DNA of 64,000 nucleotides from Variovorax sp. PBL-E5 (GTDB taxonomy: Bacteria; Pseudomonadota; Gammaproteobacteria; Burkholderiales; Burkholderiaceae_C). This document shows, one piece after another, positions 1-64,000 of the stretch. How positions within the stretch are numbered: the stretch's first letter is position 1; each line of letters starts with the position of its first letter. The position numbers and the translations under genes are program-made. The notes below the pieces were generated by a model. The model was not told the origin of the DNA. It did not search any database and saw only the letters and a program-made list of their open reading frames with translations. The stretch is from the NCBI RefSeq assembly GCF_901827185.1, contig NZ_LR594672.1, forward strand, positions 1 to 64,000. Reading direction: 5' to 3'.

Positions 1-1257
1 ATGGATAGCGCGATTGAGGATGGACTTGCCGACAAGTTGCCGGTGAGCCTGGTCAGTTCTCGAGTGACCATGGAGGACATAACGGCGCTGGGCGAGCGCT
101 TGGAAATCCAGACAGCTCGGCTCAAAGAATATCTCTTTAGCGGAACCGCCAAGAAGGCGCCGGAGTTCAATGCGACGAAGCTGGCGGAACTATGCGGAAG
201 GTCTCGCGACCAGATGTTGCGTCTACTCGACCGCGGGCTCGAACCTGGATTGAGCGATGGCATCAAGGGCAAAGCCGACGGCGGCAGTGAGCGCAATCGC
301 CGCTTCACCCTGTCTGAGGCCCGCGCCTGGGTCAAGGCGACCCGCAAGCCAGGCCGTCCCCCCGGCTTGCCGGGCGCCACCATAACGGTGGCCAATTTCA
401 AGGGCGGGGTCAGTAAAACTGTGACCGCCATGAGCACGGCTCAGGCCTTGAGCTTGAAGGGCTATGACGTCCTGTGCATTGACTACGACCCGCAAGGGTC
501 AATGTCTGCCCTCTTCGGCCTGACGCCGGGGTTCATACCCGAGAGCGAAACAGTGCTGCCCTTAATGATGCACGCGACCTCCGAGATTGCACGGGACACA
601 CTGCAGGAGTCGATTCAAGCGACGTACTGGGACGGGATTGACTTGGTGCCGGCCTCACATGCGATTGCTCAGGGTGAGTTCTATTTGCCCTTGCGGCAGT
701 TGGAAGCAAACAACCGGGGCGAGGAGTTCAAGTTCTGGGACGTGCTGAACAAGGCGCTTGATGCCGGGATTCGTGAACAGTACGACTACATCATCATCGA
801 CACCCCGCCGGCGCTGTCGTACATGAACATGACAACCATTTGGGCAGCCGACGCGCTGCTCCTGCCGCTTCCGCCCGAAGGCATCGACTTCGTCAGCTCT
901 GCGCAATTCTGGACGATGCTGTCGGAGCTAAGCACTGGATTGGCGTTGGGCCAGAAGGATTTCGCGTGGGTGGCTGCAGTGCCGAGCAAGGTGAACCACC
1001 AACGCATGTATACGAAGGAGATTCTCAAGTGGATGCAAGGTTCCTACGGAGACATGTTGACGCAAACGGAAATTCCCGACACGGCCGCCGTGGGAATGGA
1101 AGGGGCCAAGTACTCCACTGTCTACGACGTCGAACGGTACGCGGGTTCTGCTAAGACGCTCTCGCGCGCACGCGACGCTTACGACAAGCTGGTCGATGAG
1201 ATTGATTTCATGACTCGCCGGAAGGTGTGGCAGATTCCGGCGACCGAACAGGAGTAA
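1..1257 (+). CDS. parA: ParA-type plasmid partition ATPase
   Basis: This is a Walker-type partition ATPase that should position plasmid copies on the nucleoid together with ParB. The deviant Walker A motif KGGVSKT is at residues 134-140, the A-prime motif DYDPQGS near 161-167 and the Walker B strand IIIDTPP near 264-270. The first ~115 residues hold a predicted helix-turn-helix region, as in type Ia ParA proteins of P1 and IncP type, which also repress their own operon. At 418 aa the length fits that subgroup. The ATG is the first base of the window, so the promoter is not visible. parB follows after 4 bp, so the two are co-transcribed. Confidence 0.95.
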   Translation: MDSAIEDGLADKLPVSLVSSRVTMEDITALGERLEIQTARLKEYLFSGTAKKAPEFNATKLAELCGRSRDQMLRLLDRGLEPGLSDGIKGKADGGSERNRRFTLSEARAWVKATRKPGRPPGLPGATITVANFKGGVSKTVTAMSTAQALSLKGYDVLCIDYDPQGSMSALFGLTPGFIPESETVLPLMMHATSEIARDTLQESIQATYWDGIDLVPASHAIAQGEFYLPLRQLEANNRGEEFKFWDVLNKALDAGIREQYDYIIIDTPPALSYMNMTTIWAADALLLPLPPEGIDFVSSAQFWTMLSELSTGLALGQKDFAWVAAVPSKVNHQRMYTKEILKWMQGSYGDMLTQTEIPDTAAVGMEGAKYSTVYDVERYAGSAKTLSRARDAYDKLVDEIDFMTRRKVWQIPATEQE

Positions 1258-1261
1258 CAAG

Positions 1262-2230
1262 ATGGCAACAAAAGGCAGAGAACAACTGAGCGCAATCAGC
1301 GATGCAGTCCTGTCAGGTCCGACGTCGCCGGCTATGGTGCGGCAACGGCCATTGCCTGCGCCGACTCAGCTGATGAACCTGACGGGCGGGCACCTTGAGA
1401 GCAAGGCGGAGATTGAACGGCTCAAGAAAGAACAAGGCAAGGCTCTGGTAATCAGGCTAGACCTGTGCGATGACGGGCCATTTCATTCAAGCCCTCTCGA
1501 CCCCGTTCGCGTCGCGAACCTGAAAGCGAACCTAAAGGAGAACCCGCAAACGACACCGGCGCAGCTACGCCCGGCCGCCGCCGGACGGTTCCAGATTCTG
1601 GCCGGGCGTCATCGTAAGGCAGCTCTGCTTGAGCTGGGTCGGGAAGAGTGGCTTGTCACCATCCGTGAAGCGTCGGATGATGAGGCCGAACGAGTCACGT
1701 TTTATGACAATCTTCTTGCGCCTCAACTGACGGACTACGCGAAATACTTGGGCCTCGCGCAGCGGAAGGCTAGTCGCAGTTTTACAGTTCGGGAGCTCGA
1801 GACAGAGTCAGGGCTCAGCAAGTCGCAGGTCGCCAGGTTGCTTTCGTTCGAACGCTTGCCTGCCGCAGCCCGCCAGCTGGTTGCTTCTAAGCCGTCTGCC
1901 ATAGGGGCAAACGTGGTCGAACTGCTCGCGGCGCTTGCAAAGGACCATGGCGACCGCGTTGTTCAGGCCGTCGAGTTGGTCGTGGAGGGTAAGCTGAAGG
2001 CAAGCAAGGCGCCTGCGTGGGTGACAGCCCCCCCAAAAGAGAAGAACGCGGAACGCCGGAGGCAGCCAAGTACGGACCTAGCGGTTGACGGTACGCGCTA
2101 CGTCCGAATTAGACGCCGGGACGGCTTGTTGTCGATGGCTTTCACATCAGCGCAGGAAGCTGATGAACTTGAGAGAATCATTACTGAGCTCATCAAGGAC
2201 CGCATCGCAAAACTAAAATCGCTCAGCTGA
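1262..2230 (+). CDS. parB: ParB-family centromere-binding partition protein
   Basis: This 322-aa protein is the DNA-binding partner of the upstream ParA. The N-terminal ParB/Spo0J domain carries the AGRHRKAA box near residues 114-121, the CTP-binding and clamp-forming motif of the family. A helix-turn-helix stretch (LSKSQVARLLSFERLP) follows near residue 185. The C-terminal part, rich in basic residues, should hold dimer and DNA contacts. The gene ends just before a terminator hairpin and a set of palindromic repeats that are good candidates for its binding site. Family assignment is firm; the actual parS sequence is inferred. Confidence 0.92.
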   Translation: MATKGREQLSAISDAVLSGPTSPAMVRQRPLPAPTQLMNLTGGHLESKAEIERLKKEQGKALVIRLDLCDDGPFHSSPLDPVRVANLKANLKENPQTTPAQLRPAAAGRFQILAGRHRKAALLELGREEWLVTIREASDDEAERVTFYDNLLAPQLTDYAKYLGLAQRKASRSFTVRELETESGLSKSQVARLLSFERLPAAARQLVASKPSAIGANVVELLAALAKDHGDRVVQAVELVVEGKLKASKAPAWVTAPPKEKNAERRRQPSTDLAVDGTRYVRIRRRDGLLSMAFTSAQEADELERIITELIKDRIAKLKSLS

Positions 2231-2235
2231 AGTAA

Positions 2236-2262
2236 GGGGCCCTCGGGCCCCTTTGCTTTTCT
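2236..2262 (+). terminator. Rho-independent terminator of parAB
   Basis: A GC-rich inverted repeat (2236-2242 with 2245-2251) is followed by a T-rich tract five bases after the parB stop codon. It should end the parAB transcript before the repeat region. Confidence 0.8.
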
Positions 2263-2334
2263 GGCGCCCCTCTGACCCACACGAGAACAATGAGCTGCAT
2301 GCGCCGGCGAGGCTAACAAGGTCTGCTTCGCACG

Positions 2335-2555
2335 TTGTCCCTAGTAGGGACAAACTAGATTCCCTGGGACAGAGTTACCCCGCAGCGACGCATTTTCGAC
2401 TTCCAGCAGCGGCGTGACGGCGTCTTGTCCCTAGTAGGGACAAACTAAATTCCCTGGGACAGAGTCACCCCGCAGCGGCGCATTTTCGAATTCCAGCAGC
2501 GGCGTGGAGGCGTTTTGTCCCTAGTAGGGACAAACTAAATTCCCCGGGACAGATT
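2335..2555. repeat. 90-bp tandem repeats with 19-bp palindrome (candidate parS/centromere)
   Basis: The palindrome TTGTCCCTAGTAGGGACAA starts at 2335, 2425 and 2515, exactly 90 bp apart. The intervening 71 bp are also nearly identical between units one and two. The third unit diverges after about 40 bp. Each palindrome is followed 5-6 bp later by TTCCCTGGGACAG (one copy has TTCCCCGGGACAG), which repeats half of it. The position directly after parAB and before a KfrA gene suggests a partition centromere bound by ParB, but KfrA or an unseen replication protein could also bind here. Confidence 0.8.
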
Positions 2556-2666
2556 GCCACCACGCCTTCGACGTCCGCGAGCAGCGTGCAAGCGTCGAGC
2601 GACCGGCGAGTAGGACAGGTGAATTGAGTCCCTACCTGGACGGGGCGGGTTCGGCAGCAAGTCGTG

Positions 2667-2685
2667 TTGTCCCTACTAGGGACAA
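2667..2685. repeat. Fourth copy of the 19-bp palindrome
   Basis: TTGTCCCTACTAGGGACAA is the same palindrome with the central base inverted (C for G). It lies 152 bp after the third copy and is again followed by a TGGGGACAG half-site. It sits 40 bp past the 3' end of the leftward kfrA-like gene. Confidence 0.8.
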
Positions 2686-2724
2686 CCAAAATACTTGGGG
2701 ACAGCGGTGCCGCAGGCGGCCAGT

Positions 2725-3438
2725 CTAGGTGGTCCGCCCAGTGGGCTCATAACTGGATAAACGTACAGGACGCTTTTGGTCAAAGTCGAGTCGCGGAGGC
2801 ACAACAACGTCGTCACTGCGCTTACCTTGCTCAGCTAGGCGACCCTGAAGCTGATGCACGAGGACCCGGAGGTCTTCAGCCTGCTGACGATAAGCCGATT
2901 CGCGGGCACCAGTCTTATCCCCCGTTTGGGCGAGTTGCTCCTGGAGCATTCGACTCTCGGCGCGGGCCGCCTCAATAGCGGTCATGGCGTACTTCTGGAC
3001 GCCTTCGTAGCGCGCATTCGCCTTTGCGAGTTCGTCCCTCATCGCCTTCCGGTCGTCCTCGACGACTTGCGTGAGCGCTCTCACCTGCTCTGTAAGGGTG
3101 GCAACCAGGGCAGGGAAACTTGCAATCTCTGACGCTGCCAAGCGGACGCTGGCAACCGCAGCAGTCAGTGACTTCGAGGCGTCCGCAGCCTGAGCAATCA
3201 ACTCTGCGGCTTGCTGAGCTCCCACCCTATCGAGGGCCTCAGCAGTGGGGTCTCGCTTGTTCGGCAGGGGGCGCTGGCGGTCAGCTTCCCACAGCTTCAA
3301 CTCGCCGACGATTGTCTCGAAACTGCCCTTACCAAGCAGCTTCCGCACCAGAGTGGAGGTCGGGGCTGTACCGGCGGCGAGGAGCTGGTCGGCAATTTCC
3401 CGAACGCGCTTGCGGGTATCAGAGGGGGTTGCTGCCAT
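2725..3438 (-). CDS. kfrA: KfrA-type DNA-binding coiled-coil protein
   Basis: This is a 237-aa plasmid maintenance protein of the KfrA family. The N-terminal ~110 residues match the KfrA_N DNA-binding domain (RVREIADQLLAAG, then VRKLLGKGSFETIVGELKLW), and the rest is a long Ala/Glu/Arg-rich coiled coil. In IncP plasmids KfrA is an autorepressor that forms filament-like structures and assists stable inheritance. Here it converges on parAB across the palindromic repeats. A perfect inverted repeat at 3468-3481, about 30 bp upstream of the start, is a candidate autoregulatory operator. Confidence 0.85.
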   Translation of the reverse strand: MAATPSDTRKRVREIADQLLAAGTAPTSTLVRKLLGKGSFETIVGELKLWEADRQRPLPNKRDPTAEALDRVGAQQAAELIAQAADASKSLTAAVASVRLAASEIASFPALVATLTEQVRALTQVVEDDRKAMRDELAKANARYEGVQKYAMTAIEAARAESRMLQEQLAQTGDKTGARESAYRQQAEDLRVLVHQLQGRLAEQGKRSDDVVVPPRLDFDQKRPVRLSSYEPTGRTT

Positions 3439-3769
3439 TGTTGTGGTGGTGGTGGCTTAAGACTTGGCGTAAAGATTTACGGCCTGATTATCCCAGCTAA
3501 GCCGCAAACTGGTGCATTTCGTGAAACATCCACACACGTCAACTCGCCGTTCGACCGGTCCCAAGCCGCTAAGTCGTTGCCACACATCGATTATTCACAA
3601 CTGCAAGCCACCTTGTGAAAATGCCGTGAAACATTGAATTTGCCATCGCCTGCGTAACAGGTGGCAAGCGTAACGGGTGTAAATAGCTGCGCCTGGGTCC
3701 AGGCGCAAGCAGCCGAGGGTAGGGCGGCTAGCACCTGAACCGCTTTCTCGGACCGGTGCGGCGAAGGCG
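3439..3769. promoter_or_regulatory. Divergent intergenic region, possible origin or operator sites
   Basis: No gene is seen in this gap between kfrA and dinG. It contains the inverted repeat CGTAAAGATTTACG (3468-3481), a perfect match to the DnaA-box consensus (TTATTCACA, 3591-3599), two GTGAAACAT words (from 3521 and 3631) and a long palindrome TGCGCCTGG-GT-CCAGGCGCA (3688-3707). A DnaA box with repeats beside the partition genes would suit a replication origin, but no iteron array or initiator gene is visible here. Confidence 0.4.
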
Positions 3770-3791
3770 TTTAAAGCCTCTTTCTACTCTG
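3770..3791 (+). promoter_or_regulatory. Bipartite plasmid promoter motif upstream of dinG
   Basis: TTTAAA (3770-3775) and CTACTC (from 3784) are spaced as in the recurrent TATAAA-N9-CTAYACGG element found before many genes of this window. The match of the second block is partial. Confidence 0.5.
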
Positions 3792-3826
3792 TCGCAAGGT
3801 TGGGCCTTCTCGGGCCCTGGTAACTA

Positions 3827-5983
3827 TTGGACAGTATGGGACAGGTCATTCCAATCGCAAACGCAAGCCGCCTCGAATCATCCGACGCGGCTTTTACCTT
3901 CATCGACGAGTGCTACGAGCGGCTTGGCCAGCTCCCCGGCTTCATCGTCCGCGACGGTCAGGTTGAGTTGTCTCGGCAGGTTTGCCGTGCAATGGTGGCC
4001 GACGAGCCCATCGCTGCCGAGGCACCCACCGGCACCGGAAAGACCATCGCCTACTTGGTCGGCGCAATCGCTGCCTCGGAAAAGCTGCGGACCACAAAGG
4101 AGGTCCCGGTCGTCATCGCGACAGCGACGGTTGGCCTCCAAACCCAAATCATGCAGGGCGACCTTCCAACGCTGGTCAAGGCGCGCATTGTTCAAAGCGA
4201 GCGGGACGCGGTCGTGGCCAAAGGCCGCGGTCGCTATTTCTGCGTCAACTCGGCCGAGCGCATTTCCAACCAGGGCGACGCGGAAAACCAATTCGACTTC
4301 TTCGACCAGGGCTCCAACGAGAACGTCGATGTGTCCGTCGACGTGAAGTCAATGCTCGACCACTGGCGCGGCGGCGCCTGGAACGGGGACGTCGACAGCT
4401 ACCCGGACAAGACACCGGGCAGTTGGAAGGAAGTGGCAGCCAAGTCCGAGACCTGTCTCGGTCATAAGTGCGAGTTCCACAGCGAGTGCCCCTTCCTGGC
4501 GTCGCGCCGGGTCCTGTCGGAAGCCAAAATCATCGTGGCCAACCACGACCTTGTCTTGGCTGACCTGGCCATGGCCAAGGAAAGCCCCACCGATGCTCTG
4601 TTCCCCGGCGGCCGCTATCTCCTCGTTTTTGACGAGGCCCATCATCTGCCTGACAAGGCAATCGACGTAGGCTCGGCAAACCTCGTGCTCGACGACTGCG
4701 TTGCCAACCTCGGTCGGATGGCCGGCTTCTCGAAGGGGTGGCAGCGCAAGGGGGAGCTGGTGCGCCTGTTCGAGAAGGCCAAGCTCAGCGCGCACGATTT
4801 CGACACCGGTGGCCTGGTGAACGGGCTCGCTGGCTTGAAGGACTCCCTGTCGACCATCACGGTGGAGCCGGAGACCAATCAGTATCGCTTCCCGGCCGGA
4901 AAGCTCGACACCTCCGTGCTGAAGGCCGCGACCCATGCGCTGGACCATGCGCGGCTCTTGCAAGAGAGCATCAAGGAGGCCAGCGCGGCCCTCAAGAAAA
5001 CGAATCTTCCGGAGAAGAGCCCGGAATTGAAGGGGCCGATAGGCGAGCTCCTGTACCAGTGCGCCTTCTTCGGCTCGCAGCTGTCATCCATCGTCAAGGG
5101 GCTCGAGCTGTTCTCTGCGCCGGACCGGGCAGTTCGCTGGGTGTTCAAAGGCGGCACGCCGGAGGTGGCGAGCATTCACGTGTCGCCGCTCGAAGGCGCA
5201 GACGTCCTGCGTCGCCTGCTGTGGGACAGCGAGCGGGCCATCGTCGCGATGGTGTCGGCAACGCTTCAGGATTTCGACGGGTTTGACCGCTTCCGGGCAC
5301 GCGTCGGTGTCGGTGACGTGCTGCGCACGATGAAGCTCGACCCCATCTTCCCTTACCGCAACAACACCATCGAGCTCATCGACATGAAGTACAGCCCGCG
5401 CCAAGATGAACGGGAGAAGTACATCGAGGAGCTGCAGCTGAACATGCCGGCAAATATCGATGCGTCCGAGGGAACTCTCATCCTGTTTCCATCGCGCTCG
5501 TTGATGAACGCGCTGCTGCCGACATTGAACAAGCACTTCGGAAACGCGGTTCTTGCTCAGGGCGACCTTGGCATCAAGGAACTGATTCATGAGCACAAGG
5601 ACCGCATCGACCGGGGACGGGGCAGCATCCTGTGCGGCCTGGCAACAATGGCGGAGGGCCTCGACCTTCCCGGCGCCTACTGTGTGAACGTCATCATCTG
5701 CGCGATTCCTTTCGCAGTCCCGACCTCGCCTGTCGAGCAGGAGCTCGCCGAGGTCTTGGGCAAGGAGTACTTCGCCCAACGTGCGATGCCCGACGCACTG
5801 ACCAAGCTCATCCAGATGGTGGGCCGCCTGATGCGCCGTGAATCGGACAGGGGCCGAATCGTGGTCTTCGACAAGCGGCTCATCTACACCCAGTGGGGCC
5901 GAAAGATGCTGGAGGCCCTGCCAGGCTTTCGCAAACGGTCGATGCCTGCTTTGCGGCTGCCGCGGCCTGTCGCCGTCAAGTAG
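3827..5983 (+). CDS. dinG: DinG/XPD-family superfamily 2 helicase with iron-sulfur cluster
   Basis: This 718-aa ATP-dependent 5'-3' DNA helicase has Walker A EAPTGTGKT near residues 65-73, a DEAH box (FDEAHH, about 268-273), a VSATL motif and a C-terminal motif VI (QMVGRLMRR). Cysteines after RYF and in ETCLGHKCEFHSEC form the four-Cys iron-sulfur site typical of DinG and XPD. DinG resolves R-loops and replication barriers, and plasmid homologues may serve replication or transfer. The frame opens with TTG at 3827, but ATG at 3836 is equally possible because neither has a strong ribosome-binding site. It is transcribed alone. Confidence 0.9.
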   Translation: MDSMGQVIPIANASRLESSDAAFTFIDECYERLGQLPGFIVRDGQVELSRQVCRAMVADEPIAAEAPTGTGKTIAYLVGAIAASEKLRTTKEVPVVIATATVGLQTQIMQGDLPTLVKARIVQSERDAVVAKGRGRYFCVNSAERISNQGDAENQFDFFDQGSNENVDVSVDVKSMLDHWRGGAWNGDVDSYPDKTPGSWKEVAAKSETCLGHKCEFHSECPFLASRRVLSEAKIIVANHDLVLADLAMAKESPTDALFPGGRYLLVFDEAHHLPDKAIDVGSANLVLDDCVANLGRMAGFSKGWQRKGELVRLFEKAKLSAHDFDTGGLVNGLAGLKDSLSTITVEPETNQYRFPAGKLDTSVLKAATHALDHARLLQESIKEASAALKKTNLPEKSPELKGPIGELLYQCAFFGSQLSSIVKGLELFSAPDRAVRWVFKGGTPEVASIHVSPLEGADVLRRLLWDSERAIVAMVSATLQDFDGFDRFRARVGVGDVLRTMKLDPIFPYRNNTIELIDMKYSPRQDEREKYIEELQLNMPANIDASEGTLILFPSRSLMNALLPTLNKHFGNAVLAQGDLGIKELIHEHKDRIDRGRGSILCGLATMAEGLDLPGAYCVNVIICAIPFAVPTSPVEQELAEVLGKEYFAQRAMPDALTKLIQMVGRLMRRESDRGRIVVFDKRLIYTQWGRKMLEALPGFRKRSMPALRLPRPVAVK

Positions 5984-6007
5984 CAAAGGAGCCGCGGCGA
6001 GCCGCCG

Positions 6008-6030
6008 CATAAAAGGGGCGCTCTATACGG
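6008..6030 (+). promoter_or_regulatory. Bipartite plasmid promoter motif
   Basis: CATAAA (6008-6013) is followed by CTATACGG (6023-6030). It lies 36 bp before the first gene of the envelope-protein operon at 6067 and matches the recurrent element. Confidence 0.65.
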
Positions 6031-6066
6031 GGCACTGTCTTGACTTGCCCGCAAGGGCTGCCCCTC

Positions 6067-6459
6067 ATGCTTCACAAAGAATTCTTTGGCCTCATCTTCC
6101 TGGCGTTCGTCGCCTGGATTTTCTTGGCCGCATCGCCGGAGAAGCGCATCGAACGGGGCTGCGCTCCGATTGCCTGGGTCGGGAACGCAACCACGTCGTT
6201 GTCTTCGCTGGTGGTCCCCTCACAGCAGACGAAGGTTCAAGGGTGGTTCAACAACCTCGGCTACGGCTGCCGCTACGTGACCTGGCGCCTCATCTACCAG
6301 GACGCCTACAACGAGTGGCTCGCTACCCAGGGCCTCAGCCCTGACGCGAAGAAGCCGGCCGACGACGCTGCTGCTAACCCGGCGCAAAAGGCCGCCTCCG
6401 CGCCCGCTTCATCCACCCCCGCAGCGCCGGCCGCGCCCGCCGCCCCGGAGAAAAAATGA
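6067..6459 (+). CDS. Small membrane-anchored protein of the transfer region
   Basis: This 130-aa protein is not recognised as a known family. It has one N-terminal hydrophobic segment (FFGLIFLAFVAWIFLAA), a middle part with two cysteines and many aromatic residues (WFNNLGYGCRYVTWRLIYQ), and an Ala/Pro/Ser-rich tail that is probably disordered. ATG 6067 is preferred over an upstream TTG because AAGGG lies about 10 bp before it. Its stop overlaps the start of the DsbA-like gene (ATGA), so it is probably an inner-membrane or periplasmic partner in secretion-system assembly. Confidence 0.65.
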   Translation: MLHKEFFGLIFLAFVAWIFLAASPEKRIERGCAPIAWVGNATTSLSSLVVPSQQTKVQGWFNNLGYGCRYVTWRLIYQDAYNEWLATQGLSPDAKKPADDAAANPAQKAASAPASSTPAAPAAPAAPEKK

Positions 6460-7082
6460 CCAAGAAACGCCGCCATTTCCTTCAAGCCGTCGGGCTGGCC
6501 TGGGCTTGCGCACTCATGCTGCCCTCACTCGCCAGCGCCGCGCCTACGGTCGACGTCGTGAAAATCATGTCGTTCTCGTGCCCGGTCTGCCGCGCCGCAG
6601 AGGCCCAGGACGTTGCTATCGAAAGTGCGGTGAAGGCCGTCGGCGGGAGCTTCGTGCGCGGCCCGGTTCCGGTTGACCCGGCCGAGAGCGGCGCCAAAGA
6701 GCGCGTCTACTACGCCGCTCGAGGCGTTTCGCCGGCGGTGGCTGACACCATCAAAAACGCGATTTACCGTGGCGCGCAGGACCTCAGCATCCCGTTGGGC
6801 GAGGAAAACCAGGTGCTGGTTTGGCTCCAGCAGCAGCTGGGGGACATGCCGGAGAAGGACCTCACCGCTCTCTTCGAGGCCTCACGGGGCCCGCGCGGAA
6901 AGGGCGCACTTTCTCGTGCGGCAACCCTTGCCGTGTCAGTCGGTGTTGAGAGCCTTCCTGCCTACGTCATCGTCGTTGACGGAAGGCCCGTCTCCAGCGT
7001 CGACCCCACCTCCGTGCCTGGAGGCTCGCTGACGCGCCTTCGGGATGAAGTCATCTCCAAAGTGAAAACTCTCGCGAAGTAA
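6456..7082 (+). CDS. Exported DsbA-like thiol-disulfide oxidoreductase
   Basis: This 208-aa protein has a Tat-like signal (RRHFLQ) with a hydrophobic core and a likely cleavage after ASA near residue 28. A thioredoxin-fold active site CPVC follows at Cys42-Cys45, in the context SFSCPVCRAAE typical of DsbA. A cis-proline candidate (SLPAYVIV) lies near residue 170. It should introduce or exchange disulfides in periplasmic conjugation proteins such as TraV, TraH or TraF. It overlaps the preceding gene by 4 bp. A lone DsbC-like N-domain is encoded downstream at 12201, so the cluster carries separated pieces of a disulfide pathway. Confidence 0.85.
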   Translation: MTKKRRHFLQAVGLAWACALMLPSLASAAPTVDVVKIMSFSCPVCRAAEAQDVAIESAVKAVGGSFVRGPVPVDPAESGAKERVYYAARGVSPAVADTIKNAIYRGAQDLSIPLGEENQVLVWLQQQLGDMPEKDLTALFEASRGPRGKGALSRAATLAVSVGVESLPAYVIVVDGRPVSSVDPTSVPGGSLTRLRDEVISKVKTLAK

Positions 7083-7086
7083 CAGC

Positions 7087-7578
7087 ATGCCCATGATTGA
7101 AGTCCCCGCCCACGTCCAGCACGAGAACGTTCGGCAAAACCACATCGACGTCGTCGGCGGTACCAACTGGGACTTGTCCCGTTCTGCGGTCGAAACGCCC
7201 ATCACGCCGCTGCCGGACCCGGTGCCGCTCCCACCCCTTGAGCCTACCAATGGGTACCAGGCCGCACACGCCATGCCGGTGGAGGGCGCCACAGTCATCG
7301 TCGACTTCGCCAAGAACTCTGTGCTCATCAGCAAACAGACTGCTGCGGAGCTGCGCGGCCTTCACAAGAAATCAACCGTCCTGGTCGCCGGCCACGCGGG
7401 CGCGGGCGAAAAGAATCCCGCCAAGCTGGCGCAGCGGCGTGCCCAGGCTGTCGCCGCGAACTTAAAGCGTCGCGGCCACAGGGTCGAGGCGGTGCGGTCG
7501 TTCTCGAGTGAGGTGCCCCGCAGCCACACGTCCGAGGGCGCCTCGCTGAACCAGCGGGTGGAAGTATTTGAGCGCTGA
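7087..7578 (+). CDS. OmpA-C-like peptidoglycan-binding protein
   Basis: This is a 163-aa protein. The C-terminal ~95 residues resemble the OmpA/MotB peptidoglycan-binding fold: a VDFAKNSV strand, a VLVAGHAG motif, a helix LAQRRAQAVAANLKRRG and a final NQRVEVF. The N-terminal ~60 residues are Pro-rich, and neither a signal peptide nor a lipobox is obvious, which is odd for a cell-wall binder. ATG 7093 is an alternative start. It starts 4 bp after the DsbA-like gene. It may anchor the secretion apparatus to the wall; the domain call is good but the role is inferred. Confidence 0.7.
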   Translation: MPMIEVPAHVQHENVRQNHIDVVGGTNWDLSRSAVETPITPLPDPVPLPPLEPTNGYQAAHAMPVEGATVIVDFAKNSVLISKQTAAELRGLHKKSTVLVAGHAGAGEKNPAKLAQRRAQAVAANLKRRGHRVEAVRSFSSEVPRSHTSEGASLNQRVEVFER

Positions 7579-7598
7579 GTGCAAGGAAGACGCGCTCA

Positions 7599-7664
7599 TA
7601 TAAACGCATCTTCTATAGAAGGGGTGCCTTAAAAAGCCCCAGTAACCCCCGCTGAAAGCAGCGG
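7599..7664 (+). promoter_or_regulatory. Bipartite promoter motif with leader hairpin
   Basis: TATAAA (7599-7604) is followed by CTATAGAA (7613-7620). A small hairpin, CCGCTG-AAAG-CAGCGG (7649-7664), lies in the leader before the gene at 7689. Confidence 0.55.
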
Positions 7665-7688
7665 ACTCAGTACCCCCAGGAGACTCAA

Positions 7689-8048
7689 TTGATTCACGAC
7701 CTTTTCATCGTTGGTGAAATCCGCAAGATTACGGTGTCCACCCCCAAGGACCCCAAGAAGGGCGCCAGCGCTGTGCTTATGGTGCAGTGGGGCCCGGTGC
7801 GCGAACAAAGCGGCGGTGTCGTCGACTTCATCAACGCCGGCCAAGTTCGCATCCCCAACTACCGCTTCCCGAAGCTGCAGGACCGCCTCAAGGTCGGCCA
7901 GACCGTCAAAATCAACGGCCACATCCAAGGTGTCGTGAAGACCCTGGACGCCGACCAGTTCCTCTCGAACGAGCTGGTCGCCGACCGCGTGTTCATCCTG
8001 GACGAACCGAGCACGCCGGCGGAGGCCGCCGCAGCCGCCGCCGAGTAA
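7689..8048 (+). CDS. Conserved small protein, possible OB-fold, TTG start
   Basis: This 119-aa protein of unknown function begins with TTG, chosen because AGGAG lies 6 bp upstream and no other start fits. The body is beta-rich (IRKITVST, VKINGHIQGVVKTL, RVFILDE), which suggests an OB-fold or single-strand-binding-like domain, and it ends in an Ala/Glu tail like the acidic tails of SSB-type proteins. It sits between the OmpA-like gene and the transglycosylase and has its own bipartite promoter motif. The OB-fold idea is only a shape argument. Confidence 0.6.
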   Translation: MIHDLFIVGEIRKITVSTPKDPKKGASAVLMVQWGPVREQSGGVVDFINAGQVRIPNYRFPKLQDRLKVGQTVKINGHIQGVVKTLDADQFLSNELVADRVFILDEPSTPAEAAAAAAE

Positions 8049-8063
8049 ACCCCGACCTGGGCC

Positions 8064-8648
8064 ATGGACGCGATTCCGTCGCTGCCTCCGTACGCCCATG
8101 TCACGCGAGAGGCCGTGCAGTGCGCTGCACAGGCCTCTTTGCGTTACGACGTACCGGAGCTACTCCTGCACGCGATTCTTCGAAAGGAGAACGGGCGGGT
8201 CGGCGCGAGCAGCAAGAATCGCGACGGAAGCTTCGACCTCGGCCCCGCACAGGTCAACACGAAGTGGGTCGAGTACTTCGCCAAGTTCGGCCTGAGGAAG
8301 GAGCATCTGCGCGACGACTTCTGCACGAACATCAACGCGAGCGCCTACATCATTCGCGACAACTTCAACAAGAAGCGCGACTGGTTCAACGCCATCGTGG
8401 CCTACAACATCGGGCCCAACAACTGGACGCCGAACCGCTATCGCATCGGCCACAAGTACGCCAGCGACGTCATCGGCTTCTGGTGGGGCTTCCAGAACTA
8501 TGTCGATGCGCAGCGCGGTATTCGCCGCACCGCGGATGGAACCCCCACCGCCGCCGCCACTTCGCCTATTCGTCAAGCGCAGGCCTCTCCGGCCAAGCCG
8601 AAACAACTCGTCTTTTCCCTATCGTCGGACGAGACGGGAAGCGAATAG
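8064..8648 (+). CDS. Lytic transglycosylase (SLT domain, VirB1-like)
   Basis: This 194-aa muramidase-like enzyme locally opens peptidoglycan for secretion or pilus assembly. SLT family 1 motifs are clear: AILRKENGR with catalytic Glu42, then DLGPAQVNT, then AYNIGPNNW. The C-terminal ~45 residues are a low-complexity Ser/Pro/Ala tail. No signal peptide is visible, although relatives often have one, so export may need another route or a missed start. It lies directly before the promoter and pilin gene of the transfer operon and 15 bp after the 119-aa gene. Confidence 0.88.
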   Translation: MDAIPSLPPYAHVTREAVQCAAQASLRYDVPELLLHAILRKENGRVGASSKNRDGSFDLGPAQVNTKWVEYFAKFGLRKEHLRDDFCTNINASAYIIRDNFNKKRDWFNAIVAYNIGPNNWTPNRYRIGHKYASDVIGFWWGFQNYVDAQRGIRRTADGTPTAAATSPIRQAQASPAKPKQLVFSLSSDETGSE

Positions 8649-8676
8649 CGCTAGCTCAGAAAAAACTTCCGGGTTG

Positions 8677-8697
8677 TATAAACCCATCGCTATACGG
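8677..8697 (+). promoter_or_regulatory. Bipartite plasmid promoter motif upstream of traA
   Basis: TATAAA (8677-8682) and CTATACGG (8690-8697) form one of the best copies of the recurrent element. It lies 86 bp before the pilin gene and probably drives the main tra operon. Confidence 0.7.
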
Positions 8698-8782
8698 TAG
8701 GCACTCGCTGCCTGAACCAACGGCTCCGGCTCTCGAGCGCGTGTTTGCAAACACATCACCTCAACGAAGCAAGGAGCTTTAA

Positions 8783-9091
8783 ATGACTTTTCTCCGTACC
8801 CTGAAGGGCAAGGCCCTCGCTGCGCTGGCTGTGGCCGGTGCCTCCCCGGCGGTGTTCGCTGGCCAGTTGGACCAGAACGACGCGTTCTACAGCTTCTGGA
8901 AGACCGTGGACGGTTGGACCACAGGCGCCCTGGGCGTTGGCCTGGCCACCACCATGCTGCTCATGGGCGGCGCCATCGGCGTTGCCAAGAACAGCCCCAT
9001 GCCCGCGCTGACGGGTATCGCTGGCGGTGCTTTCCTGCACTGGGGCCCCAGCATCATCCAGCAAATCATGGTGGGTGGCGGCCTCATCTAA
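8783..9091 (+). CDS. traA: Conjugative pilin precursor (TraA/VirB2-like)
   Basis: This 102-aa precursor has a signal peptide with likely cleavage after AVFA (residue 26). The mature part of ~76 residues has two hydrophobic segments (GALGVGLATTMLLMGGAIGVA and LTGIAGGAFLHWGPSII), as in F and VirB2 pilins. It should be the major subunit of the conjugative pilus. It is first in the tra operon, and AGGAG lies just upstream of the ATG. A hairpin after the gene (9108-9127) may raise pilin transcript over the downstream genes. Gene order before traL, traE, traK and traB supports the call. Confidence 0.85.
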   Translation: MTFLRTLKGKALAALAVAGASPAVFAGQLDQNDAFYSFWKTVDGWTTGALGVGLATTMLLMGGAIGVAKNSPMPALTGIAGGAFLHWGPSIIQQIMVGGGLI

Positions 9092-9107
9092 GCGCGGCCT
9101 GACGAGT

Positions 9108-9127
9108 AGGGGCGGGAGACCGCCCCT
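9108..9127 (+). terminator. Attenuator-like hairpin after traA
   Basis: AGGGGCGG-GAGA-CCGCCCCT is followed by a pyrimidine-rich stretch. Between the pilin gene and traL it would partly terminate or stabilise the pilin mRNA. Confidence 0.6.
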
Positions 9128-9164
9128 ATCTCTCTTCTCTCTTTCCTTCCCCCGGAAGTAGCGC

Positions 9165-9458
9165 ATGGACCAAGAGTCGCACGTCTTTCCCTTCGACCTC
9201 GAGTCGCCCATCCCAATCATGTTTTGGGACCCCTTGGAGTTCACGCTTTCACTGATTCTGATGGGTTTCGGAATCATCGCGCACATGTGGATTCTCGGTG
9301 TCTTGATGGGCGGCGGCGTACTCATTGGCGCCCGGTATCTCAAGCGTGGCTCCAAGCGCGGAGCGATGCAGCACTTTTTGTGGGCGCACGGGCTACAGCT
9401 GGACGCGCCGCTGAAGACCAGGTTTAAACCCGCGTGGCTTAACGACTTTACCGAGTAA
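9165..9458 (+). CDS. traL: TraL pilus-assembly membrane protein
   Basis: This 97-aa inner-membrane protein of the F-type system corresponds to the VirB3 position. Two adjacent hydrophobic stretches (about residues 22-55) follow the conserved-type PIPIMFWDPLEF segment. The basic C-terminal part (KRGSKRGAMQHFLWAHG) should be cytoplasmic. Size and place between traA and traE agree with TraL of F and SXT-like elements. Confidence 0.85.
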   Translation: MDQESHVFPFDLESPIPIMFWDPLEFTLSLILMGFGIIAHMWILGVLMGGGVLIGARYLKRGSKRGAMQHFLWAHGLQLDAPLKTRFKPAWLNDFTE

Positions 9459-9475
9459 GCCACCAGGCCTAACAC

Positions 9476-10066
9476 ATGTCAGACCCGAAACAAAACAACT
9501 ACCTGGACAGCGTCGCAAACGCGTTCAAAACCGCGCAGGCCTGGAAGAGCGCCACCTACACCCTTGGTGTGGCTGTCATCTTCCTGGTCAGCGCGCTCAT
9601 CTATCAGCAGCGCAACACGCCTGTGGTTCTCGTGCCGCACGACTTGGCCGCCTCCGGCACCCGTGTCACCGTGACCACCAACGGCGAGATTCGCGGCACG
9701 AGCTCCGAGTACATGGCGAACGCGGCCATGTCCGATGCCTCACTCATCCTGAATTTCATTCCGGACAACGTCGTTACGCAAACGACCCGGTTCCTGAACC
9801 GGCTCACGGAGGACCTGTATGGCGAACAACGCGAGCCACTGCTCGCGCAGGCCGAGGACTTCAAGCGTCGGGGGGTGACCCAGTCGTTCTATCCGTCCGA
9901 AGTCAAGGTCTCTCCGGACGGCAAGCGCGTCCAAATCGATGGCACCCAGTTGCGCTGGGTCGGCGGCAAGGAAACGCTGCGCGCCAAGCTGACTTACGTC
10001 ATCACCTACAAGGTTTACAAGGGGTACTTGCATGTCGCCGACCTGCGTCAACAACAAGACAAATAA
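9476..10066 (+). CDS. traE: TraE (VirB8-like) secretion channel protein
   Basis: This 196-aa inner-membrane protein has one transmembrane segment near residues 25-43 and a periplasmic domain that corresponds to VirB8 in the F-type apparatus. The length is close to F TraE (188 aa). Its 3' end overlaps traK by 35 bp, so the two are translationally linked. It should connect the inner-membrane complex to the TraK-TraB-TraV core. Confidence 0.87.
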   Translation: MSDPKQNNYLDSVANAFKTAQAWKSATYTLGVAVIFLVSALIYQQRNTPVVLVPHDLAASGTRVTVTTNGEIRGTSSEYMANAAMSDASLILNFIPDNVVTQTTRFLNRLTEDLYGEQREPLLAQAEDFKRRGVTQSFYPSEVKVSPDGKRVQIDGTQLRWVGGKETLRAKLTYVITYKVYKGYLHVADLRQQQDK

Positions 10067-10829
10067 GCAGCCACTCGCCGTGGCTCTGGCACTCGTCGCT
10101 GGGCTTGCGCTCTCGGCTACGGCATTCGCTGCCCCCGCGAAGAAGCAAGTCGAGCCCGTCAAGGGTGCCACCATCGAACTGCCCGAGCCGGGCGTCGTGA
10201 CGGTGTCCGACTACGAATTCAATACCTTCGTCTTCAGCGAACCTGCAAAGCGCTTCATCTTCCCGGCGGGCTCGCCTGTCTCCGGCGACCCAATCACGCT
10301 CTCGGGCGGTACCCAGGTACTGCTGCAGTTCACGCGTGGTGCCGACCGCCCGGTACAGATGGTGGTGGAGCTGCAAAGCGGCAAGGTAGAGAAGTTGCGC
10401 GTGGTGCCCAAGGCTGTGCCAGGCATCACTTACCCAGTGAATGGTGCTCGACTCAAGCCCCCGTCTGCCGCGCGCACCCAAGGCCCTCTCGTGAGCGACG
10501 GACAAAAGGGGTCCTCGCCGCGCGGCGCGGATATCGAGCTGCTGAAGACGCTGACGACTGGCGGCGAACCGCCGAGCGGCTTCGAGCCCGTGAGCCTCCC
10601 CCGGCCGACCCGTTTCGACAAGTTCACGGTCGTACCAATGGCGGGCTGGAGCGACGGCGCCAAGCGAATCTTGGTTTTCTCGCTGGTTGCTGCACAGGAC
10701 CAGACCGCCGTGGTCAGCCCGAATCAGTTCTACCGTGAAGGCATCAACGCTGTGCTGCTGGACGGCGACACCGTGGACGCAAACAGCAGCCCGCAACTGT
10801 TCGTAGTGGAGGAGCTCGGCGATGAGTGA
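10032..10829 (+). CDS. traK: TraK (VirB9-like) core complex protein
   Basis: This 265-aa exported protein has a signal peptide ending near AFA at residue 33. The following beta-rich domain (VVTVSDYEFNTFVF, KRFIFPAGSPV) is typical of TraK, the VirB9/secretin-like part of the outer-membrane core. The start ATG lies inside the end of traE. It overlaps traB by 8 bp. It should bind TraV and TraB in the envelope-spanning channel. Confidence 0.87.
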   Translation: MSPTCVNNKTNKQPLAVALALVAGLALSATAFAAPAKKQVEPVKGATIELPEPGVVTVSDYEFNTFVFSEPAKRFIFPAGSPVSGDPITLSGGTQVLLQFTRGADRPVQMVVELQSGKVEKLRVVPKAVPGITYPVNGARLKPPSAARTQGPLVSDGQKGSSPRGADIELLKTLTTGGEPPSGFEPVSLPRPTRFDKFTVVPMAGWSDGAKRILVFSLVAAQDQTAVVSPNQFYREGINAVLLDGDTVDANSSPQLFVVEELGDE

Positions 10830-12201
10830 CGACAAAAAGCCAGGACTGTTCATCAACAACAAGTCGAAGGCGGCACCCGCGTCCGCATCGGCCATCAAGG
10901 TCGGCGGCAAGCAAAAGAACGTCCAACGTCGCTGGCTCTATGTCGCCGTCGGCCTGGCGGGCGTCGCCGTCATCAGCACGGCCGCCTTCTCCGACAAGAA
11001 GTCGAACTTGCCCGATGGCCCGAAGAAAGAGGCGGCCATGATTAACGTGACCCCGCCCAACGCGGACAAGGTGGCGTTCGAGGCCAAGTTCGGCAAGGAC
11101 TTGGAGGGCTTCAAGCAAATGCTGGAGCAGCTCAAGTCCGACAACCTCTCGCTGAAGGAGCGCGTCGCGCAGCAAGACCTTGCTGCCCGGAATGCGGCTG
11201 CCAACGGCGGCACCGGTGCAAGGTCGAATACGCCCCTGCCTGCCGGCGTCGTGCCCCCACCCAGCCAAGGCAACAGTGGCGGCATCGGCTCGCTCGCAGC
11301 ACCAGAGGCTCCCCCGCCGCCTCCGGCTGCGCCCGCGCGGCCGGCAGGGGGGATTCCCATTCCCGCAGGCCCCGGTGCGTCTGGCGCTTCGCTGCCTCCC
11401 ATTACGCCAACGATGCAATCCGCCCCGGTCGCACCGATGGTCTTCGAGGTGAAGGACACCAGCGCTGCAGTCGCACCCGCAGGAGGCCCCTCCGTCAACT
11501 CGAAGATTTCGTACAAGAAGAACGAGTCTGCCGGGCTCCTGCCGGCAGGCGGCTTCGCACCCGTCGTGCTGCTCAACGGCCTGGACGCGGGTACGTCGGT
11601 GACGACGCAATCGAATCCGATGCCTGTTCTGATGAACGTGACGGAGCAGGCCACGCTGCCTGGTGCCGCCAAGTACCGCCTCAAGAACTGCTTCGTGCTG
11701 GGCAACGGCTACGGCGACCTGTCTGCCGAGCGGGTGTACGTGCGGTTCAATCGCCTCTCGTGCGTGGATAAGGGCGACCGCCTGATTCTGTCGCAGGAAG
11801 TCGCAGGCTACGTGGTGGACAGTGACGGGAAGCTAGGGCTTCGCGGCAAAGTGATGGACCGTCAAGGCGCACGCCTTGGCAAGGCGCTCCTCGCTGGTTT
11901 TGCACAGGGTCTCTCCGGTGCACTGGGTCAGGCCCAGGGCACCGTGACGTCCAACCTGTCGACAGGCTCCACTATGAGCTCGTTGGGCGGTGCGGCGGCG
12001 TTGCGGGCGTCCGGCCTCTCTGGCGCTCAAACGGCAGCGCAGCAAATCGCGGAGTTCTACCTGAAAGAGGCGCAAGCCATCTTCCCGGTGGTGTCCATCG
12101 ACACCGGACGAACCGGGACCATCGTCTTCACCAACAGCGTCTCGCTGAACTGGGGAACGGGTGAGTCGCAGTTCGTTCAAGAAGTCAAGCCGAACAACTG
12201 A
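10822..12201 (+). CDS. traB: TraB (VirB10-like) envelope-spanning protein
   Basis: This 459-aa protein has a transmembrane helix near residues 37-52, a short coiled-coil-like stretch near residues 85-115 and a Pro/Gly/Ala-rich linker (about 120-195). The C-terminal VirB10-type domain starts near residue 215 and contains the pattern SKISYKKNESAGLLPAGGFAPVVLLNGLDA. Length matches F TraB (475 aa). It links inner and outer membranes in the transfer channel. Its stop codon overlaps the start of the DsbC-domain gene by one base. Confidence 0.92.
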   Translation: MSDDKKPGLFINNKSKAAPASASAIKVGGKQKNVQRRWLYVAVGLAGVAVISTAAFSDKKSNLPDGPKKEAAMINVTPPNADKVAFEAKFGKDLEGFKQMLEQLKSDNLSLKERVAQQDLAARNAAANGGTGARSNTPLPAGVVPPPSQGNSGGIGSLAAPEAPPPPPAAPARPAGGIPIPAGPGASGASLPPITPTMQSAPVAPMVFEVKDTSAAVAPAGGPSVNSKISYKKNESAGLLPAGGFAPVVLLNGLDAGTSVTTQSNPMPVLMNVTEQATLPGAAKYRLKNCFVLGNGYGDLSAERVYVRFNRLSCVDKGDRLILSQEVAGYVVDSDGKLGLRGKVMDRQGARLGKALLAGFAQGLSGALGQAQGTVTSNLSTGSTMSSLGGAAALRASGLSGAQTAAQQIAEFYLKEAQAIFPVVSIDTGRTGTIVFTNSVSLNWGTGESQFVQEVKPNN

Positions 12202-12500
12202 TGGCCACGGCGGCGCCACCACCCGCTGCAGCCGTGATGCCCGCCGCCGAAGTTGGCGGGCGTCTGACTCAGCTTGAAGCGGACGAGGTTCTCTCGCGCT
12301 TGCGCGGCACCCTGCGCGGCACCCGCTTCCTGAAGGCGTGGCCCGCCGCAGTGCCAGGGCTCGTCACGCTGCAACTAGAAAACGGAGAGGTTGCCTATGC
12401 GGATAAGTCCGCTCGCTACTTCTTGATGGGGGTGGTGTTCGACACCGCTACTGGCAAGGGCTTGGACCGCCAGATGGACCCCACCGACACGAATGAATGA
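12201..12500 (+). CDS. Stand-alone DsbC N-terminal (dimerisation) domain-like protein
   Basis: This 99-aa protein resembles only the N-terminal dimerisation domain of DsbC/DsbG (LKAWPAAVPGLVTLQLENG, then EVAYADKSARYFLMGVVFD). No thioredoxin fold or CxxC motif follows. No signal peptide is seen. In SXT and IncA/C-type clusters a complete dsbC lies near traB, traV and traC, so the position matches while the catalytic half is missing. It could be a reduced adaptor for the DsbA-like protein encoded at 6456, or simply a remnant. It is translationally coupled to traB and stays in frame with an ordinary tra-operon layout. Confidence 0.65.
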   Translation: MATAAPPPAAAVMPAAEVGGRLTQLEADEVLSRLRGTLRGTRFLKAWPAAVPGLVTLQLENGEVAYADKSARYFLMGVVFDTATGKGLDRQMDPTDTNE

Positions 12501-12516
12501 AAGACCCGGAGTTCCT

Positions 12517-13155
12517 ATGAAACGCCTCCTTATTGCTGCCTCCGTGACCGCCTTGCTGTCGGCCTGTGCTGGCTTGGGCCACGTCGAATACGAATGCGCG
12601 CTCGCCGATGTGCCCGCCGCGAAATGCGCCTCGATGGAGGATGCGTACAAGCTTTCGACTAAAGGGAAGGGCGCAGGCAATCACAAACAATCCGTCTTTG
12701 AAAGCCAGCCTCGCACCGCCAAGACGGGCGAGCAGTCGCCTGAGGCTGCGCAGCCATTCTTCCGCGGGGAAGCGTCGAACATGCCCGACGCGGCGCAGCA
12801 GGGGCTGCCGGTGTTCAAACAACCGAAAGTAATGCGCGTCTGGGTTGCGCCGTACGTCGATGCCGACGGAAACCTGCGGTCTGGCGAGTACACGTACTTC
12901 GCCACACCTGGCGCCTGGAACTACGGCAGCCTGACCAAGCCTGGCGCAGCGGCCGCAGGCGGGATGTTTGAGCCCACCAAGCCCAATCAGCTGGGATTCA
13001 CCCCCAAGGAAGTGAACTCCACCAACCGTGCCACGACGCCGAGCGGTCCGTCAAAACCGCCCGAGTCAAAGGCGGCTACCGGAACGACAACTTCGTCAGC
13101 ACCTGCACCTTCGACATCGAACGGCATTACGCAACCGTACCAGCGACTCAACTGA
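12517..13155 (+). CDS. traV: TraV outer-membrane lipoprotein
   Basis: This ~212-aa lipoprotein of the F-type core corresponds to VirB7. The signal peptide ends in the lipobox LLSAC with Cys17. The conserved TraV-type N-terminal motif GLGHVEYECALADVPAAKC includes two further cysteines that could be disulfide-bonded. ATG 12517 was chosen over ATG 12493 because GGAG precedes it and it puts the signal peptide at the N-terminus. The C-terminus is Pro/Ser/Thr-rich. It should anchor the TraK-TraB core in the outer membrane. Confidence 0.87.
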   Translation: MKRLLIAASVTALLSACAGLGHVEYECALADVPAAKCASMEDAYKLSTKGKGAGNHKQSVFESQPRTAKTGEQSPEAAQPFFRGEASNMPDAAQQGLPVFKQPKVMRVWVAPYVDADGNLRSGEYTYFATPGAWNYGSLTKPGAAAAGGMFEPTKPNQLGFTPKEVNSTNRATTPSGPSKPPESKAATGTTTSSAPAPSTSNGITQPYQRLN

Positions 13156-13194
13156 ACGTCGGCAGCGCCACCACAGCCCACGTAGGAGATATCT

Positions 13195-15807
13195 TTGAAA
13201 CAAGCAGGCAAGTTGCTCAAGCGCCTCACTGCGTTCGTAAAGCCGGACGCCCCCATGGCGGTCCCCGCCACGATGTCGGCGGCGGCAGCCATGACCGACC
13301 GGGAATCGTTCTCGTCGCTATTCACGTATCGGTTCTTCGATGACGAGACGAATTTCATGTACCTCGATGACGGGCACGGGCCGGCCATCGGCTTCCTGCT
13401 CGCCATCTCACCGCTCAATGTCGCCGGCGTGAACGCCGAAGGTGCTATCGAGGCCGCCATGGTGGGTCTCCCGCCCGAGTCGGTCTTGCAATTCGGCAAA
13501 CTCGTGACCCCGCAGGTCGAGGGCTTCGTGAACACCTGGGCGAACGCGCGCCTCGCCAAAACGAACAACCCGCTACTGCGACAAATCGTTGAGCGCCGCC
13601 GCGACTTCCTGCTCACCACCGCCCTGGGCCCATCGATGCTGCCCCGCACGCGCATGCATCCGCGCATGATGCAGTGGTACGTCGCCGCGCGCGTTCCATT
13701 CACGGGTGACGTGAAAAGCGAAGTCGAAATGCGTGCCTTTCGCCAGACGATGCGTGATTGCCGCAACACGGTCGCCAGCGCGTTGTCGGCCGTGGGCATG
13801 CAATCGATGGAAATGGCTGAGGTCGACATCAAGTTCCTGCTCTGGGAGCTTCTGAATCCGCACCTCGAGCCCTCCGAACGTATTTTCGAGGCGACGCCTG
13901 GCCAACCGGTCTCGGCGGACCTCATGTCCCGCAATACCCGTGTCAGCGTTTTGCGCGACGGCCGCATCGGCTTCAGCAAGCACGCAGGGGATACGAACGC
14001 GGACGGCGAGCACGTGCCTGACGTTGTCGTGAGTTGCCTCACGGTCGATGCGGCGCCCCATACGCACTACCTGCCGAGCATGGCGCGCACCCTCGGGGAC
14101 CCGATGTCCTGGGACGACCGTATCACGTGTCCATACTGGGCATACACGACGGTCCACATTCTCCATCCCGATGACTCGAAGGATGACCTGCTGGGCAAGT
14201 TCGGCATGCTGAACAAGCAGACGATGTCTGAGAGCCAGTGGTTCCGTTCGATGATGGGCCACCTCTACGAGCGTCGGGACCGCGCAGAAGCGTTGCTCAA
14301 GGAAACGAGCAAGGGGCACCGCTTGGTGCGCGCCTACACGGGCATCAACCTGTACACGCCGCCCGATGAGGCCCGACAGCAGACCGAGCGCGTGAAGGGC
14401 TTTTTCCGAGGCGCCGGATTCCGAATTTCTGACGAGCCCTACATCTCCCTGCCGGTGTTCATCGCGTCGCTGCCGTTGCAGTATGTCCCGGCGATGGACC
14501 CTCCGAACCGCGGGATGCAGCGGGCTTGGCTGATGAGTTCCATCAACGCGGCCTCCATGATGCAAGTCCAGGGTGACTGGCGCGGTACGGGTCCGGAGCA
14601 CGCGGGCCTACTGCTGACTTCCCGTTCGGGCCAACTTGCAACTTTCGACCTGCTGTGGAAGGACTCCACGAACTACAACTTCGTCGTGGTAGCCGCCTCT
14701 GGCTCGGGCAAGTCATTCCTGACCAACGAGCTGGTCTGCGACTTCCTTTCCCGCGGCGGTATCGCGCGCATTATCGACGTGGGGCGGTCGTACCACCGCT
14801 TCTGTACCGTCATGGGCGGTGAGAACCTGGTCTTCGACGCGGAGAAGCCGCGGTCGATGAACCCCTTCACCGGCATCAACACCGTCGATGACCTGAACGA
14901 GCTCATGCCGATGCTCAAGGAGCTGCTGCGCCTGATGGCATTCCCCCTGACCAAGTCGGAGGATGTGCCTCAGTTCCAGTATCAGCTGCTCGAAATCGTG
15001 GTCGAAAAGGCATGGCGAAAGTTTGCTGCAGCTACCGAACTCAAGCACGTCGTCGAAGAGCTGGAAGTCTGGGACGGCGCGTCGCCGGAGCTGGCCCACC
15101 AGCTCGCGATGCAGCTCATGGCGTATTCCCATGGCCGCTACAGCGCGTGGTTCACCGGCCCGCGTGAGGTTTCCTTCAACAAGCCTCTGGTCGTGATTGA
15201 ACTCGAAGAGCTCAAACAGGACCCACAGCTCCAGTCGGTCGTGCTGCAGCTGGTGATGTTCCAGTGCACGAAGGAGATGTACCTCTCCGACCGGGCCCTC
15301 CCGAAGCTGCTGGCAATCGACGAAGCCTGGGACTTGATGGGCGGCCTCAGCACCGGCAAGTTCATCGAAACCGCCTTCCGCCGGATGCGTAAGTACAACG
15401 GCGTCGCCGGGGTCATCACGCAGTCCTTCCAGGATTTTACGAAGTCCGAGGCAGCAATGGCTGCGGTGGAAAACGCCGCGTGGCAGTTCATTCTTCACCA
15501 GAAGAAGGAGTCCATCGACTACGCGGTCGACCACAAGCGAATTTCGGCGGACGAGGCCACCATCGAGCTCATCAAGTCCGTGAAATCCGGCGAGGGGTTT
15601 TCCGAGGTCTTCGTGCGCAATGACGCCGGCGCGGGCGTGTACCGCTTCGTGACGGATAAACACTCCTACTACACGTTCTCGTCGAGGGCGACCGACATCA
15701 TCAGGCTGAACAAGCTCACCGAGTCAGGCATGACGCTGGAGGACGCCATCGACAAGCTGGCAATGGAGGATTACGCGCGAATGTGGGGTGGCCAAGACGC
15801 CGCCTGA
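13195..15807 (+). CDS. traC: TraC (VirB4-like) ATPase, TTG start
   Basis: This 870-aa cytoplasmic ATPase energises pilus assembly and is almost the same length as F TraC. Walker A ASGSGKS is at about residues 501-507 and the Walker B strand LLAIDEAWDLM at about 704-714. TraC_F-type N-terminal regions precede them. TTG 13195 is taken as start because AGGAG lies 7 bp upstream and the next in-frame ATG is 60 bp later without a site. The gene is 39 bp after traV and before trbI. Confidence 0.93.
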   Translation: MKQAGKLLKRLTAFVKPDAPMAVPATMSAAAAMTDRESFSSLFTYRFFDDETNFMYLDDGHGPAIGFLLAISPLNVAGVNAEGAIEAAMVGLPPESVLQFGKLVTPQVEGFVNTWANARLAKTNNPLLRQIVERRRDFLLTTALGPSMLPRTRMHPRMMQWYVAARVPFTGDVKSEVEMRAFRQTMRDCRNTVASALSAVGMQSMEMAEVDIKFLLWELLNPHLEPSERIFEATPGQPVSADLMSRNTRVSVLRDGRIGFSKHAGDTNADGEHVPDVVVSCLTVDAAPHTHYLPSMARTLGDPMSWDDRITCPYWAYTTVHILHPDDSKDDLLGKFGMLNKQTMSESQWFRSMMGHLYERRDRAEALLKETSKGHRLVRAYTGINLYTPPDEARQQTERVKGFFRGAGFRISDEPYISLPVFIASLPLQYVPAMDPPNRGMQRAWLMSSINAASMMQVQGDWRGTGPEHAGLLLTSRSGQLATFDLLWKDSTNYNFVVVAASGSGKSFLTNELVCDFLSRGGIARIIDVGRSYHRFCTVMGGENLVFDAEKPRSMNPFTGINTVDDLNELMPMLKELLRLMAFPLTKSEDVPQFQYQLLEIVVEKAWRKFAAATELKHVVEELEVWDGASPELAHQLAMQLMAYSHGRYSAWFTGPREVSFNKPLVVIELEELKQDPQLQSVVLQLVMFQCTKEMYLSDRALPKLLAIDEAWDLMGGLSTGKFIETAFRRMRKYNGVAGVITQSFQDFTKSEAAMAAVENAAWQFILHQKKESIDYAVDHKRISADEATIELIKSVKSGEGFSEVFVRNDAGAGVYRFVTDKHSYYTFSSRATDIIRLNKLTESGMTLEDAIDKLAMEDYARMWGGQDAA

Positions 15808-15866
15808 CGCGCGAGAGTCCATCAGAACGCCCGGCGATGCCGGGCGTTTGCTTTCAAGACGTGAAC

Positions 15867-16388
15867 ATGAACGACGACACCACTTCACAAGGCGAAATTT
15901 TCAAGCTGCTCGCTCCCTATCTCGGGGGTACGCTTTTGCTTGCCGTGATGGTCGTAGTGCTCCTGCTGCGCTTCTCTCCGTTGGGACAAGGCGGCGGCGG
16001 GACATCCACGGTGAACGCGGTGACCTTCGATGTGGTGAAGTTTGCCAATGCGCAGCGCGCAGTCGCCTCCGCGTTCCTCAAGCCCGGCAGCGCGGACGTC
16101 GCCGAGGCGAACGAAATCCTCCTGGGACTTACCGAACGCACCCGCAAGACCATTGAGGAGGTGGCAGGGGAGGGCACGCTGGTGCTCGTGAAGCAATCGG
16201 TGGCCCACGGCGTGTCGCGCGACATCACCGACGACGTGCTGAAGAAACTCGGCATGCCGACCAATGCCCCGACGCGAGACGCCGTGGCATACACGCTGGA
16301 CGTTGCACCGACCATGCTGATGGGGCCGCTGACCAGCCGTCGCCCGCAGACGACGGTGGCCCCCAGCGGTGAAAGCGTTATCCCGTGA
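15867..16388 (+). CDS. trbI: TrbI-type (F) membrane protein
   Basis: This ~173-aa protein has one N-terminal transmembrane helix (GGTLLLAVMVVVLLLRFSPL) and a periplasmic domain similar to F TrbI, which influences pilus length and retraction. The F protein is 128 aa, so this one is longer by a C-terminal extension. Gene position after traC is the same as in F. ATG 15867 is preferred, although the open frame extends upstream. Its TGA overlaps the GTG of the signal-peptidase gene. Confidence 0.75.
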   Translation: MNDDTTSQGEIFKLLAPYLGGTLLLAVMVVVLLLRFSPLGQGGGGTSTVNAVTFDVVKFANAQRAVASAFLKPGSADVAEANEILLGLTERTRKTIEEVAGEGTLVLVKQSVAHGVSRDITDDVLKKLGMPTNAPTRDAVAYTLDVAPTMLMGPLTSRRPQTTVAPSGESVIP

Positions 16389-16909
16389 TTTCGCGCGACG
16401 CCTTCGAGCGCTTCTTCATCATCCTCGCATGCTCTGTGCTGGCGATTCATGTGTACGTGAAGGTCGTCCCGTACTCGCTGTCCTGGAACGTCACCGCATC
16501 GATTCCACGGGGACTCTATTTGTCCACCGAGGCGACAACGACGCCCCTGGTGCGCGGTCAGATTGGCTGCTTCGCCTATTCGGCACCGACTTGGGCGGAG
16601 GCGCGCCACTACTTCCCCGATGGGTTTCAGCTGTGCAAGTACGCGCTGGGCTTGCCTGGTGACGTGGTCGAGGTCGATGCGTCCCTTCGCGTGTCCTCCG
16701 CTGCGGGGAAGCACGCCGACGTCGCCTTTGCATCGGCCGACAGCCGCGGACGCCCGATGCCGCGTGCAGAGGGCCTGGCCGGAGCGATTCCCCGCGGGGA
16801 GTACCTGCTGCTGGCACCCGCCCACACGAACAGCCTCGACTCGCGCTACCTGGGACGTATTGCCCACGAGCGCCTCACCCGCACCCTTGTTCCCCTCTTG
16901 ACCTGGTAA
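16385..16909 (+). CDS. TraF-type conjugative signal peptidase (S26 family)
   Basis: This 174-aa membrane protease belongs to the TraF/LepB S26 family. It has an N-terminal transmembrane segment, the catalytic serine in SIPRGLY (Ser39), the general-base lysine in CKYALGLPGD (Lys85) and a late GEYLLLAP-type box. In IncP plasmids TraF processes and cyclises the pilin; in F-like clusters an S26 enzyme often follows trbI. It starts with GTG overlapping the trbI stop codon. The likely substrate is the TraA pilin at 8783. Confidence 0.88.
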   Translation: MISRDAFERFFIILACSVLAIHVYVKVVPYSLSWNVTASIPRGLYLSTEATTTPLVRGQIGCFAYSAPTWAEARHYFPDGFQLCKYALGLPGDVVEVDASLRVSSAAGKHADVAFASADSRGRPMPRAEGLAGAIPRGEYLLLAPAHTNSLDSRYLGRIAHERLTRTLVPLLTW

Positions 16910-16913
16910 CCAC

Positions 16914-17756
16914 ATGGCCACCGCGAAAGCTGACGCAGCAGACGTCGAAAAAGATGAAAAGGCGCAGCGCCTGCCCTTCCTCGAGGACGGCGAGCTGGCG
17001 ACCGTCGTTCGCGTTGAACTGAAGACCCGCAAAACGCGAGCCCCCAAGCCCTATACGGAGGGAACGCTGCTCGACGACATGAAGGGCGCCGCGAAGTTCG
17101 TGGAAGACGCGACTCTTCGCAAGGCCATCAGGACCAAGGAAGCCTCTGGCATCGGCACTGCCGCGACCCGTGCGGAAACCATCGAGAAGCTCAAGGCCGT
17201 CAAGTACATCAAGGCCTCGGGAAAGACCATCACCGCGACCCCGAAGGGTCTCGACTTCATCACCTGGCTTGAATCCATCATGCCCGAGCTCACGGACGTT
17301 GCGCTCACGGCACGCTGGCAAGCAGAACTTGATGGCGTTGCCGTTTCAGGTGGCGGCAAAGCCTTTGAAGCCGGCGTCGCAGACAACGTGCGACAGCTGG
17401 TTTCTATATTTCAAGTGGCGCCTTCAATGCGCCTCGCATCCACCTCCTCAACTGAAGGCTCATCAAGCATGACTGACACCCCCAAACGTGCGAACAAACC
17501 CAGCGACAAGATGCTGGAGTTCGCGAAGCGCATCGCCGACAAGGTCGGCAAGAAGGTCCCTGACGACGTCATGGCCGACTGGGACGCCTGCAAGGCGTTC
17601 ATCGACGAGAACAAGGACGCGGCCATGCGTCCGAGCGAAAAGCAGATTGCGTTCGCCGGCCGCATCGCCAAGGAGAAGGGCCTGACTGTGCCTGATGACG
17701 CGCTGAAGGACGGCCGCGAACTGTCGCGCTGGATTGACGAGAACATCAGCAAGTAA
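16914..17756 (+). CDS. C-terminal fragment of topoisomerase III (TopB-like)
   Basis: This 280-aa protein matches only the C-terminal part of TopB: YTEGTLLDDMKGAAKFV, then IGTAATRAETIEKLK, then the TPKGLDFI and ALTARWQAELD segments. The Toprim domain and the active-site tyrosine region are absent, so it cannot be a topoisomerase on its own. The last ~80 residues hold two copies of a motif of the form PS-[DE]-K-x(2-4)-FA-x-RIA followed by VPDD, as on some plasmid TopB proteins. ATG 17469 could start this domain separately. It follows the signal-peptidase gene after 4 bp. It is either a decayed topB or a DNA-binding adaptor. Confidence 0.7.
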   Translation: MATAKADAADVEKDEKAQRLPFLEDGELATVVRVELKTRKTRAPKPYTEGTLLDDMKGAAKFVEDATLRKAIRTKEASGIGTAATRAETIEKLKAVKYIKASGKTITATPKGLDFITWLESIMPELTDVALTARWQAELDGVAVSGGGKAFEAGVADNVRQLVSIFQVAPSMRLASTSSTEGSSSMTDTPKRANKPSDKMLEFAKRIADKVGKKVPDDVMADWDACKAFIDENKDAAMRPSEKQIAFAGRIAKEKGLTVPDDALKDGRELSRWIDENISK

Positions 17757-17775
17757 CTCGCCTGCCTCCGCATGC

Positions 17776-17805
17776 AAAGCCGGCCCCGTGCCGGCTTTCG
17801 CTTTT
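17776..17805 (+). terminator. Rho-independent terminator of the traA-topB' operon
   Basis: AAAGCCGGC and GCCGGCTTT pair around a 5-base loop and are followed by a T-rich end. Confidence 0.85.
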
Positions 17806-17868
17806 GGGTCGCTACACCGGGAGGACATCAACGCCCTGTGCAAGGGGGCAATCATCACAAGGACAAAC

Positions 17869-18354
17869 ATGACAACCGCGACCGAATCTCGACTGGAAGA
17901 GTTGCTCGACCTGAAAGACGTCGAACTAGAGGAAGCCGAAGAGCGCATCCGCACACTCGAGAGAGAAATCGACTTTGGCGTCGACTGGATGCGGCACGAA
18001 CCGCTTCCGCGTGACGAGTCGGGGCTTCCGCTCCCCCGCATCGAACTCCGGGTGATACCGAACACCCACTACTGCTTCGAAGCCGAGGTCACCTTGGCGT
18101 TGGCGCAGCGCGATGGCAGCGTCAGGTTCGTTCCGCTCTCATACAGCAAGGTGTCAGGCAGAGCGGTCGACCTCGAGCAATTTCCGACCTCCGGAGTGCT
18201 TTCCGACCGGCAAATCTCTGACCTGCCCGGGCTGGTGAACGACGCCTGTTTTCACATGGACAAGACCGGCATCGGCGCTTTCGTAGTGCTGGACGACAGG
18301 CGGCGCTATCGAATAACGAGCTTGCGCCCCCTGGCGATGGAGGCCGTGGCCTAA
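17869..18354 (+). CDS. Protein of unknown function with N-terminal coiled coil
   Basis: This 161-aa protein is not recognised. Residues ~5-35 are Glu/Leu-rich and likely form a coiled coil (LEELLDLKDVELEEAEERIRTLE). The rest is a mixed alpha/beta soluble domain without obvious catalytic motifs. ATG 17869 has AAGGA upstream and is preferred to upstream in-frame codons, which run through the preceding terminator. It is flanked by terminators on both sides and has no clear bipartite motif, so its promoter is uncertain. Confidence 0.6.
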   Translation: MTTATESRLEELLDLKDVELEEAEERIRTLEREIDFGVDWMRHEPLPRDESGLPLPRIELRVIPNTHYCFEAEVTLALAQRDGSVRFVPLSYSKVSGRAVDLEQFPTSGVLSDRQISDLPGLVNDACFHMDKTGIGAFVVLDDRRRYRITSLRPLAMEAVA

Positions 18355-18368
18355 CCCCGTCATTCCTC

Positions 18369-18395
18369 GAAAGCCCCGCATCGCGGGGCTTTCTC
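18369..18395 (+). terminator. Rho-independent terminator
   Basis: GAAAGCCCCGC and GCGGGGCTTTC form an 11-bp stem after the 161-aa gene, followed by a T/C-rich stretch. Confidence 0.85.
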
Positions 18396-18445
18396 TTGCT
18401 GGCAGCAGTTCACTCGTTGGGCCGGGCGCGCCTTAAACCGCACCG

Positions 18446-18467
18446 GATAAAGCCGTCGCTATACGAC
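18446..18467 (+). promoter_or_regulatory. Bipartite plasmid promoter motif
   Basis: GATAAA (18446-18451) is followed by CTATACGA (18459-18466), 24 bp before the dNMP kinase start codon. Confidence 0.65.
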
Positions 18468-18490
18468 CCGCAACCTTTTGGAGGTCATAT

Positions 18491-19231
18491 ATGCGCCAAA
18501 TCATCGGAATGCTGGGAGCACGGGGCTCCGGCAAAGATACATGCGCGGCGGTGCTGGTGAATGAGCTTGGCTTCATTCGCATTGGCTTCGCCGACACCCT
18601 CTACCAGGAGGCGGCTGATGCGTTCCGCACGACCGTCGAGTACCTGGGCAATCGCAAGTCCAAGGAGCTGCCGCAAACGCCGCTCGCGCTCAGCCGCTGC
18701 GTGAGCGTCCACTTTGTGGAAATTGCGCTCAAGTCTGCGACCCGCGACCGAAGCCTGCGCGACGCTGCATTGCACTACTTCAAGACCGGTGAGCTGACAC
18801 CCCACGTTTCGGCACGCCGCACGAGGGGTGTCCTGAAAGCGGCTAGAAGCCCACGATGGACGCTGCAACTCTGGGGAACCGAGTTCCGCCGGAAGAGCAA
18901 GTATGGGTACGACTCGTACTGGCTCGACCAGGTGCGTGCGGCCGTCAACGCGCAGCCCGGAAAGTGCTTCGTCATCACGGACGTCCGCTTCAAGAACGAG
19001 GCGTTCTTCGTGGTGTCAATCGGTGGCGTGCTGCACCGCGTGCGCCGGCCCGCCCTGGAAGCCCGAGATGCGGCTGAGCGGAAGGTCACCGGCCTGGCCG
19101 CTCACCCGAGCGAGACGGAACTCCTGGACCACCCGGTGGACTTCGAATTCCTGAATGAGGAGGGCCAGCTCGCGCAGTTGCGCCTGGACGTGCTGCAGCA
19201 GGCTGGGTTCCTGGAGAAGAAGGCGGCCTGA
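18491..19231 (+). CDS. Phage-type deoxynucleoside monophosphate kinase
   Basis: This 246-aa P-loop kinase has GARGSGKDT at residues 9-17, and the overall pattern of phage dNMP kinases: GFADTLYQEAADAF after the P-loop, a LWGTEFRR segment and VITDVRFKNEAF. It should phosphorylate dNMPs to supply DNA synthesis. Such genes are common in large phages and unusual inside a tra region. A GGAGG site lies 7 bp before the ATG, and the gene has its own bipartite promoter motif and terminator, so it is a single-gene cargo unit between tra operons. Confidence 0.78.
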   Translation: MRQIIGMLGARGSGKDTCAAVLVNELGFIRIGFADTLYQEAADAFRTTVEYLGNRKSKELPQTPLALSRCVSVHFVEIALKSATRDRSLRDAALHYFKTGELTPHVSARRTRGVLKAARSPRWTLQLWGTEFRRKSKYGYDSYWLDQVRAAVNAQPGKCFVITDVRFKNEAFFVVSIGGVLHRVRRPALEARDAAERKVTGLAAHPSETELLDHPVDFEFLNEEGQLAQLRLDVLQQAGFLEKKAA

Positions 19232-19251
19232 CGCCTCAACGCCTGATTTTG

Positions 19252-19284
19252 GGCCTGCCACTCTGGTGGCAGGCCTTTTCTTTT
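19252..19284 (+). terminator. Rho-independent terminator
   Basis: GGCCTGCCAC and GTGGCAGGCC pair around TCTG and are followed by TTTTCTTTTG. Confidence 0.9.
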
Positions 19285-19285
19285 G

Positions 19286-19308
19286 TTTAAACGGCAGAGC
19301 TACACGGC
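19286..19308 (+). promoter_or_regulatory. Bipartite plasmid promoter motif upstream of traF
   Basis: TTTAAA (19286-19291) is followed by CTACACGG (19300-19307), only 24 bp before the TraF start codon. Confidence 0.6.
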
Positions 19309-19331
19309 TCAAGCTCACCCACCTCAGCCTA

Positions 19332-20378
19332 ATGAAGCCTCTCCACGTCCTATTGCTGTCCGTCGCCCTTGCGCTGCCCGGGTTGACGCATGCCCAGTCC
19401 AGCTCGACCTTCAAGGAAAACGCGGCCGCGGACGCTCGCGCCAAGGCCGAGAAGGGCTGGTGGTACTTCGAGAAGAAGAAGGAGCCACCGAAGCTCGAGG
19501 AACCGGCTCCTCAACCCCAGCCTGAGCCCGTGGCGCAACCTTCAAAGGCTGAGAAGAGCAAGGAAGAGAAGTGCAAGGAGAAAGCGACCTGGTCGGCCGA
19601 CTGTGGGTTCGTCCACCCAGGCCAAGATTTCGAGTTCCAGGCGAAGCAGCGCGACGCCCTGATGGAGCGTATGGTGGTCTCCAACAATGACCCGCAGGCT
19701 GTCGAAGCCTTCCAGTACTACATGCGCTGGGTGCTCGAGCGCACCAGTGAGGTGACGAACCTCTGGTGGTACAACATGGTCCAAAACCCCGAACTGGACC
19801 CGACGGCAGCGCAGCCCATCTCGGCGATGGGCTTGCGACTCATGACCGAGGTGCGCAAAGGCTCAGAGGCCGAAATCTTCGACGTGGCACGCGACGAAGG
19901 CGGAATGTTCGTCTTCTTCTCGCGCAGCGACTGCATCTTCTGCCATCAGATGGCCGAGCCGCTGCGGATTATGCAAGAGCGTACGAAGCTGCCCATCCGT
20001 AACGCCAGCCTCGACGGCCAATGCATCGCGCCATTTGTCGAGGGTTGCCTGACCGGCGAAGTCGCCATCCAGGCCGCGCAGGCCCTTCAGGTCGCTACCG
20101 TTCCCACCGTTTTCCTCTACATCAAGCCCAATACCTGGATTCGTATTGCCACCGGCATCACCGACGCTGACTCCATGGCAACCCGCGCAATGCAGTTTTT
20201 CACCGCATACCGCACGGCTTTGCTCAAGGGCGTGGAAAACGGGCAGGACGGCCGGCCCTCCGTGGATTTCGGGAAAGACGAAGGGCCGACGGGGAACCTC
20301 TCGACGGGCGTAGGCGCAGGCAAACGCCAGGAGGTGTCCGAGGAACTTATCCATGACCTGCTCGGGCGTAAAAACTGA
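19332..20378 (+). CDS. traF: TraF-type pilus assembly protein with thioredoxin fold
   Basis: This 348-aa periplasmic protein of the F-type system has a signal peptide with cleavage near THAQ (residue 21), a Lys/Glu/Pro-rich linker and a C-terminal thioredoxin-like domain with the CIFC motif at Cys201-Cys204. F TraF lacks an active CxxC, whereas many relatives keep it, so this one may be a working oxidoreductase. It opens a second tra operon with traH and traG. TraW, TraU, TrbC and TraN, which normally lie between traC and traF, are absent here. Confidence 0.87.
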   Translation: MKPLHVLLLSVALALPGLTHAQSSSTFKENAAADARAKAEKGWWYFEKKKEPPKLEEPAPQPQPEPVAQPSKAEKSKEEKCKEKATWSADCGFVHPGQDFEFQAKQRDALMERMVVSNNDPQAVEAFQYYMRWVLERTSEVTNLWWYNMVQNPELDPTAAQPISAMGLRLMTEVRKGSEAEIFDVARDEGGMFVFFSRSDCIFCHQMAEPLRIMQERTKLPIRNASLDGQCIAPFVEGCLTGEVAIQAAQALQVATVPTVFLYIKPNTWIRIATGITDADSMATRAMQFFTAYRTALLKGVENGQDGRPSVDFGKDEGPTGNLSTGVGAGKRQEVSEELIHDLLGRKN

Positions 20379-20415
20379 ACGCGTACCTATAAGACCAAAT
20401 CACGGGGAATCTCCA

Positions 20416-22092
20416 ATGCTGCGCAAACTCGTCATCCTCTTCCTGGCAGCCTCGATGCTGCTGCAGGCGCCGTTCGCATCCGCTCGCGACCTCACAGCCG
20501 CTTTTGGCAATCTGCTGTCCAAGGGCGGAGTTGCCGCCGTCAACAAAGGCGGCCGTTACGAATCCTCCGCTCGAAACACATTCATCGCGGGCGGTCTAGA
20601 AATGCGGATGCCCAAGCAGGACGTGTCGGCGCAGCTGTTTTCGTTCACGCCACCCAAGGTCACCGTCGGGTGCAACGGCGTATCGGCCTTCTTCGGCGGC
20701 TTTTCCTTCATCTCGAGCCAAGAGTTCGAACAGTTGGTCAAGAGCATCGCGTCGGGCGCTGCGCTAGGGTTCGTGACGATGTTGACCCTGAAATCCCTGT
20801 GCCCGCAGTGCGCCGATGTCGTGCAGCAGCTGAAGAATGCCGCCCAGGTCGCGGCACGACTCTCCATCGACGCGTGCAAGCTCGGCATGGAAGCCGCCAA
20901 GAAGTTCCAGGGGGAGCCGAACGATTTTGCCTCGGAGCTCTGTGGAGCAACAACGACCTCTGGCAGCGGTACCAGCGCTGACTTCCTGTCCTCCATCAGC
21001 AAGCAATGCAACACCATCGTGGGCTCGACCCAGGCGGTGAAGCAGGCCAACCCGGGCACGGCGGGGGGGTCCAAGGAGTCTAAAAGCCAAGAGTCCGAGC
21101 TTGAGTGCAAGCTCGGGGTGGGCAACGTTACCTGGGCAATGCTCGGCGGCGCCAAGTACAAGTTCAAGGGTACTGACGACGAAATCTACGCACGCAAGAC
21201 CGTCATCATGAACATGATGGGAGTCGTCCTGCGCGTAGGGGACAAGGAGGCATCCTGCGAAACTCCGAACGGCACGTTGAAGCCAAGCGAGGCCGATGGC
21301 CAGATGATGGTTTTCTGCCCGCCTCAAGTTGAGGCTAAGGACATCACCGGCGCCTTCATGTGTGGTACCGACAAGAGCGCCTTCTCAAAGGTGGTCAACG
21401 GCTCGGCCGTCATCTCCTACTGCAAGGCCTTCTTCGATGGACTTGCGGGAGCCAAGCAGGACTCCGGAGCGTCGCTGGATAACCTGAAGCTGAAGCGGCT
21501 GATGGTGTGCGAGGAATCGGAATCCTGCAAGAAGCTGGTGCTGAAGGACTTCGCTGAAGCCAACGTTGTTAGTGGCGTGGGCTTCCTGCCCCAGGTCGCG
21601 AAGCAGTTGGCCACCGCCGTGGACAACGTACGGAATAACAAGCCGATGGACCAGGAAATCATCGACCTCATGGAAGCAGCCCCCTACCCGTTGTACCAGG
21701 CCGTCAACGCGGCCGCTGTGTACCCCGTCGCCGCAGCCGACTTGCTCGACTCGCTGAGCATCCTGGTGGCAGAAAGCGCAGCAGGCACGATGCTGGAAGA
21801 GTTCCTGCGTGTCGACGGCACCATGGGTGGCGGAAGCTGTACGAACGAGCAACAGGTTCGCCGTGTCATTGAAACACTGGCTTTTGCCAAGACCGAAGCG
21901 AAGGCCCGCAAGAACCTCATCGCATCGAACATGGCCGCGCAGCAAGGCATGCGCGAGCAAATTCGCCAAATCAACCTGGCAATCCAGCAGCAAGTCATGA
22001 GTGGCGAACTGCTGCAACAAAACAAGATGGCTGCCGGCCTCGCCAGCTCCCTCAGCCCGACCGGCGCCGGCAATCAGCCGACCGGCAACTAA
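20416..22092 (+). CDS. traH: TraH pilus assembly protein
   Basis: This 558-aa exported protein of the F-type system has a signal peptide ending near SARD (residue 24) and the TraH pattern that follows (RYESSARNTFIAGGLEMRMP). It carries many cysteines suited to disulfide formation, and C-terminal heptad-like Ala/Gln-rich helices. Length equals typical TraH (~460-560 aa). ATG 20416 is chosen over upstream in-frame codons because a GGGGA site precedes it and the signal peptide then starts correctly. It is needed for pilus outgrowth with TraF and TraG. Confidence 0.9.
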   Translation: MLRKLVILFLAASMLLQAPFASARDLTAAFGNLLSKGGVAAVNKGGRYESSARNTFIAGGLEMRMPKQDVSAQLFSFTPPKVTVGCNGVSAFFGGFSFISSQEFEQLVKSIASGAALGFVTMLTLKSLCPQCADVVQQLKNAAQVAARLSIDACKLGMEAAKKFQGEPNDFASELCGATTTSGSGTSADFLSSISKQCNTIVGSTQAVKQANPGTAGGSKESKSQESELECKLGVGNVTWAMLGGAKYKFKGTDDEIYARKTVIMNMMGVVLRVGDKEASCETPNGTLKPSEADGQMMVFCPPQVEAKDITGAFMCGTDKSAFSKVVNGSAVISYCKAFFDGLAGAKQDSGASLDNLKLKRLMVCEESESCKKLVLKDFAEANVVSGVGFLPQVAKQLATAVDNVRNNKPMDQEIIDLMEAAPYPLYQAVNAAAVYPVAAADLLDSLSILVAESAAGTMLEEFLRVDGTMGGGSCTNEQQVRRVIETLAFAKTEAKARKNLIASNMAAQQGMREQIRQINLAIQQQVMSGELLQQNKMAAGLASSLSPTGAGNQPTGN

Positions 22093-22106
22093 AAGACGAG
22101 GCACCA

Positions 22107-25133
<3,027 letters not shown>

Positions 25134-25171
25134 CCGAACAACGGCCCCAGGTTTGGCGGGCACGAAGAAAA

Positions 25172-25199
25172 GGGGTACCTGCAGGGTGCCCCATTTTTT
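25172..25199 (+). terminator. Rho-independent terminator of traFHG
   Basis: GGGGTACC and GGTGCCCC pair (one G-T) around TGCAG and are followed by ATTTTTTG. Confidence 0.88.
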
Positions 25200-25222
25200 G
25201 CTTTAGGCCGACGCGCGGCGAA

Positions 25223-25246
25223 TATAAACCGGCGCTCCCTATACGG
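25223..25246 (+). promoter_or_regulatory. Bipartite plasmid promoter motif upstream of the pil operon
   Basis: TATAAA (25223-25228) is followed by CTATACGG (25239-25246), 29 bp before the PilL-like gene. Confidence 0.68.
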
Positions 25247-25274
25247 GGTCTACTGCAAACTCTTGAGACCCTGC

Positions 25275-27269
25275 ATGACCCGTCCTGTGCACGCCTTCGT
25301 GCTAGGGGCCGCCCTTACCCTGTTTGGCCAAACAGGGGTTGCTTCAAGCTTGGAGCAATCGGGGCAGCCCGAGCAAAGCGTATCCGTGATGAAGACCTAT
25401 GGCGTTGGCGTTGCCACGTCCAAGGGGCTCCGTACGGTCGTTCCCGCCGGCTGGCGGACCTATGTCCAGCCACCCGCCGCCTTGCCTGAGTCGATGTCGT
25501 GGAAGGTGGGCCAGGAATGGACCTCCGTCCTGGCCGACCTGGCCAAAGATTCCAACATCAACGTGCTCGTCGACTGGTCGTCGAAGTCTGTCTACCTCCG
25601 TACCACCGAAGCGGCACTGGATGACGGCGCAAAGCGTGCGGAAGTCCTGCAAGCAGCCACCACGCCACTGCCGCGCTTTGAACCCAAGCCGCTCGCCGTC
25701 GGCGTCATTGAAAAGGTGGCAAGCACCGCCGCTTCGTCCCAAAACCACCTGAAGACGGAACCTCTCGCGGCAGGGGCACCCGCCGCTACGGCCGCAGATG
25801 CTGCTTCGAAGGCCAGCTTTGCGTCCTCCGCTGCCTTGGCGACTCCTCTTGCGGGAGAGCCAGCCGGTGGCAAATTCGCAGTGCGCAAGAAAACTTCCAA
25901 TACCACGTTCGACGCGCCGCTTGCAACGGTGACGTTGGGGCCGTCTGACGTGACCGGCAGGGCTGTCGAAACGCGTGGCACGGCTTCCCTGGGAGCCGCA
26001 CCGGTCGCTCAGGGCCCTTCCACCTCGAGCGCCGTGAGCGATGCGCCCGAGCCCGCGGAAAAAGTCCTTGCCAAGGCCGAGCCCGCTCAGGTCGTCGGCG
26101 CGTCCCCAACGACAGGCACCGGGACCGCCCCGGTCGGGGCCGTGACGTCCGGCCCTTTGTCCGTGCTGGAAGACAAGCTCGTCCTCAAGCCCGCTCTCGG
26201 CCTTGACCTGGTTGCGGCGCCCTCCGCTGGGCCGTCACAGCAGCATGACCTGCTGACTGCGCCTATTGAGCGGCCCTCCGCTGAGAAGCGAATGGCCACT
26301 TCGGCGGCGGTTCGTGCCGCTCTTGCGCCTGTGACTGCGGAGCCTGGTCCGTTCAACGCTACCGTGCCAGCCCCGGTACTCGCGGCTCCAACCTCCGTTG
26401 TCGGGCATTTGGCCGCGCCTGCCGTTGTTGCGGCTGCCCGCTCCCCCGAGGCGCCGGTCGCCGTCGCCCAAGCAGAGCCCCCCGTGAACATCGCGCTTGC
26501 CGCCCAGATGACCGAAGCATTGAATGCCGCTCCGACCACACTTCTGCCGTCTCCCGGAGCCCGCATCGGTGACACGGAAGATTTCGTCTACACGCAGGCC
26601 GTCGCGCTGAACAAGCCTTCGGCGCGCTCCGTCGCGCAAAGCATCGCGAACCGCTTCCACCTTCGCCTGGTCTGGGCAGCGCCGGAGATGACCCTACGCG
26701 GTCCTGTCACGTTGCTCGGCAACTCGGCCGAAGAAGACATGACGCTCCTCAAGAAGGCCATGGGCGTCTATTCGCCTGTGTCGCTTGACATCCCGACAGG
26801 ACAAGGCGTCCTGATGGCAGTCGCCCAATCGGGTAGCGATTATCCGAACCTCGCAGCCAAGGCTATCTTGCCTGCGGCGCCCGGGAATACAGACCCCGCC
26901 GGGACTCACGTCGTTGCTGGCGGCAGCGTGGTCGGTCAGGTCCTCGGAGGTACAGGCGCGCAGCCGGTTGCAGCTGGCGCGCCGAGCGCCACGGATGCAC
27001 CGGTTGCCGCAGTCGCCGCACTTGAACTCGTGGTCAACGAAGGTGAACCGCTGGAGGTCGCCATCGTCCGGTTCGCCCGTACCAACGGCTACACCATGGA
27101 ATGGAAGGTCGACGGCGGCTTTGAGGCCAAGCGGTCGCTTACCTACAAGGGTGCCTCGGTTCGCGAGGTCCTCGCCAACATCCTGCCGCCGCTTGGCGTG
27201 TCGGCAGACATCTACAAACAAGAGTCACACATCGTCGTTCGGCCTGCTGACGCGGCACTCGACTTCTAA
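25275..27269 (+). CDS. PilL-like type IVb pilus protein with TcpQ domain
   Basis: This ~664-aa exported protein has a signal peptide (ending near GVASS), a long Ala/Pro/Val-rich low-complexity middle, and a C-terminal TcpQ-type domain of ~80 residues (GEPLEVAIVRFARTNGYTMEWKVDGG, written here in part: EPLEVAIVRF, YTMEWKVDG, VREVLANIL). TcpQ/PilL proteins help the secretin PilN reach the outer membrane. A second related segment lies near residues 430-520 (SARSVAQSIANRFHLRLVW). ATG 25275 is preferred over TTG 25263. It is the first gene of the pil operon. Confidence 0.7.
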   Translation: MTRPVHAFVLGAALTLFGQTGVASSLEQSGQPEQSVSVMKTYGVGVATSKGLRTVVPAGWRTYVQPPAALPESMSWKVGQEWTSVLADLAKDSNINVLVDWSSKSVYLRTTEAALDDGAKRAEVLQAATTPLPRFEPKPLAVGVIEKVASTAASSQNHLKTEPLAAGAPAATAADAASKASFASSAALATPLAGEPAGGKFAVRKKTSNTTFDAPLATVTLGPSDVTGRAVETRGTASLGAAPVAQGPSTSSAVSDAPEPAEKVLAKAEPAQVVGASPTTGTGTAPVGAVTSGPLSVLEDKLVLKPALGLDLVAAPSAGPSQQHDLLTAPIERPSAEKRMATSAAVRAALAPVTAEPGPFNATVPAPVLAAPTSVVGHLAAPAVVAAARSPEAPVAVAQAEPPVNIALAAQMTEALNAAPTTLLPSPGARIGDTEDFVYTQAVALNKPSARSVAQSIANRFHLRLVWAAPEMTLRGPVTLLGNSAEEDMTLLKKAMGVYSPVSLDIPTGQGVLMAVAQSGSDYPNLAAKAILPAAPGNTDPAGTHVVAGGSVVGQVLGGTGAQPVAAGAPSATDAPVAAVAALELVVNEGEPLEVAIVRFARTNGYTMEWKVDGGFEAKRSLTYKGASVREVLANILPPLGVSADIYKQESHIVVRPADAALDF

Positions 27270-27281
27270 GGAGCACCATTC

Positions 27282-28847
27282 ATGTCGAAACGACTTCTCA
27301 TCGCTGCTGCAGTTGCCACCCTCATCTCGGGCTGCGCAACGCCCTTCGCTACGCAGCAGCAGGCCAAGGACATCACGGACGCACGCGCTGCCGCCGCCGT
27401 GAAGGACTTCGTGAAGCAGGGGGCCAGCGGAAGCGTGCGCGAAATCACCGAGCCGCTGAACGATTTCCGTCGCACGGAAGCCCCTGCCAAGCGTGGCGAC
27501 GTCTACGTGAAGGCGGCCAGCACGCCGTTCGCGCCTCTGGTGAGCGAGCTGTCGAAGAAGCTCGGCTACTCCGTCGCCTACGGCGAGGGCGTCGACCCCA
27601 TGCGCAAGGTGACCGTGGACTTCAACGGCTCCTTCAGCGAAGACGCCATCCGCACCACCGCGTTCCTTGCGGGTTACGCCGCAGTCTTCGACCGCGACAA
27701 CCGTACGCTGTACATCGCGGAGAACGCCACCTACAACTTCCGCCTTCCTTCGGCCGTCTTCAAGAGCCTGCAGGCCCAGTACAACGTGGGCGGTGACCCC
27801 GCGAATTCCTCCGCCTCGACGAGCGGTGGCTCGGGCGGCAGCGGCGGTGGCGGCAGCGCCGGCGGAACTTCGCTGAAGGCCGAATTCACCATCGCCGGCA
27901 AGGAAGGAACCGACGGCAAGGCGCTGATTAAGTTCATGTCCGACATGGCCGGCAAGAATGCCGAGGTGCTGGTGACGGACCAGGGCGTGGTGTCCGTGAA
28001 GGGCAACGCCCAGGCGCTACGCCGCATGAGCGACTTCATCAAGAACTTCGCGCGCGACGCCATGACCCAGGTGGAAATCGAAGCCTCGGTCATCGAGGTC
28101 TCACTCACCAAGGACTTCAGCCTCGGCATCCAGTGGGGCCGCGTGCTGAACGGCGCCAGCCGCGGCATGTTTGCCGGGGGCAGCTCCGACCTCGCCTCCG
28201 CTGCGGTCAAGGCCGCCGGCGGCGACATGAGCTCGCTCATTGGCTCCGCCGCGTCGGCCGCAGCCCAGGGAAGCCTCGGCGGCTACCGCACGACCGCCAG
28301 CTCGGCTGCCATCATCAATTCGCTGATGCAGTTCACCGATGTCAACATCGTGTCGCAGCCGAAGCTCGTGTCGCTGAACAACAACCCGGCGACGTACTTC
28401 GACGGTACGCAGATTCCTTACTTGGGCAGCGTCCAGCAGACGAACAACACCACGACGGGCGGCTCCGCCGGCGCGCCGACGGTGTCTGGCTCCGTCTCGT
28501 TCGCCATCGACGGCGTGAGCTTCTCGGCGGTGCCTTCGGTCGTGAACAAGAGCTCGGTGCAAATCACCTTGCTGCCGGTGCTGTCGTCGGTCGGTTCGTT
28601 TTCGAACTTCCTGAACGGCACGCTGACGGCCCCGACGCAGTCAAACAAGCAGACCTACATGCGCGTTGTGGCCGAAAGCGGCAAGACGCTGATTCTGGGC
28701 GGTATTCGCTACAACAAGGACGTGAAGGACACGAGCATCGCGTCTACGACCGGCCAGAAGAGCACCTCGAAGGAGGTCGTCATCCTGCTGCGCGCCAACG
28801 TGATTCCTCCGACCGACAACGACATCATCATGAGCGAATCGCTCTAA
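27282..28847 (+). CDS. pilN: PilN-type lipoprotein secretin, set A
   Basis: This 521-aa outer-membrane secretin has a signal peptide ending in the lipobox LISGC (Cys18). N-domains follow, then a Gly/Ser linker near residues 175-195, then the secretin domain from about residue 260 (VEIEASVIEVSLTKDFSLGIQWG) through LILGGIRYNK. It should form the exit gate of the thin pilus, as PilN of IncI plasmids does. It is 12 bp after the PilL-like gene. A second, distinct secretin is encoded at 42666. Confidence 0.9.
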   Translation: MSKRLLIAAAVATLISGCATPFATQQQAKDITDARAAAAVKDFVKQGASGSVREITEPLNDFRRTEAPAKRGDVYVKAASTPFAPLVSELSKKLGYSVAYGEGVDPMRKVTVDFNGSFSEDAIRTTAFLAGYAAVFDRDNRTLYIAENATYNFRLPSAVFKSLQAQYNVGGDPANSSASTSGGSGGSGGGGSAGGTSLKAEFTIAGKEGTDGKALIKFMSDMAGKNAEVLVTDQGVVSVKGNAQALRRMSDFIKNFARDAMTQVEIEASVIEVSLTKDFSLGIQWGRVLNGASRGMFAGGSSDLASAAVKAAGGDMSSLIGSAASAAAQGSLGGYRTTASSAAIINSLMQFTDVNIVSQPKLVSLNNNPATYFDGTQIPYLGSVQQTNNTTTGGSAGAPTVSGSVSFAIDGVSFSAVPSVVNKSSVQITLLPVLSSVGSFSNFLNGTLTAPTQSNKQTYMRVVAESGKTLILGGIRYNKDVKDTSIASTTGQKSTSKEVVILLRANVIPPTDNDIIMSESL

Positions 28848-28859
28848 CAGGGGCGCCGC

Positions 28860-30719
28860 ATGCTTCTTAACATCAGGAAGAAAACGCCGGAGGGGCTGAA
28901 GGCGGTCCGTCCGCCGGACAAGGACTTCTCGCTCTTCGTCGCCAAGTCGAAGACCGCCGACGGTGCGGAGAGCGTTTCTGAGGTGCTCGTGCCGCTGCGC
29001 GGCTCGGACGACGGCAGCCGGGGGCTCTTCATTCGCAACCCGAAGGAGGTGGTGGACGCCTCCGTGCGCGTCGAGCCTGCGCTGGATGTGCCGTTCACGG
29101 ACACCAAGCCGACGAGCTCGCCTGGCCCGGCCTTTGAGGAGCCCACGAAGCCTGCGGGCCTAGGCCTGAAGTTGAAGGCCGCAGCGGCTCGGAAGCCCGT
29201 CGACGAAACGTTCGAAGCAGAACCGCCGGTGGTGGCCGAGGAGGCGCGTCAACCGGACGCTGCGCCTCAGGCACCCGCGGCTCCCTCGGAAAGGGGCGCA
29301 GACCGAACTGATTCTGAGGTGGCGCAATCCGCTGCGCGTACGAGCCTTCAGGCGCGCTTCGCCAACAAGAAGGAACCGGCGACGGTGGCCGCGGCTCTAC
29401 CAGGCGCAACTAAAAAGTCGTTTTTTGGTTTCGGCGGCAAGAAGGCCGGCGGGGCCAAGCCTCCAAAGGCCTCCTCGAGCTCTGAGGGTGGCGCCCCTGC
29501 GAAAGCCGAAAGGTCGGCAGAGAAGGGCGACAGCGCCGGCAAGCCGGCAAAGCCCGCCAAACAGCCCCAAGCGCCCCGAAAGGTCCGCCAATCAAGGGGC
29601 GCCTTCCACCTGGTACTCGCACGTGAGGACGGCACCCGCGCGTGCTTCCATGTCTCGGCGCAAGGCCTGCTCGATGTGCCTGAAGGCGACGTGAAGGAAG
29701 CGGCAAGCCTCACCGCACAGGACGTCCGCTTCGCGGTGGGCCCGAAGACGACCTACCGGCAGGGCAGCGACCTGGCGCTCTCCGAAGGCGTTGGCGAGTC
29801 GGTGCGCATCATTAACGCTGCCAAGCAACTGGGGGCCATCTACGCGACATCGGTGGAGCGGCTGGAAGAGCTGTCCATGCGCGTCGGCCCAGGCCTGCTG
29901 CTGGTGGAGCGTGCGATGGTTCGCCGCGAGGTGCCGAAGGGCGCCCACATCGTCTTCATCCTGCTGGAAGATGCGGAGAGCGGCCGCAAGGTTGCAATCC
30001 TCTACTACCGCAGCGTGGACGGCGAGTTCAGCGCGCCTCAGGTCACGTTCAATCCTACGAACCTGGCCTTCACCCTGGCGCAGTTCCAGTCGGCACGCGG
30101 CCTGAGCCCGGATTCGCAGACGGTCCAGCTCTCCAATGCGGACCTGGTCGCGCAGTCTGGCGAGCTCCAGCTCTACCCGGCTGAGGCCGAGTGGAACGGC
30201 ATCTCTGTCAGTTCGCTCTTGAATGGCGCCGTCATGGTCGCTGCCGCTGCGGCCATCGGTACCGCCGGTTATGCCGCGGTGCTCAAGACCGGCTTGGCCA
30301 GTACGAAGTCGTCCATTTCGTTTTCTCAGAAGAAGGCAGATGCCTTCGACCGAAAGAACCAGACGCTGATTGCAAGCTCACTGGTCAGTTTTGGCAAAAG
30401 CCAGTCGCTAGATATTGCTCGTCTCTCAGAACGTGCAGCTGCGATTTGGGCTCCTCGCTCCACCTTGGTGGTCGATGCGACCGCTGCGCGCGAAACCTAT
30501 GTGGTGTCGATGCCCCTGACCACTGGCGGCTTCGTGAACAACAAGCCCAGCGCGCTCAGCGAACTGCGAAACGAAGAGATTCAACAGCTTCTGAAGCTCA
30601 CCCCTCCAGAAGAGTGCACGAAAACAATGCCCGGGGTGAGCGGAGGTGTCAATGTCATCCAAGTCACAGTCAACTGCGAAACTCCTGTTGGTAGCGCTGG
30701 TCGCTATCGCAGCGACTAG
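28860..30719 (+). CDS. PilO-like pilus inner-membrane protein
   Basis: This 619-aa protein is at the PilO position of an IncI-type pil operon. The first ~220 residues are low-complexity (Lys/Pro/Ala-rich) and probably cytoplasmic. A globular domain follows (~230-430), then a transmembrane segment near residues 450-475 (LLNGAVMVAAAAAIGTAGYA) and a periplasmic C-terminal domain. IncI PilO is shorter (~430 aa), so the N-terminal extension is unusual. Its 3' end overlaps the next gene by 68 bp. The name rests on order and topology more than on motifs. Confidence 0.6.
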   Translation: MLLNIRKKTPEGLKAVRPPDKDFSLFVAKSKTADGAESVSEVLVPLRGSDDGSRGLFIRNPKEVVDASVRVEPALDVPFTDTKPTSSPGPAFEEPTKPAGLGLKLKAAAARKPVDETFEAEPPVVAEEARQPDAAPQAPAAPSERGADRTDSEVAQSAARTSLQARFANKKEPATVAAALPGATKKSFFGFGGKKAGGAKPPKASSSSEGGAPAKAERSAEKGDSAGKPAKPAKQPQAPRKVRQSRGAFHLVLAREDGTRACFHVSAQGLLDVPEGDVKEAASLTAQDVRFAVGPKTTYRQGSDLALSEGVGESVRIINAAKQLGAIYATSVERLEELSMRVGPGLLLVERAMVRREVPKGAHIVFILLEDAESGRKVAILYYRSVDGEFSAPQVTFNPTNLAFTLAQFQSARGLSPDSQTVQLSNADLVAQSGELQLYPAEAEWNGISVSSLLNGAVMVAAAAAIGTAGYAAVLKTGLASTKSSISFSQKKADAFDRKNQTLIASSLVSFGKSQSLDIARLSERAAAIWAPRSTLVVDATAARETYVVSMPLTTGGFVNNKPSALSELRNEEIQQLLKLTPPEECTKTMPGVSGGVNVIQVTVNCETPVGSAGRYRSD

Positions 30720-31185
30720 CGGCTACTACGTCAAGCAGTGGTCGCAGGAGGCCGAGTCCGCAAAAACGCGCCTCGCATCCGTGCAACGCGCCGCGAAGGA
30801 AGCCGAGCGCGCCCATCAGGAGCTCAGCAGTCAACTCACGCCCGACACGTCTTCTAAGTCGCTCCAGGACGCGGTCACCGCGGTGATGCTTGACGTCTAC
30901 AACCGTCGGCTGCCTCACGCAGTCACTGTGGCGTCCGTCGCGCCGGGCAAGTTTGCCGCGAGCGGCAGCATGTCGCCGCTGGACACGCTCACCGAAGTCA
31001 TTCCTGGCACCAAGGTGCAGAGCATGCGGGTCAATATTCGCGGCACCTACTCGGACTACCTGGGCCTGCTGCGCTACATCAAGGACATGCAGGCACATCC
31101 GCTGAGCGTCGTGCACCTGAAGGTCCAGGACCAGGCCTACGAACTCGGGCTTCGCGTCTACGGCGACCTGACCCCCGCTCCCTGA
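30652..31185 (+). CDS. Small PilO/PilP-type membrane protein
   Basis: This ~177-aa protein has one N-terminal transmembrane helix (LLLVALVAIAATSGYYV), a short coiled coil (about 30-60) and a periplasmic ferredoxin-like domain with the pattern MRVNIRGTYSDYLGLLRYIKDM seen in PilO/GspM-type proteins (given here in part). ATG 30652 follows GGAGG directly, so it is preferred over GTG 30646. It lies between the PilO-like protein and the PilQ ATPase and should join the inner-membrane alignment complex. Confidence 0.65.
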   Translation: MSSKSQSTAKLLLVALVAIAATSGYYVKQWSQEAESAKTRLASVQRAAKEAERAHQELSSQLTPDTSSKSLQDAVTAVMLDVYNRRLPHAVTVASVAPGKFAASGSMSPLDTLTEVIPGTKVQSMRVNIRGTYSDYLGLLRYIKDMQAHPLSVVHLKVQDQAYELGLRVYGDLTPAP

Positions 31186-31201
31186 GCCGAAACCAGAAAC
31201 C

Positions 31202-33178
31202 ATGGCAAAACCCTCTCCCTTCGACTTCCTCTCCGGCTCGCGCAGCAAGACGTCCGTACTCTCCCCCGCCAGGCCGGCGCACGCCGCCTCGCGCCCCCGG
31301 GAGCCCGAGCACGTCGTGCCTCCGGCCTCGTCGCGCGAGGAGGCTCCCGCGCGCACGGTTCTCTCCGCTGAACCCGTGGTCGTGAACACCGCACAAGTGC
31401 TGCCCCTACCGGCGCTCGAGACTGGCCGTGCGGTGGCATTGCGCCCCCAACATGCGCCACGCACGGACGAAATCTTCTCCAAGAAGTCGCTGGAGAAGAT
31501 TCTGCTGGGCATGGGTGTCAAGCAGTCGCACGTCGACATCGCGCTCAACCGCGCGAGCGAAACCAAGGAGTCCCTAGCGCAAATCATGCGCGACTTCGGC
31601 TTTCTCACCGGGGAGCGCGTGGCCGAGGCCGTGAGCCTGCAGACAGGCTTCGAGTACTTCGGTGCCGAGAAGGTCGACGACATCAAGGCAGAGGACCTCG
31701 CTGGCCTCGAATTGACGGACTTCAAGAAGTTCGTCCCGGTCGGTCGCCGGCCGGACGGTACGCTGATGGTCGCTGTCCCCGACGCCGACACTGTCAACGC
31801 TGCACTGAACTCCTTCTACCAGGAGTCTCGCGCAGAGGTGGTGGTGGCCAGCGAGCACACCATCCAGAACGTCTATCTGAAGTTCTTCGCAAACACGGCT
31901 GAGGCCTTCGACCTGGCGGTCAAGGAGTACACAGAGAAGAGCGCCCTCTCGCGGCGTCAGGACGAAGACGACTCGACCCTTGGGTTGATTCGCACCATCT
32001 ACTTCTCGTTGCTGCGCCATGCGTGCTATTCCGGTGCCTCCGACCTCTACCTGTACCAGTCGGAACACGTGGGCATCGTGCGCCTGAAGGTGAACGGTGT
32101 CGGCCAAATATTTCGCACCATCGACATCTCGATGTACAAGCGGTTGCTGACCAAGATGGTCCAGGACAACACCAAGGCGGAAGAGCTGCGGCTGCGTCCG
32201 AAGGAAACCGTCGTCGAGTTCACCGACGAGGACAAGAAGGAACACCACGACATCGCATCGCGCTTCGGCTTCCGCCTGGAGCTTGCCCAGTCCCGCGGCA
32301 TCAACAGTGCCGTCATCCGGATTCTTGACAAGAACTCCGCCGCCACGGACCTGTCTCGGCTGCCCTTCGACGACCAAACCCGCAAGGCGCTGTCTCGCGT
32401 GTCCCGCACAGCCACAGGATTCTTCCTGGTGACGGGCCCGACCGGCTCAGGGAAGACCACCTCCCTCTACGCGCTGCTAAAGGACATCGATGCCGTCGAG
32501 CGCAGCATCCAGTCCATCGAAAACCCAATTGAGTACAAGCACGGGCTCTGGCTGCAATTCGAAGTGCGCAAGGACGCATCGAACGAAGGGGACGAGTACA
32601 ACGTCTGGCTCAAGGCGCTCCTTCGGAACGCGCCCGACGTGATTCTGGTGGGCGAAGTCCGGGACAAGGAAGTCGCATCCATCTGTATGGATGCGGCCAA
32701 TACTGGCCACTTGGTGTTCGCCACGCTGCACACGAACAGCGCGGTGTCGGCTCTGGCGCGCCTGAAGGCACTGCAGGTCGACTCGAATCTGCTGGGCGCC
32801 TCCTTGCTGGGCATCCTGGCGCAGCGGCTGGTCCAGACGCTGTGCGACGCCTGCGCCGTGCCCGACGACACGGTCGAAACGCACGAACTGCTGGCAGACG
32901 CGAGCTACCTCGGGAACATGGCGAAGAATCCTCGCCGCGCCGGCCGGGGCTGCCCTCACTGCAACTTCACCGGATTCCGTGGGCGCCGGATGGTCTATGA
33001 GCTTCTCGAAATGTCCCCAGCGGTGCGTGAGCTGGTAGAGCAGGGCGCAACGCCCACCGCTGTGGCGCGGGCGGGCCTTCCTGAGAGCAAGTCGATGTGG
33101 GCCTGCGGCCTGGGGCTCGTTGCCCAGGGCATCACCAGTCGCGAGGAACTCGAACGCGTTGCCAACAAGAGCGTTTAA
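31202..33178 (+). CDS. pilQ: PilQ/PilB-type pilus assembly ATPase, set A
   Basis: This 658-aa GspE/PilB-superfamily ATPase has an N-terminal MshEN-like domain (about 100-230), Walker A GPTGSGKT at residues 412-419, an Asp-box region (IENPIEYKHG), Walker B (DVILVGEVRD) and the His box (HLVFATLHTN). A zinc-binding CxxC pair (CDAC, CPHC) lies near the C-terminus. It should power extension of the thin pilus, as PilQ of IncI plasmids does. The first ~90 residues are low-complexity. pilR follows after 43 bp. Confidence 0.92.
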   Translation: MAKPSPFDFLSGSRSKTSVLSPARPAHAASRPREPEHVVPPASSREEAPARTVLSAEPVVVNTAQVLPLPALETGRAVALRPQHAPRTDEIFSKKSLEKILLGMGVKQSHVDIALNRASETKESLAQIMRDFGFLTGERVAEAVSLQTGFEYFGAEKVDDIKAEDLAGLELTDFKKFVPVGRRPDGTLMVAVPDADTVNAALNSFYQESRAEVVVASEHTIQNVYLKFFANTAEAFDLAVKEYTEKSALSRRQDEDDSTLGLIRTIYFSLLRHACYSGASDLYLYQSEHVGIVRLKVNGVGQIFRTIDISMYKRLLTKMVQDNTKAEELRLRPKETVVEFTDEDKKEHHDIASRFGFRLELAQSRGINSAVIRILDKNSAATDLSRLPFDDQTRKALSRVSRTATGFFLVTGPTGSGKTTSLYALLKDIDAVERSIQSIENPIEYKHGLWLQFEVRKDASNEGDEYNVWLKALLRNAPDVILVGEVRDKEVASICMDAANTGHLVFATLHTNSAVSALARLKALQVDSNLLGASLLGILAQRLVQTLCDACAVPDDTVETHELLADASYLGNMAKNPRRAGRGCPHCNFTGFRGRRMVYELLEMSPAVRELVEQGATPTAVARAGLPESKSMWACGLGLVAQGITSREELERVANKSV

Positions 33179-33221
33179 GCCACAGCGCTAGACGTCAACC
33201 AACACATCGGCTTTCGACTCA

Positions 33222-34433
33222 ATGGAACGCGCATACAACTACACGGCTAAGAACGGGCGGGGGATGGTCCTCAACGGGATGGTGCACGCAGCCAGCAAGC
33301 CGCTCGCTTACGCTCGTCTCAAGCGGGCTGGCTTCAAGCCACTGCGCGTGACGCTCAACGCTGGAGGCACCATCAAGGGCGTCTTCAGCAAAGAGTTCGA
33401 CACCCAGGAGCTTGCCCGCTTCTACATCACGCTGGGCCGCCGCATCCAGAACGGCAAATCGTTGGGCGATGGCCTTGAGTCGGCCATCGACTATGTGAGC
33501 GACCCGCGCCTGCGTCAGGCCGTGATGATTATGCGGCAGGCGATGATTGACGGTCAGTCCGAGCACCAGGCAATGCTGGCCGCCGGGTTTCCCCGCCGGG
33601 ATTGCCTTTCCATCAAGTCGACCGCCGAGGCGGGCAAGGCGGCCACGTCCTTCATCTCGCTAGGCGAGGAAATCCAGCGCACGGATGCCATCCGTCGCTC
33701 GGTGAGCTCGACGTTCCGCATCCCGAAGGTGATGGCGGTCTTCATGGTTCTCTTCATCTGGGCTGCCATCGTATTCATGGCCCCGATGACGTTGACCTTC
33801 CTGAAGCAGACCGGACTGCGGTTGAGCTTCTCGCCCTTCATCGCCAACTACTTTGAATTCGTGAAGTTGTTCAATGGTGGGCTGCCCCGACACACGACCA
33901 CGACGGTTATCTCGTCGTGCTTGTACTTCGGCGCCTTCGCAGGCATCGCATACTTCCTGAGGTCGCAGACCTTCAAGGACATGCTCGACCGCATCGAGTC
34001 GCTGCGTACGCTATCCGTGAAGTCGGACCACGCCGCACTTTGGAACAGCTTCGTGCTGCTCTATGACGCGGCGATTCCTGCGAAAGAGGCGGCGGTCATC
34101 GTTGGCGACTCGGCAAAGCGTCTGGACTCCAAGCGCGCCTTTCACAAGATGGGCAAGCTCATCGACGCGGGCCGGCCGCTGGACGACGCCGTGACCAATG
34201 CGGGGTTCCCGCCGGTCGTCATGAACGGTATCAAGGCCGCAGTGTCCTCGGGCTCCATCGTGCAGGGCATGACAGAGATGGCCAAGAACCTCGAGGAAGA
34301 CGTTCGAGTGATGACCGACCTGCTGCAAGAAAACGTCAAGTTGCTGTCGGTGTTGTTCGTCGGCTTGGGCCTGCTGCTGGTCTTTGTGATGACCTACTAT
34401 CCCATGATGGCCTCGGTAATGTCGAACCTATAA
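33222..34433 (+). CDS. pilR: PilR/GspF-type pilus platform protein, set A
   Basis: This 403-aa polytopic inner-membrane protein of the GspF/PilC family has two related halves, with transmembrane segments near residues 170-195, 220-245 and 370-395. Family patterns are visible (FYITLGRRIQNGKSLGDGL and, in the second half, LLYDAAIPAKEAAVIVGDS). It is the platform with which the PilQ ATPase works. A terminator follows 66 bp after its stop codon, closing the first pil operon. Confidence 0.88.
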   Translation: MERAYNYTAKNGRGMVLNGMVHAASKPLAYARLKRAGFKPLRVTLNAGGTIKGVFSKEFDTQELARFYITLGRRIQNGKSLGDGLESAIDYVSDPRLRQAVMIMRQAMIDGQSEHQAMLAAGFPRRDCLSIKSTAEAGKAATSFISLGEEIQRTDAIRRSVSSTFRIPKVMAVFMVLFIWAAIVFMAPMTLTFLKQTGLRLSFSPFIANYFEFVKLFNGGLPRHTTTTVISSCLYFGAFAGIAYFLRSQTFKDMLDRIESLRTLSVKSDHAALWNSFVLLYDAAIPAKEAAVIVGDSAKRLDSKRAFHKMGKLIDAGRPLDDAVTNAGFPPVVMNGIKAAVSSGSIVQGMTEMAKNLEEDVRVMTDLLQENVKLLSVLFVGLGLLLVFVMTYYPMMASVMSNL

Positions 34434-34498
34434 CGCCATAGGTTTCAGCCTAATAGCACTGTCAAGTAGACATCCCGCGCCTTATCGTGAGCTTTGTC

Positions 34499-34525
34499 AA
34501 GGCCCCTCGTTGGGGCCTTTGTCCG
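34499..34525 (+). terminator. Rho-independent terminator of pilL-pilR
   Basis: AAGGCCCC and GGGGCCTT pair around a short loop, followed by TTGTCC. Confidence 0.8.
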
Positions 34526-34694
34526 TGCGCTGCGCATGAGGGCGTGTTTCGAGCAGCTATTGCAAAAAAGCGGCCAGCTTGCCCTGATTTCTGAGGCGTG
34601 GTTGCTAGACGTCAGGTGCGAGTCCTGCGTGAGAGCGCGAGGCGAGTGCAAAGGTGCTCCAGCGTGCGGGCCTGATAGCCCGTGATTGCGGATG
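34526..34694. other. Intergenic stretch without an assignable feature
   Basis: Between the pil terminator and the prepilin promoter motif lie ~170 bp with no convincing gene. The segment AGGTGCGAGTCCTGC (34614-34628) resembles a tRNA T-arm, but no acceptor or anticodon arm can be folded around it. Confidence 0.5.
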
Positions 34695-34718
34695 CATAAA
34701 AGTTCTTCCCTACACCAC
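34695..34718 (+). promoter_or_regulatory. Bipartite plasmid promoter motif upstream of the prepilin operon
   Basis: CATAAA (34695-34700) is followed by CTACACCA (34710-34717), 31 bp before the prepilin start codon. Confidence 0.55.
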
Positions 34719-34748
34719 AGGCCTACATCGGTCTAAGGATTACCCTCC

Positions 34749-35351
34749 ATGAAAACCCCCCGCAATCGTTCGCTGCGCCAGCGCGGCTTCTCCCTCATCG
34801 AAGCGCTGGTCGTGCTTACGATTCTCACCATCATGGCCTTGCTTGCGGCCAGCGCATTCGACGGCGCGCGCACGAAGGCACAGGCCATGCTGAACCTGGG
34901 CAAGCAGATTGGCGAAGCCAACATCAAGCTGAAGCTCGACACCGGCTGCTACGTCAAGAACGCAAAGGCTCTGTTCGACCCCGTCGCCGCCGCGGTTCCC
35001 GCGAACAACTACTGCGCGCGCACCTTCGGTACCAACTGGACGAGTGCCTACATGGCCAAGTACCCGACGGATACCACCACGGGCGCCATCAAGTTCGACA
35101 AGCTTGGCTCTGAAGTCACTGCATCGTTCCCTGATGCGCCCGAATCGGTCGTCATCAGCGGGACCACGTGGAAGCGCTACTACGTGCGCTTCTCGAACGT
35201 TCCGGTCGACGTCGTGCGCCAAGGCCTGAACGAGTGCAACGGCAACCCGGAATCGAAGGGCGACTTTTCCACGGACAAGTGCCGCACCGACGTGAACCTG
35301 TCCTCGGACACCCCGGGCACGTTCGACATCCTGTTCGACGAAACCCGCTAA
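34749..35351 (+). CDS. pilS: Type IV prepilin (PilS-like)
   Basis: This 200-aa prepilin has a 13-residue basic leader and the processing motif RG-FSLIEALVVL, with Glu at position +5 and a hydrophobic N-terminal helix. Four cysteines in the body could form disulfides. It is the best candidate for the major thin-pilus subunit of set A. No prepilin peptidase gene (PilU/PilD) is seen in the window, so processing must use a host enzyme or one encoded elsewhere. The promoter motif upstream is separate from that of the assembly genes. Confidence 0.85.
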   Translation: MKTPRNRSLRQRGFSLIEALVVLTILTIMALLAASAFDGARTKAQAMLNLGKQIGEANIKLKLDTGCYVKNAKALFDPVAAAVPANNYCARTFGTNWTSAYMAKYPTDTTTGAIKFDKLGSEVTASFPDAPESVVISGTTWKRYYVRFSNVPVDVVRQGLNECNGNPESKGDFSTDKCRTDVNLSSDTPGTFDILFDETR

Positions 35352-35374
35352 TCCAAGCCGGGAAGGACGCCATC

Positions 35375-36328
35375 ATGAGCAGGCTGCGGCCCGTGCGCCA
35401 AGAGGGCTTCGGCCTGCTCGTGTTCGTCTTGATGGCGAGCGTGGTGGCCCTGTCCATCGTTCTGGGCTACTCCGGCCTGCTTACTCGCGAGGAAGCCAAT
35501 CGACGCCCCGCCAAGATGCAGGCCCTGCTCGAGCAGTACAAGACCCAGGTCATGGGCCTGTACCAGCAGCACGCGACCGAGCTGGACAATCCGTCGGCCG
35601 GAAACGGCGTCACGTTCGGAGACATCTTCGCAGGCGCCAACATCCCCGTACGGCACGGGCTGAGTGGCGCCATGTCGAACCTACTGCCTGGCGAGTCGGG
35701 GTTGCTCTACCGGCGTATTGTGCTCTTCTATCCAAGCGAGACGGACGAGACGAATCCTCCCGACCTGGCGAGCTTCGCCGCGACTGGCGAATTCAAGTCA
35801 TGCACAGACGAGTCGCTGCCGTGCAGCCCCCGGCAGTTCATCACGATGGACTCCCGCGACATCCATCGGGCGGCCCTACTGGAGACGCAGCGCCGCCTGG
35901 AGCGTGTGGCCCTGAAGGCGCAGGCCTTCTTCAAGGCACGCATGCTGCAGGACGCCGAGAAGAACATCTCGGTCAACTACTTCCGCACGCCTTTCGGTCC
36001 GTCGGGCCCGGGCGTGGCCGGAAATCCCTGCCTGACCGACGAGAGCATTGACCTTGCGAACCCGAGCTTGCGAGCAATCAACGAGCTTCAGTGCCTCGAC
36101 ACGTACCGCCCGCTGGTGTCCCTGGTCGGCAGCACGTGGGTGCCCCAGACCAATCTCCCTCTGGTCCTCGGCTTGGCCTCAGATGAGCTCGTGTCCGGAT
36201 GGGGAGCACCCATCGAAGCCTCGAGTTGGCAGGACAGCGAGACCAGCGAACCGCCTTTCACGATGGTGTTCCGCGCGCCCAACCCCTTTGGGGGCTACGT
36301 GACCATGCGTGCCATCCAGCAAATCTAA
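35375..36328 (+). CDS. Pseudopilin-like protein without Glu5
   Basis: This ~317-aa protein has the N-terminus RQEG-FGLLVFVLMASVVALSIVLG, like a class III signal peptide but with Leu in place of the usual Glu at +5 of the mature form. A large C-terminal domain with several cysteines follows. ATG 35375 is preceded by GGAAGG at 8 bp. It may be a minor pilin or a tip protein (the lack of Glu5 recalls GspK-type tip pseudopilins). It is 23 bp after the prepilin gene and 12 bp before pilT. Confidence 0.6.
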   Translation: MSRLRPVRQEGFGLLVFVLMASVVALSIVLGYSGLLTREEANRRPAKMQALLEQYKTQVMGLYQQHATELDNPSAGNGVTFGDIFAGANIPVRHGLSGAMSNLLPGESGLLYRRIVLFYPSETDETNPPDLASFAATGEFKSCTDESLPCSPRQFITMDSRDIHRAALLETQRRLERVALKAQAFFKARMLQDAEKNISVNYFRTPFGPSGPGVAGNPCLTDESIDLANPSLRAINELQCLDTYRPLVSLVGSTWVPQTNLPLVLGLASDELVSGWGAPIEASSWQDSETSEPPFTMVFRAPNPFGGYVTMRAIQQI

Positions 36329-36340
36329 ACCACCCCTCTG

Positions 36341-37423
36341 ATGCTCTCCGAACTCATTCAGCAAGCCGCCGCCGAGCCGCAGGTTACCGACATCATCCTG
36401 AAGGAAGGAGACCCCATGTGGGTTCGTCTCCAGGGCGAGGTGGTGCGCTCCGAATCGTCCAAGGTGACGCGGGACCAGATGCAGACGCTGCTGAAGAAGC
36501 ACCAGCAGCATATCGGCGTTCCCGCCGAAAACATCCAGAGTGTTTTGGAGGAGAAAGCAGGGGACCTCGACTTCGCCATCAAGGTTGGCCAGTTCCGCTT
36601 CCGATGCAACCTGTATCTGACCAACGGTCGCCGCCTGGCGGTCGCAATGCGACGCCTGCCGGACAAGGCACCGCCGTTGGCGCAGCTTGGCCTGCCCGAC
36701 GGCTACATGAAGCGCCTGCTTACGCAATCGAAGGGGCTGCTGCTCGTGACGGGCGCCACCGGCTCGGGCAAGACCACCACGCTCGCATCGACCGTCGACT
36801 TCCTGAACGAGTCAAAGTCCGCCCACATCATCACGCTGGAAGACCCGGTGGAGTACCTTCTCACCTCGGAGTCCTGCCTCGTCGACCAGCGCCAGATTGG
36901 CCGCGACACCAATTCGTTCTCCAACGGCTTGCGCGCTGCCCTGCGCGAAGACCCCGACATTCTGCTCATCGGTGAGCTGCGTGACTTTGAGACCATCAAG
37001 ACCGCGCTGGCGGCAGCGACCACGGGCCACCTGGTGCTCGGCTCGCTTCACACCAACTCGGCACGCCAAAGTGTGGAGCGGCTCACCAGTGAGTTCGGCG
37101 CCGAGCGCCGCGACTGGGCCCACATGGTGCTCTCCCAGGCGTTGCTTGGCTGCGTGACCCAGACCCTCGTTCCCCGTGCGGACGGGAAGGGCCGTGTGCT
37201 TGCCGCCGAGCTGATGATTTGCACGCCCGACATCAAGACTGCCATCCGAGATGGCAAGACGTCCGCCATCTTCAACCACATGGACACCGGCTCCTCGTTC
37301 GGCCAGGTGCTCCTGAACACGACGCTGCGCAACTTCGTTCGGTCGGGGGTCATCACGGCAGATGAGGCGCTATACGCCTCCTACGACCCCGCAAACCTTC
37401 GAAAGGAGCTTGGCCTTGCTTAA
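36341..37423 (+). CDS. pilT: PilT-type pilus retraction ATPase
   Basis: This 360-aa hexameric ATPase of the PilT/PilU branch has Walker A GATGSGKT at 138-145, the Asp box ITLEDPVEYLL, Walker B DILLIGELRD and the His box HLVLGSLHTN. The short N-terminal domain without MshEN and the length are typical of PilT. IncI thin-pilus clusters do not normally carry a PilT retraction ATPase, so pilus retraction may be plasmid-encoded here. Its end overlaps the next gene by 8 bp. Confidence 0.9.
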   Translation: MLSELIQQAAAEPQVTDIILKEGDPMWVRLQGEVVRSESSKVTRDQMQTLLKKHQQHIGVPAENIQSVLEEKAGDLDFAIKVGQFRFRCNLYLTNGRRLAVAMRRLPDKAPPLAQLGLPDGYMKRLLTQSKGLLLVTGATGSGKTTTLASTVDFLNESKSAHIITLEDPVEYLLTSESCLVDQRQIGRDTNSFSNGLRAALREDPDILLIGELRDFETIKTALAAATTGHLVLGSLHTNSARQSVERLTSEFGAERRDWAHMVLSQALLGCVTQTLVPRADGKGRVLAAELMICTPDIKTAIRDGKTSAIFNHMDTGSSFGQVLLNTTLRNFVRSGVITADEALYASYDPANLRKELGLA

Positions 37424-38381
37424 GTCAACCCTCGGCGCCCGTCGCCAGCGAGGCTTCTCGCTCCCCGAGGTGCTCATCGCGCTTTCGGTCATCACCATCG
37501 TCTCGTTCATGGTCATCGGAGCCGTGGGCCCCTGGCTCGGCTTGAAGCAGAACATCGACAACGACCGCCGTATGCAGGACATTCGACAGGGCCTTCAGGC
37601 CGTGTACGAGACGCGTGCGTACGAAGCCGAGACGCTCCCGGCCGGCCAGTTCTTCGGCCTGGTGACCAGCACCATCGACGGCGCCGGCAACTGTAATCTG
37701 CAATCAAGCGCATTCCGCCAGCTCAATACGCTCATCAGCGACGCAGGGGCCCAGGCCGCGAAAGACGGCTACGGAAACGCATGGTGCGTATTCGTCTCCG
37801 GACAACTCCAGAAGCCCGTGGATGGCACAACGCTCTACTACCGCAACATCTCCATCGTCTCCGCGGGCTCGGACAGCCTTTTGGCGCCGGGCACGCGGAT
37901 GGCTGCGGATGGTTTGATGAACTACAGCGGCGACGATGTCGGCATCACCGTCTCTGGCTACGACGTGCAGTACCCGAAGCTGAAAGAAACGCTGCGCCGG
38001 ATGTCTCGCGTCGCCACATCTTATGAAGCGTACTTCAGCATGCGCTTCCTGTCCTATGCGGACCGCGACATCACGCGCGACTACTTCAGCCAGCGGTATG
38101 ACGCCTCGAGCGCTGTCGCCAGCACGGAAGGCGGCTGGGCGAACGCGGACGCGCTACTGGCAAACATCGGCGTGAGCGCCAGTGACGCCTTCACCGCGTG
38201 GGAGCGCAACAACAACATCATCGTCGCGAACTACGACGAGCAGCTCGGCAGCCAGCGCGTTCGCTCACCCGCCACGACAGGTACGGGCATCTTGCCTTAC
38301 ACGGCAATCCTGGCGGCCCGGGTCCCTGCGCCGGCTGGCGTAGACCTCTACGTGACCCGCGTGGCAGTCGGCAATTACTAA
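37416..38381 (+). CDS. Type IV prepilin-like protein (minor pilin), TTG start
   Basis: This ~321-aa prepilin has the motif RQRG-FSLPEVLIALSVITIV, with Glu at +5 and a hydrophobic helix. The large C-terminal domain is suited to a minor or tip pilin. TTG 37416 is selected because AAGGAG lies 7 bp upstream inside pilT; a longer frame from 37362 would lack such a site. The stop codon overlaps the next bipartite promoter motif. Confidence 0.75.
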   Translation: MLKSTLGARRQRGFSLPEVLIALSVITIVSFMVIGAVGPWLGLKQNIDNDRRMQDIRQGLQAVYETRAYEAETLPAGQFFGLVTSTIDGAGNCNLQSSAFRQLNTLISDAGAQAAKDGYGNAWCVFVSGQLQKPVDGTTLYYRNISIVSAGSDSLLAPGTRMAADGLMNYSGDDVGITVSGYDVQYPKLKETLRRMSRVATSYEAYFSMRFLSYADRDITRDYFSQRYDASSAVASTEGGWANADALLANIGVSASDAFTAWERNNNIIVANYDEQLGSQRVRSPATTGTGILPYTAILAARVPAPAGVDLYVTRVAVGNY

Positions 38382-38398
38382 ACCCATTCGCTATAGCT
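38377..38398 (+). promoter_or_regulatory. Bipartite plasmid promoter motif
   Basis: ACTAAA (38377-38382) is followed by CTATAGCT (38391-38398), 21 bp before the PilP-like gene. Confidence 0.5.
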
Positions 38399-38418
38399 GC
38401 GAGCAAACGGAAAATCTC

Positions 38419-39447
38419 ATGACCAAACCTCTCATCCTCGCCCTGGCCCTGGCTGGCTTGTCCTCGGTAGCGTTCGCTCAGGCGCCTGCGAAGGCCCCCG
38501 ATGCGCCCGCCGCCATCGCGGCGCCCGCTGCAACCCCTGCTTCGGCAGTTGCGGTGGCGCCAGCAGCCCCGACCCTGTCCTCGTTGACCGCGGGCGCGGT
38601 GGCCACGTTGGGTGCAGTGCCTTCGCAAGCCCCCGTGGCATTGCCGGGCACCTCCTCGGACCAAGCTGGCAGCTTCGTCAATCCGTTCAACGGCAAGCCG
38701 CTGTCGACCGAGCAGCTGCAGCGTGAGCTCGAGGTAGCGCGCTACCGCTCCCAGCTGCTGGAAGAGCGGTTGAAGCAGACGAGCACGGAAGCAGAAATCA
38801 AAAACGTCCCGATTCGCAAGGGTGTGGAAGCCGCTCAGGCATTGACGCAGACCAAAAAGGAAGAACTCCAGCTGCGGGATGTCGAGCAGTCCATGAAGCC
38901 GCAGCCCAAGCCTTCGGCACAGGAGCAATCTGGCGAGCCAAAGCCGGTCAAGAAGTCGGCAAAGGCGCTCGCCAAGGAAAAGGCAGAGGCCGAAGCTGCT
39001 GCGCGTCGCGCAGCGGAGATTCAAGCCGCCCAGGCCGCGGCGATTCCTCCGGCAACCTTGCTGTCGGTCATCTCGGTCGGTGGCAAGAACTCGGTCGTGC
39101 TCGACATCCGCGGGAACGTGGCTACCATCGCTGACGGCGAGATGAGCCCCGCAGGCCCGGTGAAGGTCATCAACACGCAGAGCGCCAACGTCGGCGGCCG
39201 CACGCTCAAGGTTCACGACCAGACCATCGGCCGCTTCGTGGTGTCCGACGCCAAGAAGGACCCCGTGCTACTGGGTGCGGGCATGCCGGTGGGCGGTGCT
39301 TCCTTCAATCCCGGGTCCAACGTGACCGCGCTGCCGCCGTCCATTCCGGCCAACAAGGCCGCGACGCTGCCGCCGCCCCCGCTGCCGGCCGGCTTGATGA
39401 ACACGACGAACGCCAACAAGACCATGCCGTCGGTCGCCCTCCAGTAA
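38419..39447 (+). CDS. PilP-like periplasmic pilus protein
   Basis: This 342-aa protein has a signal peptide ending at AFAQ (residue 21), an Ala/Pro-rich linker, a coiled-coil region (about 95-210) and a C-terminal beta domain (LLSVISVGGKNSVVLDIRGN, here in part, then ATIADGEMSPAGPVKVI). That C-terminal pattern fits the PilP_2-type domain that contacts secretins. It is much longer than IncI PilP (~150 aa) because of the coiled coil. It lies after the minor pilin and before the DHFR gene. The PilP name is a moderate-confidence structural guess. Confidence 0.55.
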   Translation: MTKPLILALALAGLSSVAFAQAPAKAPDAPAAIAAPAATPASAVAVAPAAPTLSSLTAGAVATLGAVPSQAPVALPGTSSDQAGSFVNPFNGKPLSTEQLQRELEVARYRSQLLEERLKQTSTEAEIKNVPIRKGVEAAQALTQTKKEELQLRDVEQSMKPQPKPSAQEQSGEPKPVKKSAKALAKEKAEAEAAARRAAEIQAAQAAAIPPATLLSVISVGGKNSVVLDIRGNVATIADGEMSPAGPVKVINTQSANVGGRTLKVHDQTIGRFVVSDAKKDPVLLGAGMPVGGASFNPGSNVTALPPSIPANKAATLPPPPLPAGLMNTTNANKTMPSVALQ

Positions 39448-39576
39448 GCGCTCGTACATCGCTCGCCGACACTGCTCTCGCCCGTTGCGAAAACCCTAAC
39501 GGGCGTTGTCTTATGAGTGCGGCGTCGCTGATTCCTACACGGGGCACCCAAAGCCCGTCAGACACTCGAAGGAATC

Positions 39577-40074
39577 ATGGAACTCTGCCTCATCTGGGCG
39601 CAAGCCCGAAGTCGAGCCATCGGTAAAGCCGGCACGCTGCCGTGGCGCGCGCCGGCCGACCTCAAGCACTTCAAGGACCTGACCGGCGGATACCCGGTCA
39701 TCATGGGGCGCAAGACGTGGGAGTCGCTGCCGATGCACCCCTTGCCAGGCCGGCTGAACATCGTGGTCACCAGCAAACCGCTCCAGCACGAAGGCGGCTT
39801 CGCCTGCAGCAGCCTCGAAGACGCGCTTGCGCTGGCGGGTACCTCCCGCCCCGCCAAGGTCTTCGTCATCGGTGGCCAGGCGTTGTACGAGCGAGCGATT
39901 CGGGTTGCGGATACGCTTTACGTCACACAAGTCGACACAAACGTTATAGATGCCGATGCATTCGGCCCTCCTATAGACGCGAGTGTGTTTCAGCTCGATG
40001 CTCAAGTCGCGGTCAAGGACGGCAGCTTGAACCTGGTCTTCGAGACCTATCGACGGCAGCGCAACCCCCGCTGA
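39577..40074 (+). CDS. Dihydrofolate reductase
   Basis: This 165-aa DHFR reduces dihydrofolate for thymidylate and purine synthesis. It shows the family signature: IWAQARSRAIGKAGTLPW, the acidic residue of PADLKHF, VIMGRKTWESLP, then LPGRLNIVVTS and FVIGGQALYE. Plasmid DHFRs can give trimethoprim resistance, but nothing visible here shows insensitivity, and phage-like nucleotide metabolism is the other explanation (compare the dNMP kinase at 18491). CTACACGGGG, half of the recurrent promoter motif, lies at 39535-39544. A strong terminator follows. Confidence 0.92.
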   Translation: MELCLIWAQARSRAIGKAGTLPWRAPADLKHFKDLTGGYPVIMGRKTWESLPMHPLPGRLNIVVTSKPLQHEGGFACSSLEDALALAGTSRPAKVFVIGGQALYERAIRVADTLYVTQVDTNVIDADAFGPPIDASVFQLDAQVAVKDGSLNLVFETYRRQRNPR

Positions 40075-40082
40075 CCCTGCTT

Positions 40083-40116
40083 AAGCGCCCGGATTGACGT
40101 CCGGGTGCTTTTTTGC
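40083..40116 (+). terminator. Rho-independent terminator of the DHFR gene
   Basis: AAGCGCCCGGA and TCCGGGTGCTT pair around a short loop and are followed by TTTTTTGCG. Confidence 0.88.
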
Positions 40117-40123
40117 GTCCTGG

Positions 40124-40153
40124 AAATGCAAAACGCCGCCCGAGGGCGGCGTT
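40124..40153 (-). terminator. Rho-independent terminator of the 106-aa gene
   Basis: Read leftward, AACGCCGCCC and GGGCGGCGTT form a 10-bp stem followed by TTGCATTT, 19 bp after the stop codon. Confidence 0.82.
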
Positions 40154-40171
40154 CGAGGCGGGAGCTAGAGC

Positions 40172-40492
40172 TCAGGCGGCCACGGCGTTCATGGCATCGT
40201 TGGCGACTCGATTGGAGCGGCGTTCGACCAGCGCCACTTCGACAGCAGCGGTCAACTGCTTGCTCACGTACCCGGAGCAGTTCTTGTACATGCCGGTTTC
40301 GAAGCGGGCGGCAGCCTCGCGCACCAGCTTGTTCACGGAAGGCAAACCACCAGGAACCGCACGGCAGGCCTGGGTGACCAGGAGGGGGTTCAGGGAAACC
40401 GTGGTCACGCGGCCGTCGCTGCGCTTGACGCGGAACAGTTTGTAGAAGTACGTGGTTTTCGGCTGTTGCTTGGTGGTGGCTGCTGCAGTCAT
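40172..40492 (-). CDS. Small basic protein, possible autoregulator
   Basis: This 106-aa protein is not recognised. It is basic and helical (LVTQACRAVPGG, VNKLVREAAARFE, VSKQLTAAVEVAL) without clear catalytic motifs. It is the only gene in the window with a near-consensus sigma-70 promoter, and that promoter is overlaid by repeated ACTGACAG words and an inverted repeat (see 40531-40587). This suggests a strongly expressed and tightly repressed gene, possibly by its own product. It is divergent from the second pilus module. DNA binding is inferred only from size, charge and context. Confidence 0.6.
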   Translation of the reverse strand: MTAAATTKQQPKTTYFYKLFRVKRSDGRVTTVSLNPLLVTQACRAVPGGLPSVNKLVREAAARFETGMYKNCSGYVSKQLTAAVEVALVERRSNRVANDAMNAVAA

Positions 40493-40530
40493 GTGATTCC
40501 TTCGGCGGTTGGGGTTGGGCCTAAAACGAG

Positions 40531-40587
40531 TGACAGTCGAATTCTGTCAGTGTTACGAATTATACGAGCACTGTCAGTATCAGTCAA
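40531..40587 (-). promoter_or_regulatory. Consensus sigma-70 promoter with repeated operator words
   Basis: Leftward -35 TTGACT (40582-40587) and -10 TATAAT (40559-40564) are spaced by 17 bp. ACTGACAG occurs in the spacer (40571-40578) and just after the -10 box (40544-40551), and an inverted copy (TGACAG, 40531-40536) makes a palindrome with the latter. The layout is that of a repressor-controlled promoter. Confidence 0.75.
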
Positions 40588-40627
40588 GCGGCTAGTGGTA
40601 TCGCTCGGACGTGTAGGCACCGCTGCA

Positions 40628-40650
40628 CATAAACGATTCAGCTATACGGT
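40628..40650 (+). promoter_or_regulatory. Bipartite plasmid promoter motif, second pilus module
   Basis: CATAAA (40628-40633) is followed by CTATACGG (40642-40649), 30 bp before the HD-like gene. Confidence 0.68.
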
Positions 40651-40679
40651 GATGCCGCCTTTAAGCCCCGACACCACCT

Positions 40680-42149
40680 ATGCGCCCCAAGCTCCTTAAA
40701 AGTTTCATCGTCGTCCTGCTGTTCTGGTTCCTCTTCTCCACCGTCTGGTGGACCCTGGCCTCGCCAGAGACGAACTACAAGGCCTTGGTCGCCCTGCAGA
40801 AGCTCCTGCCCTTCATCAACCTGAAGGTCCCGGCGGAAATCTCCATCATGGGGGCCTGGCGGGTGCAAATCTCGGTGCTCGCATACTGGACCGCTCCCAT
40901 CCTGTTGGGGTCTGCCATGTTCGGAGCTGTTGGCCTGGGCCTGGTATGGACGCAGGCGGCGCGCCAGAGCAAGGAACGGGCAGAGCGGGAAGCGGGTTCG
41001 GGCTCCTTCCGCGAGGTCACTATCACCCGCGGCGAGCTCCCGCTGCCCAAGACCTGGCCGCGCGATGAATTGGACTTGGGCGCCGACGACGACTCGGCGC
41101 TGTCGCGCATGACGGAAAAAGAGCGTGTGCTGCTCGGCGACGTCCTCGGGACGCTTTCGGCGCACCCTGACGCATACCCCGGAGAAGGCGTGAGGGTCAG
41201 CCTTCTCGAGCACGCCCTCAACCTTGCCTCCAAGGCATTGACCCATCGCCGGTACCCTGGCCTGTCGGCAGTGGTCGCAGCAGCCCACGAGCTCGGGAAA
41301 ATTGAGGCGTACGTGAAGCGTGGCGATACCTGGACGGCCATCAAGGACCATGACCGCGAGGCCTCCCGCATCCTCGGTACGCTGACCTCGTGGTGGGCCC
41401 TGCCGGAAGCTGACCGCAATGCGGTGATGATGGCCGTCAAGTTCCACAGCCGCCCGCGCCAGATTCCTGATGTCAACGGCGACCCTGCCATCTACCGGCA
41501 AGCGCGCGAAATCCTGGATGCAGCCGATGGCGCCCAGGCTGAAGCCCTGACCGAGCAGAAGACCCAGACCCTGGAGAAGCTCGAGTTGCCGGACCTCATC
41601 CTGGAGGGCTTCCTCCAGGCGCTTCCGCAACTCTCGTTCCAGAGCCGCGGCTTGCCCAAGGGCGTGCAGGCCGTCGCCTGGAAAGTGAAGAACCGCGTCT
41701 ACATGCTTGAAATCAAGCTGCGCGACACCGTGCTCGCGAAGCTGCCACAGGAAGTGCGCGGCGCACTTGCCCCCAATCCGAAGGAGCGCAGCCGCCTCCA
41801 GCCATTCACCCTGGCACTCTTGAAGGCCCTGGACGAAAAGGGTTGGCTCGTGCGCAAGCACGAGAGTACGAAGCTTGAGGTCAAGGAGGCGCTGTGGAAC
41901 GTCAAGGCAGGCAAGCTGGAGTTCAAGGGCGTCATCATCATCGACGTGCCTGAGGAGTACATGACGCAGCTCCCGAAGGAGGACAGCATGTACGACGTTG
42001 CCATCTCCGGGACGCTCTTCACGCCATCGGCTTCTACAAACGCCGCGACCGTCGCAGGGACCGCCATCTCGAAGGGGGACCTGCTGGGCAGCGTGCTCAA
42101 GCCAGCTACGCCGAGAGAAAAGCCGCCTGCGCCGCCGGCCGAGGTTTAA
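40680..42149 (+). CDS. Membrane protein with degenerate HD-type domain
   Basis: This 489-aa protein has two N-terminal transmembrane helices (residues ~9-28 and ~65-90). A central region resembles an HD phosphohydrolase fold: EHALNLASKAL, then AAHELGKIEAYV, then DHDREASRILGTL. The diagnostic His-Asp pair is His-Glu here, so metal-dependent hydrolysis may be altered or lost. The C-terminal ~150 residues are a mixed domain and a Pro-rich tail. It opens the operon that contains the second secretin. Function is unknown; relation to MobH-type HD relaxases was considered but is not supported enough. Confidence 0.55.
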   Translation: MRPKLLKSFIVVLLFWFLFSTVWWTLASPETNYKALVALQKLLPFINLKVPAEISIMGAWRVQISVLAYWTAPILLGSAMFGAVGLGLVWTQAARQSKERAEREAGSGSFREVTITRGELPLPKTWPRDELDLGADDDSALSRMTEKERVLLGDVLGTLSAHPDAYPGEGVRVSLLEHALNLASKALTHRRYPGLSAVVAAAHELGKIEAYVKRGDTWTAIKDHDREASRILGTLTSWWALPEADRNAVMMAVKFHSRPRQIPDVNGDPAIYRQAREILDAADGAQAEALTEQKTQTLEKLELPDLILEGFLQALPQLSFQSRGLPKGVQAVAWKVKNRVYMLEIKLRDTVLAKLPQEVRGALAPNPKERSRLQPFTLALLKALDEKGWLVRKHESTKLEVKEALWNVKAGKLEFKGVIIIDVPEEYMTQLPKEDSMYDVAISGTLFTPSASTNAATVAGTAISKGDLLGSVLKPATPREKPPAPPAEV

Positions 42150-42167
42150 ACGCCTGTGCCTAGAACT
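42145..42167 (+). promoter_or_regulatory. Possible bipartite promoter motif
   Basis: TTTAAA (42145-42150) is followed by CTAGAACT (42160-42167) at the usual spacing, 24 bp before the gene at 42191. The second block deviates from CTAYACGG, so this is a weaker copy. Confidence 0.35.
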
Positions 42168-42190
42168 ATGAACCTCGCCCCTCTCTACCG

Positions 42191-42652
42191 ATGAAAAAAC
42201 TTCACCTTGCCGTCGCGGCGCTGCTGGCCACCGCCTCCGGCGTTGCGCTCGCACAGTCCGCACCAAATCCCTTCGCGCGCCCCGTGGAGCCCGCGCAGCC
42301 GGCCCCCGTGGTGGAGCAGTCGCAACCGGGAATGCCGCTGGCCACGCCGGGCGTCGTTCAGGCACCCGTACCGGCTGCGCCGGCAATGCCCATCGTGCTT
42401 TCCAAACCCACCATTGAAGAAGAAGTGGACGCAAGTCGAGTCGGCACGGTAAACGGCCTGCGCATCTACCGCGGCACCAACACGTACGTGTTCGAGAAGG
42501 CCGCTGACAAGGAACTCATCCGCAGAGTCTCCAACCCGGCCGCGCAGGTTGGCGCTCCCGCCGCGACCGTCGGGGCTCCGGTTCCGATGCCCGCGGCGCC
42601 CACTCCGCGCGACCTGCCGTCCAGCGTCGGCAAGCCTGCCCCGAAGAAATAA
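42191..42652 (+). CDS. Exported Pro-rich protein next to secretin B
   Basis: This 153-aa protein is not assigned to a family. It has a signal peptide ending at ALAQ (residue 21) and Pro/Val-rich flanks around a short conserved-looking core (EEEVDASRVGTVNGLRIYRG). Its place directly before a lipoprotein secretin (13 bp) suggests a pilotin- or PilM/TcpQ-like helper for secretin assembly. That role is inferred from context only. Confidence 0.6.
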   Translation: MKKLHLAVAALLATASGVALAQSAPNPFARPVEPAQPAPVVEQSQPGMPLATPGVVQAPVPAAPAMPIVLSKPTIEEEVDASRVGTVNGLRIYRGTNTYVFEKAADKELIRRVSNPAAQVGAPAATVGAPVPMPAAPTPRDLPSSVGKPAPKK

Positions 42653-42665
42653 GGAACCCTTGAAA

Positions 42666-44333
42666 ATGAACAAGACCCTGCGACTCGTCGCCGTGGCCGC
42701 AGCCGTCATGCTGGCGGGCTGCTCCACCATCACCCCCAAGGATTTTCCTGAGGACCTTCCGAATACCTCGCTGAAGGCGGAGCAGGCCATGTCCATCTCG
42801 GAGGGCTGGGACGCGGCACCGGTGGTGAAGGAGGGGAAGGCGTCCATCGTCATCATGACGCCGTTCTCCCTCCCGCCTGAAGTCAAGAACCGCAAGGTGC
42901 AGCTGAGCCTCGAGCCGGGTGCAACCGTCAAGGACGTGGTCGCCGTGCTGGGCGAGATGGGCGTTCCCATTCTGATTTCGGATGAACAGGCCGCCGGCAA
43001 GAGCTTCTACATGCCGCGCTTCAACGGCACCCTCGGCCAGCTGCTGAGCGCCATCGGTCGCGCAACGGATGTCTGGTTCACCTGGAACGAAGGCGCCGTC
43101 CTTGTCTCGAGCACCGAGCGCATCGCCGTGAGCGTCCCCCAGGACAACACCTTCGGTGAGGTGCTGGTCAAAGGCCTGGACGCCATTGGCATCAAGGAGC
43201 GTGCGGTTACGTGGCAAGCCGGCATGGCCTCGCTGGACGTCACCCCTTCGCAGTACCGCAAGGTTCGCCACTACCTCGGCCGCATGACGGACAACTCGGC
43301 CTTCGTGACGCTGCAGGTGGCGGTGGTGAACGTGACCCTGAACCAGAACGCCAAGCAGGGCGTGGACTGGGAGAAGCTCCAGCTGGCGGCACTGACTGGC
43401 GGCAACGTCCAGGATATCCAGGCCTGGCAGAAAGCGCTCAACCTGAACCAGCCCACGACCGGCACCGGCATCAACGGACAAACCGGCACAACCGGGACCA
43501 ACGGCACGACCGGAGCGACCGGCACGACGGGCACGACGGGCACGACCGGCAACGCCGTCGCCGATGCAGCCAACGCTGTGGGCAGCATCGCAGGCGCAGT
43601 GTCCCAGGCAGGCTTCGCTGGCGGCGCTCTGCAAGGCCTCATCTTCACGCAGCGCTTCAACTTCTCCGGGATGTTCAACTTCCTGCAAACGTACGGCAAC
43701 GCCGAGACCAAGCAGAACGTCCTGCTGAAGACGGTGGCCGGCAACAAGGTCGAGTTCAAGTCGCTCACCCAGATTCCCTACGTGAAGGAAATCGGCGTGA
43801 CGCAATCGACCGGCGCGAACAACAACACCGCGCTGGGCTCGACGCAGACGGAGAAGGCTGACGACGGCATCACCGTCGAAATGACGCCGACCTATGACTC
43901 GGCTGCCAACACGGTGACGGTGGACATGAAGCTTGCCATCAAGGCCGTGATTGCCTTCAACGAGCTGTCCGCGGGCAACCAGCTCGGCAAGCTGACCCAG
44001 CCGACGACGGCGGAACGCAGCTTCAACGATATCCTGCGCATGCGCCCCGGCCAGACCGTGGTCGTCGGCGGCCTGGCCTACGACTCTATTTCGAACAGCT
44101 TCGGCTCACCCCTGTTCCTGCAGGGCACCAAGGCTGAATCGCAGACCCTGAAGCTGGACCGCCAGAGCATGTTCATCGTCGTGCGCTCGAGCGTGGTTCG
44201 CATCGGCCAGCTCGTCGAGGAGTCGGAGCCTGGCATGGAGGACTACCTCGAGCTCGCGCCCGGCAAGGCCAACCCGACCGCCGCCGAGAAGCGCAAGGCC
44301 GGCGGCCGCCTGAACGCGGGCAAGGCGGAGTAA
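42666..44333 (+). CDS. PilN-type lipoprotein secretin, set B, with collagen-like insert
   Basis: This ~555-aa secretin has a signal peptide ending in the lipobox MLAGC (Cys19). N-domains follow and the secretin core begins near residue 220 (FVTLQVAVVNVTLNQNAKQGVDW, shown in part), ending at TVVVGGLAYD. Residues ~268-294 are nine consecutive Gly-x-y triplets, mostly Gly-Thr-Thr, as in bacterial collagen-like proteins. This insert replaces the Gly/Ser linker of the set A secretin. ATG 42666 is chosen to give a proper lipoprotein signal; the frame is open further upstream. It is paralogous but clearly distinct from the 27282 product. Confidence 0.88.
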   Translation: MNKTLRLVAVAAAVMLAGCSTITPKDFPEDLPNTSLKAEQAMSISEGWDAAPVVKEGKASIVIMTPFSLPPEVKNRKVQLSLEPGATVKDVVAVLGEMGVPILISDEQAAGKSFYMPRFNGTLGQLLSAIGRATDVWFTWNEGAVLVSSTERIAVSVPQDNTFGEVLVKGLDAIGIKERAVTWQAGMASLDVTPSQYRKVRHYLGRMTDNSAFVTLQVAVVNVTLNQNAKQGVDWEKLQLAALTGGNVQDIQAWQKALNLNQPTTGTGINGQTGTTGTNGTTGATGTTGTTGTTGNAVADAANAVGSIAGAVSQAGFAGGALQGLIFTQRFNFSGMFNFLQTYGNAETKQNVLLKTVAGNKVEFKSLTQIPYVKEIGVTQSTGANNNTALGSTQTEKADDGITVEMTPTYDSAANTVTVDMKLAIKAVIAFNELSAGNQLGKLTQPTTAERSFNDILRMRPGQTVVVGGLAYDSISNSFGSPLFLQGTKAESQTLKLDRQSMFIVVRSSVVRIGQLVEESEPGMEDYLELAPGKANPTAAEKRKAGGRLNAGKAE

Positions 44334-44341
44334 GGACGCAG

Positions 44342-45352
44342 ATGAACAACCTCCAAGAATCCCCCGCCCCGAAGCAACCTTCGGAGCCTTCGTTCGATGA
44401 GGAGTGGCGCGAGAGCGACTTCCTCCCCACGGGAGAGCAGCCGGTGAGCCAGGCCCTGGAGCCCATCGCAGAGGAGGCGACCGCCCAGGCCGCAGACGCG
44501 CTGCCGGTCATGAAGCCGAGGAAGCGCTTCTTCGGCAGCCGCATGAAGTCCGCCGTGAGCGAAGACCCGACCGCCGCGTCCCCGGGCGAGCCAACGACCG
44601 TGCTGCGCTCGGCTCCCATTCGAATCCTCATCGGCTACCTGCCGGAGGTCCGCGAGCGTGACGCCCGCGAGTACGCGCTCGGCGTGGCGGAAAAGCACTT
44701 CGACCAGCCGGCCATGGCTTTCTACGACGCCTTCAAGCTCGGGGACGGCTACGCCTACGAAGTGCACGAAGGCGGCGACGGCGTCGCCTACCTGCCGCAA
44801 ATCATCAAGTACTTCGACAGCCTCGGCCCCTATCGCGCGGACGAGCCGGCGAAGGTGACCATCCGCACGGGCACGCGCCTCGTCGAAGTGGAGCGCCAGG
44901 CCACGGGACTGTCGGCCATTCTTCTGCCGGAATCGTCCACGAAGGAACCGACCGCCTGGCTGGCGCCGCGCGAGCGCATGTCGCCTGCCCTGAACCAGCG
45001 AACTCGTTTTCTGGTGCTGGGCGCCGTGTTCTTCGTGACCGGCTTCTTTGCCCTGGTGGGCTCCATGGTGACGCGATACCAGCCGTACGACGCACCGGTA
45101 GCCTCCGCCGTGAGCCGCGTGAACTATGACGACCTGCCAATCTCGCGCTGGCCGCGCCTGCAGTCCTTGCAGCCGAACTCGTACGTTGCAAAGGTGGAGT
45201 ACGCCGACAAGCGATGGAAGGCGCTTGATATTCGGGACGCCCGGATGACGCAGGCTGCGCCCGTCGGTGCGCCGCCCCCGCCGCAGGTGGCGCCGCCAGC
45301 TCCAGACCTTACGCCGCCTCCCGCTCCCCCTACGACTCCCGCCGGGCAATAA
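44342..45352 (+). CDS. PilO-position bitopic membrane protein, set B
   Basis: This 336-aa protein has a ~220-residue cytoplasmic N-terminal part, one transmembrane segment near residues 223-243 (FLVLGAVFFVTGFFALVGSM) and a short periplasmic part ending in a Pro-rich tail. The topology (large N-terminal domain, central helix) matches the PilO-like protein of set A, and it also follows the secretin by 8 bp. No motif allows a firm family name. Confidence 0.55.
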   Translation: MNNLQESPAPKQPSEPSFDEEWRESDFLPTGEQPVSQALEPIAEEATAQAADALPVMKPRKRFFGSRMKSAVSEDPTAASPGEPTTVLRSAPIRILIGYLPEVRERDAREYALGVAEKHFDQPAMAFYDAFKLGDGYAYEVHEGGDGVAYLPQIIKYFDSLGPYRADEPAKVTIRTGTRLVEVERQATGLSAILLPESSTKEPTAWLAPRERMSPALNQRTRFLVLGAVFFVTGFFALVGSMVTRYQPYDAPVASAVSRVNYDDLPISRWPRLQSLQPNSYVAKVEYADKRWKALDIRDARMTQAAPVGAPPPPQVAPPAPDLTPPPAPPTTPAGQ

Positions 45353-45362
45353 GGACCGATAC

Positions 45363-45845
45363 ATGTCTCCAGAACAAAAACGCAAGTTCAACACCGCGGC
45401 TGGCTCGACGTTCATCGCCATCGGCGTGTTCGCATGGGCGCTGACCTCCTATTTTGCGGTGACCCCGAGCCAGGCACGCCCCGCGCCGACCTATAGCGGA
45501 GCAGTCGTCGACCTACAGTCGTGCGCGGGCACTCTACGCAGCCTGGGCTACAGGGATGTCGCCATGAAAGGCGATGACATCATCATCTTCGAAGAACTCT
45601 CCGACGCCCCGAAGGAGCAGTTGGAGCGCGCCACGCTGGCAGCCACCGTGTGCAAGCTCGAGATGAAGTCGTTCTGCATGGGAGAGGCCTGTGCGCGCCC
45701 TGGGATGAGCTTGACCGTGGCCCGTCCGCAGGCCATGAGAGAAGCGGCAAAGGCGAAGCCTGACGCGGCTGCAGCGGCCGCGAACCCGGGACCCGCGGCC
45801 TCCGGGTCGAAGTTGATGCCTCCAAAGGCGTTGCCCAAATCTTAA
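45363..45845 (+). CDS. Small PilP-position membrane protein, set B
   Basis: This 160-aa protein has one N-terminal transmembrane segment (FIAIGVFAWALTSYFAV) and a periplasmic domain with four cysteines (QSCAGTLRSLGY, VCKLEM, FCMGEACARPG). It ends in an Ala/Pro-rich tail. Position after the PilO-like protein and size resemble PilP of IncI systems, but sequence motifs are not decisive. ATG 45363 is the first start after the previous stop codon. A terminator follows. Confidence 0.55.
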   Translation: MSPEQKRKFNTAAGSTFIAIGVFAWALTSYFAVTPSQARPAPTYSGAVVDLQSCAGTLRSLGYRDVAMKGDDIIIFEELSDAPKEQLERATLAATVCKLEMKSFCMGEACARPGMSLTVARPQAMREAAKAKPDAAAAAANPGPAASGSKLMPPKALPKS

Positions 45846-45851
45846 GACAAC

Positions 45852-45874
45852 GGCCCGCACTAGCGGGCCTTTTC
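45852..45874 (+). terminator. Rho-independent terminator of the secretin B operon
   Basis: GGCCCGC and GCGGGCC pair around ACTA and are followed by TTTTC. Confidence 0.85.
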
Positions 45875-45911
45875 AATCCGATTGGGGCTGTACGCAAATA
45901 GGCCTCAACCA

Positions 45912-45954
45912 TATAAAAACTGATATTCGTTTCTTAGTCGACTTTCTATACGGA
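45912..45954 (+). promoter_or_regulatory. Promoter region of the leaderless pilin gene
   Basis: CTATACGG (45946-45953) matches the second block of the recurrent motif. TATAAA is present (45912-45917) but 35 bp upstream, farther than usual. A leader of ~80 bp follows. Confidence 0.4.
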
Positions 45955-46033
45955 GTATCAGCAGGCTGCGAGTGACGCATGTGCGTCAACCGACCGGCTG
46001 GTGAATTTTCCACTCCATCAAGGATTCGACACC

Positions 46034-46477
46034 ATGTTCTCCCTCATCATCACCATCATCTCCATCGCTCTGGTCGCTGCTCTGGCTCTCGCCACCATCT
46101 ACTACGGCGGTACCGCCTTTAACAAGGGTGCCGCTGAAGCCAAGGCCTCGCAGTTCATCAACGAAGGCCAGCAGCTGAATGGCGCTTCGCAACTGGCCAA
46201 GACCGACGTCGAAGCCGGCACGCTCGTGGCTGCCCCGGCCACCATCGACGACCTAGCACCGGCATACCTGGCGCAAGTCCCCGGCACCTGGGCGTCGGCC
46301 GACATGACTCTCGCAACCTCGGTCGTGCCCAGCAAGAAGGTGTGCGACGCCATCAACGTGAAGGCAGGCCTGCCGGAAGCCGGCCCGGCCGACGCAGCCG
46401 AAGAAGCAGCCAAGGCCTTCTTCTGCAAGGGCGACGGCGCTGCAACTCCGGTGTACACCATCACCTACAAGCTGTAA
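46034..46477 (+). CDS. Leaderless pilin-like protein
   Basis: This ~147-aa protein begins directly with the hydrophobic helix MFSLIITIISIALVAALAL, without the leader and Gly of a class III signal. If only Met were removed, Phe would be residue +1, as in mature type IV pilins, but Glu5 is missing. Two cysteines near the C-terminus could form the pilin disulfide loop. ATG 46034 is preceded by AAGGA. A paralogue on the opposite strand (46955-47368) shares the N-terminus and lies with a dedicated ATPase and platform protein. It is probably the subunit of a second filament. Confidence 0.65.
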   Translation: MFSLIITIISIALVAALALATIYYGGTAFNKGAAEAKASQFINEGQQLNGASQLAKTDVEAGTLVAAPATIDDLAPAYLAQVPGTWASADMTLATSVVPSKKVCDAINVKAGLPEAGPADAAEEAAKAFFCKGDGAATPVYTITYKL

Positions 46478-46515
46478 TCGCATGCGGGGCATGCCCCGCA
46501 CACGTACAGCGCACA

Positions 46516-46545
46516 GAAGCGGCCCCTTGGGCCGCTTTCTCGTTT
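46516..46545 (+). terminator. Rho-independent terminator
   Basis: AAGCGGCCC and GGGCCGCTT pair around CTT and are followed by TCTCGTTTG, after the leaderless pilin gene. Confidence 0.82.
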
Positions 46546-46811
46546 GCGTCCTCCTGACACACCACCTGACGTCCCGGGAACCCTGCAGACTCTCGTCGGT
46601 CACTAGCAGGCCAGCTAGGCCGCATTCTCCTATGCATGTCCATAGTGCTGGTCGCGCGGGTCGTTTACCGGCCCGGTAGCGCGCCGGTCGCCGCAGTTCG
46701 CGGCCAAGCCCAGCGTTGAGGAAGAACAATACAACTCAGAAGGCCTCTGGCTTATGCCCCCCCGACGTTGCCATGCAAAGGGGTGTTTCAAGCCTTGCGA
46801 CAGCGGCACGA

Positions 46812-46848
46812 GCGCAAAGAGAAAGCGGCACGCGATGCGTGCCGCTTT
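46812..46848 (-). terminator. Rho-independent terminator after tRNA and pilin-like gene
   Basis: Read leftward, AAAGCGGCACGC and GCGTGCCGCTTT form a perfect 12-bp stem followed by CTCTTTGCGC. It would end a transcript that carries the pilin-like gene and the tRNA. Confidence 0.8.
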
Positions 46849-46853
46849 GCAGT

Positions 46854-46931
46854 TGGTAGCGGAAGTAGGATTCGAACCTACGGTCTCCTGGTAATGAGCC
46901 AGGCGAGATGGCCAGCCTTCTCCATTCCGCG
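46854..46931 (-). tRNA. tRNA with CAU anticodon, initiator-like
   Basis: A complete 78-nt cloverleaf with encoded CCA is visible: acceptor CGCGGAA/TTCCGCT, D-stem GAGA/TCTC, anticodon stem CCTGG/CCAGG with loop CTCATTA, variable loop AGACC and T-arm GTAGG-TTCGAAT-CCTAC. Position 1-72 is a C-U mismatch and D-stem pair 11-24 is A-U, both marks of initiator tRNAs. The anticodon stem has two of the three G-C pairs of initiators (29-41 is U-A). It lies 23 bp after the leaderless pilin gene 46955-47368, in the same orientation, and before a terminator. Elongator Met or tRNA-Ile2 identity cannot be excluded. Confidence 0.88.
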
Positions 46932-46954
46932 GTAAGCTTTGATGGGACTGCGCT

Positions 46955-47368
46955 TCAGTCGATAGCACAGCAGACAGACTTGGCCTCATAGGCCGTATCG
47001 CTGCACTGCGGGACGCCTTCAATCCCGAGCTTTTTGTTGACGGCTGCGCAAGCTTCGCTGGACACCTCGGCACGGAAGGCGTAGTCGGTCGAGAACCTCC
47101 ACGACTCCTGCGGCCATGCCTTCAGGTACTTGCCGTCTTGAAGCAGTGTGTCCTTGATTTGCTGCTCATCGCCGGTGGGCATCTGGCCATCGTTGTGAAG
47201 CTTGTAGAGTTCGAGTGCGCCGACCAATTGGCTGCCCTCTTGAAGGTACCGCGCACTTTGGGCGGCTGCCGAGCTACCTTTGCCCGCATCCTTCAGATAG
47301 AGGAGGGTGGCAACGGCAAGCACTGCCACTAGAGCAATGGCTAGGATTGTGACGATGAGCGAGAACAT
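46955..47368 (-). CDS. Second leaderless pilin-like protein (paralogue)
   Basis: This 137-aa protein starts MFSLIVTILAIALVAVLAV, the same leaderless hydrophobic N-terminus as the protein encoded at 46034 on the other strand. The C-terminal half differs and ends with several cysteines (EACAAV, PQCSD, VCCAID). It is transcribed from its own bipartite promoter motif, just downstream of a GspF-like gene, and is followed by a tRNA gene. Two paralogous subunits of one filament, or major and minor pilins, are both possible. Confidence 0.65.
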   Translation of the reverse strand: MFSLIVTILAIALVAVLAVATLLYLKDAGKGSSAAAQSARYLQEGSQLVGALELYKLHNDGQMPTGDEQQIKDTLLQDGKYLKAWPQESWRFSTDYAFRAEVSSEACAAVNKKLGIEGVPQCSDTAYEAKSVCCAID

Positions 47369-47428
47369 ATTGAAGACTCCAAACCTGGTTCGGTTGCTTG
47401 TGTTGCTTGAGGGTTGATGCTGCTTGCA

Positions 47429-47448
47429 CGTATAGGAACGCGTTTAGC
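47429..47448 (-). promoter_or_regulatory. Bipartite plasmid promoter motif, leftward
   Basis: Read leftward, GCTAAA (47448-47443) is followed by CTATACG (47435-47429). It overlaps the 3' end of the GspF-like gene and lies 60 bp before the pilin-like gene. Confidence 0.62.
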
Positions 47449-48619
47449 CGAATACTCCGCCGGAGGCCATAAGCATTGGAAGGATTGCTTGGCCGAACAG
47501 AATGCCTCCGGCAATACACATGAAGAGGGCAGCGATGAGGTTCAGCATTGGCACGAACGACGCTAGCCGCTGTGCGTATAGCTCACGATACTGATTTGCT
47601 AGCGTGCCCAGTGTTCCGGCCACTTGTTCTCGGTCCGATGCGCTCATTAGGGATGCCTTGTCGGTCGGATGAAATGTGGTCATCACCTGGGGCCAACTGC
47701 GCCCCGTTTTTACCGCGGTAGTCGCGTTCATCAGGTCGGTGCGCAAAGCGCCCTTAGGAGCACCTACAGCAGAGAGGCGCAGCGCTTCTTCGGTGCGTAC
47801 CCCGGACTTCACGAGCAAGCTCAGCCCGTACAGAACTATGAAGTTGTTCTTGGCAAGGATAAGGTCCTTGTAGTACGGAATCTTAAGGATGAAGCGGTCT
47901 GCGTGGACGGGACTGATTTGCCGGCCCACGGCTGCAAGCAGAAAGAAGAACAATCCTATGACCATCAGCACGGCCATGATGCAGCCGACCACAAAGGCCG
48001 TGGTGTTGATGAAGTCGATGTTCACGGAATCACCCGCGGCCTTGATTAGGTCGGACCCCATGATTTTTGGCCCGACGTAGAGCGTACTCACGACCGTGAT
48101 GACGCCCGCGAAGACGAATGAGAAGATGCCGGTCGCCAGGCCCTTGGCCGCACCCTTCTTGACCTTCACGAGCTCGCGCTCAAACTCGGCAGCGTCGCGC
48201 AGCGCGCGCCAGGTCTCGCCTGAGCGAGCGCCAGCCTTGATGAGCGCCACAGTAGCTTCTGGGAAATCTGGTGCGCCGACAGCTTCCATGGCGTCCGAGA
48301 GGTCCTTGCCGGCTTCCACCTGGGCAAGCAGGCGGGCAGAGACCTCCTGAATGCGGCCCTTGAACGTATCGCGAAGCAGGGCCAGCGCTGCGGAGGTACC
48401 CACGCGCGAACTCAGCATGGCTGCCAGGCGGCTAAAGAAGATTTGGCGGTCAGCGACCGTGAGGCCGCGGCCGAGGTCCATGCCGACCTTCTTCTTGACC
48501 GTGACAATGCGACCCATCTTGCCCAGATGGTGCCGCGCCTCCTCGGCCGTACGGGCCTGGAGCTCAACCCGCTTGACTGAGTTGTTCTTGAGCTTTACGC
48601 GCCCTTCGAAGACTGGCAT
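47444..48619 (-). CDS. PilC/GspF-type platform protein, set B
   Basis: This 391-aa polytopic membrane protein of the GspF/PilC/PilR family has two homologous halves. Transmembrane segments lie near residues 160-185, 205-235 and 360-385, and the family patterns FFSRLAAMLSSRVGTSAAL and LYGLSLLVKSGVRTEEALRL are visible. Its ATG immediately follows the stop codon of the ATPase gene, so the pair is translationally coupled. It is distinct from the set A PilR and should serve the leaderless pilins next to it. Confidence 0.87.
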   Translation of the reverse strand: MPVFEGRVKLKNNSVKRVELQARTAEEARHHLGKMGRIVTVKKKVGMDLGRGLTVADRQIFFSRLAAMLSSRVGTSAALALLRDTFKGRIQEVSARLLAQVEAGKDLSDAMEAVGAPDFPEATVALIKAGARSGETWRALRDAAEFERELVKVKKGAAKGLATGIFSFVFAGVITVVSTLYVGPKIMGSDLIKAAGDSVNIDFINTTAFVVGCIMAVLMVIGLFFFLLAAVGRQISPVHADRFILKIPYYKDLILAKNNFIVLYGLSLLVKSGVRTEEALRLSAVGAPKGALRTDLMNATTAVKTGRSWPQVMTTFHPTDKASLMSASDREQVAGTLGTLANQYRELYAQRLASFVPMLNLIAALFMCIAGGILFGQAILPMLMASGGVFG

Positions 48620-50164
48620 TTATGCTTCTCCCTTGTCCAGCTTCTCGAAGAGCATCAGCGCTTCTTCACCGAAAACGCGGATTACTTCCTTGCGGGTCGT
48701 GATGCCTTGCTGGCACTTCAGGATGGCATCTTCGAGCATCGTCGGCCATGAGCGCTCGCCGGCGAGCAGCTTCTTCACGTCTTCTTCAGTCGAGAAGTAG
48801 GCACTCTCAGAAATCACGGTCCGGCCGCCATACCCACTGTGGTAGCAGGCAGGGCACCCGTCGCCCTTGCAGTGCACGCAGGTAGTCCGAATGAGGCGCT
48901 GCACAAGGATGGAGCGCAGCAGGTACAGCAGTTCGTGCTGAGGCACCTCCAGGTCCCGTAGACGCGCGACCACGCCGAAGATGGAGCCCGTGTGCAGGGT
49001 GCCCAGCACCAGGTGGCCCGTTTCGCCGGCCTTGATGGCATTCCGGGCGGTTTCCGCGTCCCGGATTTCACCTACCACGATGACGTCCGGGTCAGACCGC
49101 ATGAAGGCGCGGATACCGCGCGAGAAGTCCAGGCCGAGGGTTTCGTTCTTGTTGACCTGGCCAACGTACGGGATACGGTACTCGACAGGGTCTTCCATGG
49201 TGAAGATGGAGCTGCCAAAACGGTCCATCTCGCGGATGGAGGCGTTCAGTGTCGAGGTCTTGCCCGAGCCCGTGGGGCCGGCGATGAGGCACAGGCCGTC
49301 CGGGCGGGACACGCCCTTGCGCCATTCCGAAATGCGGGTGACACCCAGGCCGTCCAGCGAAGGCTGCACGCGGTCAGGGTCCAGCAACCGGATGACGATG
49401 TACTCGCTGTTGCCGGTCGGGATTGCCGAGACCCGGAGGTCGACCAGCTTCCCGTTGTATTCCATCTGAAAGCCCCCATCCTGCGGGACGCGCCGCTCGG
49501 CCAAGTCCATGCGGGAAAGGTCCTTGATTCGCGCAGAGAGGGTGTTGTACTCGTCGAGCGTGCCCTCGTGGGTGTGCGCCCGGCGACCGAGGTACCGGCT
49601 GAAGATGGTGTAGGAGTCATACCGCGGCACGATGTGCAAGTCGGAGACGCCGTCAGCGAAGGCGCGCCGCAGAATCTTGTCAACAAGAGAGTCGTCGTCC
49701 TGCTCCATGGCGCGCACCTGCTCGAGGTAGGAGTCGACCTTCTCGAAGTCCGCCGCAACGAAGACGAGCTCAGCTTCGGGGTAGTAGGGCTTTATTTCTG
49801 CCGCCGCCTGGCGCTCGGACTCGAGAGTAGCCAGGTAGACCTTGCCCGCCGCTTCAGCGACCACCATTGTGCGCGTGCCCATCAGCACGTCGGCCGGGAT
49901 TCGCGCGGTAAAGAGCGACTCCCCGTGAATCATGTCGGGATTGGTGGCAAGAATCGTCTCGAGGAGCGTGGCTCGCGAAATGAAGCCACCCCGGCACAGG
50001 ATGAGCCCCAGGCGCTCCTGCGTGATTGCTTGCTCTGCTTTGGCGGCATGCAGAACCTGCTGGGTGATGTACCCCTTCTGAATCAGGTATTCACCGAAGC
50101 CGGTTCGTTTCGCGGGTGCTGGGGCAGGGGGCGTGTCGTTCATTGATGATGCGCTCGTATCCAT
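48620..50164 (-). CDS. PilB/GspE-type pilus ATPase, set B
   Basis: This 514-aa assembly ATPase has an N-terminal domain of ~150 residues (MshEN-like), Walker A GPTGSGKT at 296-303, the Asp box FTMEDPVEYRIP, Walker B DVIVVGEIRD, the His box HLVLGTLHTG and zinc cysteines in CVHCKGDGCPAC. ATG 50143 is an alternative start. A bipartite promoter motif lies just upstream. With the GspF-like gene behind it, it forms a second pilus motor separate from PilQ at 31202. Confidence 0.92.
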   Translation of the reverse strand: MDTSASSMNDTPPAPAPAKRTGFGEYLIQKGYITQQVLHAAKAEQAITQERLGLILCRGGFISRATLLETILATNPDMIHGESLFTARIPADVLMGTRTMVVAEAAGKVYLATLESERQAAAEIKPYYPEAELVFVAADFEKVDSYLEQVRAMEQDDDSLVDKILRRAFADGVSDLHIVPRYDSYTIFSRYLGRRAHTHEGTLDEYNTLSARIKDLSRMDLAERRVPQDGGFQMEYNGKLVDLRVSAIPTGNSEYIVIRLLDPDRVQPSLDGLGVTRISEWRKGVSRPDGLCLIAGPTGSGKTSTLNASIREMDRFGSSIFTMEDPVEYRIPYVGQVNKNETLGLDFSRGIRAFMRSDPDVIVVGEIRDAETARNAIKAGETGHLVLGTLHTGSIFGVVARLRDLEVPQHELLYLLRSILVQRLIRTTCVHCKGDGCPACYHSGYGGRTVISESAYFSTEEDVKKLLAGERSWPTMLEDAILKCQQGITTRKEVIRVFGEEALMLFEKLDKGEA

Positions 50165-50170
50165 GTGGAG

Positions 50171-50191
50171 CGTATAAGTCCAGCGTTTAAA
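50171..50191 (-). promoter_or_regulatory. Bipartite plasmid promoter motif, leftward
   Basis: Read leftward, TTTAAA (50191-50186) is followed by TTATACG (50177-50171), immediately before the ATPase start codon. The leader would be nearly absent. Confidence 0.58.
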
Positions 50192-50209
50192 TCTTTAAAC
50201 GGGACCGCG

Positions 50210-50232
50210 TTTAAAACCCAAAGGCTAAAAAG
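50210..50232 (+). promoter_or_regulatory. Possible bipartite motif, rightward
   Basis: TTTAAA (50210-50215) is followed by CTAAAAAG (50225-50232), 35 bp before the gene at 50267. Further TTTAAA blocks at 50186 and 50194 face the divergent gene. The second block is a weak match. Confidence 0.35.
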
Positions 50233-50266
50233 AACACACACCACACTGAATTTGAGGCGCAGCCCC

Positions 50267-50629
50267 ATGGAAAACGTAGAGCTCGACAACCTTGGCATCC
50301 TTCGCCAGACCAAGGTTCCGCATGAGCTGGACTGGATGACTGACGACGAGAAGCGCTTCATGCTCGTCCTGTTGGACGCAGGGGAGTTCGGCCTGCTGAA
50401 GCGACAGGTGCTGAAGGAGCTGAAAACTCAGCCGGACCTCGCGATGCGCCTGTCTGCCCACGGCCTGGCCGACTGGGGTACCGACCGTCATGGCAAGGAG
50501 AGCTTCTTCGCCCTGTCGAACAAGGGGGAGGAGGTCGCCGGGATGCTCCTACGCATTGCTCGCAACGCCAGCCACGCGTCCATTCGTGAGCTCAAAGCGC
50601 AGGATGCCGCCGAAGTGCACGCCGGCTAA
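50267..50629 (+). CDS. Small protein, possible winged helix
   Basis: This 120-aa soluble protein is not recognised. The pattern of helices followed by a hairpin (LLKRQVLKELKTQPDLAMRLSAHGL, given in part, then KESFFALSNKGEEVAGMLL) resembles a winged-helix DNA-binding domain. ATG 50267 is chosen; the frame is open upstream to 50165 but without a ribosome-binding site. It is divergent from the set B pilus motor and could regulate it, though this is only positional. Confidence 0.5.
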   Translation: MENVELDNLGILRQTKVPHELDWMTDDEKRFMLVLLDAGEFGLLKRQVLKELKTQPDLAMRLSAHGLADWGTDRHGKESFFALSNKGEEVAGMLLRIARNASHASIRELKAQDAAEVHAG

Positions 50630-50646
50630 ACCCGTAGGCTAAAGGT
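50625..50646 (+). promoter_or_regulatory. Possible bipartite motif
   Basis: GCTAAA (50625-50630) is followed by CTAAAGG (50639-50645) at the usual spacing, before the SecB-like gene. The second block is a poor match. Confidence 0.3.
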
Positions 50647-50680
50647 TCGAACGACCTCAATCGAACCAGAAGGACTCACC

Positions 50681-51106
50681 GTGCAAGACAAGACCTGCAA
50701 CATCGTTGCTCAGTACGTACAGGCGCTGTATGCGACCGCGCACGTTCGCCCCTATGAGAACAAGAGCCAGGTGAGCAACGCCGTCAGTGTCGAGCTCACC
50801 TCGGAGGCGCTGGAGCACCCGGGTCACCATCGCGTGGAGTTGTCGGTGACGGTCGAGGCCACCAATGAAGAAGGCGTTCTTTGCTTCGAGGCCGGCGCCG
50901 CCCTGGAAGCCATCGTTGCGCACGCAAACCTCACCGACGAAGAGCTCGCTGCCATGCTCGAGCGGCAGATTCCAGGCCTGCTCATCGGAAACATCCGCGC
51001 CGCCATCTCCACTGCCACCATGCAGACAGGTTACGGCCCCATCACCCTGCCGCCCCTGTCGGGCGACCAACTGCTGGCGCTTGCCCGCAAGAAAACCGGC
51101 GAATGA
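50681..51106 (+). CDS. SecB-like export chaperone, copy 1, GTG start
   Basis: This 141-aa protein has the SecB fold pattern: strands VSVELTSEALEHPGHHRVELSV (shown in part), then CFEAGAALEAIVAHANLTDEEL, then IPGLLIGNIRAAISTATMQTGYGPITLPPL (key part: IPGLL…GPITLPPL). The last part matches the SecB helix plus ITLPPV-like strand. SecB keeps precursors unfolded for the Sec system. Plasmid copies may serve pilus precursors or a toxin-antitoxin-chaperone role, but no toxin is adjacent. Its end overlaps the next gene by 4 bp. A second SecB-like gene is at 60994. Confidence 0.65.
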   Translation: MQDKTCNIVAQYVQALYATAHVRPYENKSQVSNAVSVELTSEALEHPGHHRVELSVTVEATNEEGVLCFEAGAALEAIVAHANLTDEELAAMLERQIPGLLIGNIRAAISTATMQTGYGPITLPPLSGDQLLALARKKTGE

Positions 51107-51648
51107 ACGCAATACTCTGGATTTTCGTCGCGCTGGCCTTCGGCTTGATGGCCTTCGTCAGCATTCAGGATAAAGTTCCGGAGGAGCTGGCGTTCCTCAA
51201 GAGCGGGGGCGACATCGTAGAGGGTCCGCTCCCGGAGCAGCTCAAGGAAGAGCAGCTCGATGGCTGGACAATTCGCCAGCAAGGCCCCGTGTTGGAGGCT
51301 ACACGCCGAGCAACGGGCGACATGGTCGTCAACGGAACCTCGTACGACGTTCCCTCGTTCGGCTTGCTCTGCAACGCCGGCGCACCCGATGCCCGCATCG
51401 ACTCGCGTATGGCTACGACTGGTGTCAAGACGACTCCGGTGGAAGTCGACGGCAAGGCCGCCGAATGGCAGAAGGGGAGCGGCCTGAACATCTTCCCGCC
51501 GAATCCGGTCGAGTTCACGCGCTACCTTGCCAGCAAGCCGAGCGTTTCATTGACGCTTTCCTTCCGGGACCTTGGGAAGCAGACCGTGGTGTTCGACACC
51601 CACCAGCTGAAGCAACTGCTCCGCGGGTTCCCGGCGTCCTGCCGCTGA
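51103..51648 (+). CDS. Membrane-anchored protein of unknown function
   Basis: This ~181-aa protein has an N-terminal hydrophobic segment (ILWIFVALAFGLMAFVSI) and a periplasmic beta-rich domain with cysteines in LLCNAG and at the C-terminus (PASCR). The layout recalls IalB-type or other small envelope proteins, but no family is certain. It overlaps the SecB-like gene by 4 bp (ATGA), so the chaperone may assist its export. Confidence 0.6.
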   Translation: MNAILWIFVALAFGLMAFVSIQDKVPEELAFLKSGGDIVEGPLPEQLKEEQLDGWTIRQQGPVLEATRRATGDMVVNGTSYDVPSFGLLCNAGAPDARIDSRMATTGVKTTPVEVDGKAAEWQKGSGLNIFPPNPVEFTRYLASKPSVSLTLSFRDLGKQTVVFDTHQLKQLLRGFPASCR

Positions 51649-51752
51649 CTGCGGACCAAGCACGCGCGTCGAAGCGGTTGTTGGAGCGCCTGCTGTGTAA
51701 CCGCTTTTCTGCCTGCCGCTGACGGCGCACAATCCCACCCGAGGGGGTCTGT

Positions 51753-52394
51753 ATGGGCATTGACGACGTCCGACATTTCTTAGAAGACTGGAGCGGGCCT
51801 GCGCAGGGAGTGGAGGCAGTTGTCGCCGTAGTTGTAGTCGCCATCGCGGCCCGCAGGTGGTTTGTGCCCTGGTGGAAGCGCCGAGCCGAGCATGCTGAAG
51901 AACTCAAGCGGTCAAGCCGAGAGCAGCTCAAGGCCCGGGCAGCCGAGCTGTTGGCGTTCGACGCAGAGTCATCAGAGGAGTTGCGTCTTGGCAAGCTTGA
52001 AGAGGCTATGGAGCTGCTCCGGCGACTCAACGATACGGTAGGTCTGGCAAACGCTTGGGTTGCGGCGGCGGAAGTGCTGTGCGTGCCGGGTTCACCGGTC
52101 AGAGACGACGAGCGGTCTATTGAATACGCGCTGAAGGCCGGCGACTACTTCGAGAGTGCGGGTGAAGCCTATCGAGCGGCGCGTGCGTACCGGGTAGCCG
52201 CCCGAGGCGTTGAGTGGCGAGACGACAGCACCGCGTCTTTGGTGGAGGCAGCCACGTTGCGCAGCAAGGTGGCGAGACTTTATGAGTCGCTCGACTACGG
52301 CGACGCGGCTGAAGAGGAATGGAAAAGGGTGCGGGACCTCTACAGCGTGGCCAGAGAAAAAGATAGAGCAAAAGCCAATCTCATCGGCGAATAG
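51753..52394 (+). CDS. Membrane-anchored TPR-like protein
   Basis: This 213-aa protein has one transmembrane helix near residues 20-40 and a cytoplasmic helical domain. The helices show TPR-like spacing of Ala and aromatic residues (LNDTVGLANAWVAAAEVL, ALKAGDYFESAGEAYRAARAY). A GAGGGGG site precedes the ATG. It may be a scaffold; no partner is evident. It ends before the convergent recA gene. Confidence 0.55.
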   Translation: MGIDDVRHFLEDWSGPAQGVEAVVAVVVVAIAARRWFVPWWKRRAEHAEELKRSSREQLKARAAELLAFDAESSEELRLGKLEEAMELLRRLNDTVGLANAWVAAAEVLCVPGSPVRDDERSIEYALKAGDYFESAGEAYRAARAYRVAARGVEWRDDSTASLVEAATLRSKVARLYESLDYGDAAEEEWKRVRDLYSVAREKDRAKANLIGE

Positions 52395-52490
52395 TCCAGC
52401 CAGCGCTAGGCAAGCGAAGGGGTCCTCCGCGGTTGGATGCTGTGTTGCTTTCCGCCTTTGTGCAACACGGGGTTGCGGCGCGGCGGTCAA

Positions 52491-52512
52491 TAAAAAGGGG
52501 CCGAAGCCCCCT
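52491..52512 (-). terminator. Rho-independent terminator of recA
   Basis: Read leftward, GGGGCTTCGGCCCC is followed by TTTTTATT, 24 bp after the recA stop codon. Confidence 0.88.
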
Positions 52513-52533
52513 TGCTGATGCCCGGCGAGTCGG

Positions 52534-53574
52534 TCAGGCATCGAGCGCGCTGGTGGCCTCGTCGTTCGCAGACACGGCGCCCGGCTTCGGCATCACCAGG
52601 GCGCGCACCTTGCCTTCGATTTCTGCCAGCAGGGTGGGGTTGTCGCGCAGGAAGTCGCAAGTGTTGTCACGGCCTTGGCCAATCTTCTCGCCCTTGTAGC
52701 TGTACCATGCGCCCGACTTCTCCGCCAGCTTGTGGGTCACGGCCAGGTCGAGCACCTCACCGGCCCGTCGCACGCCCTGCCCGAAGAGGATGTCGAACTC
52801 TGCAGTCTTGAACGGGGGCGAGACCTTGTTCTTCACGACCTTGACCTTCGTCTCGTTGCCGATGGCCTCGTCACCCTTCTTGATGGTGCCGATGCGGCGG
52901 ATGTCCAGGCGCACCGAGGCGTAGAACTTCAGTGCATTGCCACCGGTGGTCGTCTCGGGCGAGCCGAACATGACGCCTATCTTCATACGGAGTTGGTTGA
53001 TGAAGATGACGAGGCAGTTGTTTTGTTTGACCACAGCGGTCAGCTTCCGCAGCGCCTGGCTCATCAGGCGGGCTTGCAGACCGGGCAGGGAGTCACCCAT
53101 CTCGCCCTCGATTTCAGCCTTGGGCGTCAGCGCGGCTACCGAGTCGACGACGATGATGTCGACTGCGCCGGAGCGGACCAGGGAGTCAACGATTTCCAGG
53201 GCTTGTTCGCCGGTGTCCGGCTGGCTGATGAGCAGGTCAGAGAGGTTGACGCCGAGCTTTTGGGCGTACTGCACGTCCAGCGCGTGTTCTGCGTCCACGA
53301 AAGCGCACTGCAGGCCCTGTAGCTGGCCTTCGGCGATGGTCTGCAGGGTGAGGGTGGTCTTGCCCGAGCTTTCCGGACCATAAATCTCAACCACGCGGCC
53401 GCGGGGCAGGCCGCCGATGCCAAGCGCGATGTCCACACCCAACGAGCCCGTCGACACCACCTCAATAGCCACCGGCGGTGCGTCGTCGGAGAACTTCATG
53501 ATGCTCCCCTTGCCGAACTGCTTTTCGATGTGTTGGAGGGCGGCGGCGAGGGCTTTTTGCTTGGCTTCGTTCAT
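52534..53574 (-). CDS. recA: RecA recombinase
   Basis: This 346-aa recombinase has Walker A GPESSGKT at residues 66-73, VDAEHALD, Walker [11 protein letters not shown], the L2-region pattern ([19 protein letters not shown], in part) and a complete C-terminal domain. ATG 53574 matches the usual N-terminus [13 protein letters not shown]; the frame extends upstream to 53673 but that part is not RecA-like. RecA is normally chromosomal, so either this is a second copy used for plasmid recombination and repair or the replicon is a chromid. A variant of the bipartite motif lies upstream and no clear LexA box was seen. Confidence 0.96.
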
Positions 53575-53640
53575 GGGGGGTGCGTACGGTAGGAAAAATG
53601 GAGGAGGGACCCAGTAGGCAGGGCCTTCGGGCAGAGAAGC

Positions 53641-53664
53641 ATTATAGCTCCCAAGCGTTTTAAA
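53641..53664 (-). promoter_or_regulatory. Promoter region of recA, variant of bipartite motif
   Basis: Read leftward, TTTAAA (53664-53659) is followed by CTATAATG (53647-53640). Spacing is 2-3 bp longer than usual, and the second block coincides with a consensus -10 hexamer TATAAT. Confidence 0.45.
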
Positions 53665-53756
53665 GTCCAGCAAAGTTGCGTTTTAGATGAGTCGCCTTGA
53701 GGGCGCCGGTGCCGCGTCCCTACACCTTGCAGGACATATTTCTCAAGGAGCAACAA

Positions 53757-56051
53757 ATGCAAGTCATCAACATTCCCGCAGGTAGCCTGGCCGTTCTGTC
53801 CGGGCTGCCCGGGGCAGGAAAATCGCACCTGTTGCAAAACAGTCGTTTGCCGCACGGCATCGTGCAGTCGAGTGACGCTCTGCGTCGCGCGTTCGGTGGT
53901 GAATCGGTCTTCATCGCGGCCGATGGCCACGTGGTTTCCGAGCCGCTTCAATCGGTAAGCCTCCTTGTGTGGGAGACCATCGAAAAGGTGGTTGAGGAGC
54001 GCCTGAAGCAGGGGCTCACGACCATCGTCGACGCCACGCTCGTGGCGGACGAAATCCCCGGAAGCTTCGACCGCGCTCGCTTCGCCAAGATGGCCCAGCA
54101 AGCCGGCGTGCCGTTCAAGGTCATCATCGTCGATACTCCGATGGAGCGGGTGCTCGCCCAGAACGCGAGCCGAAGCGCTCGTGTGCCTGAGCGCGCCATC
54201 CAAGAGTTCCTCGAAGGTGTCACGGTGCCAGCGCAGGGCAAGGCCCCCGCGTACGTGCTTGGCGGCTATCAGCGCACCTCTCGCTTTCCTCACGAAGTCG
54301 TGACGTCCGACGCGGTAGTCCGCGTGGTGGCGCCTCTTCAGCTGGAGGGCGAAAACTGGGACATTGTCGGCGACATTCATGGCCTGCTGCGCGAACTGCG
54401 TGCCCTGCTCGAGAAGCTGGGGTACGAGGAGTGCCCAGACGGACTCCATCGCCATCGCGACGGGCGCCGGCTCCTTTTCCTGGGCGACCTGGTCGACCGG
54501 GGTCCGGAGAGCATCGAGACGCTGCGTTTCGTGATGCGTATGTGCGCGGCTGGGCTGGCAAAGGTGGTCATGGGTAACCATGACGCAAAGCTCGTCGCGT
54601 TCTGGGACACGGCCAAGCAGGAGAAGCTGGACTTCTGGCGCTCCTTCAGCAATGCCCAGACCGGCATGGAGCTGCTGCGCCTGCCTGAGGACGAGGGGGA
54701 GCGCATCATCGCGTTCCTGCGCTCGTTGCCGCACTTCGCAATGTACGAGAACGACACCCAGCGGGTGGTGTTCGCCCATGCCGACGCCAAGGCGTTCAAT
54801 CTGATGCGAACCCCGCGCGACGAAGTGCTTCACGGCGCATCGAACTGGGGCCGATTCGACTCAGACGCGGCCATGCAGCGCTACCTCGACACGTACGACT
54901 TCTGCTCTGCCGAGCTGGTGCCGCCAACCAAACGCCAGTACTACATCCGCGGGCACATCCCGGGTACGAGCTGGCAGGTGAAGGTGGTGAGCCTGGACGC
55001 ACACGCGTTTCAGAACGGCTCGTTGCTCGCAATGCGGCTGGATGACTACCTGAAGGGCAAGAGCTCGGTCGTGCCTCTGCCCACGACGTACGACTTTAAT
55101 GCAGTGCAAGCTGCCCGGGTTGCACCCTACGTTGGCCTGCAGGAACTGGTGACAAACAAGCTGGCAACAGTGTCGACTGACACCCGCTACGGCTTGCGCC
55201 TCTTCAAGTACGCAAAGTCGGTGTTTTACGAGCACCTGTGGGGTACGAACAGTGCACTTCTGCGGGCGCGCGGCCATGTCTACGACGTGGCGGGCAACGT
55301 CGTCTCGCAGCCGTTCGACAAGGTTTTCAACTACAAGGAGGAGGGGGCGGGTCTCGACCTGGCGCCCGAGACTCGGGTGCGCGCGGTGGTGAAACTCAAC
55401 GGATTCCTCGGAGTCGTGAGCCCCCACCCTGTGATGCGGTCCGACCTGCTGGTGCACACGACCGGTAGCTTCGAAAGCGATTTCGTCGGCTACATCAAGG
55501 ACTTCATTACCGGCCCGGTTCGCGGGAAGATGCTAAAGCTGTTCAGCAAGCGTCCCTTGACGCTGATGTTCGAAGTTCTGCACGAAAAGGACCCACATAT
55601 CGTTCCCTACGAGAAGGAAGACCACGGCTTGCACCTCATCGGCGCGCGCGAAATCCGACAAGGGTCGTCGCTGCTGACAGAAGGTGAGCTGGACGACCTG
55701 GCCGCAGAGCTGGGCTTCCGCCGGCCGGAGCACTTTGAGACGACGTTCGGTGAGCTGCTGAAGCTCAACGCCGCTTGTCACCACGAAGGCCACATGGTGC
55801 GGTTGCTCGACGACCAAGAGACGATGGTTTTGAAGCTTAAGGGCCCCGTGTACCTGACTTCAAAATTTCTCGCTCGCATGTCTGACGGCAAATGGAAGCA
55901 CCTGTTCGCAAATCCCGCTTCCTTCAAGCTGCGAATCGATGAGGAGTTTTACTCTCTCGTCGATACTTTGACGACAAAGTTTTCGCTGGAGGCCATCCTT
56001 CAGCGCGACGAGCAAGAGAAGCTCGCGTTAATTCGCGAACTCGTTCTGTAG
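53757..56051 (+). CDS. Polynucleotide kinase-phosphatase-RNA ligase fusion (RNA repair)
   Basis: This ~764-aa protein combines all steps of RNA end healing and sealing. An N-terminal 5'-kinase domain has the P-loop GLPGAGKS at 16-23. A calcineurin-type phosphatase domain follows (GDIHG, GDLVDRGPES, GNHDAKL, with a later FAHAD). The C-terminal ligase domain has motif I KLNG with candidate nucleophile Lys546 and a VFNYKEEGAG upstream box like T4 Rnl1-type ligases. Such enzymes repair tRNAs cut by anticodon nucleases. ATG 53757 has AAGGAG at 6 bp. It is divergent from recA and ends at a strong terminator; three tRNA genes lie nearby. Confidence 0.85.
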   Translation: MQVINIPAGSLAVLSGLPGAGKSHLLQNSRLPHGIVQSSDALRRAFGGESVFIAADGHVVSEPLQSVSLLVWETIEKVVEERLKQGLTTIVDATLVADEIPGSFDRARFAKMAQQAGVPFKVIIVDTPMERVLAQNASRSARVPERAIQEFLEGVTVPAQGKAPAYVLGGYQRTSRFPHEVVTSDAVVRVVAPLQLEGENWDIVGDIHGLLRELRALLEKLGYEECPDGLHRHRDGRRLLFLGDLVDRGPESIETLRFVMRMCAAGLAKVVMGNHDAKLVAFWDTAKQEKLDFWRSFSNAQTGMELLRLPEDEGERIIAFLRSLPHFAMYENDTQRVVFAHADAKAFNLMRTPRDEVLHGASNWGRFDSDAAMQRYLDTYDFCSAELVPPTKRQYYIRGHIPGTSWQVKVVSLDAHAFQNGSLLAMRLDDYLKGKSSVVPLPTTYDFNAVQAARVAPYVGLQELVTNKLATVSTDTRYGLRLFKYAKSVFYEHLWGTNSALLRARGHVYDVAGNVVSQPFDKVFNYKEEGAGLDLAPETRVRAVVKLNGFLGVVSPHPVMRSDLLVHTTGSFESDFVGYIKDFITGPVRGKMLKLFSKRPLTLMFEVLHEKDPHIVPYEKEDHGLHLIGAREIRQGSSLLTEGELDDLAAELGFRRPEHFETTFGELLKLNAACHHEGHMVRLLDDQETMVLKLKGPVYLTSKFLARMSDGKWKHLFANPASFKLRIDEEFYSLVDTLTTKFSLEAILQRDEQEKLALIRELVL

Positions 56052-56060
56052 CATTCTTCC

Positions 56061-56093
56061 GCGCCGCCCAGTCTGTCTGGGCGGCGCATTTTT
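56061..56093 (+). terminator. Rho-independent terminator of the RNA repair gene
   Basis: GCGCCGCCCAG and CTGGGCGGCGC form an 11-bp stem, followed by ATTTTT. Confidence 0.92.
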
Positions 56094-56244
56094 CGCGTTG
56101 GAGATTCCTTGCCCCCGGTGCCGGCCGGACTTGGATGCTGTTCAGGCCGCCGCGTGCAAACGGAGGGACGGAGTTCCACAGCTCGTAGGTGCAGCACTCG
56201 AAGCGGTCCAGGCTAACCCGCCTTTCAGATGGTTCGGCGCGGCG

Positions 56245-56266
56245 TTTAACGCACGTTACTACACGT
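56245..56266 (+). promoter_or_regulatory. Bipartite plasmid promoter motif
   Basis: TTTAAC (56245-56250) is followed by CTACACG (56259-56265) at the standard spacing, 29 bp before the secreted-protein gene. Confidence 0.5.
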
Positions 56267-56293
56267 GCAAACATGTTCCTCCCGGATGCCACA

Positions 56294-57355
56294 ATGAAAT
56301 CCCTCAACCGTTCCCTATTTGCCCTTTTGCTTGGAGCTTCTGTCCTTGCCCCGGCCTTTGCCCAGACAAGGTATACGCTTCGCGTCCCTACCCGCGGCAT
56401 GGCGGTCGCGTCGCCGACCACGCCCGCCAGCCTCAGAGCGAGCCTGGCCGCTATTGATTTCGGCATCGAGGTCGGCGGCACCGGCCCATACACGCGGACC
56501 GTGACGCTGTCAAACACAGGCGATAGCCCCGTAACGGGCCTCTCCGTCAATGGTGGAGGTGAGTTCGGGCTGTCCGGCTGCGCTGGGGGAGCCCTCGCAG
56601 CGAAGAGTTCCTGTGACGTGTCGGTGAGCTATACCCCCGTCGCGACCCTTACCGGTCCGCGCTCCGGTACGTTGTCGGTCGCTGCGGAGGACCCGGCGGT
56701 CTCGCTCGATATTCCCGTGACGGCCGATACCCGGCAGAACATCTGGGCCACTCGCTCGCCATACACGGCGTCTACCTTCTACGGTGTCCCGTTCTCTACG
56801 ACCGTGGAGATTCACAACCCGCCGAACGGCAAGCCTCAGCCCTTGACGCTTGCCATGCTGGACGGCAATCAGGGCTGGGAGCTCGACCCGTCCCTAGGGA
56901 CTTGCCCACCGAACGGGTCTGTGCTCCCAGCGCCTCATTCCTGCACCATCGGAGTCAAGTACACGGCAGGCGACCTTCCGGGGAATGACGTCCTGCAGGT
57001 GAGCTCGCTTTTCTCGATTCCTGTCAAGGGGACGCCTTTGGCCAGCCAGGTTCGAGTAACGAGCGGAGCCGTGGCTATCGGCCCCCTCGCTTTGGGGGCG
57101 TCGGGTACCGCGTCGGTCGACCTCCGCGCGGATGGCAGCATGGGTGCCACCTTCAAATCCTGGGCGTTGCCGGCAGGGCCAGGCTGGGCTCTCGACTACT
57201 ACACCTGCACGTCCGCGCTTACTGGCTTTGGCGGCAGCTGCAGGTTCAAGGTCACGTACACGAACACGACCGGTGTCGCCCCCGTGAACCCGAGCATGTC
57301 CATCGTGACCAATGTCGGCAAGGTGACGATTCCCATCGCAGTGACCGTGAACTGA
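56294..57355 (+). CDS. Secreted protein with choice-of-anchor/ASH-like beta domains
   Basis: This 353-aa exported protein has a signal peptide ending at AFAQ (residue 24). At least three Ig-like beta repeats follow, the first of the choice-of-anchor D/ASH type (TVTLSNTGDSPVTGLSV, then FGLSGCAGG, then SSCDVSVSYTP), with paired cysteines. No lipobox, LPXTG or membrane anchor is present, so the protein is released or bound by another envelope protein. It may be an adhesin or mating-surface factor. It has its own promoter motif and terminator. Start ATG 56294 gives the signal peptide. Confidence 0.65.
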   Translation: MKSLNRSLFALLLGASVLAPAFAQTRYTLRVPTRGMAVASPTTPASLRASLAAIDFGIEVGGTGPYTRTVTLSNTGDSPVTGLSVNGGGEFGLSGCAGGALAAKSSCDVSVSYTPVATLTGPRSGTLSVAAEDPAVSLDIPVTADTRQNIWATRSPYTASTFYGVPFSTTVEIHNPPNGKPQPLTLAMLDGNQGWELDPSLGTCPPNGSVLPAPHSCTIGVKYTAGDLPGNDVLQVSSLFSIPVKGTPLASQVRVTSGAVAIGPLALGASGTASVDLRADGSMGATFKSWALPAGPGWALDYYTCTSALTGFGGSCRFKVTYTNTTGVAPVNPSMSIVTNVGKVTIPIAVTVN

Positions 57356-57388
57356 GGCAGCGCCGCTGGGCGACTGAGAACGCTCAAA

Positions 57389-57417
57389 AGGGGCGCCCTA
57401 AGGGGCGCCCTGCTCTT
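57389..57417 (+). terminator. Hairpin terminator after the secreted-protein gene
   Basis: GGGCGCCC occurs twice around TAAG and is followed by TGCTCTTTTC. Confidence 0.7.
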
Positions 57418-57439
57418 TTCTCGCCTCAACCTCCGAAAT

Positions 57440-57470
57440 GGAAAAGCCCCGGCGATTGCAGCCAGGGCTT
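57440..57470 (-). terminator. Rho-independent terminator, leftward
   Basis: Read leftward, AAGCCCTGGC and GCCGGGGCTT pair with one mismatch around a 7-base loop and are followed by TTCC. It serves the leftward unit 57502-58228. Confidence 0.65.
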
Positions 57471-57501
57471 GAATGAGGCAGGGGAGCTGGAGGCTCGTTG
57501 C

Positions 57502-57765
57502 TCAGAAGCGAAGGAGGTTCTTTCTGACCTTCACGCCGTAGTGTTCCAAGACTGCGGCCCGGAAGCGCTCCCACTCATCCTCCCCGGCGGGCGCATGGGT
57601 GCACATGAGGCACTCCTTGGCTCCCTGCATCTGGGCGGTGGCTGAGTTGTGAACGTCGATGCCGAACTTCTTGCTGAAACGTGCAACGCATGAGCCGTCG
57701 GAGGCATTCACCCAGACCGTGTCCCGGCTGCCGGAGACCTGGGTTTCGAATTGCAATGTTGTCAT
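57502..57765 (-). CDS. Small protein of unknown function
   Basis: This 87-aa protein is not recognised. It contains a Cys pair CLMC and a further Cys in DGSCVARF, which could bind metal, and a C-terminal helix (WERFRAAVLEHYGV). No strong ribosome-binding site is visible. It lies 19 bp after the NADAR-like gene in the same direction, so the two are probably co-expressed. Confidence 0.5.
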   Translation of the reverse strand: MTTLQFETQVSGSRDTVWVNASDGSCVARFSKKFGIDVHNSATAQMQGAKECLMCTHAPAGEDEWERFRAAVLEHYGVKVRKNLLRF

Positions 57766-57784
57766 GAAGATGCGTGAGTAGCTG

Positions 57785-58228
57785 TCAAAACAGCGTGGAT
57801 TGTCCTAGCGCCGTGTCCAAGCCCGCCTCGAAGCGGCGGAAGCCTGCGACCAGGTTGCGAATGTAGCGCGACTCGAGGCCTGCGCCTTCCCATGCTCGCG
57901 CAGCCTCGCTGCGGGCCTGGGTGAAGTGCGAACAGGTCGCGAGCCACTCAGAGCCGCCGCGGGCTTCGACCTCGGCAGCGAGGGCGGGGTGCTGGCGAAA
58001 TTTGGCTGCAATGATTTCAACCATCATTTCGTCCCGGTCGGGGGCAACCTGCTTTGACACCTGATAGGCCGTCTCCGCATCAGGGAAACGCCGGCCGTTG
58101 TAGTGGAGGGGGTAGGACTGCTTGAGTACACCCTTTTGACGGGCCAGCTCCGTTGGGTTCGTCAGGGCAGCGCCCAAGGGGATTTCCGCACCGGAAAAGA
58201 TGTTGAGAGGAGGGGCCAGGTTGGTCAT
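57785..58228 (-). CDS. NADAR-like protein (YbiA family)
   Basis: This 147-aa protein resembles the NADAR/DUF1768 fold: LNIFSGAEIPLG at the N-terminus, YPLHYNGRRFPDAETAYQVSK (key part: FPDAETAYQ), a KFRQHPALAAE helix and a C-terminal GLESRYIRNLV box. NADAR proteins act on ADP-ribose-linked metabolites or remove ADP-ribose from guanine, and some occur in phage-defence or anti-defence loci. ATG 58228 gives the proper N-terminus; the frame runs upstream through the tRNA gene and that part is not coding. It follows a CAU tRNA. Confidence 0.55.
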   Translation of the reverse strand: MTNLAPPLNIFSGAEIPLGAALTNPTELARQKGVLKQSYPLHYNGRRFPDAETAYQVSKQVAPDRDEMMVEIIAAKFRQHPALAAEVEARGGSEWLATCSHFTQARSEAARAWEGAGLESRYIRNLVAGFRRFEAGLDTALGQSTLF

Positions 58229-58339
58229 GGTCTGTTTCGGGCGAGGTGCCCTGGAGTTCCTGATGAGGCGTGTAGGGACCCCGGGGGTCGCAGAGGCAAC
58301 AGAAAGGCCCCGTGAGGCGCAATGCCTGCGGGGCCGAGC

Positions 58340-58416
58340 TGGTTGCGGGAAAAGGACTCGAACCTCTGACCTCTGGGATATGAACCCAGCGCGCTGACCG
58401 ACTGCGCCATCCCGCG
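58340..58416 (-). tRNA. tRNA with CAU anticodon, initiator-like
   Basis: A complete 77-nt cloverleaf with encoded CCA is visible: acceptor CGCGGGA/TCCCGCA, D-stem GCGC/GCGC, anticodon stem CTGGG/CCCAG with loop TTCATAT, variable loop AGGTC and T-arm AGAGG-TTCGAGT-CCTTT. The C1-A72 mismatch and three consecutive G-C pairs (29-31 with 39-41) are the classical signs of initiator tRNA. The D-stem pair 11-24 is C-G, which is elongator-like, and base 32 is U. It differs clearly from the other CAU tRNA at 46854. It is upstream of the NADAR-like gene in the same direction. Confidence 0.88.
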
Positions 58417-58607
58417 AATTCTTGGAGGCTTCAAGCGTCTCCGACACTTCGTGTACGCACGGGTTTTATCCGCATATTCCACAACCTCGACGCGCTTTTG
58501 CGAGGTTTCAGGGGCCAGCCACCTTCCCGGGCAGCTCGCCGAAAATCGCGGCCGCCTACGGGTCCGAGCTCCTGGATTGTGTGCTGCCGCGCTGCGACGG
58601 CACACGT

Positions 58608-58633
58608 GGAAAAGAGCGCCCGAAGGCGCTCTT
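58608..58633 (-). terminator. Rho-independent terminator of the phosphatase gene
   Basis: Read leftward, AAGAGCGCC and GGCGCTCTT pair around TTCG and are followed by TTCC. Confidence 0.85.
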
Positions 58634-58647
58634 GAGAATCGCAGCTG

Positions 58648-59130
58648 CTACCGCTTACCCGCGGCCTTGTCCAGCAAGCGCATGAGGCGCAGGTTGGCGT
58701 ATTCGGTACTCCGACCGTTGGCAATCGGTAGCCAAAGATTCACCGAAATCCATTCGGCCACCGCGGCGGACCTGCTGATGCCGCCATGGCAGTGCACAAC
58801 CAGCTTCAACTTCTCGTCGCTGAACCTGTGCAGCGTCAGGAAGTCGAAGATTCGCTTCGCATCCGTGAGCGTTGGCACCAGCTCGCCGGCCCCCTGGCAA
58901 AAGCGCGCGTGCTCTTCTGGTGTTGGCTCGTCTGGCCAAGCTCCGGGCGCAGCCAGCTTCAACTCTTCGTACGTGTCCTCGAAATTGAGAACAAGGACGC
59001 TTCGAAACCCACCGAGTGGGGGCCTGGCGTATTCCTCCGACCTGTCAAGGATGGAGATGACCAGGGTGTCAAGCGCAGGGCGCACACGCTTCATGCCATC
59101 AAGCGACAGAAAAACCAGTTCTTCAATCAT
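58648..59130 (-). CDS. Protein tyrosine/dual-specificity phosphatase-like
   Basis: This 160-aa protein has the Cys-x5-Arg phosphatase loop VHCHGGISRSA (Cys114, Arg120), after a predicted Asp-containing region (WPDEP) that could supply the general acid. The N-terminal half has beta strands in the DSP arrangement (SVLVLNFED). Such short phosphatases occur in phages and plasmids and may act on proteins or nucleotides. AGGAGG precedes the ATG at 6 bp. The element CTACACC lies upstream (about 59153-59147, leftward) without the first promoter block. Confidence 0.75.
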   Translation of the reverse strand: MIEELVFLSLDGMKRVRPALDTLVISILDRSEEYARPPLGGFRSVLVLNFEDTYEELKLAAPGAWPDEPTPEEHARFCQGAGELVPTLTDAKRIFDFLTLHRFSDEKLKLVVHCHGGISRSAAVAEWISVNLWLPIANGRSTEYANLRLMRLLDKAAGKR

Positions 59131-59206
59131 GGGGTGTCCTCCTATGTGGTGTAGCGAGTGGAGGGCAGTGCCGGCGCTGTTAGCGCTTCGTTAGTCCGCT
59201 TCTCGC

Positions 59207-59228
59207 TATAAATGGTGTCACACACGGA
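59207..59228 (+). promoter_or_regulatory. Bipartite plasmid promoter motif
   Basis: TATAAA (59207-59212) is followed by CACACGG (59221-59227), just before the ribosome-binding site of the SLOG-like gene. Confidence 0.5.
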
Positions 59229-59238
59229 GGACAATCAT

Positions 59239-59835
59239 TTGAGGAAAATCTATACGGGCATCGGCTCACGGGAGACGCCCTCGGAGGTCCTGCAGCTCAT
59301 GGAAGAGCTCGGGGTCGCTTTCGCAAAAGCGGGCTGGACGCTCCGTTCAGGCGGGGCCGACGGCGCAGACGACGCCTTTGAGCAGGGATGTTTCGCTGTC
59401 GATGGCGCGATGACCATCTTCCTGCCCTGGAAGGGTTTCAACGGCCGTACTTCGCCGCACTATGGCGGTGACGACAGCGATGCGATGCACCTCGCGTCGA
59501 CTGTTCATCCCGCATGGGACACGCTGGGCCAAGGGCCCAAGAAGATGCACAGCCGGAATGCGTACCAGGTGCTCGGCCGAGAGCTCGACGAGCCTACGGA
59601 CCTTGTGATTTGCTGGACGCGTGATGGTTGTGAGTCGCGCAAGACGCGAAACCGTGGTACCGGCGGAACCGCCACGGCCATCGTCATCGCATCGGACCGC
59701 GGCATTCCCGTTTTCAACCTGCGCAACGACGACAGTCGCCATCGTTTGAACGTCTGGCTTCATTCGGCCGGCATCGACTACCAGGTGCCGACCGAGTTCA
59801 AGCGACCTTCGCCGGTTCAGGTCGGCCTGTTCTGA
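59239..59835 (+). CDS. SLOG/DprA-like Rossmann nucleotide-binding protein, TTG start
   Basis: This ~198-aa protein begins with a Rossmann-type strand and loop (KIYTGIGSRETPSE) and a second glycine box (LRSGGADGADDAFEQG), the arrangement of SLOG/DprA-like nucleotide sensors. It then has a TDLVICWT strand and GTGGTATAIVIA. Members occur in phages and defence-related loci and bind NAD- or nucleotide-derived ligands. TTG 59239 is chosen because GGAGG lies 8 bp upstream, whereas ATG 59212 overlaps the promoter block. It could work in the same NAD/ADP-ribose context as the NADAR-like protein, which is speculative. Confidence 0.65.
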   Translation: MRKIYTGIGSRETPSEVLQLMEELGVAFAKAGWTLRSGGADGADDAFEQGCFAVDGAMTIFLPWKGFNGRTSPHYGGDDSDAMHLASTVHPAWDTLGQGPKKMHSRNAYQVLGRELDEPTDLVICWTRDGCESRKTRNRGTGGTATAIVIASDRGIPVFNLRNDDSRHRLNVWLHSAGIDYQVPTEFKRPSPVQVGLF

Positions 59836-59845
59836 CGCTATTCAC

Positions 59846-59873
59846 GAGCCCCGCACTTTGCGGGGCTCTTTTT
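59846..59873 (+). terminator. Rho-independent terminator
   Basis: GAGCCCCGC and GCGGGGCTC form a 9-bp stem followed by TTTTTC. Confidence 0.9.
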
Positions 59874-60436
59874 CAGCTTGAGGCAGATGAGGGCGACGAC
59901 GGTCCGGACGGTACGGGGGCTGAGGGTTTCTCGTCCCAAAACCCCGTGGGCTCGGCACCGAATACCACTTGGGGCGCCATCGGCTCTACGGACTGCAGTG
60001 GCGGGGTAGGTGGTGCAGGGGCCTCCAGTGCAACCCGCTCTGGTGCCGTCGCTTTGAAGGCAGCAATGGCCGCCACACTGACCGCCAGCAAGCCGCCTAG
60101 ACCAAAGGCGAGGACGGTAGCCAATTCACCCGCGCCAAGGCTAAGCCGGACCATCCAGCCCAGGAGGCCGAGGCCAATTGCAGCGAAGAAGAAGGTTGGC
60201 CCCCAAGGAATCAACACCTCGTTCAAAAAGCTCGGCTTCGGGGCTGTTGCGTCCTCTGCCATCCGCATTAAATGCATGCGAGCCCACTGGATAGTGGTGC
60301 GCGCTTCGTCTGGAAGCGCGGTGAGCCCGGAGATGGCTCGCAATGAATCCGTCGCGCTCAAAACCGCTTTCAGCTGGGCGAGTGTGAGCTTGCCTTGTGG
60401 TGCGCCCCTTTCAGTCGTGGCCACATCAGCTCCCAA
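59873..60436 (-). CDS. Membrane protein of unknown function
   Basis: This 187-aa protein has a soluble N-terminal helical part (~75 residues), two adjacent transmembrane segments near residues 78-97 and 103-125 (FFFAAIGLGLLGWMVRL and LATVLAFGLGGLLAVSVAAIAAF, in part) and a Pro/Ser-rich tail. It overlaps the upstream membrane-protein gene by 11 bp, so the pair likely forms a complex. No function can be assigned. Paired small membrane proteins are seen in exclusion or immunity roles, but nothing here proves that. Confidence 0.55.
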   Translation of the reverse strand: MGADVATTERGAPQGKLTLAQLKAVLSATDSLRAISGLTALPDEARTTIQWARMHLMRMAEDATAPKPSFLNEVLIPWGPTFFFAAIGLGLLGWMVRLSLGAGELATVLAFGLGGLLAVSVAAIAAFKATAPERVALEAPAPPTPPLQSVEPMAPQVVFGAEPTGFWDEKPSAPVPSGPSSPSSASS

Positions 60437-60857
60437 ACTTCGTCATGATTAGAAAAATCACCGAAAGGGCAATTGCAACCGCGTTGCAGCCGAACACTAG
60501 GACCCATCGCTGCTGTCGCGCGCTACCCTCGTGTTCCAGGTGGCGATGCGCAGCCAGGATACCGAGGTAAAAGAGAATTGAAGCTGCGGCGAGGACCGCC
60601 AGCGCGGCCAAGGTCTTTGCCATCGCCTGTGTACAGCCGTCGCGCTGCGCCTTAATAACTTCGTCGCCCAAAAAGCCGACGCAAGCCGCCACTGTCGCCA
60701 GTAGCGCGTCTGTCGCCAAGAACCAGTCCTGGCGGACCAGCAATCCCCGTGAGTTTCGGGCCAGCGTCTTCCCGAGGCCGCCGCAAAGGTAGAAAGCCAA
60801 CGGAATGCCGAAGATGACGGCATGCTGAACTTGAAGTGCCGCAATCAGGTCCTCCAC
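60426..60857 (-). CDS. Polytopic membrane protein of unknown function, GTG start
   Basis: This ~143-aa protein has three to four hydrophobic segments (AVIFGIPLAFYLCGGL, ALLATVAACVGFLG, LAALAVLAAASILFYLGIL, VFGCNAVAIALSVIFLIM). GTG 60857 is chosen over the longer frame from 60959 because GGAGG lies 4 bp upstream and the extra N-terminal residues look non-coding. It overlaps the 187-aa membrane-protein gene and is transcribed leftward after the SecB-like gene and its terminator. Confidence 0.55.
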   Translation of the reverse strand: MEDLIAALQVQHAVIFGIPLAFYLCGGLGKTLARNSRGLLVRQDWFLATDALLATVAACVGFLGDEVIKAQRDGCTQAMAKTLAALAVLAAASILFYLGILAAHRHLEHEGSARQQRWVLVFGCNAVAIALSVIFLIMTKFGS

Positions 60858-60947
60858 GTGACCTCCTTCCAGGCTGGTCGACGCAGTATCTGAGCCCGTC
60901 CCGCTGTCGTCCACCGCAGCGGCACGCTGGCGCCCGCGCCACAAGCA

Positions 60948-60980
60948 GGAAAGCCCCACCGCTTGGCGCGTGGGGCTTCA
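60948..60980 (-). terminator. Rho-independent terminator of the SecB-like gene
   Basis: Read leftward, AAGCCCCAC and GTGGGGCTT pair across a 10-base loop and are followed by TCC, 14 bp after the stop codon. Confidence 0.72.
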
Positions 60981-60993
60981 GAGGGGTTAGTGC

Positions 60994-61437
60994 TTAGTGC
61001 AGTTGCTTAGGCGAGCCAGGCAACATAGCGCGCTCTGGGATGATGGTCGGCGGCTGGAACACCACAGGGGGCAGCAGGATGGTCGGGAAGCCGCTGCGCG
61101 ACGTCGAGCTGGACAGGAGCTCCCGGATGTAGGGTACGAGCTGGTTGGGCACCCAGATGGCCAGGATGTGTTGCTTCGAGGCCTCGTCATGGTCGACGAT
61201 TTCCACGATGCCTTCGACGACGTACTCGCCCGTCAGGACCTCGGCGCCTTCGACACGCCCCTTCAGGGTCAACGCCACCGAGGCGGCGTACCGGTTCTTT
61301 TCGGCAAGCGCGCGCCAGGTGTTCGCAATGTTGACGTCGAACTCGAACTTTCCGACGGCCTCCTGCGGAAGCTTCTTGGTTTCAAGGCGGGACGTACGCG
61401 TGAGGATGGCGTGCAGGTTCAGGGTAGGCTGGGTCAT
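60994..61437 (-). CDS. SecB-like export chaperone, copy 2
   Basis: This 147-aa protein is closer to canonical SecB than copy 1: KFEFDVNIANTW, then VALTLKGRVEGAEVLTGEYVV (in part), GIVEIV, then VPNQLVPYIRELLSSSTSRSGFPTILLPPVVF (key parts: YIRELLSS and FPTILLPPV). It should bind unfolded precursors. ATG 61437 gives the typical short N-terminus. Two divergent SecB-like proteins on one replicon suggest separate clients, for instance pilus and tra proteins. Confidence 0.72.
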   Translation of the reverse strand: MTQPTLNLHAILTRTSRLETKKLPQEAVGKFEFDVNIANTWRALAEKNRYAASVALTLKGRVEGAEVLTGEYVVEGIVEIVDHDEASKQHILAIWVPNQLVPYIRELLSSSTSRSGFPTILLPPVVFQPPTIIPERAMLPGSPKQLH

Positions 61438-61519
61438 CGCAGATTGAGGGGAAAAGGCGCCAAGCGGCGGCGCCCGTCCCCTGTGAAGCAAGTGGTTTTA
61501 GCTGGGCCCGATGGGCGAC

Positions 61520-62038
61520 TTACCTCAGCAAGTCCAGTCTGCCGGCCTGAACTGCCTCCAGTGGCGCCTTGCGCCCAGTCCTGTGGTCAGTGACGATGCC
61601 GTGCTGCGCGCTGTATGTGCGAACTTTGTCCCCGCGTTGGCCGGTGCCGACCTGGCGCCGCTTGTCCGAGGCGGCCGCGGCCGACAGACCGGAGTCCCAC
61701 AACTGCTTCAAGCGCCGGGCCATTTCCACCCGCGCCTCGCGCCGGTTGTCGGCCTGAGAGCGGGAATCGACGGTAACGGTGATGCCGGTCGCGCGGTGAG
61801 TGAGGACCACGCAGCAGTCGGACTTGTTCCGGTGCTGGCCACCTGGTCCGGTGGAGCGCTTAAACCGCTCATCGAGCTCAGCCTCGTCGAGAACGAAGGC
61901 CAGCTTGCTCGTTTGCCGAACGGCAATGGTGACAGTTGAACTGTGCACCCTTCCGCGCCTTTCCGTGGGCGGGACACGTTGCCAGCGGTGGCCGCCGGCT
62001 TCGAGGCTCAGGTCTGCTGCGAGCGCTTCGCTGACCAC
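61520..62038 (-). CDS. Class I release-factor-like protein, GGQ domain
   Basis: This 172-aa frame (GTG start) encodes the central and catalytic part of a class I peptide release factor. GGHRWQRVPPTERRG matches the RF1 codon-recognition region with a P-x-T tripeptide (PPT, residues 23-25), which in RF1 reads UAA and UAG. STGPGGQHRNKSD carries the GGQ motif (66-68), followed by the RF C-terminal helix. It lacks the N-terminal domain 1. The reading frame continues upstream past an in-frame TGA (62054-62056) into matching release-factor sequence, so the intact gene may have been 61520-62224. Confidence 0.75.
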   Translation of the reverse strand: MVSEALAADLSLEAGGHRWQRVPPTERRGRVHSSTVTIAVRQTSKLAFVLDEAELDERFKRSTGPGGQHRNKSDCCVVLTHRATGITVTVDSRSQADNRREARVEMARRLKQLWDSGLSAAAASDKRRQVGTGQRGDKVRTYSAQHGIVTDHRTGRKAPLEAVQAGRLDLLR

Positions 62039-62053
62039 AACCTCGAGGTTGAG

Positions 62054-62224
62054 TCAGCCCTTGGCGCGGGAGACGTGATGAACCTTCCCGCCGGCGCGGA
62101 CGATGTGGTTCGACAGAATGCGAGCTTGGTCTTCGACCAAGAGGGCCGCATCTTCGCCGCCTTCGGCGGCATTGAGCTCAACGTTGAGCGTCAACATGGT
62201 TTCGGTAGACGATTTCAGTTTCAT
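62054..62224 (-). pseudogene. Upstream in-frame part of the release-factor-like gene, ending in TGA
   Basis: From ATG 62224 a 56-codon frame encodes LTLNVELNAAEGGEDAALL (in part), the counterpart of the RF1 segment with GTGGDEAALF, and KVHHVSRAKG. It then meets TGA at 62054-62056. The frame resumes without shift in the GGQ protein, and the alignment with RF1 is continuous across the stop codon. This is either a nonsense mutation, a split gene with reinitiation at GTG 62038, or UGA recoding. The start has no clear ribosome-binding site. A 4-codon frame (ATG at 62235) overlaps the start codon. Confidence 0.6.
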
Positions 62225-62304
62225 GATGAGTCCATTTGAAGGAGGTGAACGGGTCCTCGCTGCTGGTTGGCTTACGAGGGACCCAAAGGGTGTAGTGACA
62301 CGAG

Positions 62305-62332
62305 AAAGAAAAAGAGGACCCGAAGGTCCTCT
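62305..62332 (-). terminator. Rho-independent terminator, leftward
   Basis: Read leftward, AGAGGACC and GGTCCTCT pair around TTCG and are followed by TTTTCTTTC, just after the coiled-coil gene. Confidence 0.9.
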
Positions 62333-62339
62333 GGAATGG

Positions 62340-62927
62340 TCAGACGCGAACGTTGGTCTCGAAGACCTTCACGAAGTAGCCGTGCTGAGCGGCCCATTCA
62401 CTGACATGGTAGGCCTCCGATTCGAACTGCTGGTTGCGCTCGTCGCCGAGGCGCAGCTGGATGGTCTCGCTGGAGTCTGTGTAGACCTCGCTGTCGGTCG
62501 CGCCGGTCACAGGGTCGGCAACGACGACGCGGCAGAGGCGCACCTGCTCCGAGAAGTCGCCTTGGTCCGCAAAAAACAGGTTTTCTGCATCCTGGAGCGC
62601 CTCACCGAACGCGGTGCGAGCGGCAGTTTCGGTTGCGCGAAGCTGGCCGATGACCTGCTCGCCGTTATCGCGCAGGTTCTTGAGCCGTGCCGCCTCTGCG
62701 TACTTCTCATCGCGCACGGCAACGCGAAGGAGGCTGGTAGCCTCCTGCGTTTCGGCTCGCGCCGTCGAGGTGGCAGCAATGGCTGCGTCCACCGCGCTAC
62801 GTCGCTGGGCGAGGATTTCCTGGGCCTGCTCGAGGGTGGTCGGCTTGGCGCGCTCCGGCGCCTTCGGAGGCTTGGCTGCGGCGTTGCGTGGTGCGGTCAC
62901 GGGAGCGGAAGGTTTCTTTTTGGTCAT
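62340..62927 (-). CDS. Coiled-coil protein of unknown function
   Basis: This 195-aa protein has a basic Lys/Pro/Ala-rich N-terminus, a coiled-coil region (about 30-115) and a small C-terminal domain with mixed strands (VRLCRVVVADPVTGATDSEVY, in part). It is not recognised. CCTATACGCC (the second block of the recurrent promoter motif, leftward at 62963-62954) lies ~30 bp upstream, but the first block is unclear. A terminator separates it from the release-factor-like gene. Confidence 0.55.
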   Translation of the reverse strand: MTKKKPSAPVTAPRNAAAKPPKAPERAKPTTLEQAQEILAQRRSAVDAAIAATSTARAETQEATSLLRVAVRDEKYAEAARLKNLRDNGEQVIGQLRATETAARTAFGEALQDAENLFFADQGDFSEQVRLCRVVVADPVTGATDSEVYTDSSETIQLRLGDERNQQFESEAYHVSEWAAQHGYFVKVFETNVRV

Positions 62928-63078
62928 GGTGTAGCGTTGTGAGTTGGCCTACGGCGTATAGGGGAGGCCTTGCAAGCAGTCCGGCCGCGCTTGCTCAGGC
63001 GCGATGTGGCGCCACGTGGGTGCGGTACGGGAGGCCGGCCAATGGCTACACGACGCAGGAAAACAAAGGAGCATCGAC

Positions 63079-63396
63079 TTGCACATTGCGGAAAAGCAGA
63101 CTTTCGAACGGATGGTCGAGATGGAGGGTGACGCCTGGCGAAAGGCTCAACTGGCCAATCCCAATCAGCGCTACGGGTTCCATGTCTTGCTGACGGCTTG
63201 GCAGGAGCTTCAAGCTCTGGACCCGCTGGAGCCCGCTGCAGGCATCCGAGACATCGTCGCCGAGCCCGTCATCTACGGTGAAGGCGGCTACCACCGGTAT
63301 GTCGTGTCAGACCAAGGCGAAGTGCGCTTCTCGAAGATGCACGCGCGCCAGGTCAACGTTGAAAAGGCAGTAGCCCTGGGCTTCTCGCTCACTTGA
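63079..63396 (+). CDS. Small soluble protein of unknown function, TTG start
   Basis: This ~105-aa protein is not recognised. It is helical in the first half (EKQTFERMVEMEGDAWRKAQL) and more beta-like after residue 60. TTG 63079 is chosen because AAGGAG lies 7 bp upstream; the frame is open to 63004 without such a site. GGCTACACGA, half of the promoter motif, lies at about 63044-63053. A terminator and then a tRNA gene on the other strand follow. Confidence 0.5.
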   Translation: MHIAEKQTFERMVEMEGDAWRKAQLANPNQRYGFHVLLTAWQELQALDPLEPAAGIRDIVAEPVIYGEGGYHRYVVSDQGEVRFSKMHARQVNVEKAVALGFSLT

Positions 63397-63399
63397 ATT

Positions 63400-63426
63400 C
63401 AGCCGACCCTTCCGGGTCGGCTTCTC
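63400..63426 (+). terminator. Rho-independent terminator
   Basis: AGCCGACCC and GGGTCGGCT pair around TTCC and are followed by TCTCATTG. Confidence 0.82.
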
Positions 63427-63437
63427 ATTGGCCGCAT

Positions 63438-63515
63438 TGGTCTCCGCGGCCGGCTTCGAACCGGCAACCAACAAGCTTTTAAAGCGAGCGCGTCTGCCAA
63501 TTGCGCCACGCGGAG
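63438..63515 (-). tRNA. tRNA-like gene, UAA anticodon (Leu type), atypical
   Basis: A 78-nt structure with encoded CCA is visible: acceptor CTCCGCG/CGCGGAG, a D-arm of leucine type (CAATTGGCAGA loop), anticodon loop TTTAAAA giving TAA, and T-arm GCCGG-TTCGAAG-CCGGC. The anticodon stem CTCGC/GCTTG has two mismatches (28-42, 29-41), and the variable loop has only six bases, whereas leucine tRNAs have a long arm. It may be a decayed or specialised tRNA. The acceptor and T stems are perfect, so it is not simple noise. Confidence 0.7.
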
Positions 63516-63610
63516 GATGAAAGCCCTAGACCGGGTCGGCGGACCAGGGGAAGGCTTAGGAACGAGAAGGGCGCCCGAGGGCGGCCCGATGCAACGAACC
63601 CCGGTGGGTC

Positions 63611-64000
63611 TCAGCCCTTACGGAACCTGGCCTGCGCTTCAGCAACGCGGACCCGGAGCGTCTCAGCCAACGATTCTCCCTCATCCTCCAGAGGAGTATT
63701 GAGTGCCGTCAAAAGCTCAGCAAGGCGGTTCTGCCAAAAGTGCAAGGCAGCCGTGCCGAAGAAGACCTGGATGACCCAGGAGACGACCAGGAGCGTCGTC
63801 ACATACAACAGGCTGGCGCGGCCTCCCAAGAATAGGATGTCGTAAACCAGGGATGGGGCGAAGCCGGTGGCGCTGGCTACGAACGCCTGACGAACCGTCA
63901 GCGTCTGGCTCGGCGCAAGTTGGCGAAATGCGAGCTGGCCAATAAGTGCGGCTAGGGGCACGCCGAGCGCGACCACGAGGATGTCACCCAGCGGAAGCGA
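63611..64000 (-). CDS. Membrane protein, partial at window end
   Basis: The leftward frame is open to the last base of the window, so its start may lie outside; GTG 63976 is the first start visible inside. At least 121 aa are encoded, with three hydrophobic segments (VALGVPLAALIGQLAF, ASLLYVTTLLVVSWVIQVFFG and a weaker one between) and a cytoplasmic C-terminal helix (ESLAETLRVRVAEAQARF). No family is recognised. Confidence 0.55.
   Translation of the reverse strand, partial: SLPLGDILVVALGVPLAALIGQLAFRQLAPSQTLTVRQAFVASATGFAPSLVYDILFLGGRASLLYVTTLLVVSWVIQVFFGTAALHFWQNRLAELLTALNTPLEDEGESLAETLRVRVAEAQARFRKG

Follow-up and report, generated by a model that had tools for sequence, protein, structure and literature searches.

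The same short promoter-like element recurs upstream of many genes on the 839-kb megaplasmid of a soil Variovorax, which raises the question of what kind of signal it is and what reads it. The window, i.e. the whole stretch analysed here, comprises positions 1–64,000 of contig NZ_LR594672.1 of Variovorax sp. PBL-E5 (64,000 bp); in coordinates, C2 denotes the megaplasmid and C1 the chromosome. An earlier note on this DNA had described a bipartite motif, an A/T-rich hexamer followed by a second block, as the mark of a plasmid-wide gene set of mixed function, and our analysis bears out the existence of such a set. A literature search, whose coverage excluded most subscription journals, found no published account of the motif.

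Gene Set and Motif Models

Genes were predicted with our own gene caller and compared by eye with the PGAP annotation of the sister plasmid of SRS16; several starts differ, two of them next to sites listed in Table 1, and single genes are present in just one of the two gene sets. The EM search for the motif was seeded; with the same seed, or with a looser CTANA seed, the motif was not retained in the 400-kb sample of the chromosome used for comparison. A held-out matrix, derived from the part of the plasmid beyond the window, was then scored on the window; training of a sigma-70 matrix started from the consensus TATAAT and used motif-less regions. Resampled Markov chains served as shuffles for pattern counts and as the control for terminators within 23 bp, and permuted dinucleotides as shuffles for sigma-70-like sites.

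Sequence, Position, and Orientation of the Element

On the SRS16 plasmid, which is 99.5–100% identical to C2 across 468 of 483 aligned kb, the element has the 17-bp consensus T-N-[G/C]-C-T-A-N-A-C-G-N4-A-G-G; it was found in 282 of 657 upstream regions, i.e., at more than two fifths of gene starts, with a median distance of 38 bp to the start codon, these counts including the counterpart of the window and being not independent of C2. The near-invariant block, CTANA(C)(G), corresponds to the second block of the bipartite motif described earlier, and an A 11 bases past the C is conserved in about two thirds of the sites. As the earlier note had stated, there is no -35 box: none is conserved out to -60 in 93 aligned sites. 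The distance to the start codon is 32–39 bp in 108 of 220 sites and less than 28 bp in only five, a scarcity of close sites expected if a ribosome-binding site must fit after the transcription start.

The main element is non-palindromic and strongly oriented, the ratio of sense to antisense copies of CTANACV located 15–120 bp before starts being 245:67. The base following sense CTAYAC (n = 167) is G in 93 cases, C in 41, A in 22, and T in 11, so that T at position -7 is rare though present. Past the motif, G becomes less frequent (0.33 to 0.19) and A more frequent (0.16 to 0.26; 183 sites), and this shift lies downstream of the motif rather than before it.

The A/T-rich hexamer, which had been regarded as a constant part of the motif, is real yet optional: A/T tetramers occur at -17 in 66 of 300 sites (22%), compared with 4–9% at offsets from -45 to -21. 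Local A/T content is anti-correlated with the strength of the core (rho = -0.29, p = 3e-7; control 0.02), and sites with weaker cores tend toward an A/T-rich element, often [C/T]TAAA with its T 11–14 bp upstream of the core C, as if compensating. The spacing between the two blocks, given earlier as 14–17 bp and mostly 15, was measured start to start as 13–16 bp, with 14 bp in six of 11 measurable plus-strand sites.

All seven copies listed earlier as good are present, scoring 8.9–14.2 bits with the matrix trained outside the window. Among eight further copies with changes in one block, that at 38377 holds (11.7 bits) and is the sole one above 8 bits; those at 34695 (7.5) and 56245 (7.3) fall below this value, and the range is 4.1 to -9.4 bits for the copies at 7599, 50191, 53664, 59207, and 3770, the one at 53664 being part of the ordinary sigma-70 promoter of recA. 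Of the 13 intergenic sites of at least 11 bits in the window, nine were missing from the list, the best ones (63043, 59141 on the minus strand, and 53717) among them.

Table 1. Core elements and sigma-70 promoters in the window (core scores in bits; terminator positions are predicted ends relative to the core C).
Feature	Position	Strand	Score	Downstream gene	Remarks
Core element	6020..6036	+	10.2	44 bp before gene 6067	A/T element 6008-6013
Core element	8687..8703	+	10.8	93 bp before traA (8783)	A/T element 8677-8682
Core element	17809..17825	+	12.8	57 bp before 17869	Absent from the earlier note
Core element	18456..18472	+	10.4	32 bp before 18491	A/T element 18446-18451
Core element	19297..19313	+	14.2	32 bp before traF (19332)	A/T element 19286-19291; terminator end 15 bp upstream
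Core element	25236..25252	+	13.4	36 bp before own-call start 25275	A/T element 25223-25228; PGAP start in sister plasmid 25389
Core element	38388..38404	+	11.7	28 bp before own-call start 38419	ACTAAAC at 38377; PGAP start 38635
Core element	39532..39548	+	13.8	42 bp before dihydrofolate reductase gene (39577)	Terminator end 22 bp upstream
Core element	40603..40619	-	12.3	124 bp before gene 40172-40492	Shares intergenic region with the sigma-70 promoter of this gene
Core element	40639..40655	+	8.9	38 bp before 40680	A/T element 40628-40633
Core element	45943..45959	+	12.8	88 bp before 46034	
Core element	47422..47438	-	13.3	67 bp before gene 46955-47368	Upstream GCTAAACG copy 47448-47441
Core element	53717..53733	+	14.8	37 bp before gene 53757 (kinase, phosphoesterase, RNA-ligase domains)	
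Core element	58262..58278	-	12.9	47 bp before gene 57785-58228	Terminator end 22 bp upstream
Core element	59141..59157	-	17.1	24 bp before gene 58648-59130	
Core element	62948..62964	-	13.7	34 bp before gene 62340-62927	
Core element	63043..63059	+	19.2	33 bp before 63079	Best in window
Sigma-70 promoter TTGACT-N17-TATAAT	40559..40587	-	18.4	Gene 40172-40492	
Sigma-70 promoter, -10 TATAAT	53637..53669	-	21.6	recA	Coordinates derived from -10 distance

Enrichment and Distribution

At a threshold of at least 11 bits, the held-out matrix matched 13 times in intergenic DNA of the window (2.02/kb) and once in coding DNA (0.017/kb), while the chromosome sample yielded five intergenic (0.11/kb) and 11 coding (0.031/kb) matches. 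The check proposed earlier, whether coding or chromosomal matches are as frequent as those in intergenic plasmid DNA, thus shows that the motif stays specific to the latter. A pattern of the hexamer, 7–11 bp, and CTAYACGG occurs five times in the window and in none of 100 Markov-chain shuffles; 800 kb of the SRS16 plasmid, this region included, contain five copies and the 400-kb chromosome sample none. The motif is real, far above chance, and plasmid-wide, but its earlier description was accurate only in part. Genome-wide, CTATACGG alone showed no excess (58 versus 52 for the reversed control), and AAACG-N6-CTATACG with at most two mismatches gave 132 matches versus 202 for its control; the information in these two counts lies in how the matches are split between C2 and C1.

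The host chromosome appears not to use the motif, since sense CTAYACT and CTAYACG were each found once in the 207 upstream regions of the chromosome sample, which is small where a stress regulon is concerned. The motif was absent from the upstream regions of imported cargo genes (0 of 28 and 0 of 17), and only two of 100 Variovorax genomes showed it. Halomonas plasmids with a TraC about 39% identical were rejected as carriers: in two 42-kb pieces, 11 of 13 matches of at least 10 bits lie within genes, and the other two, between genes, have their next start 1.6 and 3.9 kb away. No viral contigs with TraC were found, and among GTDB contigs the pilus-region protein was found in WDL1 only.

Evidence for a Proposed Promoter Function

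Predicted sense terminators lie within 100 bp upstream of 56 of 299 sites, compared with 19 in shuffled contexts and seven on the opposite strand. At 24 of 299 sites, versus six in the shuffled control, they end no more than 23 bp upstream, and in two cases 1–2 bp upstream of the core. Terminators ending at such short distances imply that transcription probably restarts at the motif sites. Compensation by A/T content and the proximity of terminators would suit other promoter types too.

The earlier proposal that TATAAA is the -10 box, with transcripts starting near CTATACGG, could not be retained, since the A/T element is present in about one fifth of the sites and some predicted terminators end just 1–2 bp from CTANACG. 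Given these terminators and the small number of start codons closer than 28 bp, this block is the better candidate for a -10-like core, and the probable start of the transcripts is some 11–13 bases after its C.

Ordinary sigma-70 promoters coexist with the motif on the plasmid. The promoter at 40559-40587 was confirmed, on the minus strand, although it is not the sole exception it had been taken for, as the recA promoter shows. Sites of sigma-70 type scoring at least 8 bits were found in 22 of 300 motif regions versus 65 of 321 others, with a matrix trained on motif-less regions; at 12 bits or more, sigma-70-like sites were present in 13 of 300 motif regions and in none of the shuffled ones. 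In the sigma-70 class of the plasmid (TATAAT-seeded EM), T occupies -7 in 98% of cases.

The motif, its restriction to the plasmid, and its position, orientation, and terminator surroundings are direct observations. From these sequence features we infer that the motif is a promoter with the start position given above and, with less certainty, that a specificity factor encoded on the plasmid, and different from the known sigma factors, serves it; a dedicated regulator, as suggested earlier, is a fair deduction from the plasmid-wide pattern. Our preferred reading, with a probability of roughly one half, is that the elements constitute a private -10-only promoter class of the backbone of this megaplasmid family, read by a plasmid-encoded factor acting on the host RNA polymerase. 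The polymerase would be brought to the 17-bp site and redirected by the plasmid factor, as in phage T4 late transcription; the first conserved T-A would melt in the manner of a -10 box, and the transcript would start near the conserved A/G, producing a leader of 20–30 nt including the ribosome site. One could tentatively extend this to an orthogonal programme, in which a factor of an undescribed family would serve about 280–300 private promoters, the backbone genes being shielded from regulation by the host and the cargo relying on host-type promoters.

Alternative Readers and the Search for a Recogniser

Alternatively, a core sigma factor of the host, RpoS (sigma-S) or another, could read the sites directly, the plasmid having adapted to it and the marked genes then being mostly stationary-phase genes. 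The core [G/C]-C-T-A-Y-A-C matches the -10 sequence KCTAYRCTTAA proposed for sigma-S, whose -35 box is often missing, according to the available parts of PMC5650638 and PMC3923258; the available part of PMC5493296 gives no sigma-S consensus. C at -13, TA at -12/-11, Y at -10, A at -9, and C at -8 are common to both. The motif differs in preferring G at -7, where T, the usual base in sigma-S and sigma-70 promoters, is the least frequent one, and in favouring A 11 bases past the C. The host has a candidate frame at C1:4378237, named by eye, which we take to be RpoS; however, the near-absence of the motif from the chromosome sample and its absence from 98 of 100 Variovorax genomes make a host reader of this kind unlikely. 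An accessory RpoD-like chromosomal sigma factor (C1:4188502) is likewise an unlikely reader, because its distribution does not follow that of the motif: genome G438 has the motif and no full-length copy of this factor, and G489 has a 99% identical copy and no motif.

A plasmid-encoded activator or repressor binding CTANACG and working with sigma-70 at degenerate promoters would agree with the many HTH regulators encoded on the plasmid, with the resemblance of paired TAAA and CTAYA to a two-part protein site, with the sigma-70-like sites above the shuffled level in some motif regions, and with the related element CTAAAAYGNA, which is overrepresented between plasmid genes in both orientations. 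The main element itself is, however, non-palindromic and strand-biased, its distance from the start codon is like that of a -10 box, and at 24 of 299 sites a predicted terminator ending within 23 bp leaves little space for an upstream -35 box; we regard this explanation as improbable.

Returning to the preferred reading, a plasmid-encoded sigma factor, which the earlier note had suggested looking for, was sought and none was recognised. The Sigma70_r2 profile gave 15 matches at E ≤ 0.001, all chromosomal, and the sigma region 4 profile only sub-threshold matches on C2. Searches among the plasmid proteins for relatives of host sigma regions, of T4 gp55, and of two late-sigma families from PHROG were negative, a very divergent member being conceivable: the best phmmer E-value for a gp55-like sigma on the plasmid was 0.78, and neither phrog_234 (control matched in 7 of 14 genomes) nor phrog_12791 (control matched in 1 of 14) gave a match at E ≤ 10. 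No recogniser candidate appeared when ten of the top-ranked sigma-profile matches were checked by Pfam, or among 61 chosen long hypothetical proteins and 103 chosen short ones compared with Pfam and with the best 25 of 31 and 25 of 39 PHROG families, respectively. The short proteins, 102 of 140 listed plus one other, were chosen by helix propensity from 437 proteins of 110–280 aa, the rest of which were covered by the sigma and gp55 searches only. The frame C2:585816, named by eye, is presumably an IS21-like transposase.

It is highly improbable that the 17-bp element is read by an RNA polymerase made by the plasmid itself, be it of the single-subunit kind or a very divergent one. The compact site with its presumed start AGG and terminators 1–2 bp upstream in two cases would form a phage-like layout, and promoters of phage-type single-subunit polymerases are similarly compact. 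However, the search for a second large subunit with PF00623 matched one chromosomal frame only, named by eye, which we take to be the host rpoC, and 61 chosen long hypothetical proteins gave no RNA polymerase match in 20 Pfam families and the best 25 of 31 PHROG families. PF00940 had no match on the plasmid, and its control also matched nowhere. An RNA-level element of the 5' leader controlling translation or stability, with promoters farther upstream, would explain the fixed distance to the start codon and recalls the shared 5' end proposed earlier, but it is hardly credible given the excess of terminators within 23 bp and a composition shift that follows the motif instead of preceding it.

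Comparison with Known Promoter Classes

Plasmids are generally assumed to depend on host sigma factors; here, a whole-replicon promoter-like class is apparently used by neither the host chromosome nor imported cargo. Plasmid- and phage-encoded sigma regulons likewise form a private promoter class on one mobile replicon, whereas here there are hundreds of sites and no recognisable sigma gene. Extended -10 sigma-70 promoters share the favoured G at -14 and the TA start, and among the sigma-70 promoters of the plasmid itself GCTAAAATG or GCTATAATG is frequent. The motif has mostly CG, not AT, at -8/-7, and fits sigma-70 (RpoD) neither at -35 (TTGACA, about 17 bp before the -10) nor at -7. T4-like late promoters (gp55) resemble the element in being short -10-only motifs that serve the gene set of one replicon, and the Aeh1 late-promoter variant CTAAATA begins with C-T-A at -12, according to the available part of PMC1524935. 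However, the motif here is CTANACG (TNSCTANACGN4AGG), not TATAAATA or CTAAATA, and its carrier is a plasmid with no gp55 homologue found, not a lytic phage. If the preferred reading is true, the element would open a direct way to study how giant plasmids retain control over their genes inside a host, allow the native genes of such a plasmid to be told by sequence, and serve as a 17-bp bait for fishing out an as yet unrecognised transcription factor.

Conservation and Minor Observations

C2 and SRS16 were too similar for a conservation test, which was dropped. Between SRS16 and WDL1, 6 of 939 key positions (0.64%) and 82 of 5828 immediately flanking positions (1.4%) are substituted (p = 0.06), and the rate of 360 in 44358 (0.81%) in other intergenic DNA weakens the footprint at key positions. 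A further point against the preferred reading is that, ahead of the tRNA array, the nearest minus-strand site of at least 10 bits lies two annotated genes upstream.

Plasmid-wide occurrence of the CTANACG motif

The megaplasmid contig of the source genome (C2, 839,194 bp) appears to carry its own class of putative promoters, recognisable by a -10-like element only. With gene calls made by our own script, 93 of the 389 upstream regions examined on the plasmid contained CTANACG, versus 2 of 224 in a chromosome sample. Plasmid regions aligned on this core showed a T three bases 5' of its first base (hereafter C), a G or C directly 5', and an A 11 bases 3'; no -35 conservation was seen in them. 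Seeded EM on 657 upstream regions from Variovorax sp. SRS16, which carries a sister plasmid, yielded the consensus T-N-[G/C]-C-T-A-[C/T]-A-C-G-N4-A-G-G (model length 33 bp, 13.8 bits), with the motif in 282 regions at a median of 38 bp to the start codon, and in 300 of the 657 when 200-bp upstream regions were used. The identical seed drifted off on the chromosome sample, where the motif was not kept.

A matrix trained on 20 stretches of C2 outside the window gave, at a threshold of at least 11 bits, 13 matches in window intergenic DNA (2.02/kb) and one in window coding DNA (0.017/kb), bearing out the claim of an earlier note that a recurrent element lies upstream of plasmid genes; the chromosome sample had 5 intergenic (0.11/kb) and 11 coding (0.031/kb) matches. 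Twelve of the 13 lie on the sense strand 15–120 bp 5' of a start, the placement of those at 25236 and 38388 depending on our own gene starts, from which the PGAP starts differ. The pattern proposed in the note, an A/T-rich hexamer followed by a second block, occurs as written five times in the window, and never in any of 100 shuffles or in 400 kb of chromosome. Its seven "good" sites are real, while among the eight weaker copies only that at 38377 exceeds 8 bits, the other seven falling below. The bipartite form is a genuine subclass of a larger class, since A/T-rich tetramers at -17 to -9 from C accompany only 66 of 300 sites (versus 4–9% at offsets -45 to -21).

The string CTATACGG occurs 30 times in C2 and 28 times in the 5.99-Mb chromosome (C1), a genome total of 58 close to the 52 of the reversed control. 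AAACG-N6-CTATACG with at most one mismatch has 12 copies, every one on C2; allowing a second mismatch brings the genome-wide count to 132, versus 202 for the control. There are 59 copies of TNSCTANACVNNNNAGG in the source genome (G000), and none of 398 further family members, sampled from a larger set, has more than 11. Among 100 Variovorax genomes, one other (G438, a draft in about 350 contigs) has 60, most of the matches listed being concentrated on few contigs, and the remaining 98 have 0–8.

Imported DNA on the plasmids provides a natural control. Sites of at least 10 bits were found in none of 28 upstream regions of a metal-resistance island in the sister plasmid of strain WDL1 and in none of 17 in a 34.6-kb catabolic/IS segment of SRS16, which has one match of at least 11 bits outside these regions; two backbone pieces have such sites in 27 of 59 and 27 of 55 upstream regions. 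The share is uneven along the SRS16 plasmid, being low in the pieces L013 (4/39) and L054 (6/39) and in the CRISPR region (0/7).

The A/T element

The weaker the core, the higher the local A/T content tends to be (rho -0.29, p 3e-7; control 0.02). In 32 of 37 sites with [AT]AAA at the place of the A/T element, its first letter lies 11–14 bp 5' of C; this letter is T in 73%, the preceding base is C (43%) or T (38%), and G is favoured two letters further up. From this placement and these flanking letters, the A/T element is in part a further CTAAA copy lying 5' of CTAYA. Intergenic DNA across the plasmid (SRS16 pieces L009–L013 and L054–L064) is also enriched, in both orientations, in a distinct element, CTAAAAYGNA; there CTAAAA/TTTTAG has a density of 1.05/kb, against 0.05 in coding and 0.07 in chromosomal intergenic DNA.

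Promoter-like behaviour

Among 220 sites of at least 10 bits, C lies 32–39 bp from the start codon in 108 and closer than 28 bp in five. Sense sites outnumber antisense ones (245 versus 67), and base composition turns leader-like 3' of the motif. The tRNA array speaks against our reading, its nearest minus-strand site of at least 10 bits lying two annotated genes upstream. For 56 of 299 sites, the preceding 100 bp contain a predicted sense intrinsic terminator (shuffled contexts 19, opposite strand 7), which ends within 23 bp of C at 24 (shuffled 6), traF in the window being a case with 15 bp. At sites with such close predicted terminators, transcripts must restart at the motif unless they read through, and with the same proviso nothing much beyond about 20 bp upstream could be required. 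Between the SRS16 and WDL1 plasmids, key motif positions changed in 6 of 939 cases versus 82 of 5828 in the immediate flanks (p=0.06), but the rate in other intergenic DNA was only 0.81%; the CTA.A core positions changed in 1 of 418.

Motif-less regions contain ordinary sigma-70 promoters (TTG, 17 bp, TGNTANAAT), 61 of 321 exceeding a posterior of 0.5 in an EM that was seeded with the consensus and trained on these regions; recA and radA have promoters of this kind. Sigma-70 sites of at least 8 bits occur in 65 of 321 motif-less versus 22 of 300 motif regions (shuffled 14 and 11), a comparison in which the training of the matrix favours the motif-less set. Strong sites of at least 12 bits are found in 13 of the 300 motif regions versus none after shuffling.

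Relation to known promoter classes and the possible recogniser

In layout, the plasmid motif is nearest to T4-like late promoters, in which, according to PMC1524935, phage gp55 recognises a short motif at -10 alone; by the same account, phage Aeh1 has CTAAATA and a diverged gp55. The sigma-S -10 proposal KCTAYRCTTAA, as presented in PMC5650638 and PMC3923258, agrees with the plasmid core up to -8 but differs at -7, where the plasmid has G 93, C 41, A 22 and T, which is rare, 11 (n=167). The motif fits neither class in full.

The chromosome's non-use of the motif and the preference at -7 lead us to infer that a plasmid factor may be involved in reading it. The Sigma70_r2 profile gave 15 matches at E<=0.001, all on C1 and none on C2, and Sigma70_r4 at E<=10 gave only sub-threshold C2 matches, the best (E 0.0019, C2:585816) in a frame resembling an IS21 transposase. 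Host sigma region-2 and full-length profiles found nothing convincing on the plasmid (best E 0.12 and 0.14), and the best region-4 matches were annotated IS21 transposases. One of 103 short proteins matched Sigma70_r4 at E 0.0046, alongside several HTH families of similar strength. A T4 gp55 search gave nothing convincing (best E 0.78), the PHROG late-sigma families phrog_234 and phrog_12791 had no matches, and no second RNA polymerase large subunit was found; a T7-type RNA polymerase search had no match, but its control matched nowhere either.

An accessory RpoD-like chromosomal sigma was rejected as the reader, being present in a Variovorax genome without the motif (G489) and lacking a full-length copy in motif-bearing G438. 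Among 100 Variovorax genomes it is found at 99% in one other and at 65% and 38% in two more, the rest having RpoD/RpoS-level matches or none.

The plasmid and its relatives

The window matches the beginning of SRS16 plasmid 2 (NZ_LR594667.1, 801 kb) almost exactly, stretches of C2 being 99.5–100% identical to SRS16 across 468 of 483 aligned kb; WDL1 plasmid 2 (NZ_LR594690.1, 816 kb) is a close relative. A megablast search of PLSDB with a 20-kb query matched only these two plasmid 2 records. Besides an F-type transfer system and type IV pilus genes, the plasmid has RecA, RadA, SecA, SecB, gyrase A, SmpB, a DNA polymerase, ligases and an RNA ligase, together with a tRNA array and numerous hypothetical genes. 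The sister plasmids are typed as non-mobilizable by PLSDB, yet a broad F-type transfer set is annotated. Several pieces of SRS16 plasmid 2 combine phage-like genes with a conjugative-type plasmid: PHROG matches include RIIB, tRNA nucleotidyltransferase and dCMP deaminase, and an RNA ligase family protein, RNases HI and HII and thymidylate synthase are annotated. One tRNA gene of the array has an unreadable anticodon, and in other parts of the plasmid the annotation includes tRNA-ligase genes.

Coordinates of features on the plasmids and the chromosome
Feature	Sequence	Position	Remarks
Window	C2	774189-838188	Minus strand
F-type transfer set	Window	8783-25133	
tRNA array	SRS16 plasmid 2, 50-kb piece L010	8340-25181 (SRS16 58.3-75.2 kb)	42 called genes, single strand; begins in window
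Giant gene	SRS16 plasmid 2	236770-246699	Choice-of-anchor D domain annotation, ~3300 codons
Giant gene	SRS16 plasmid 2	453259-462789	Choice-of-anchor D domain annotation, ~3200 codons
Heavy-metal resistance island with IS1071	NZ_LR594690.1 (L089)	600001-648151	Zero plasmid-type putative promoters
Accessory sigma	G000:C1	4188502-4190958	876-aa frame, RpoD-like; N-terminus ankyrin-like by eye
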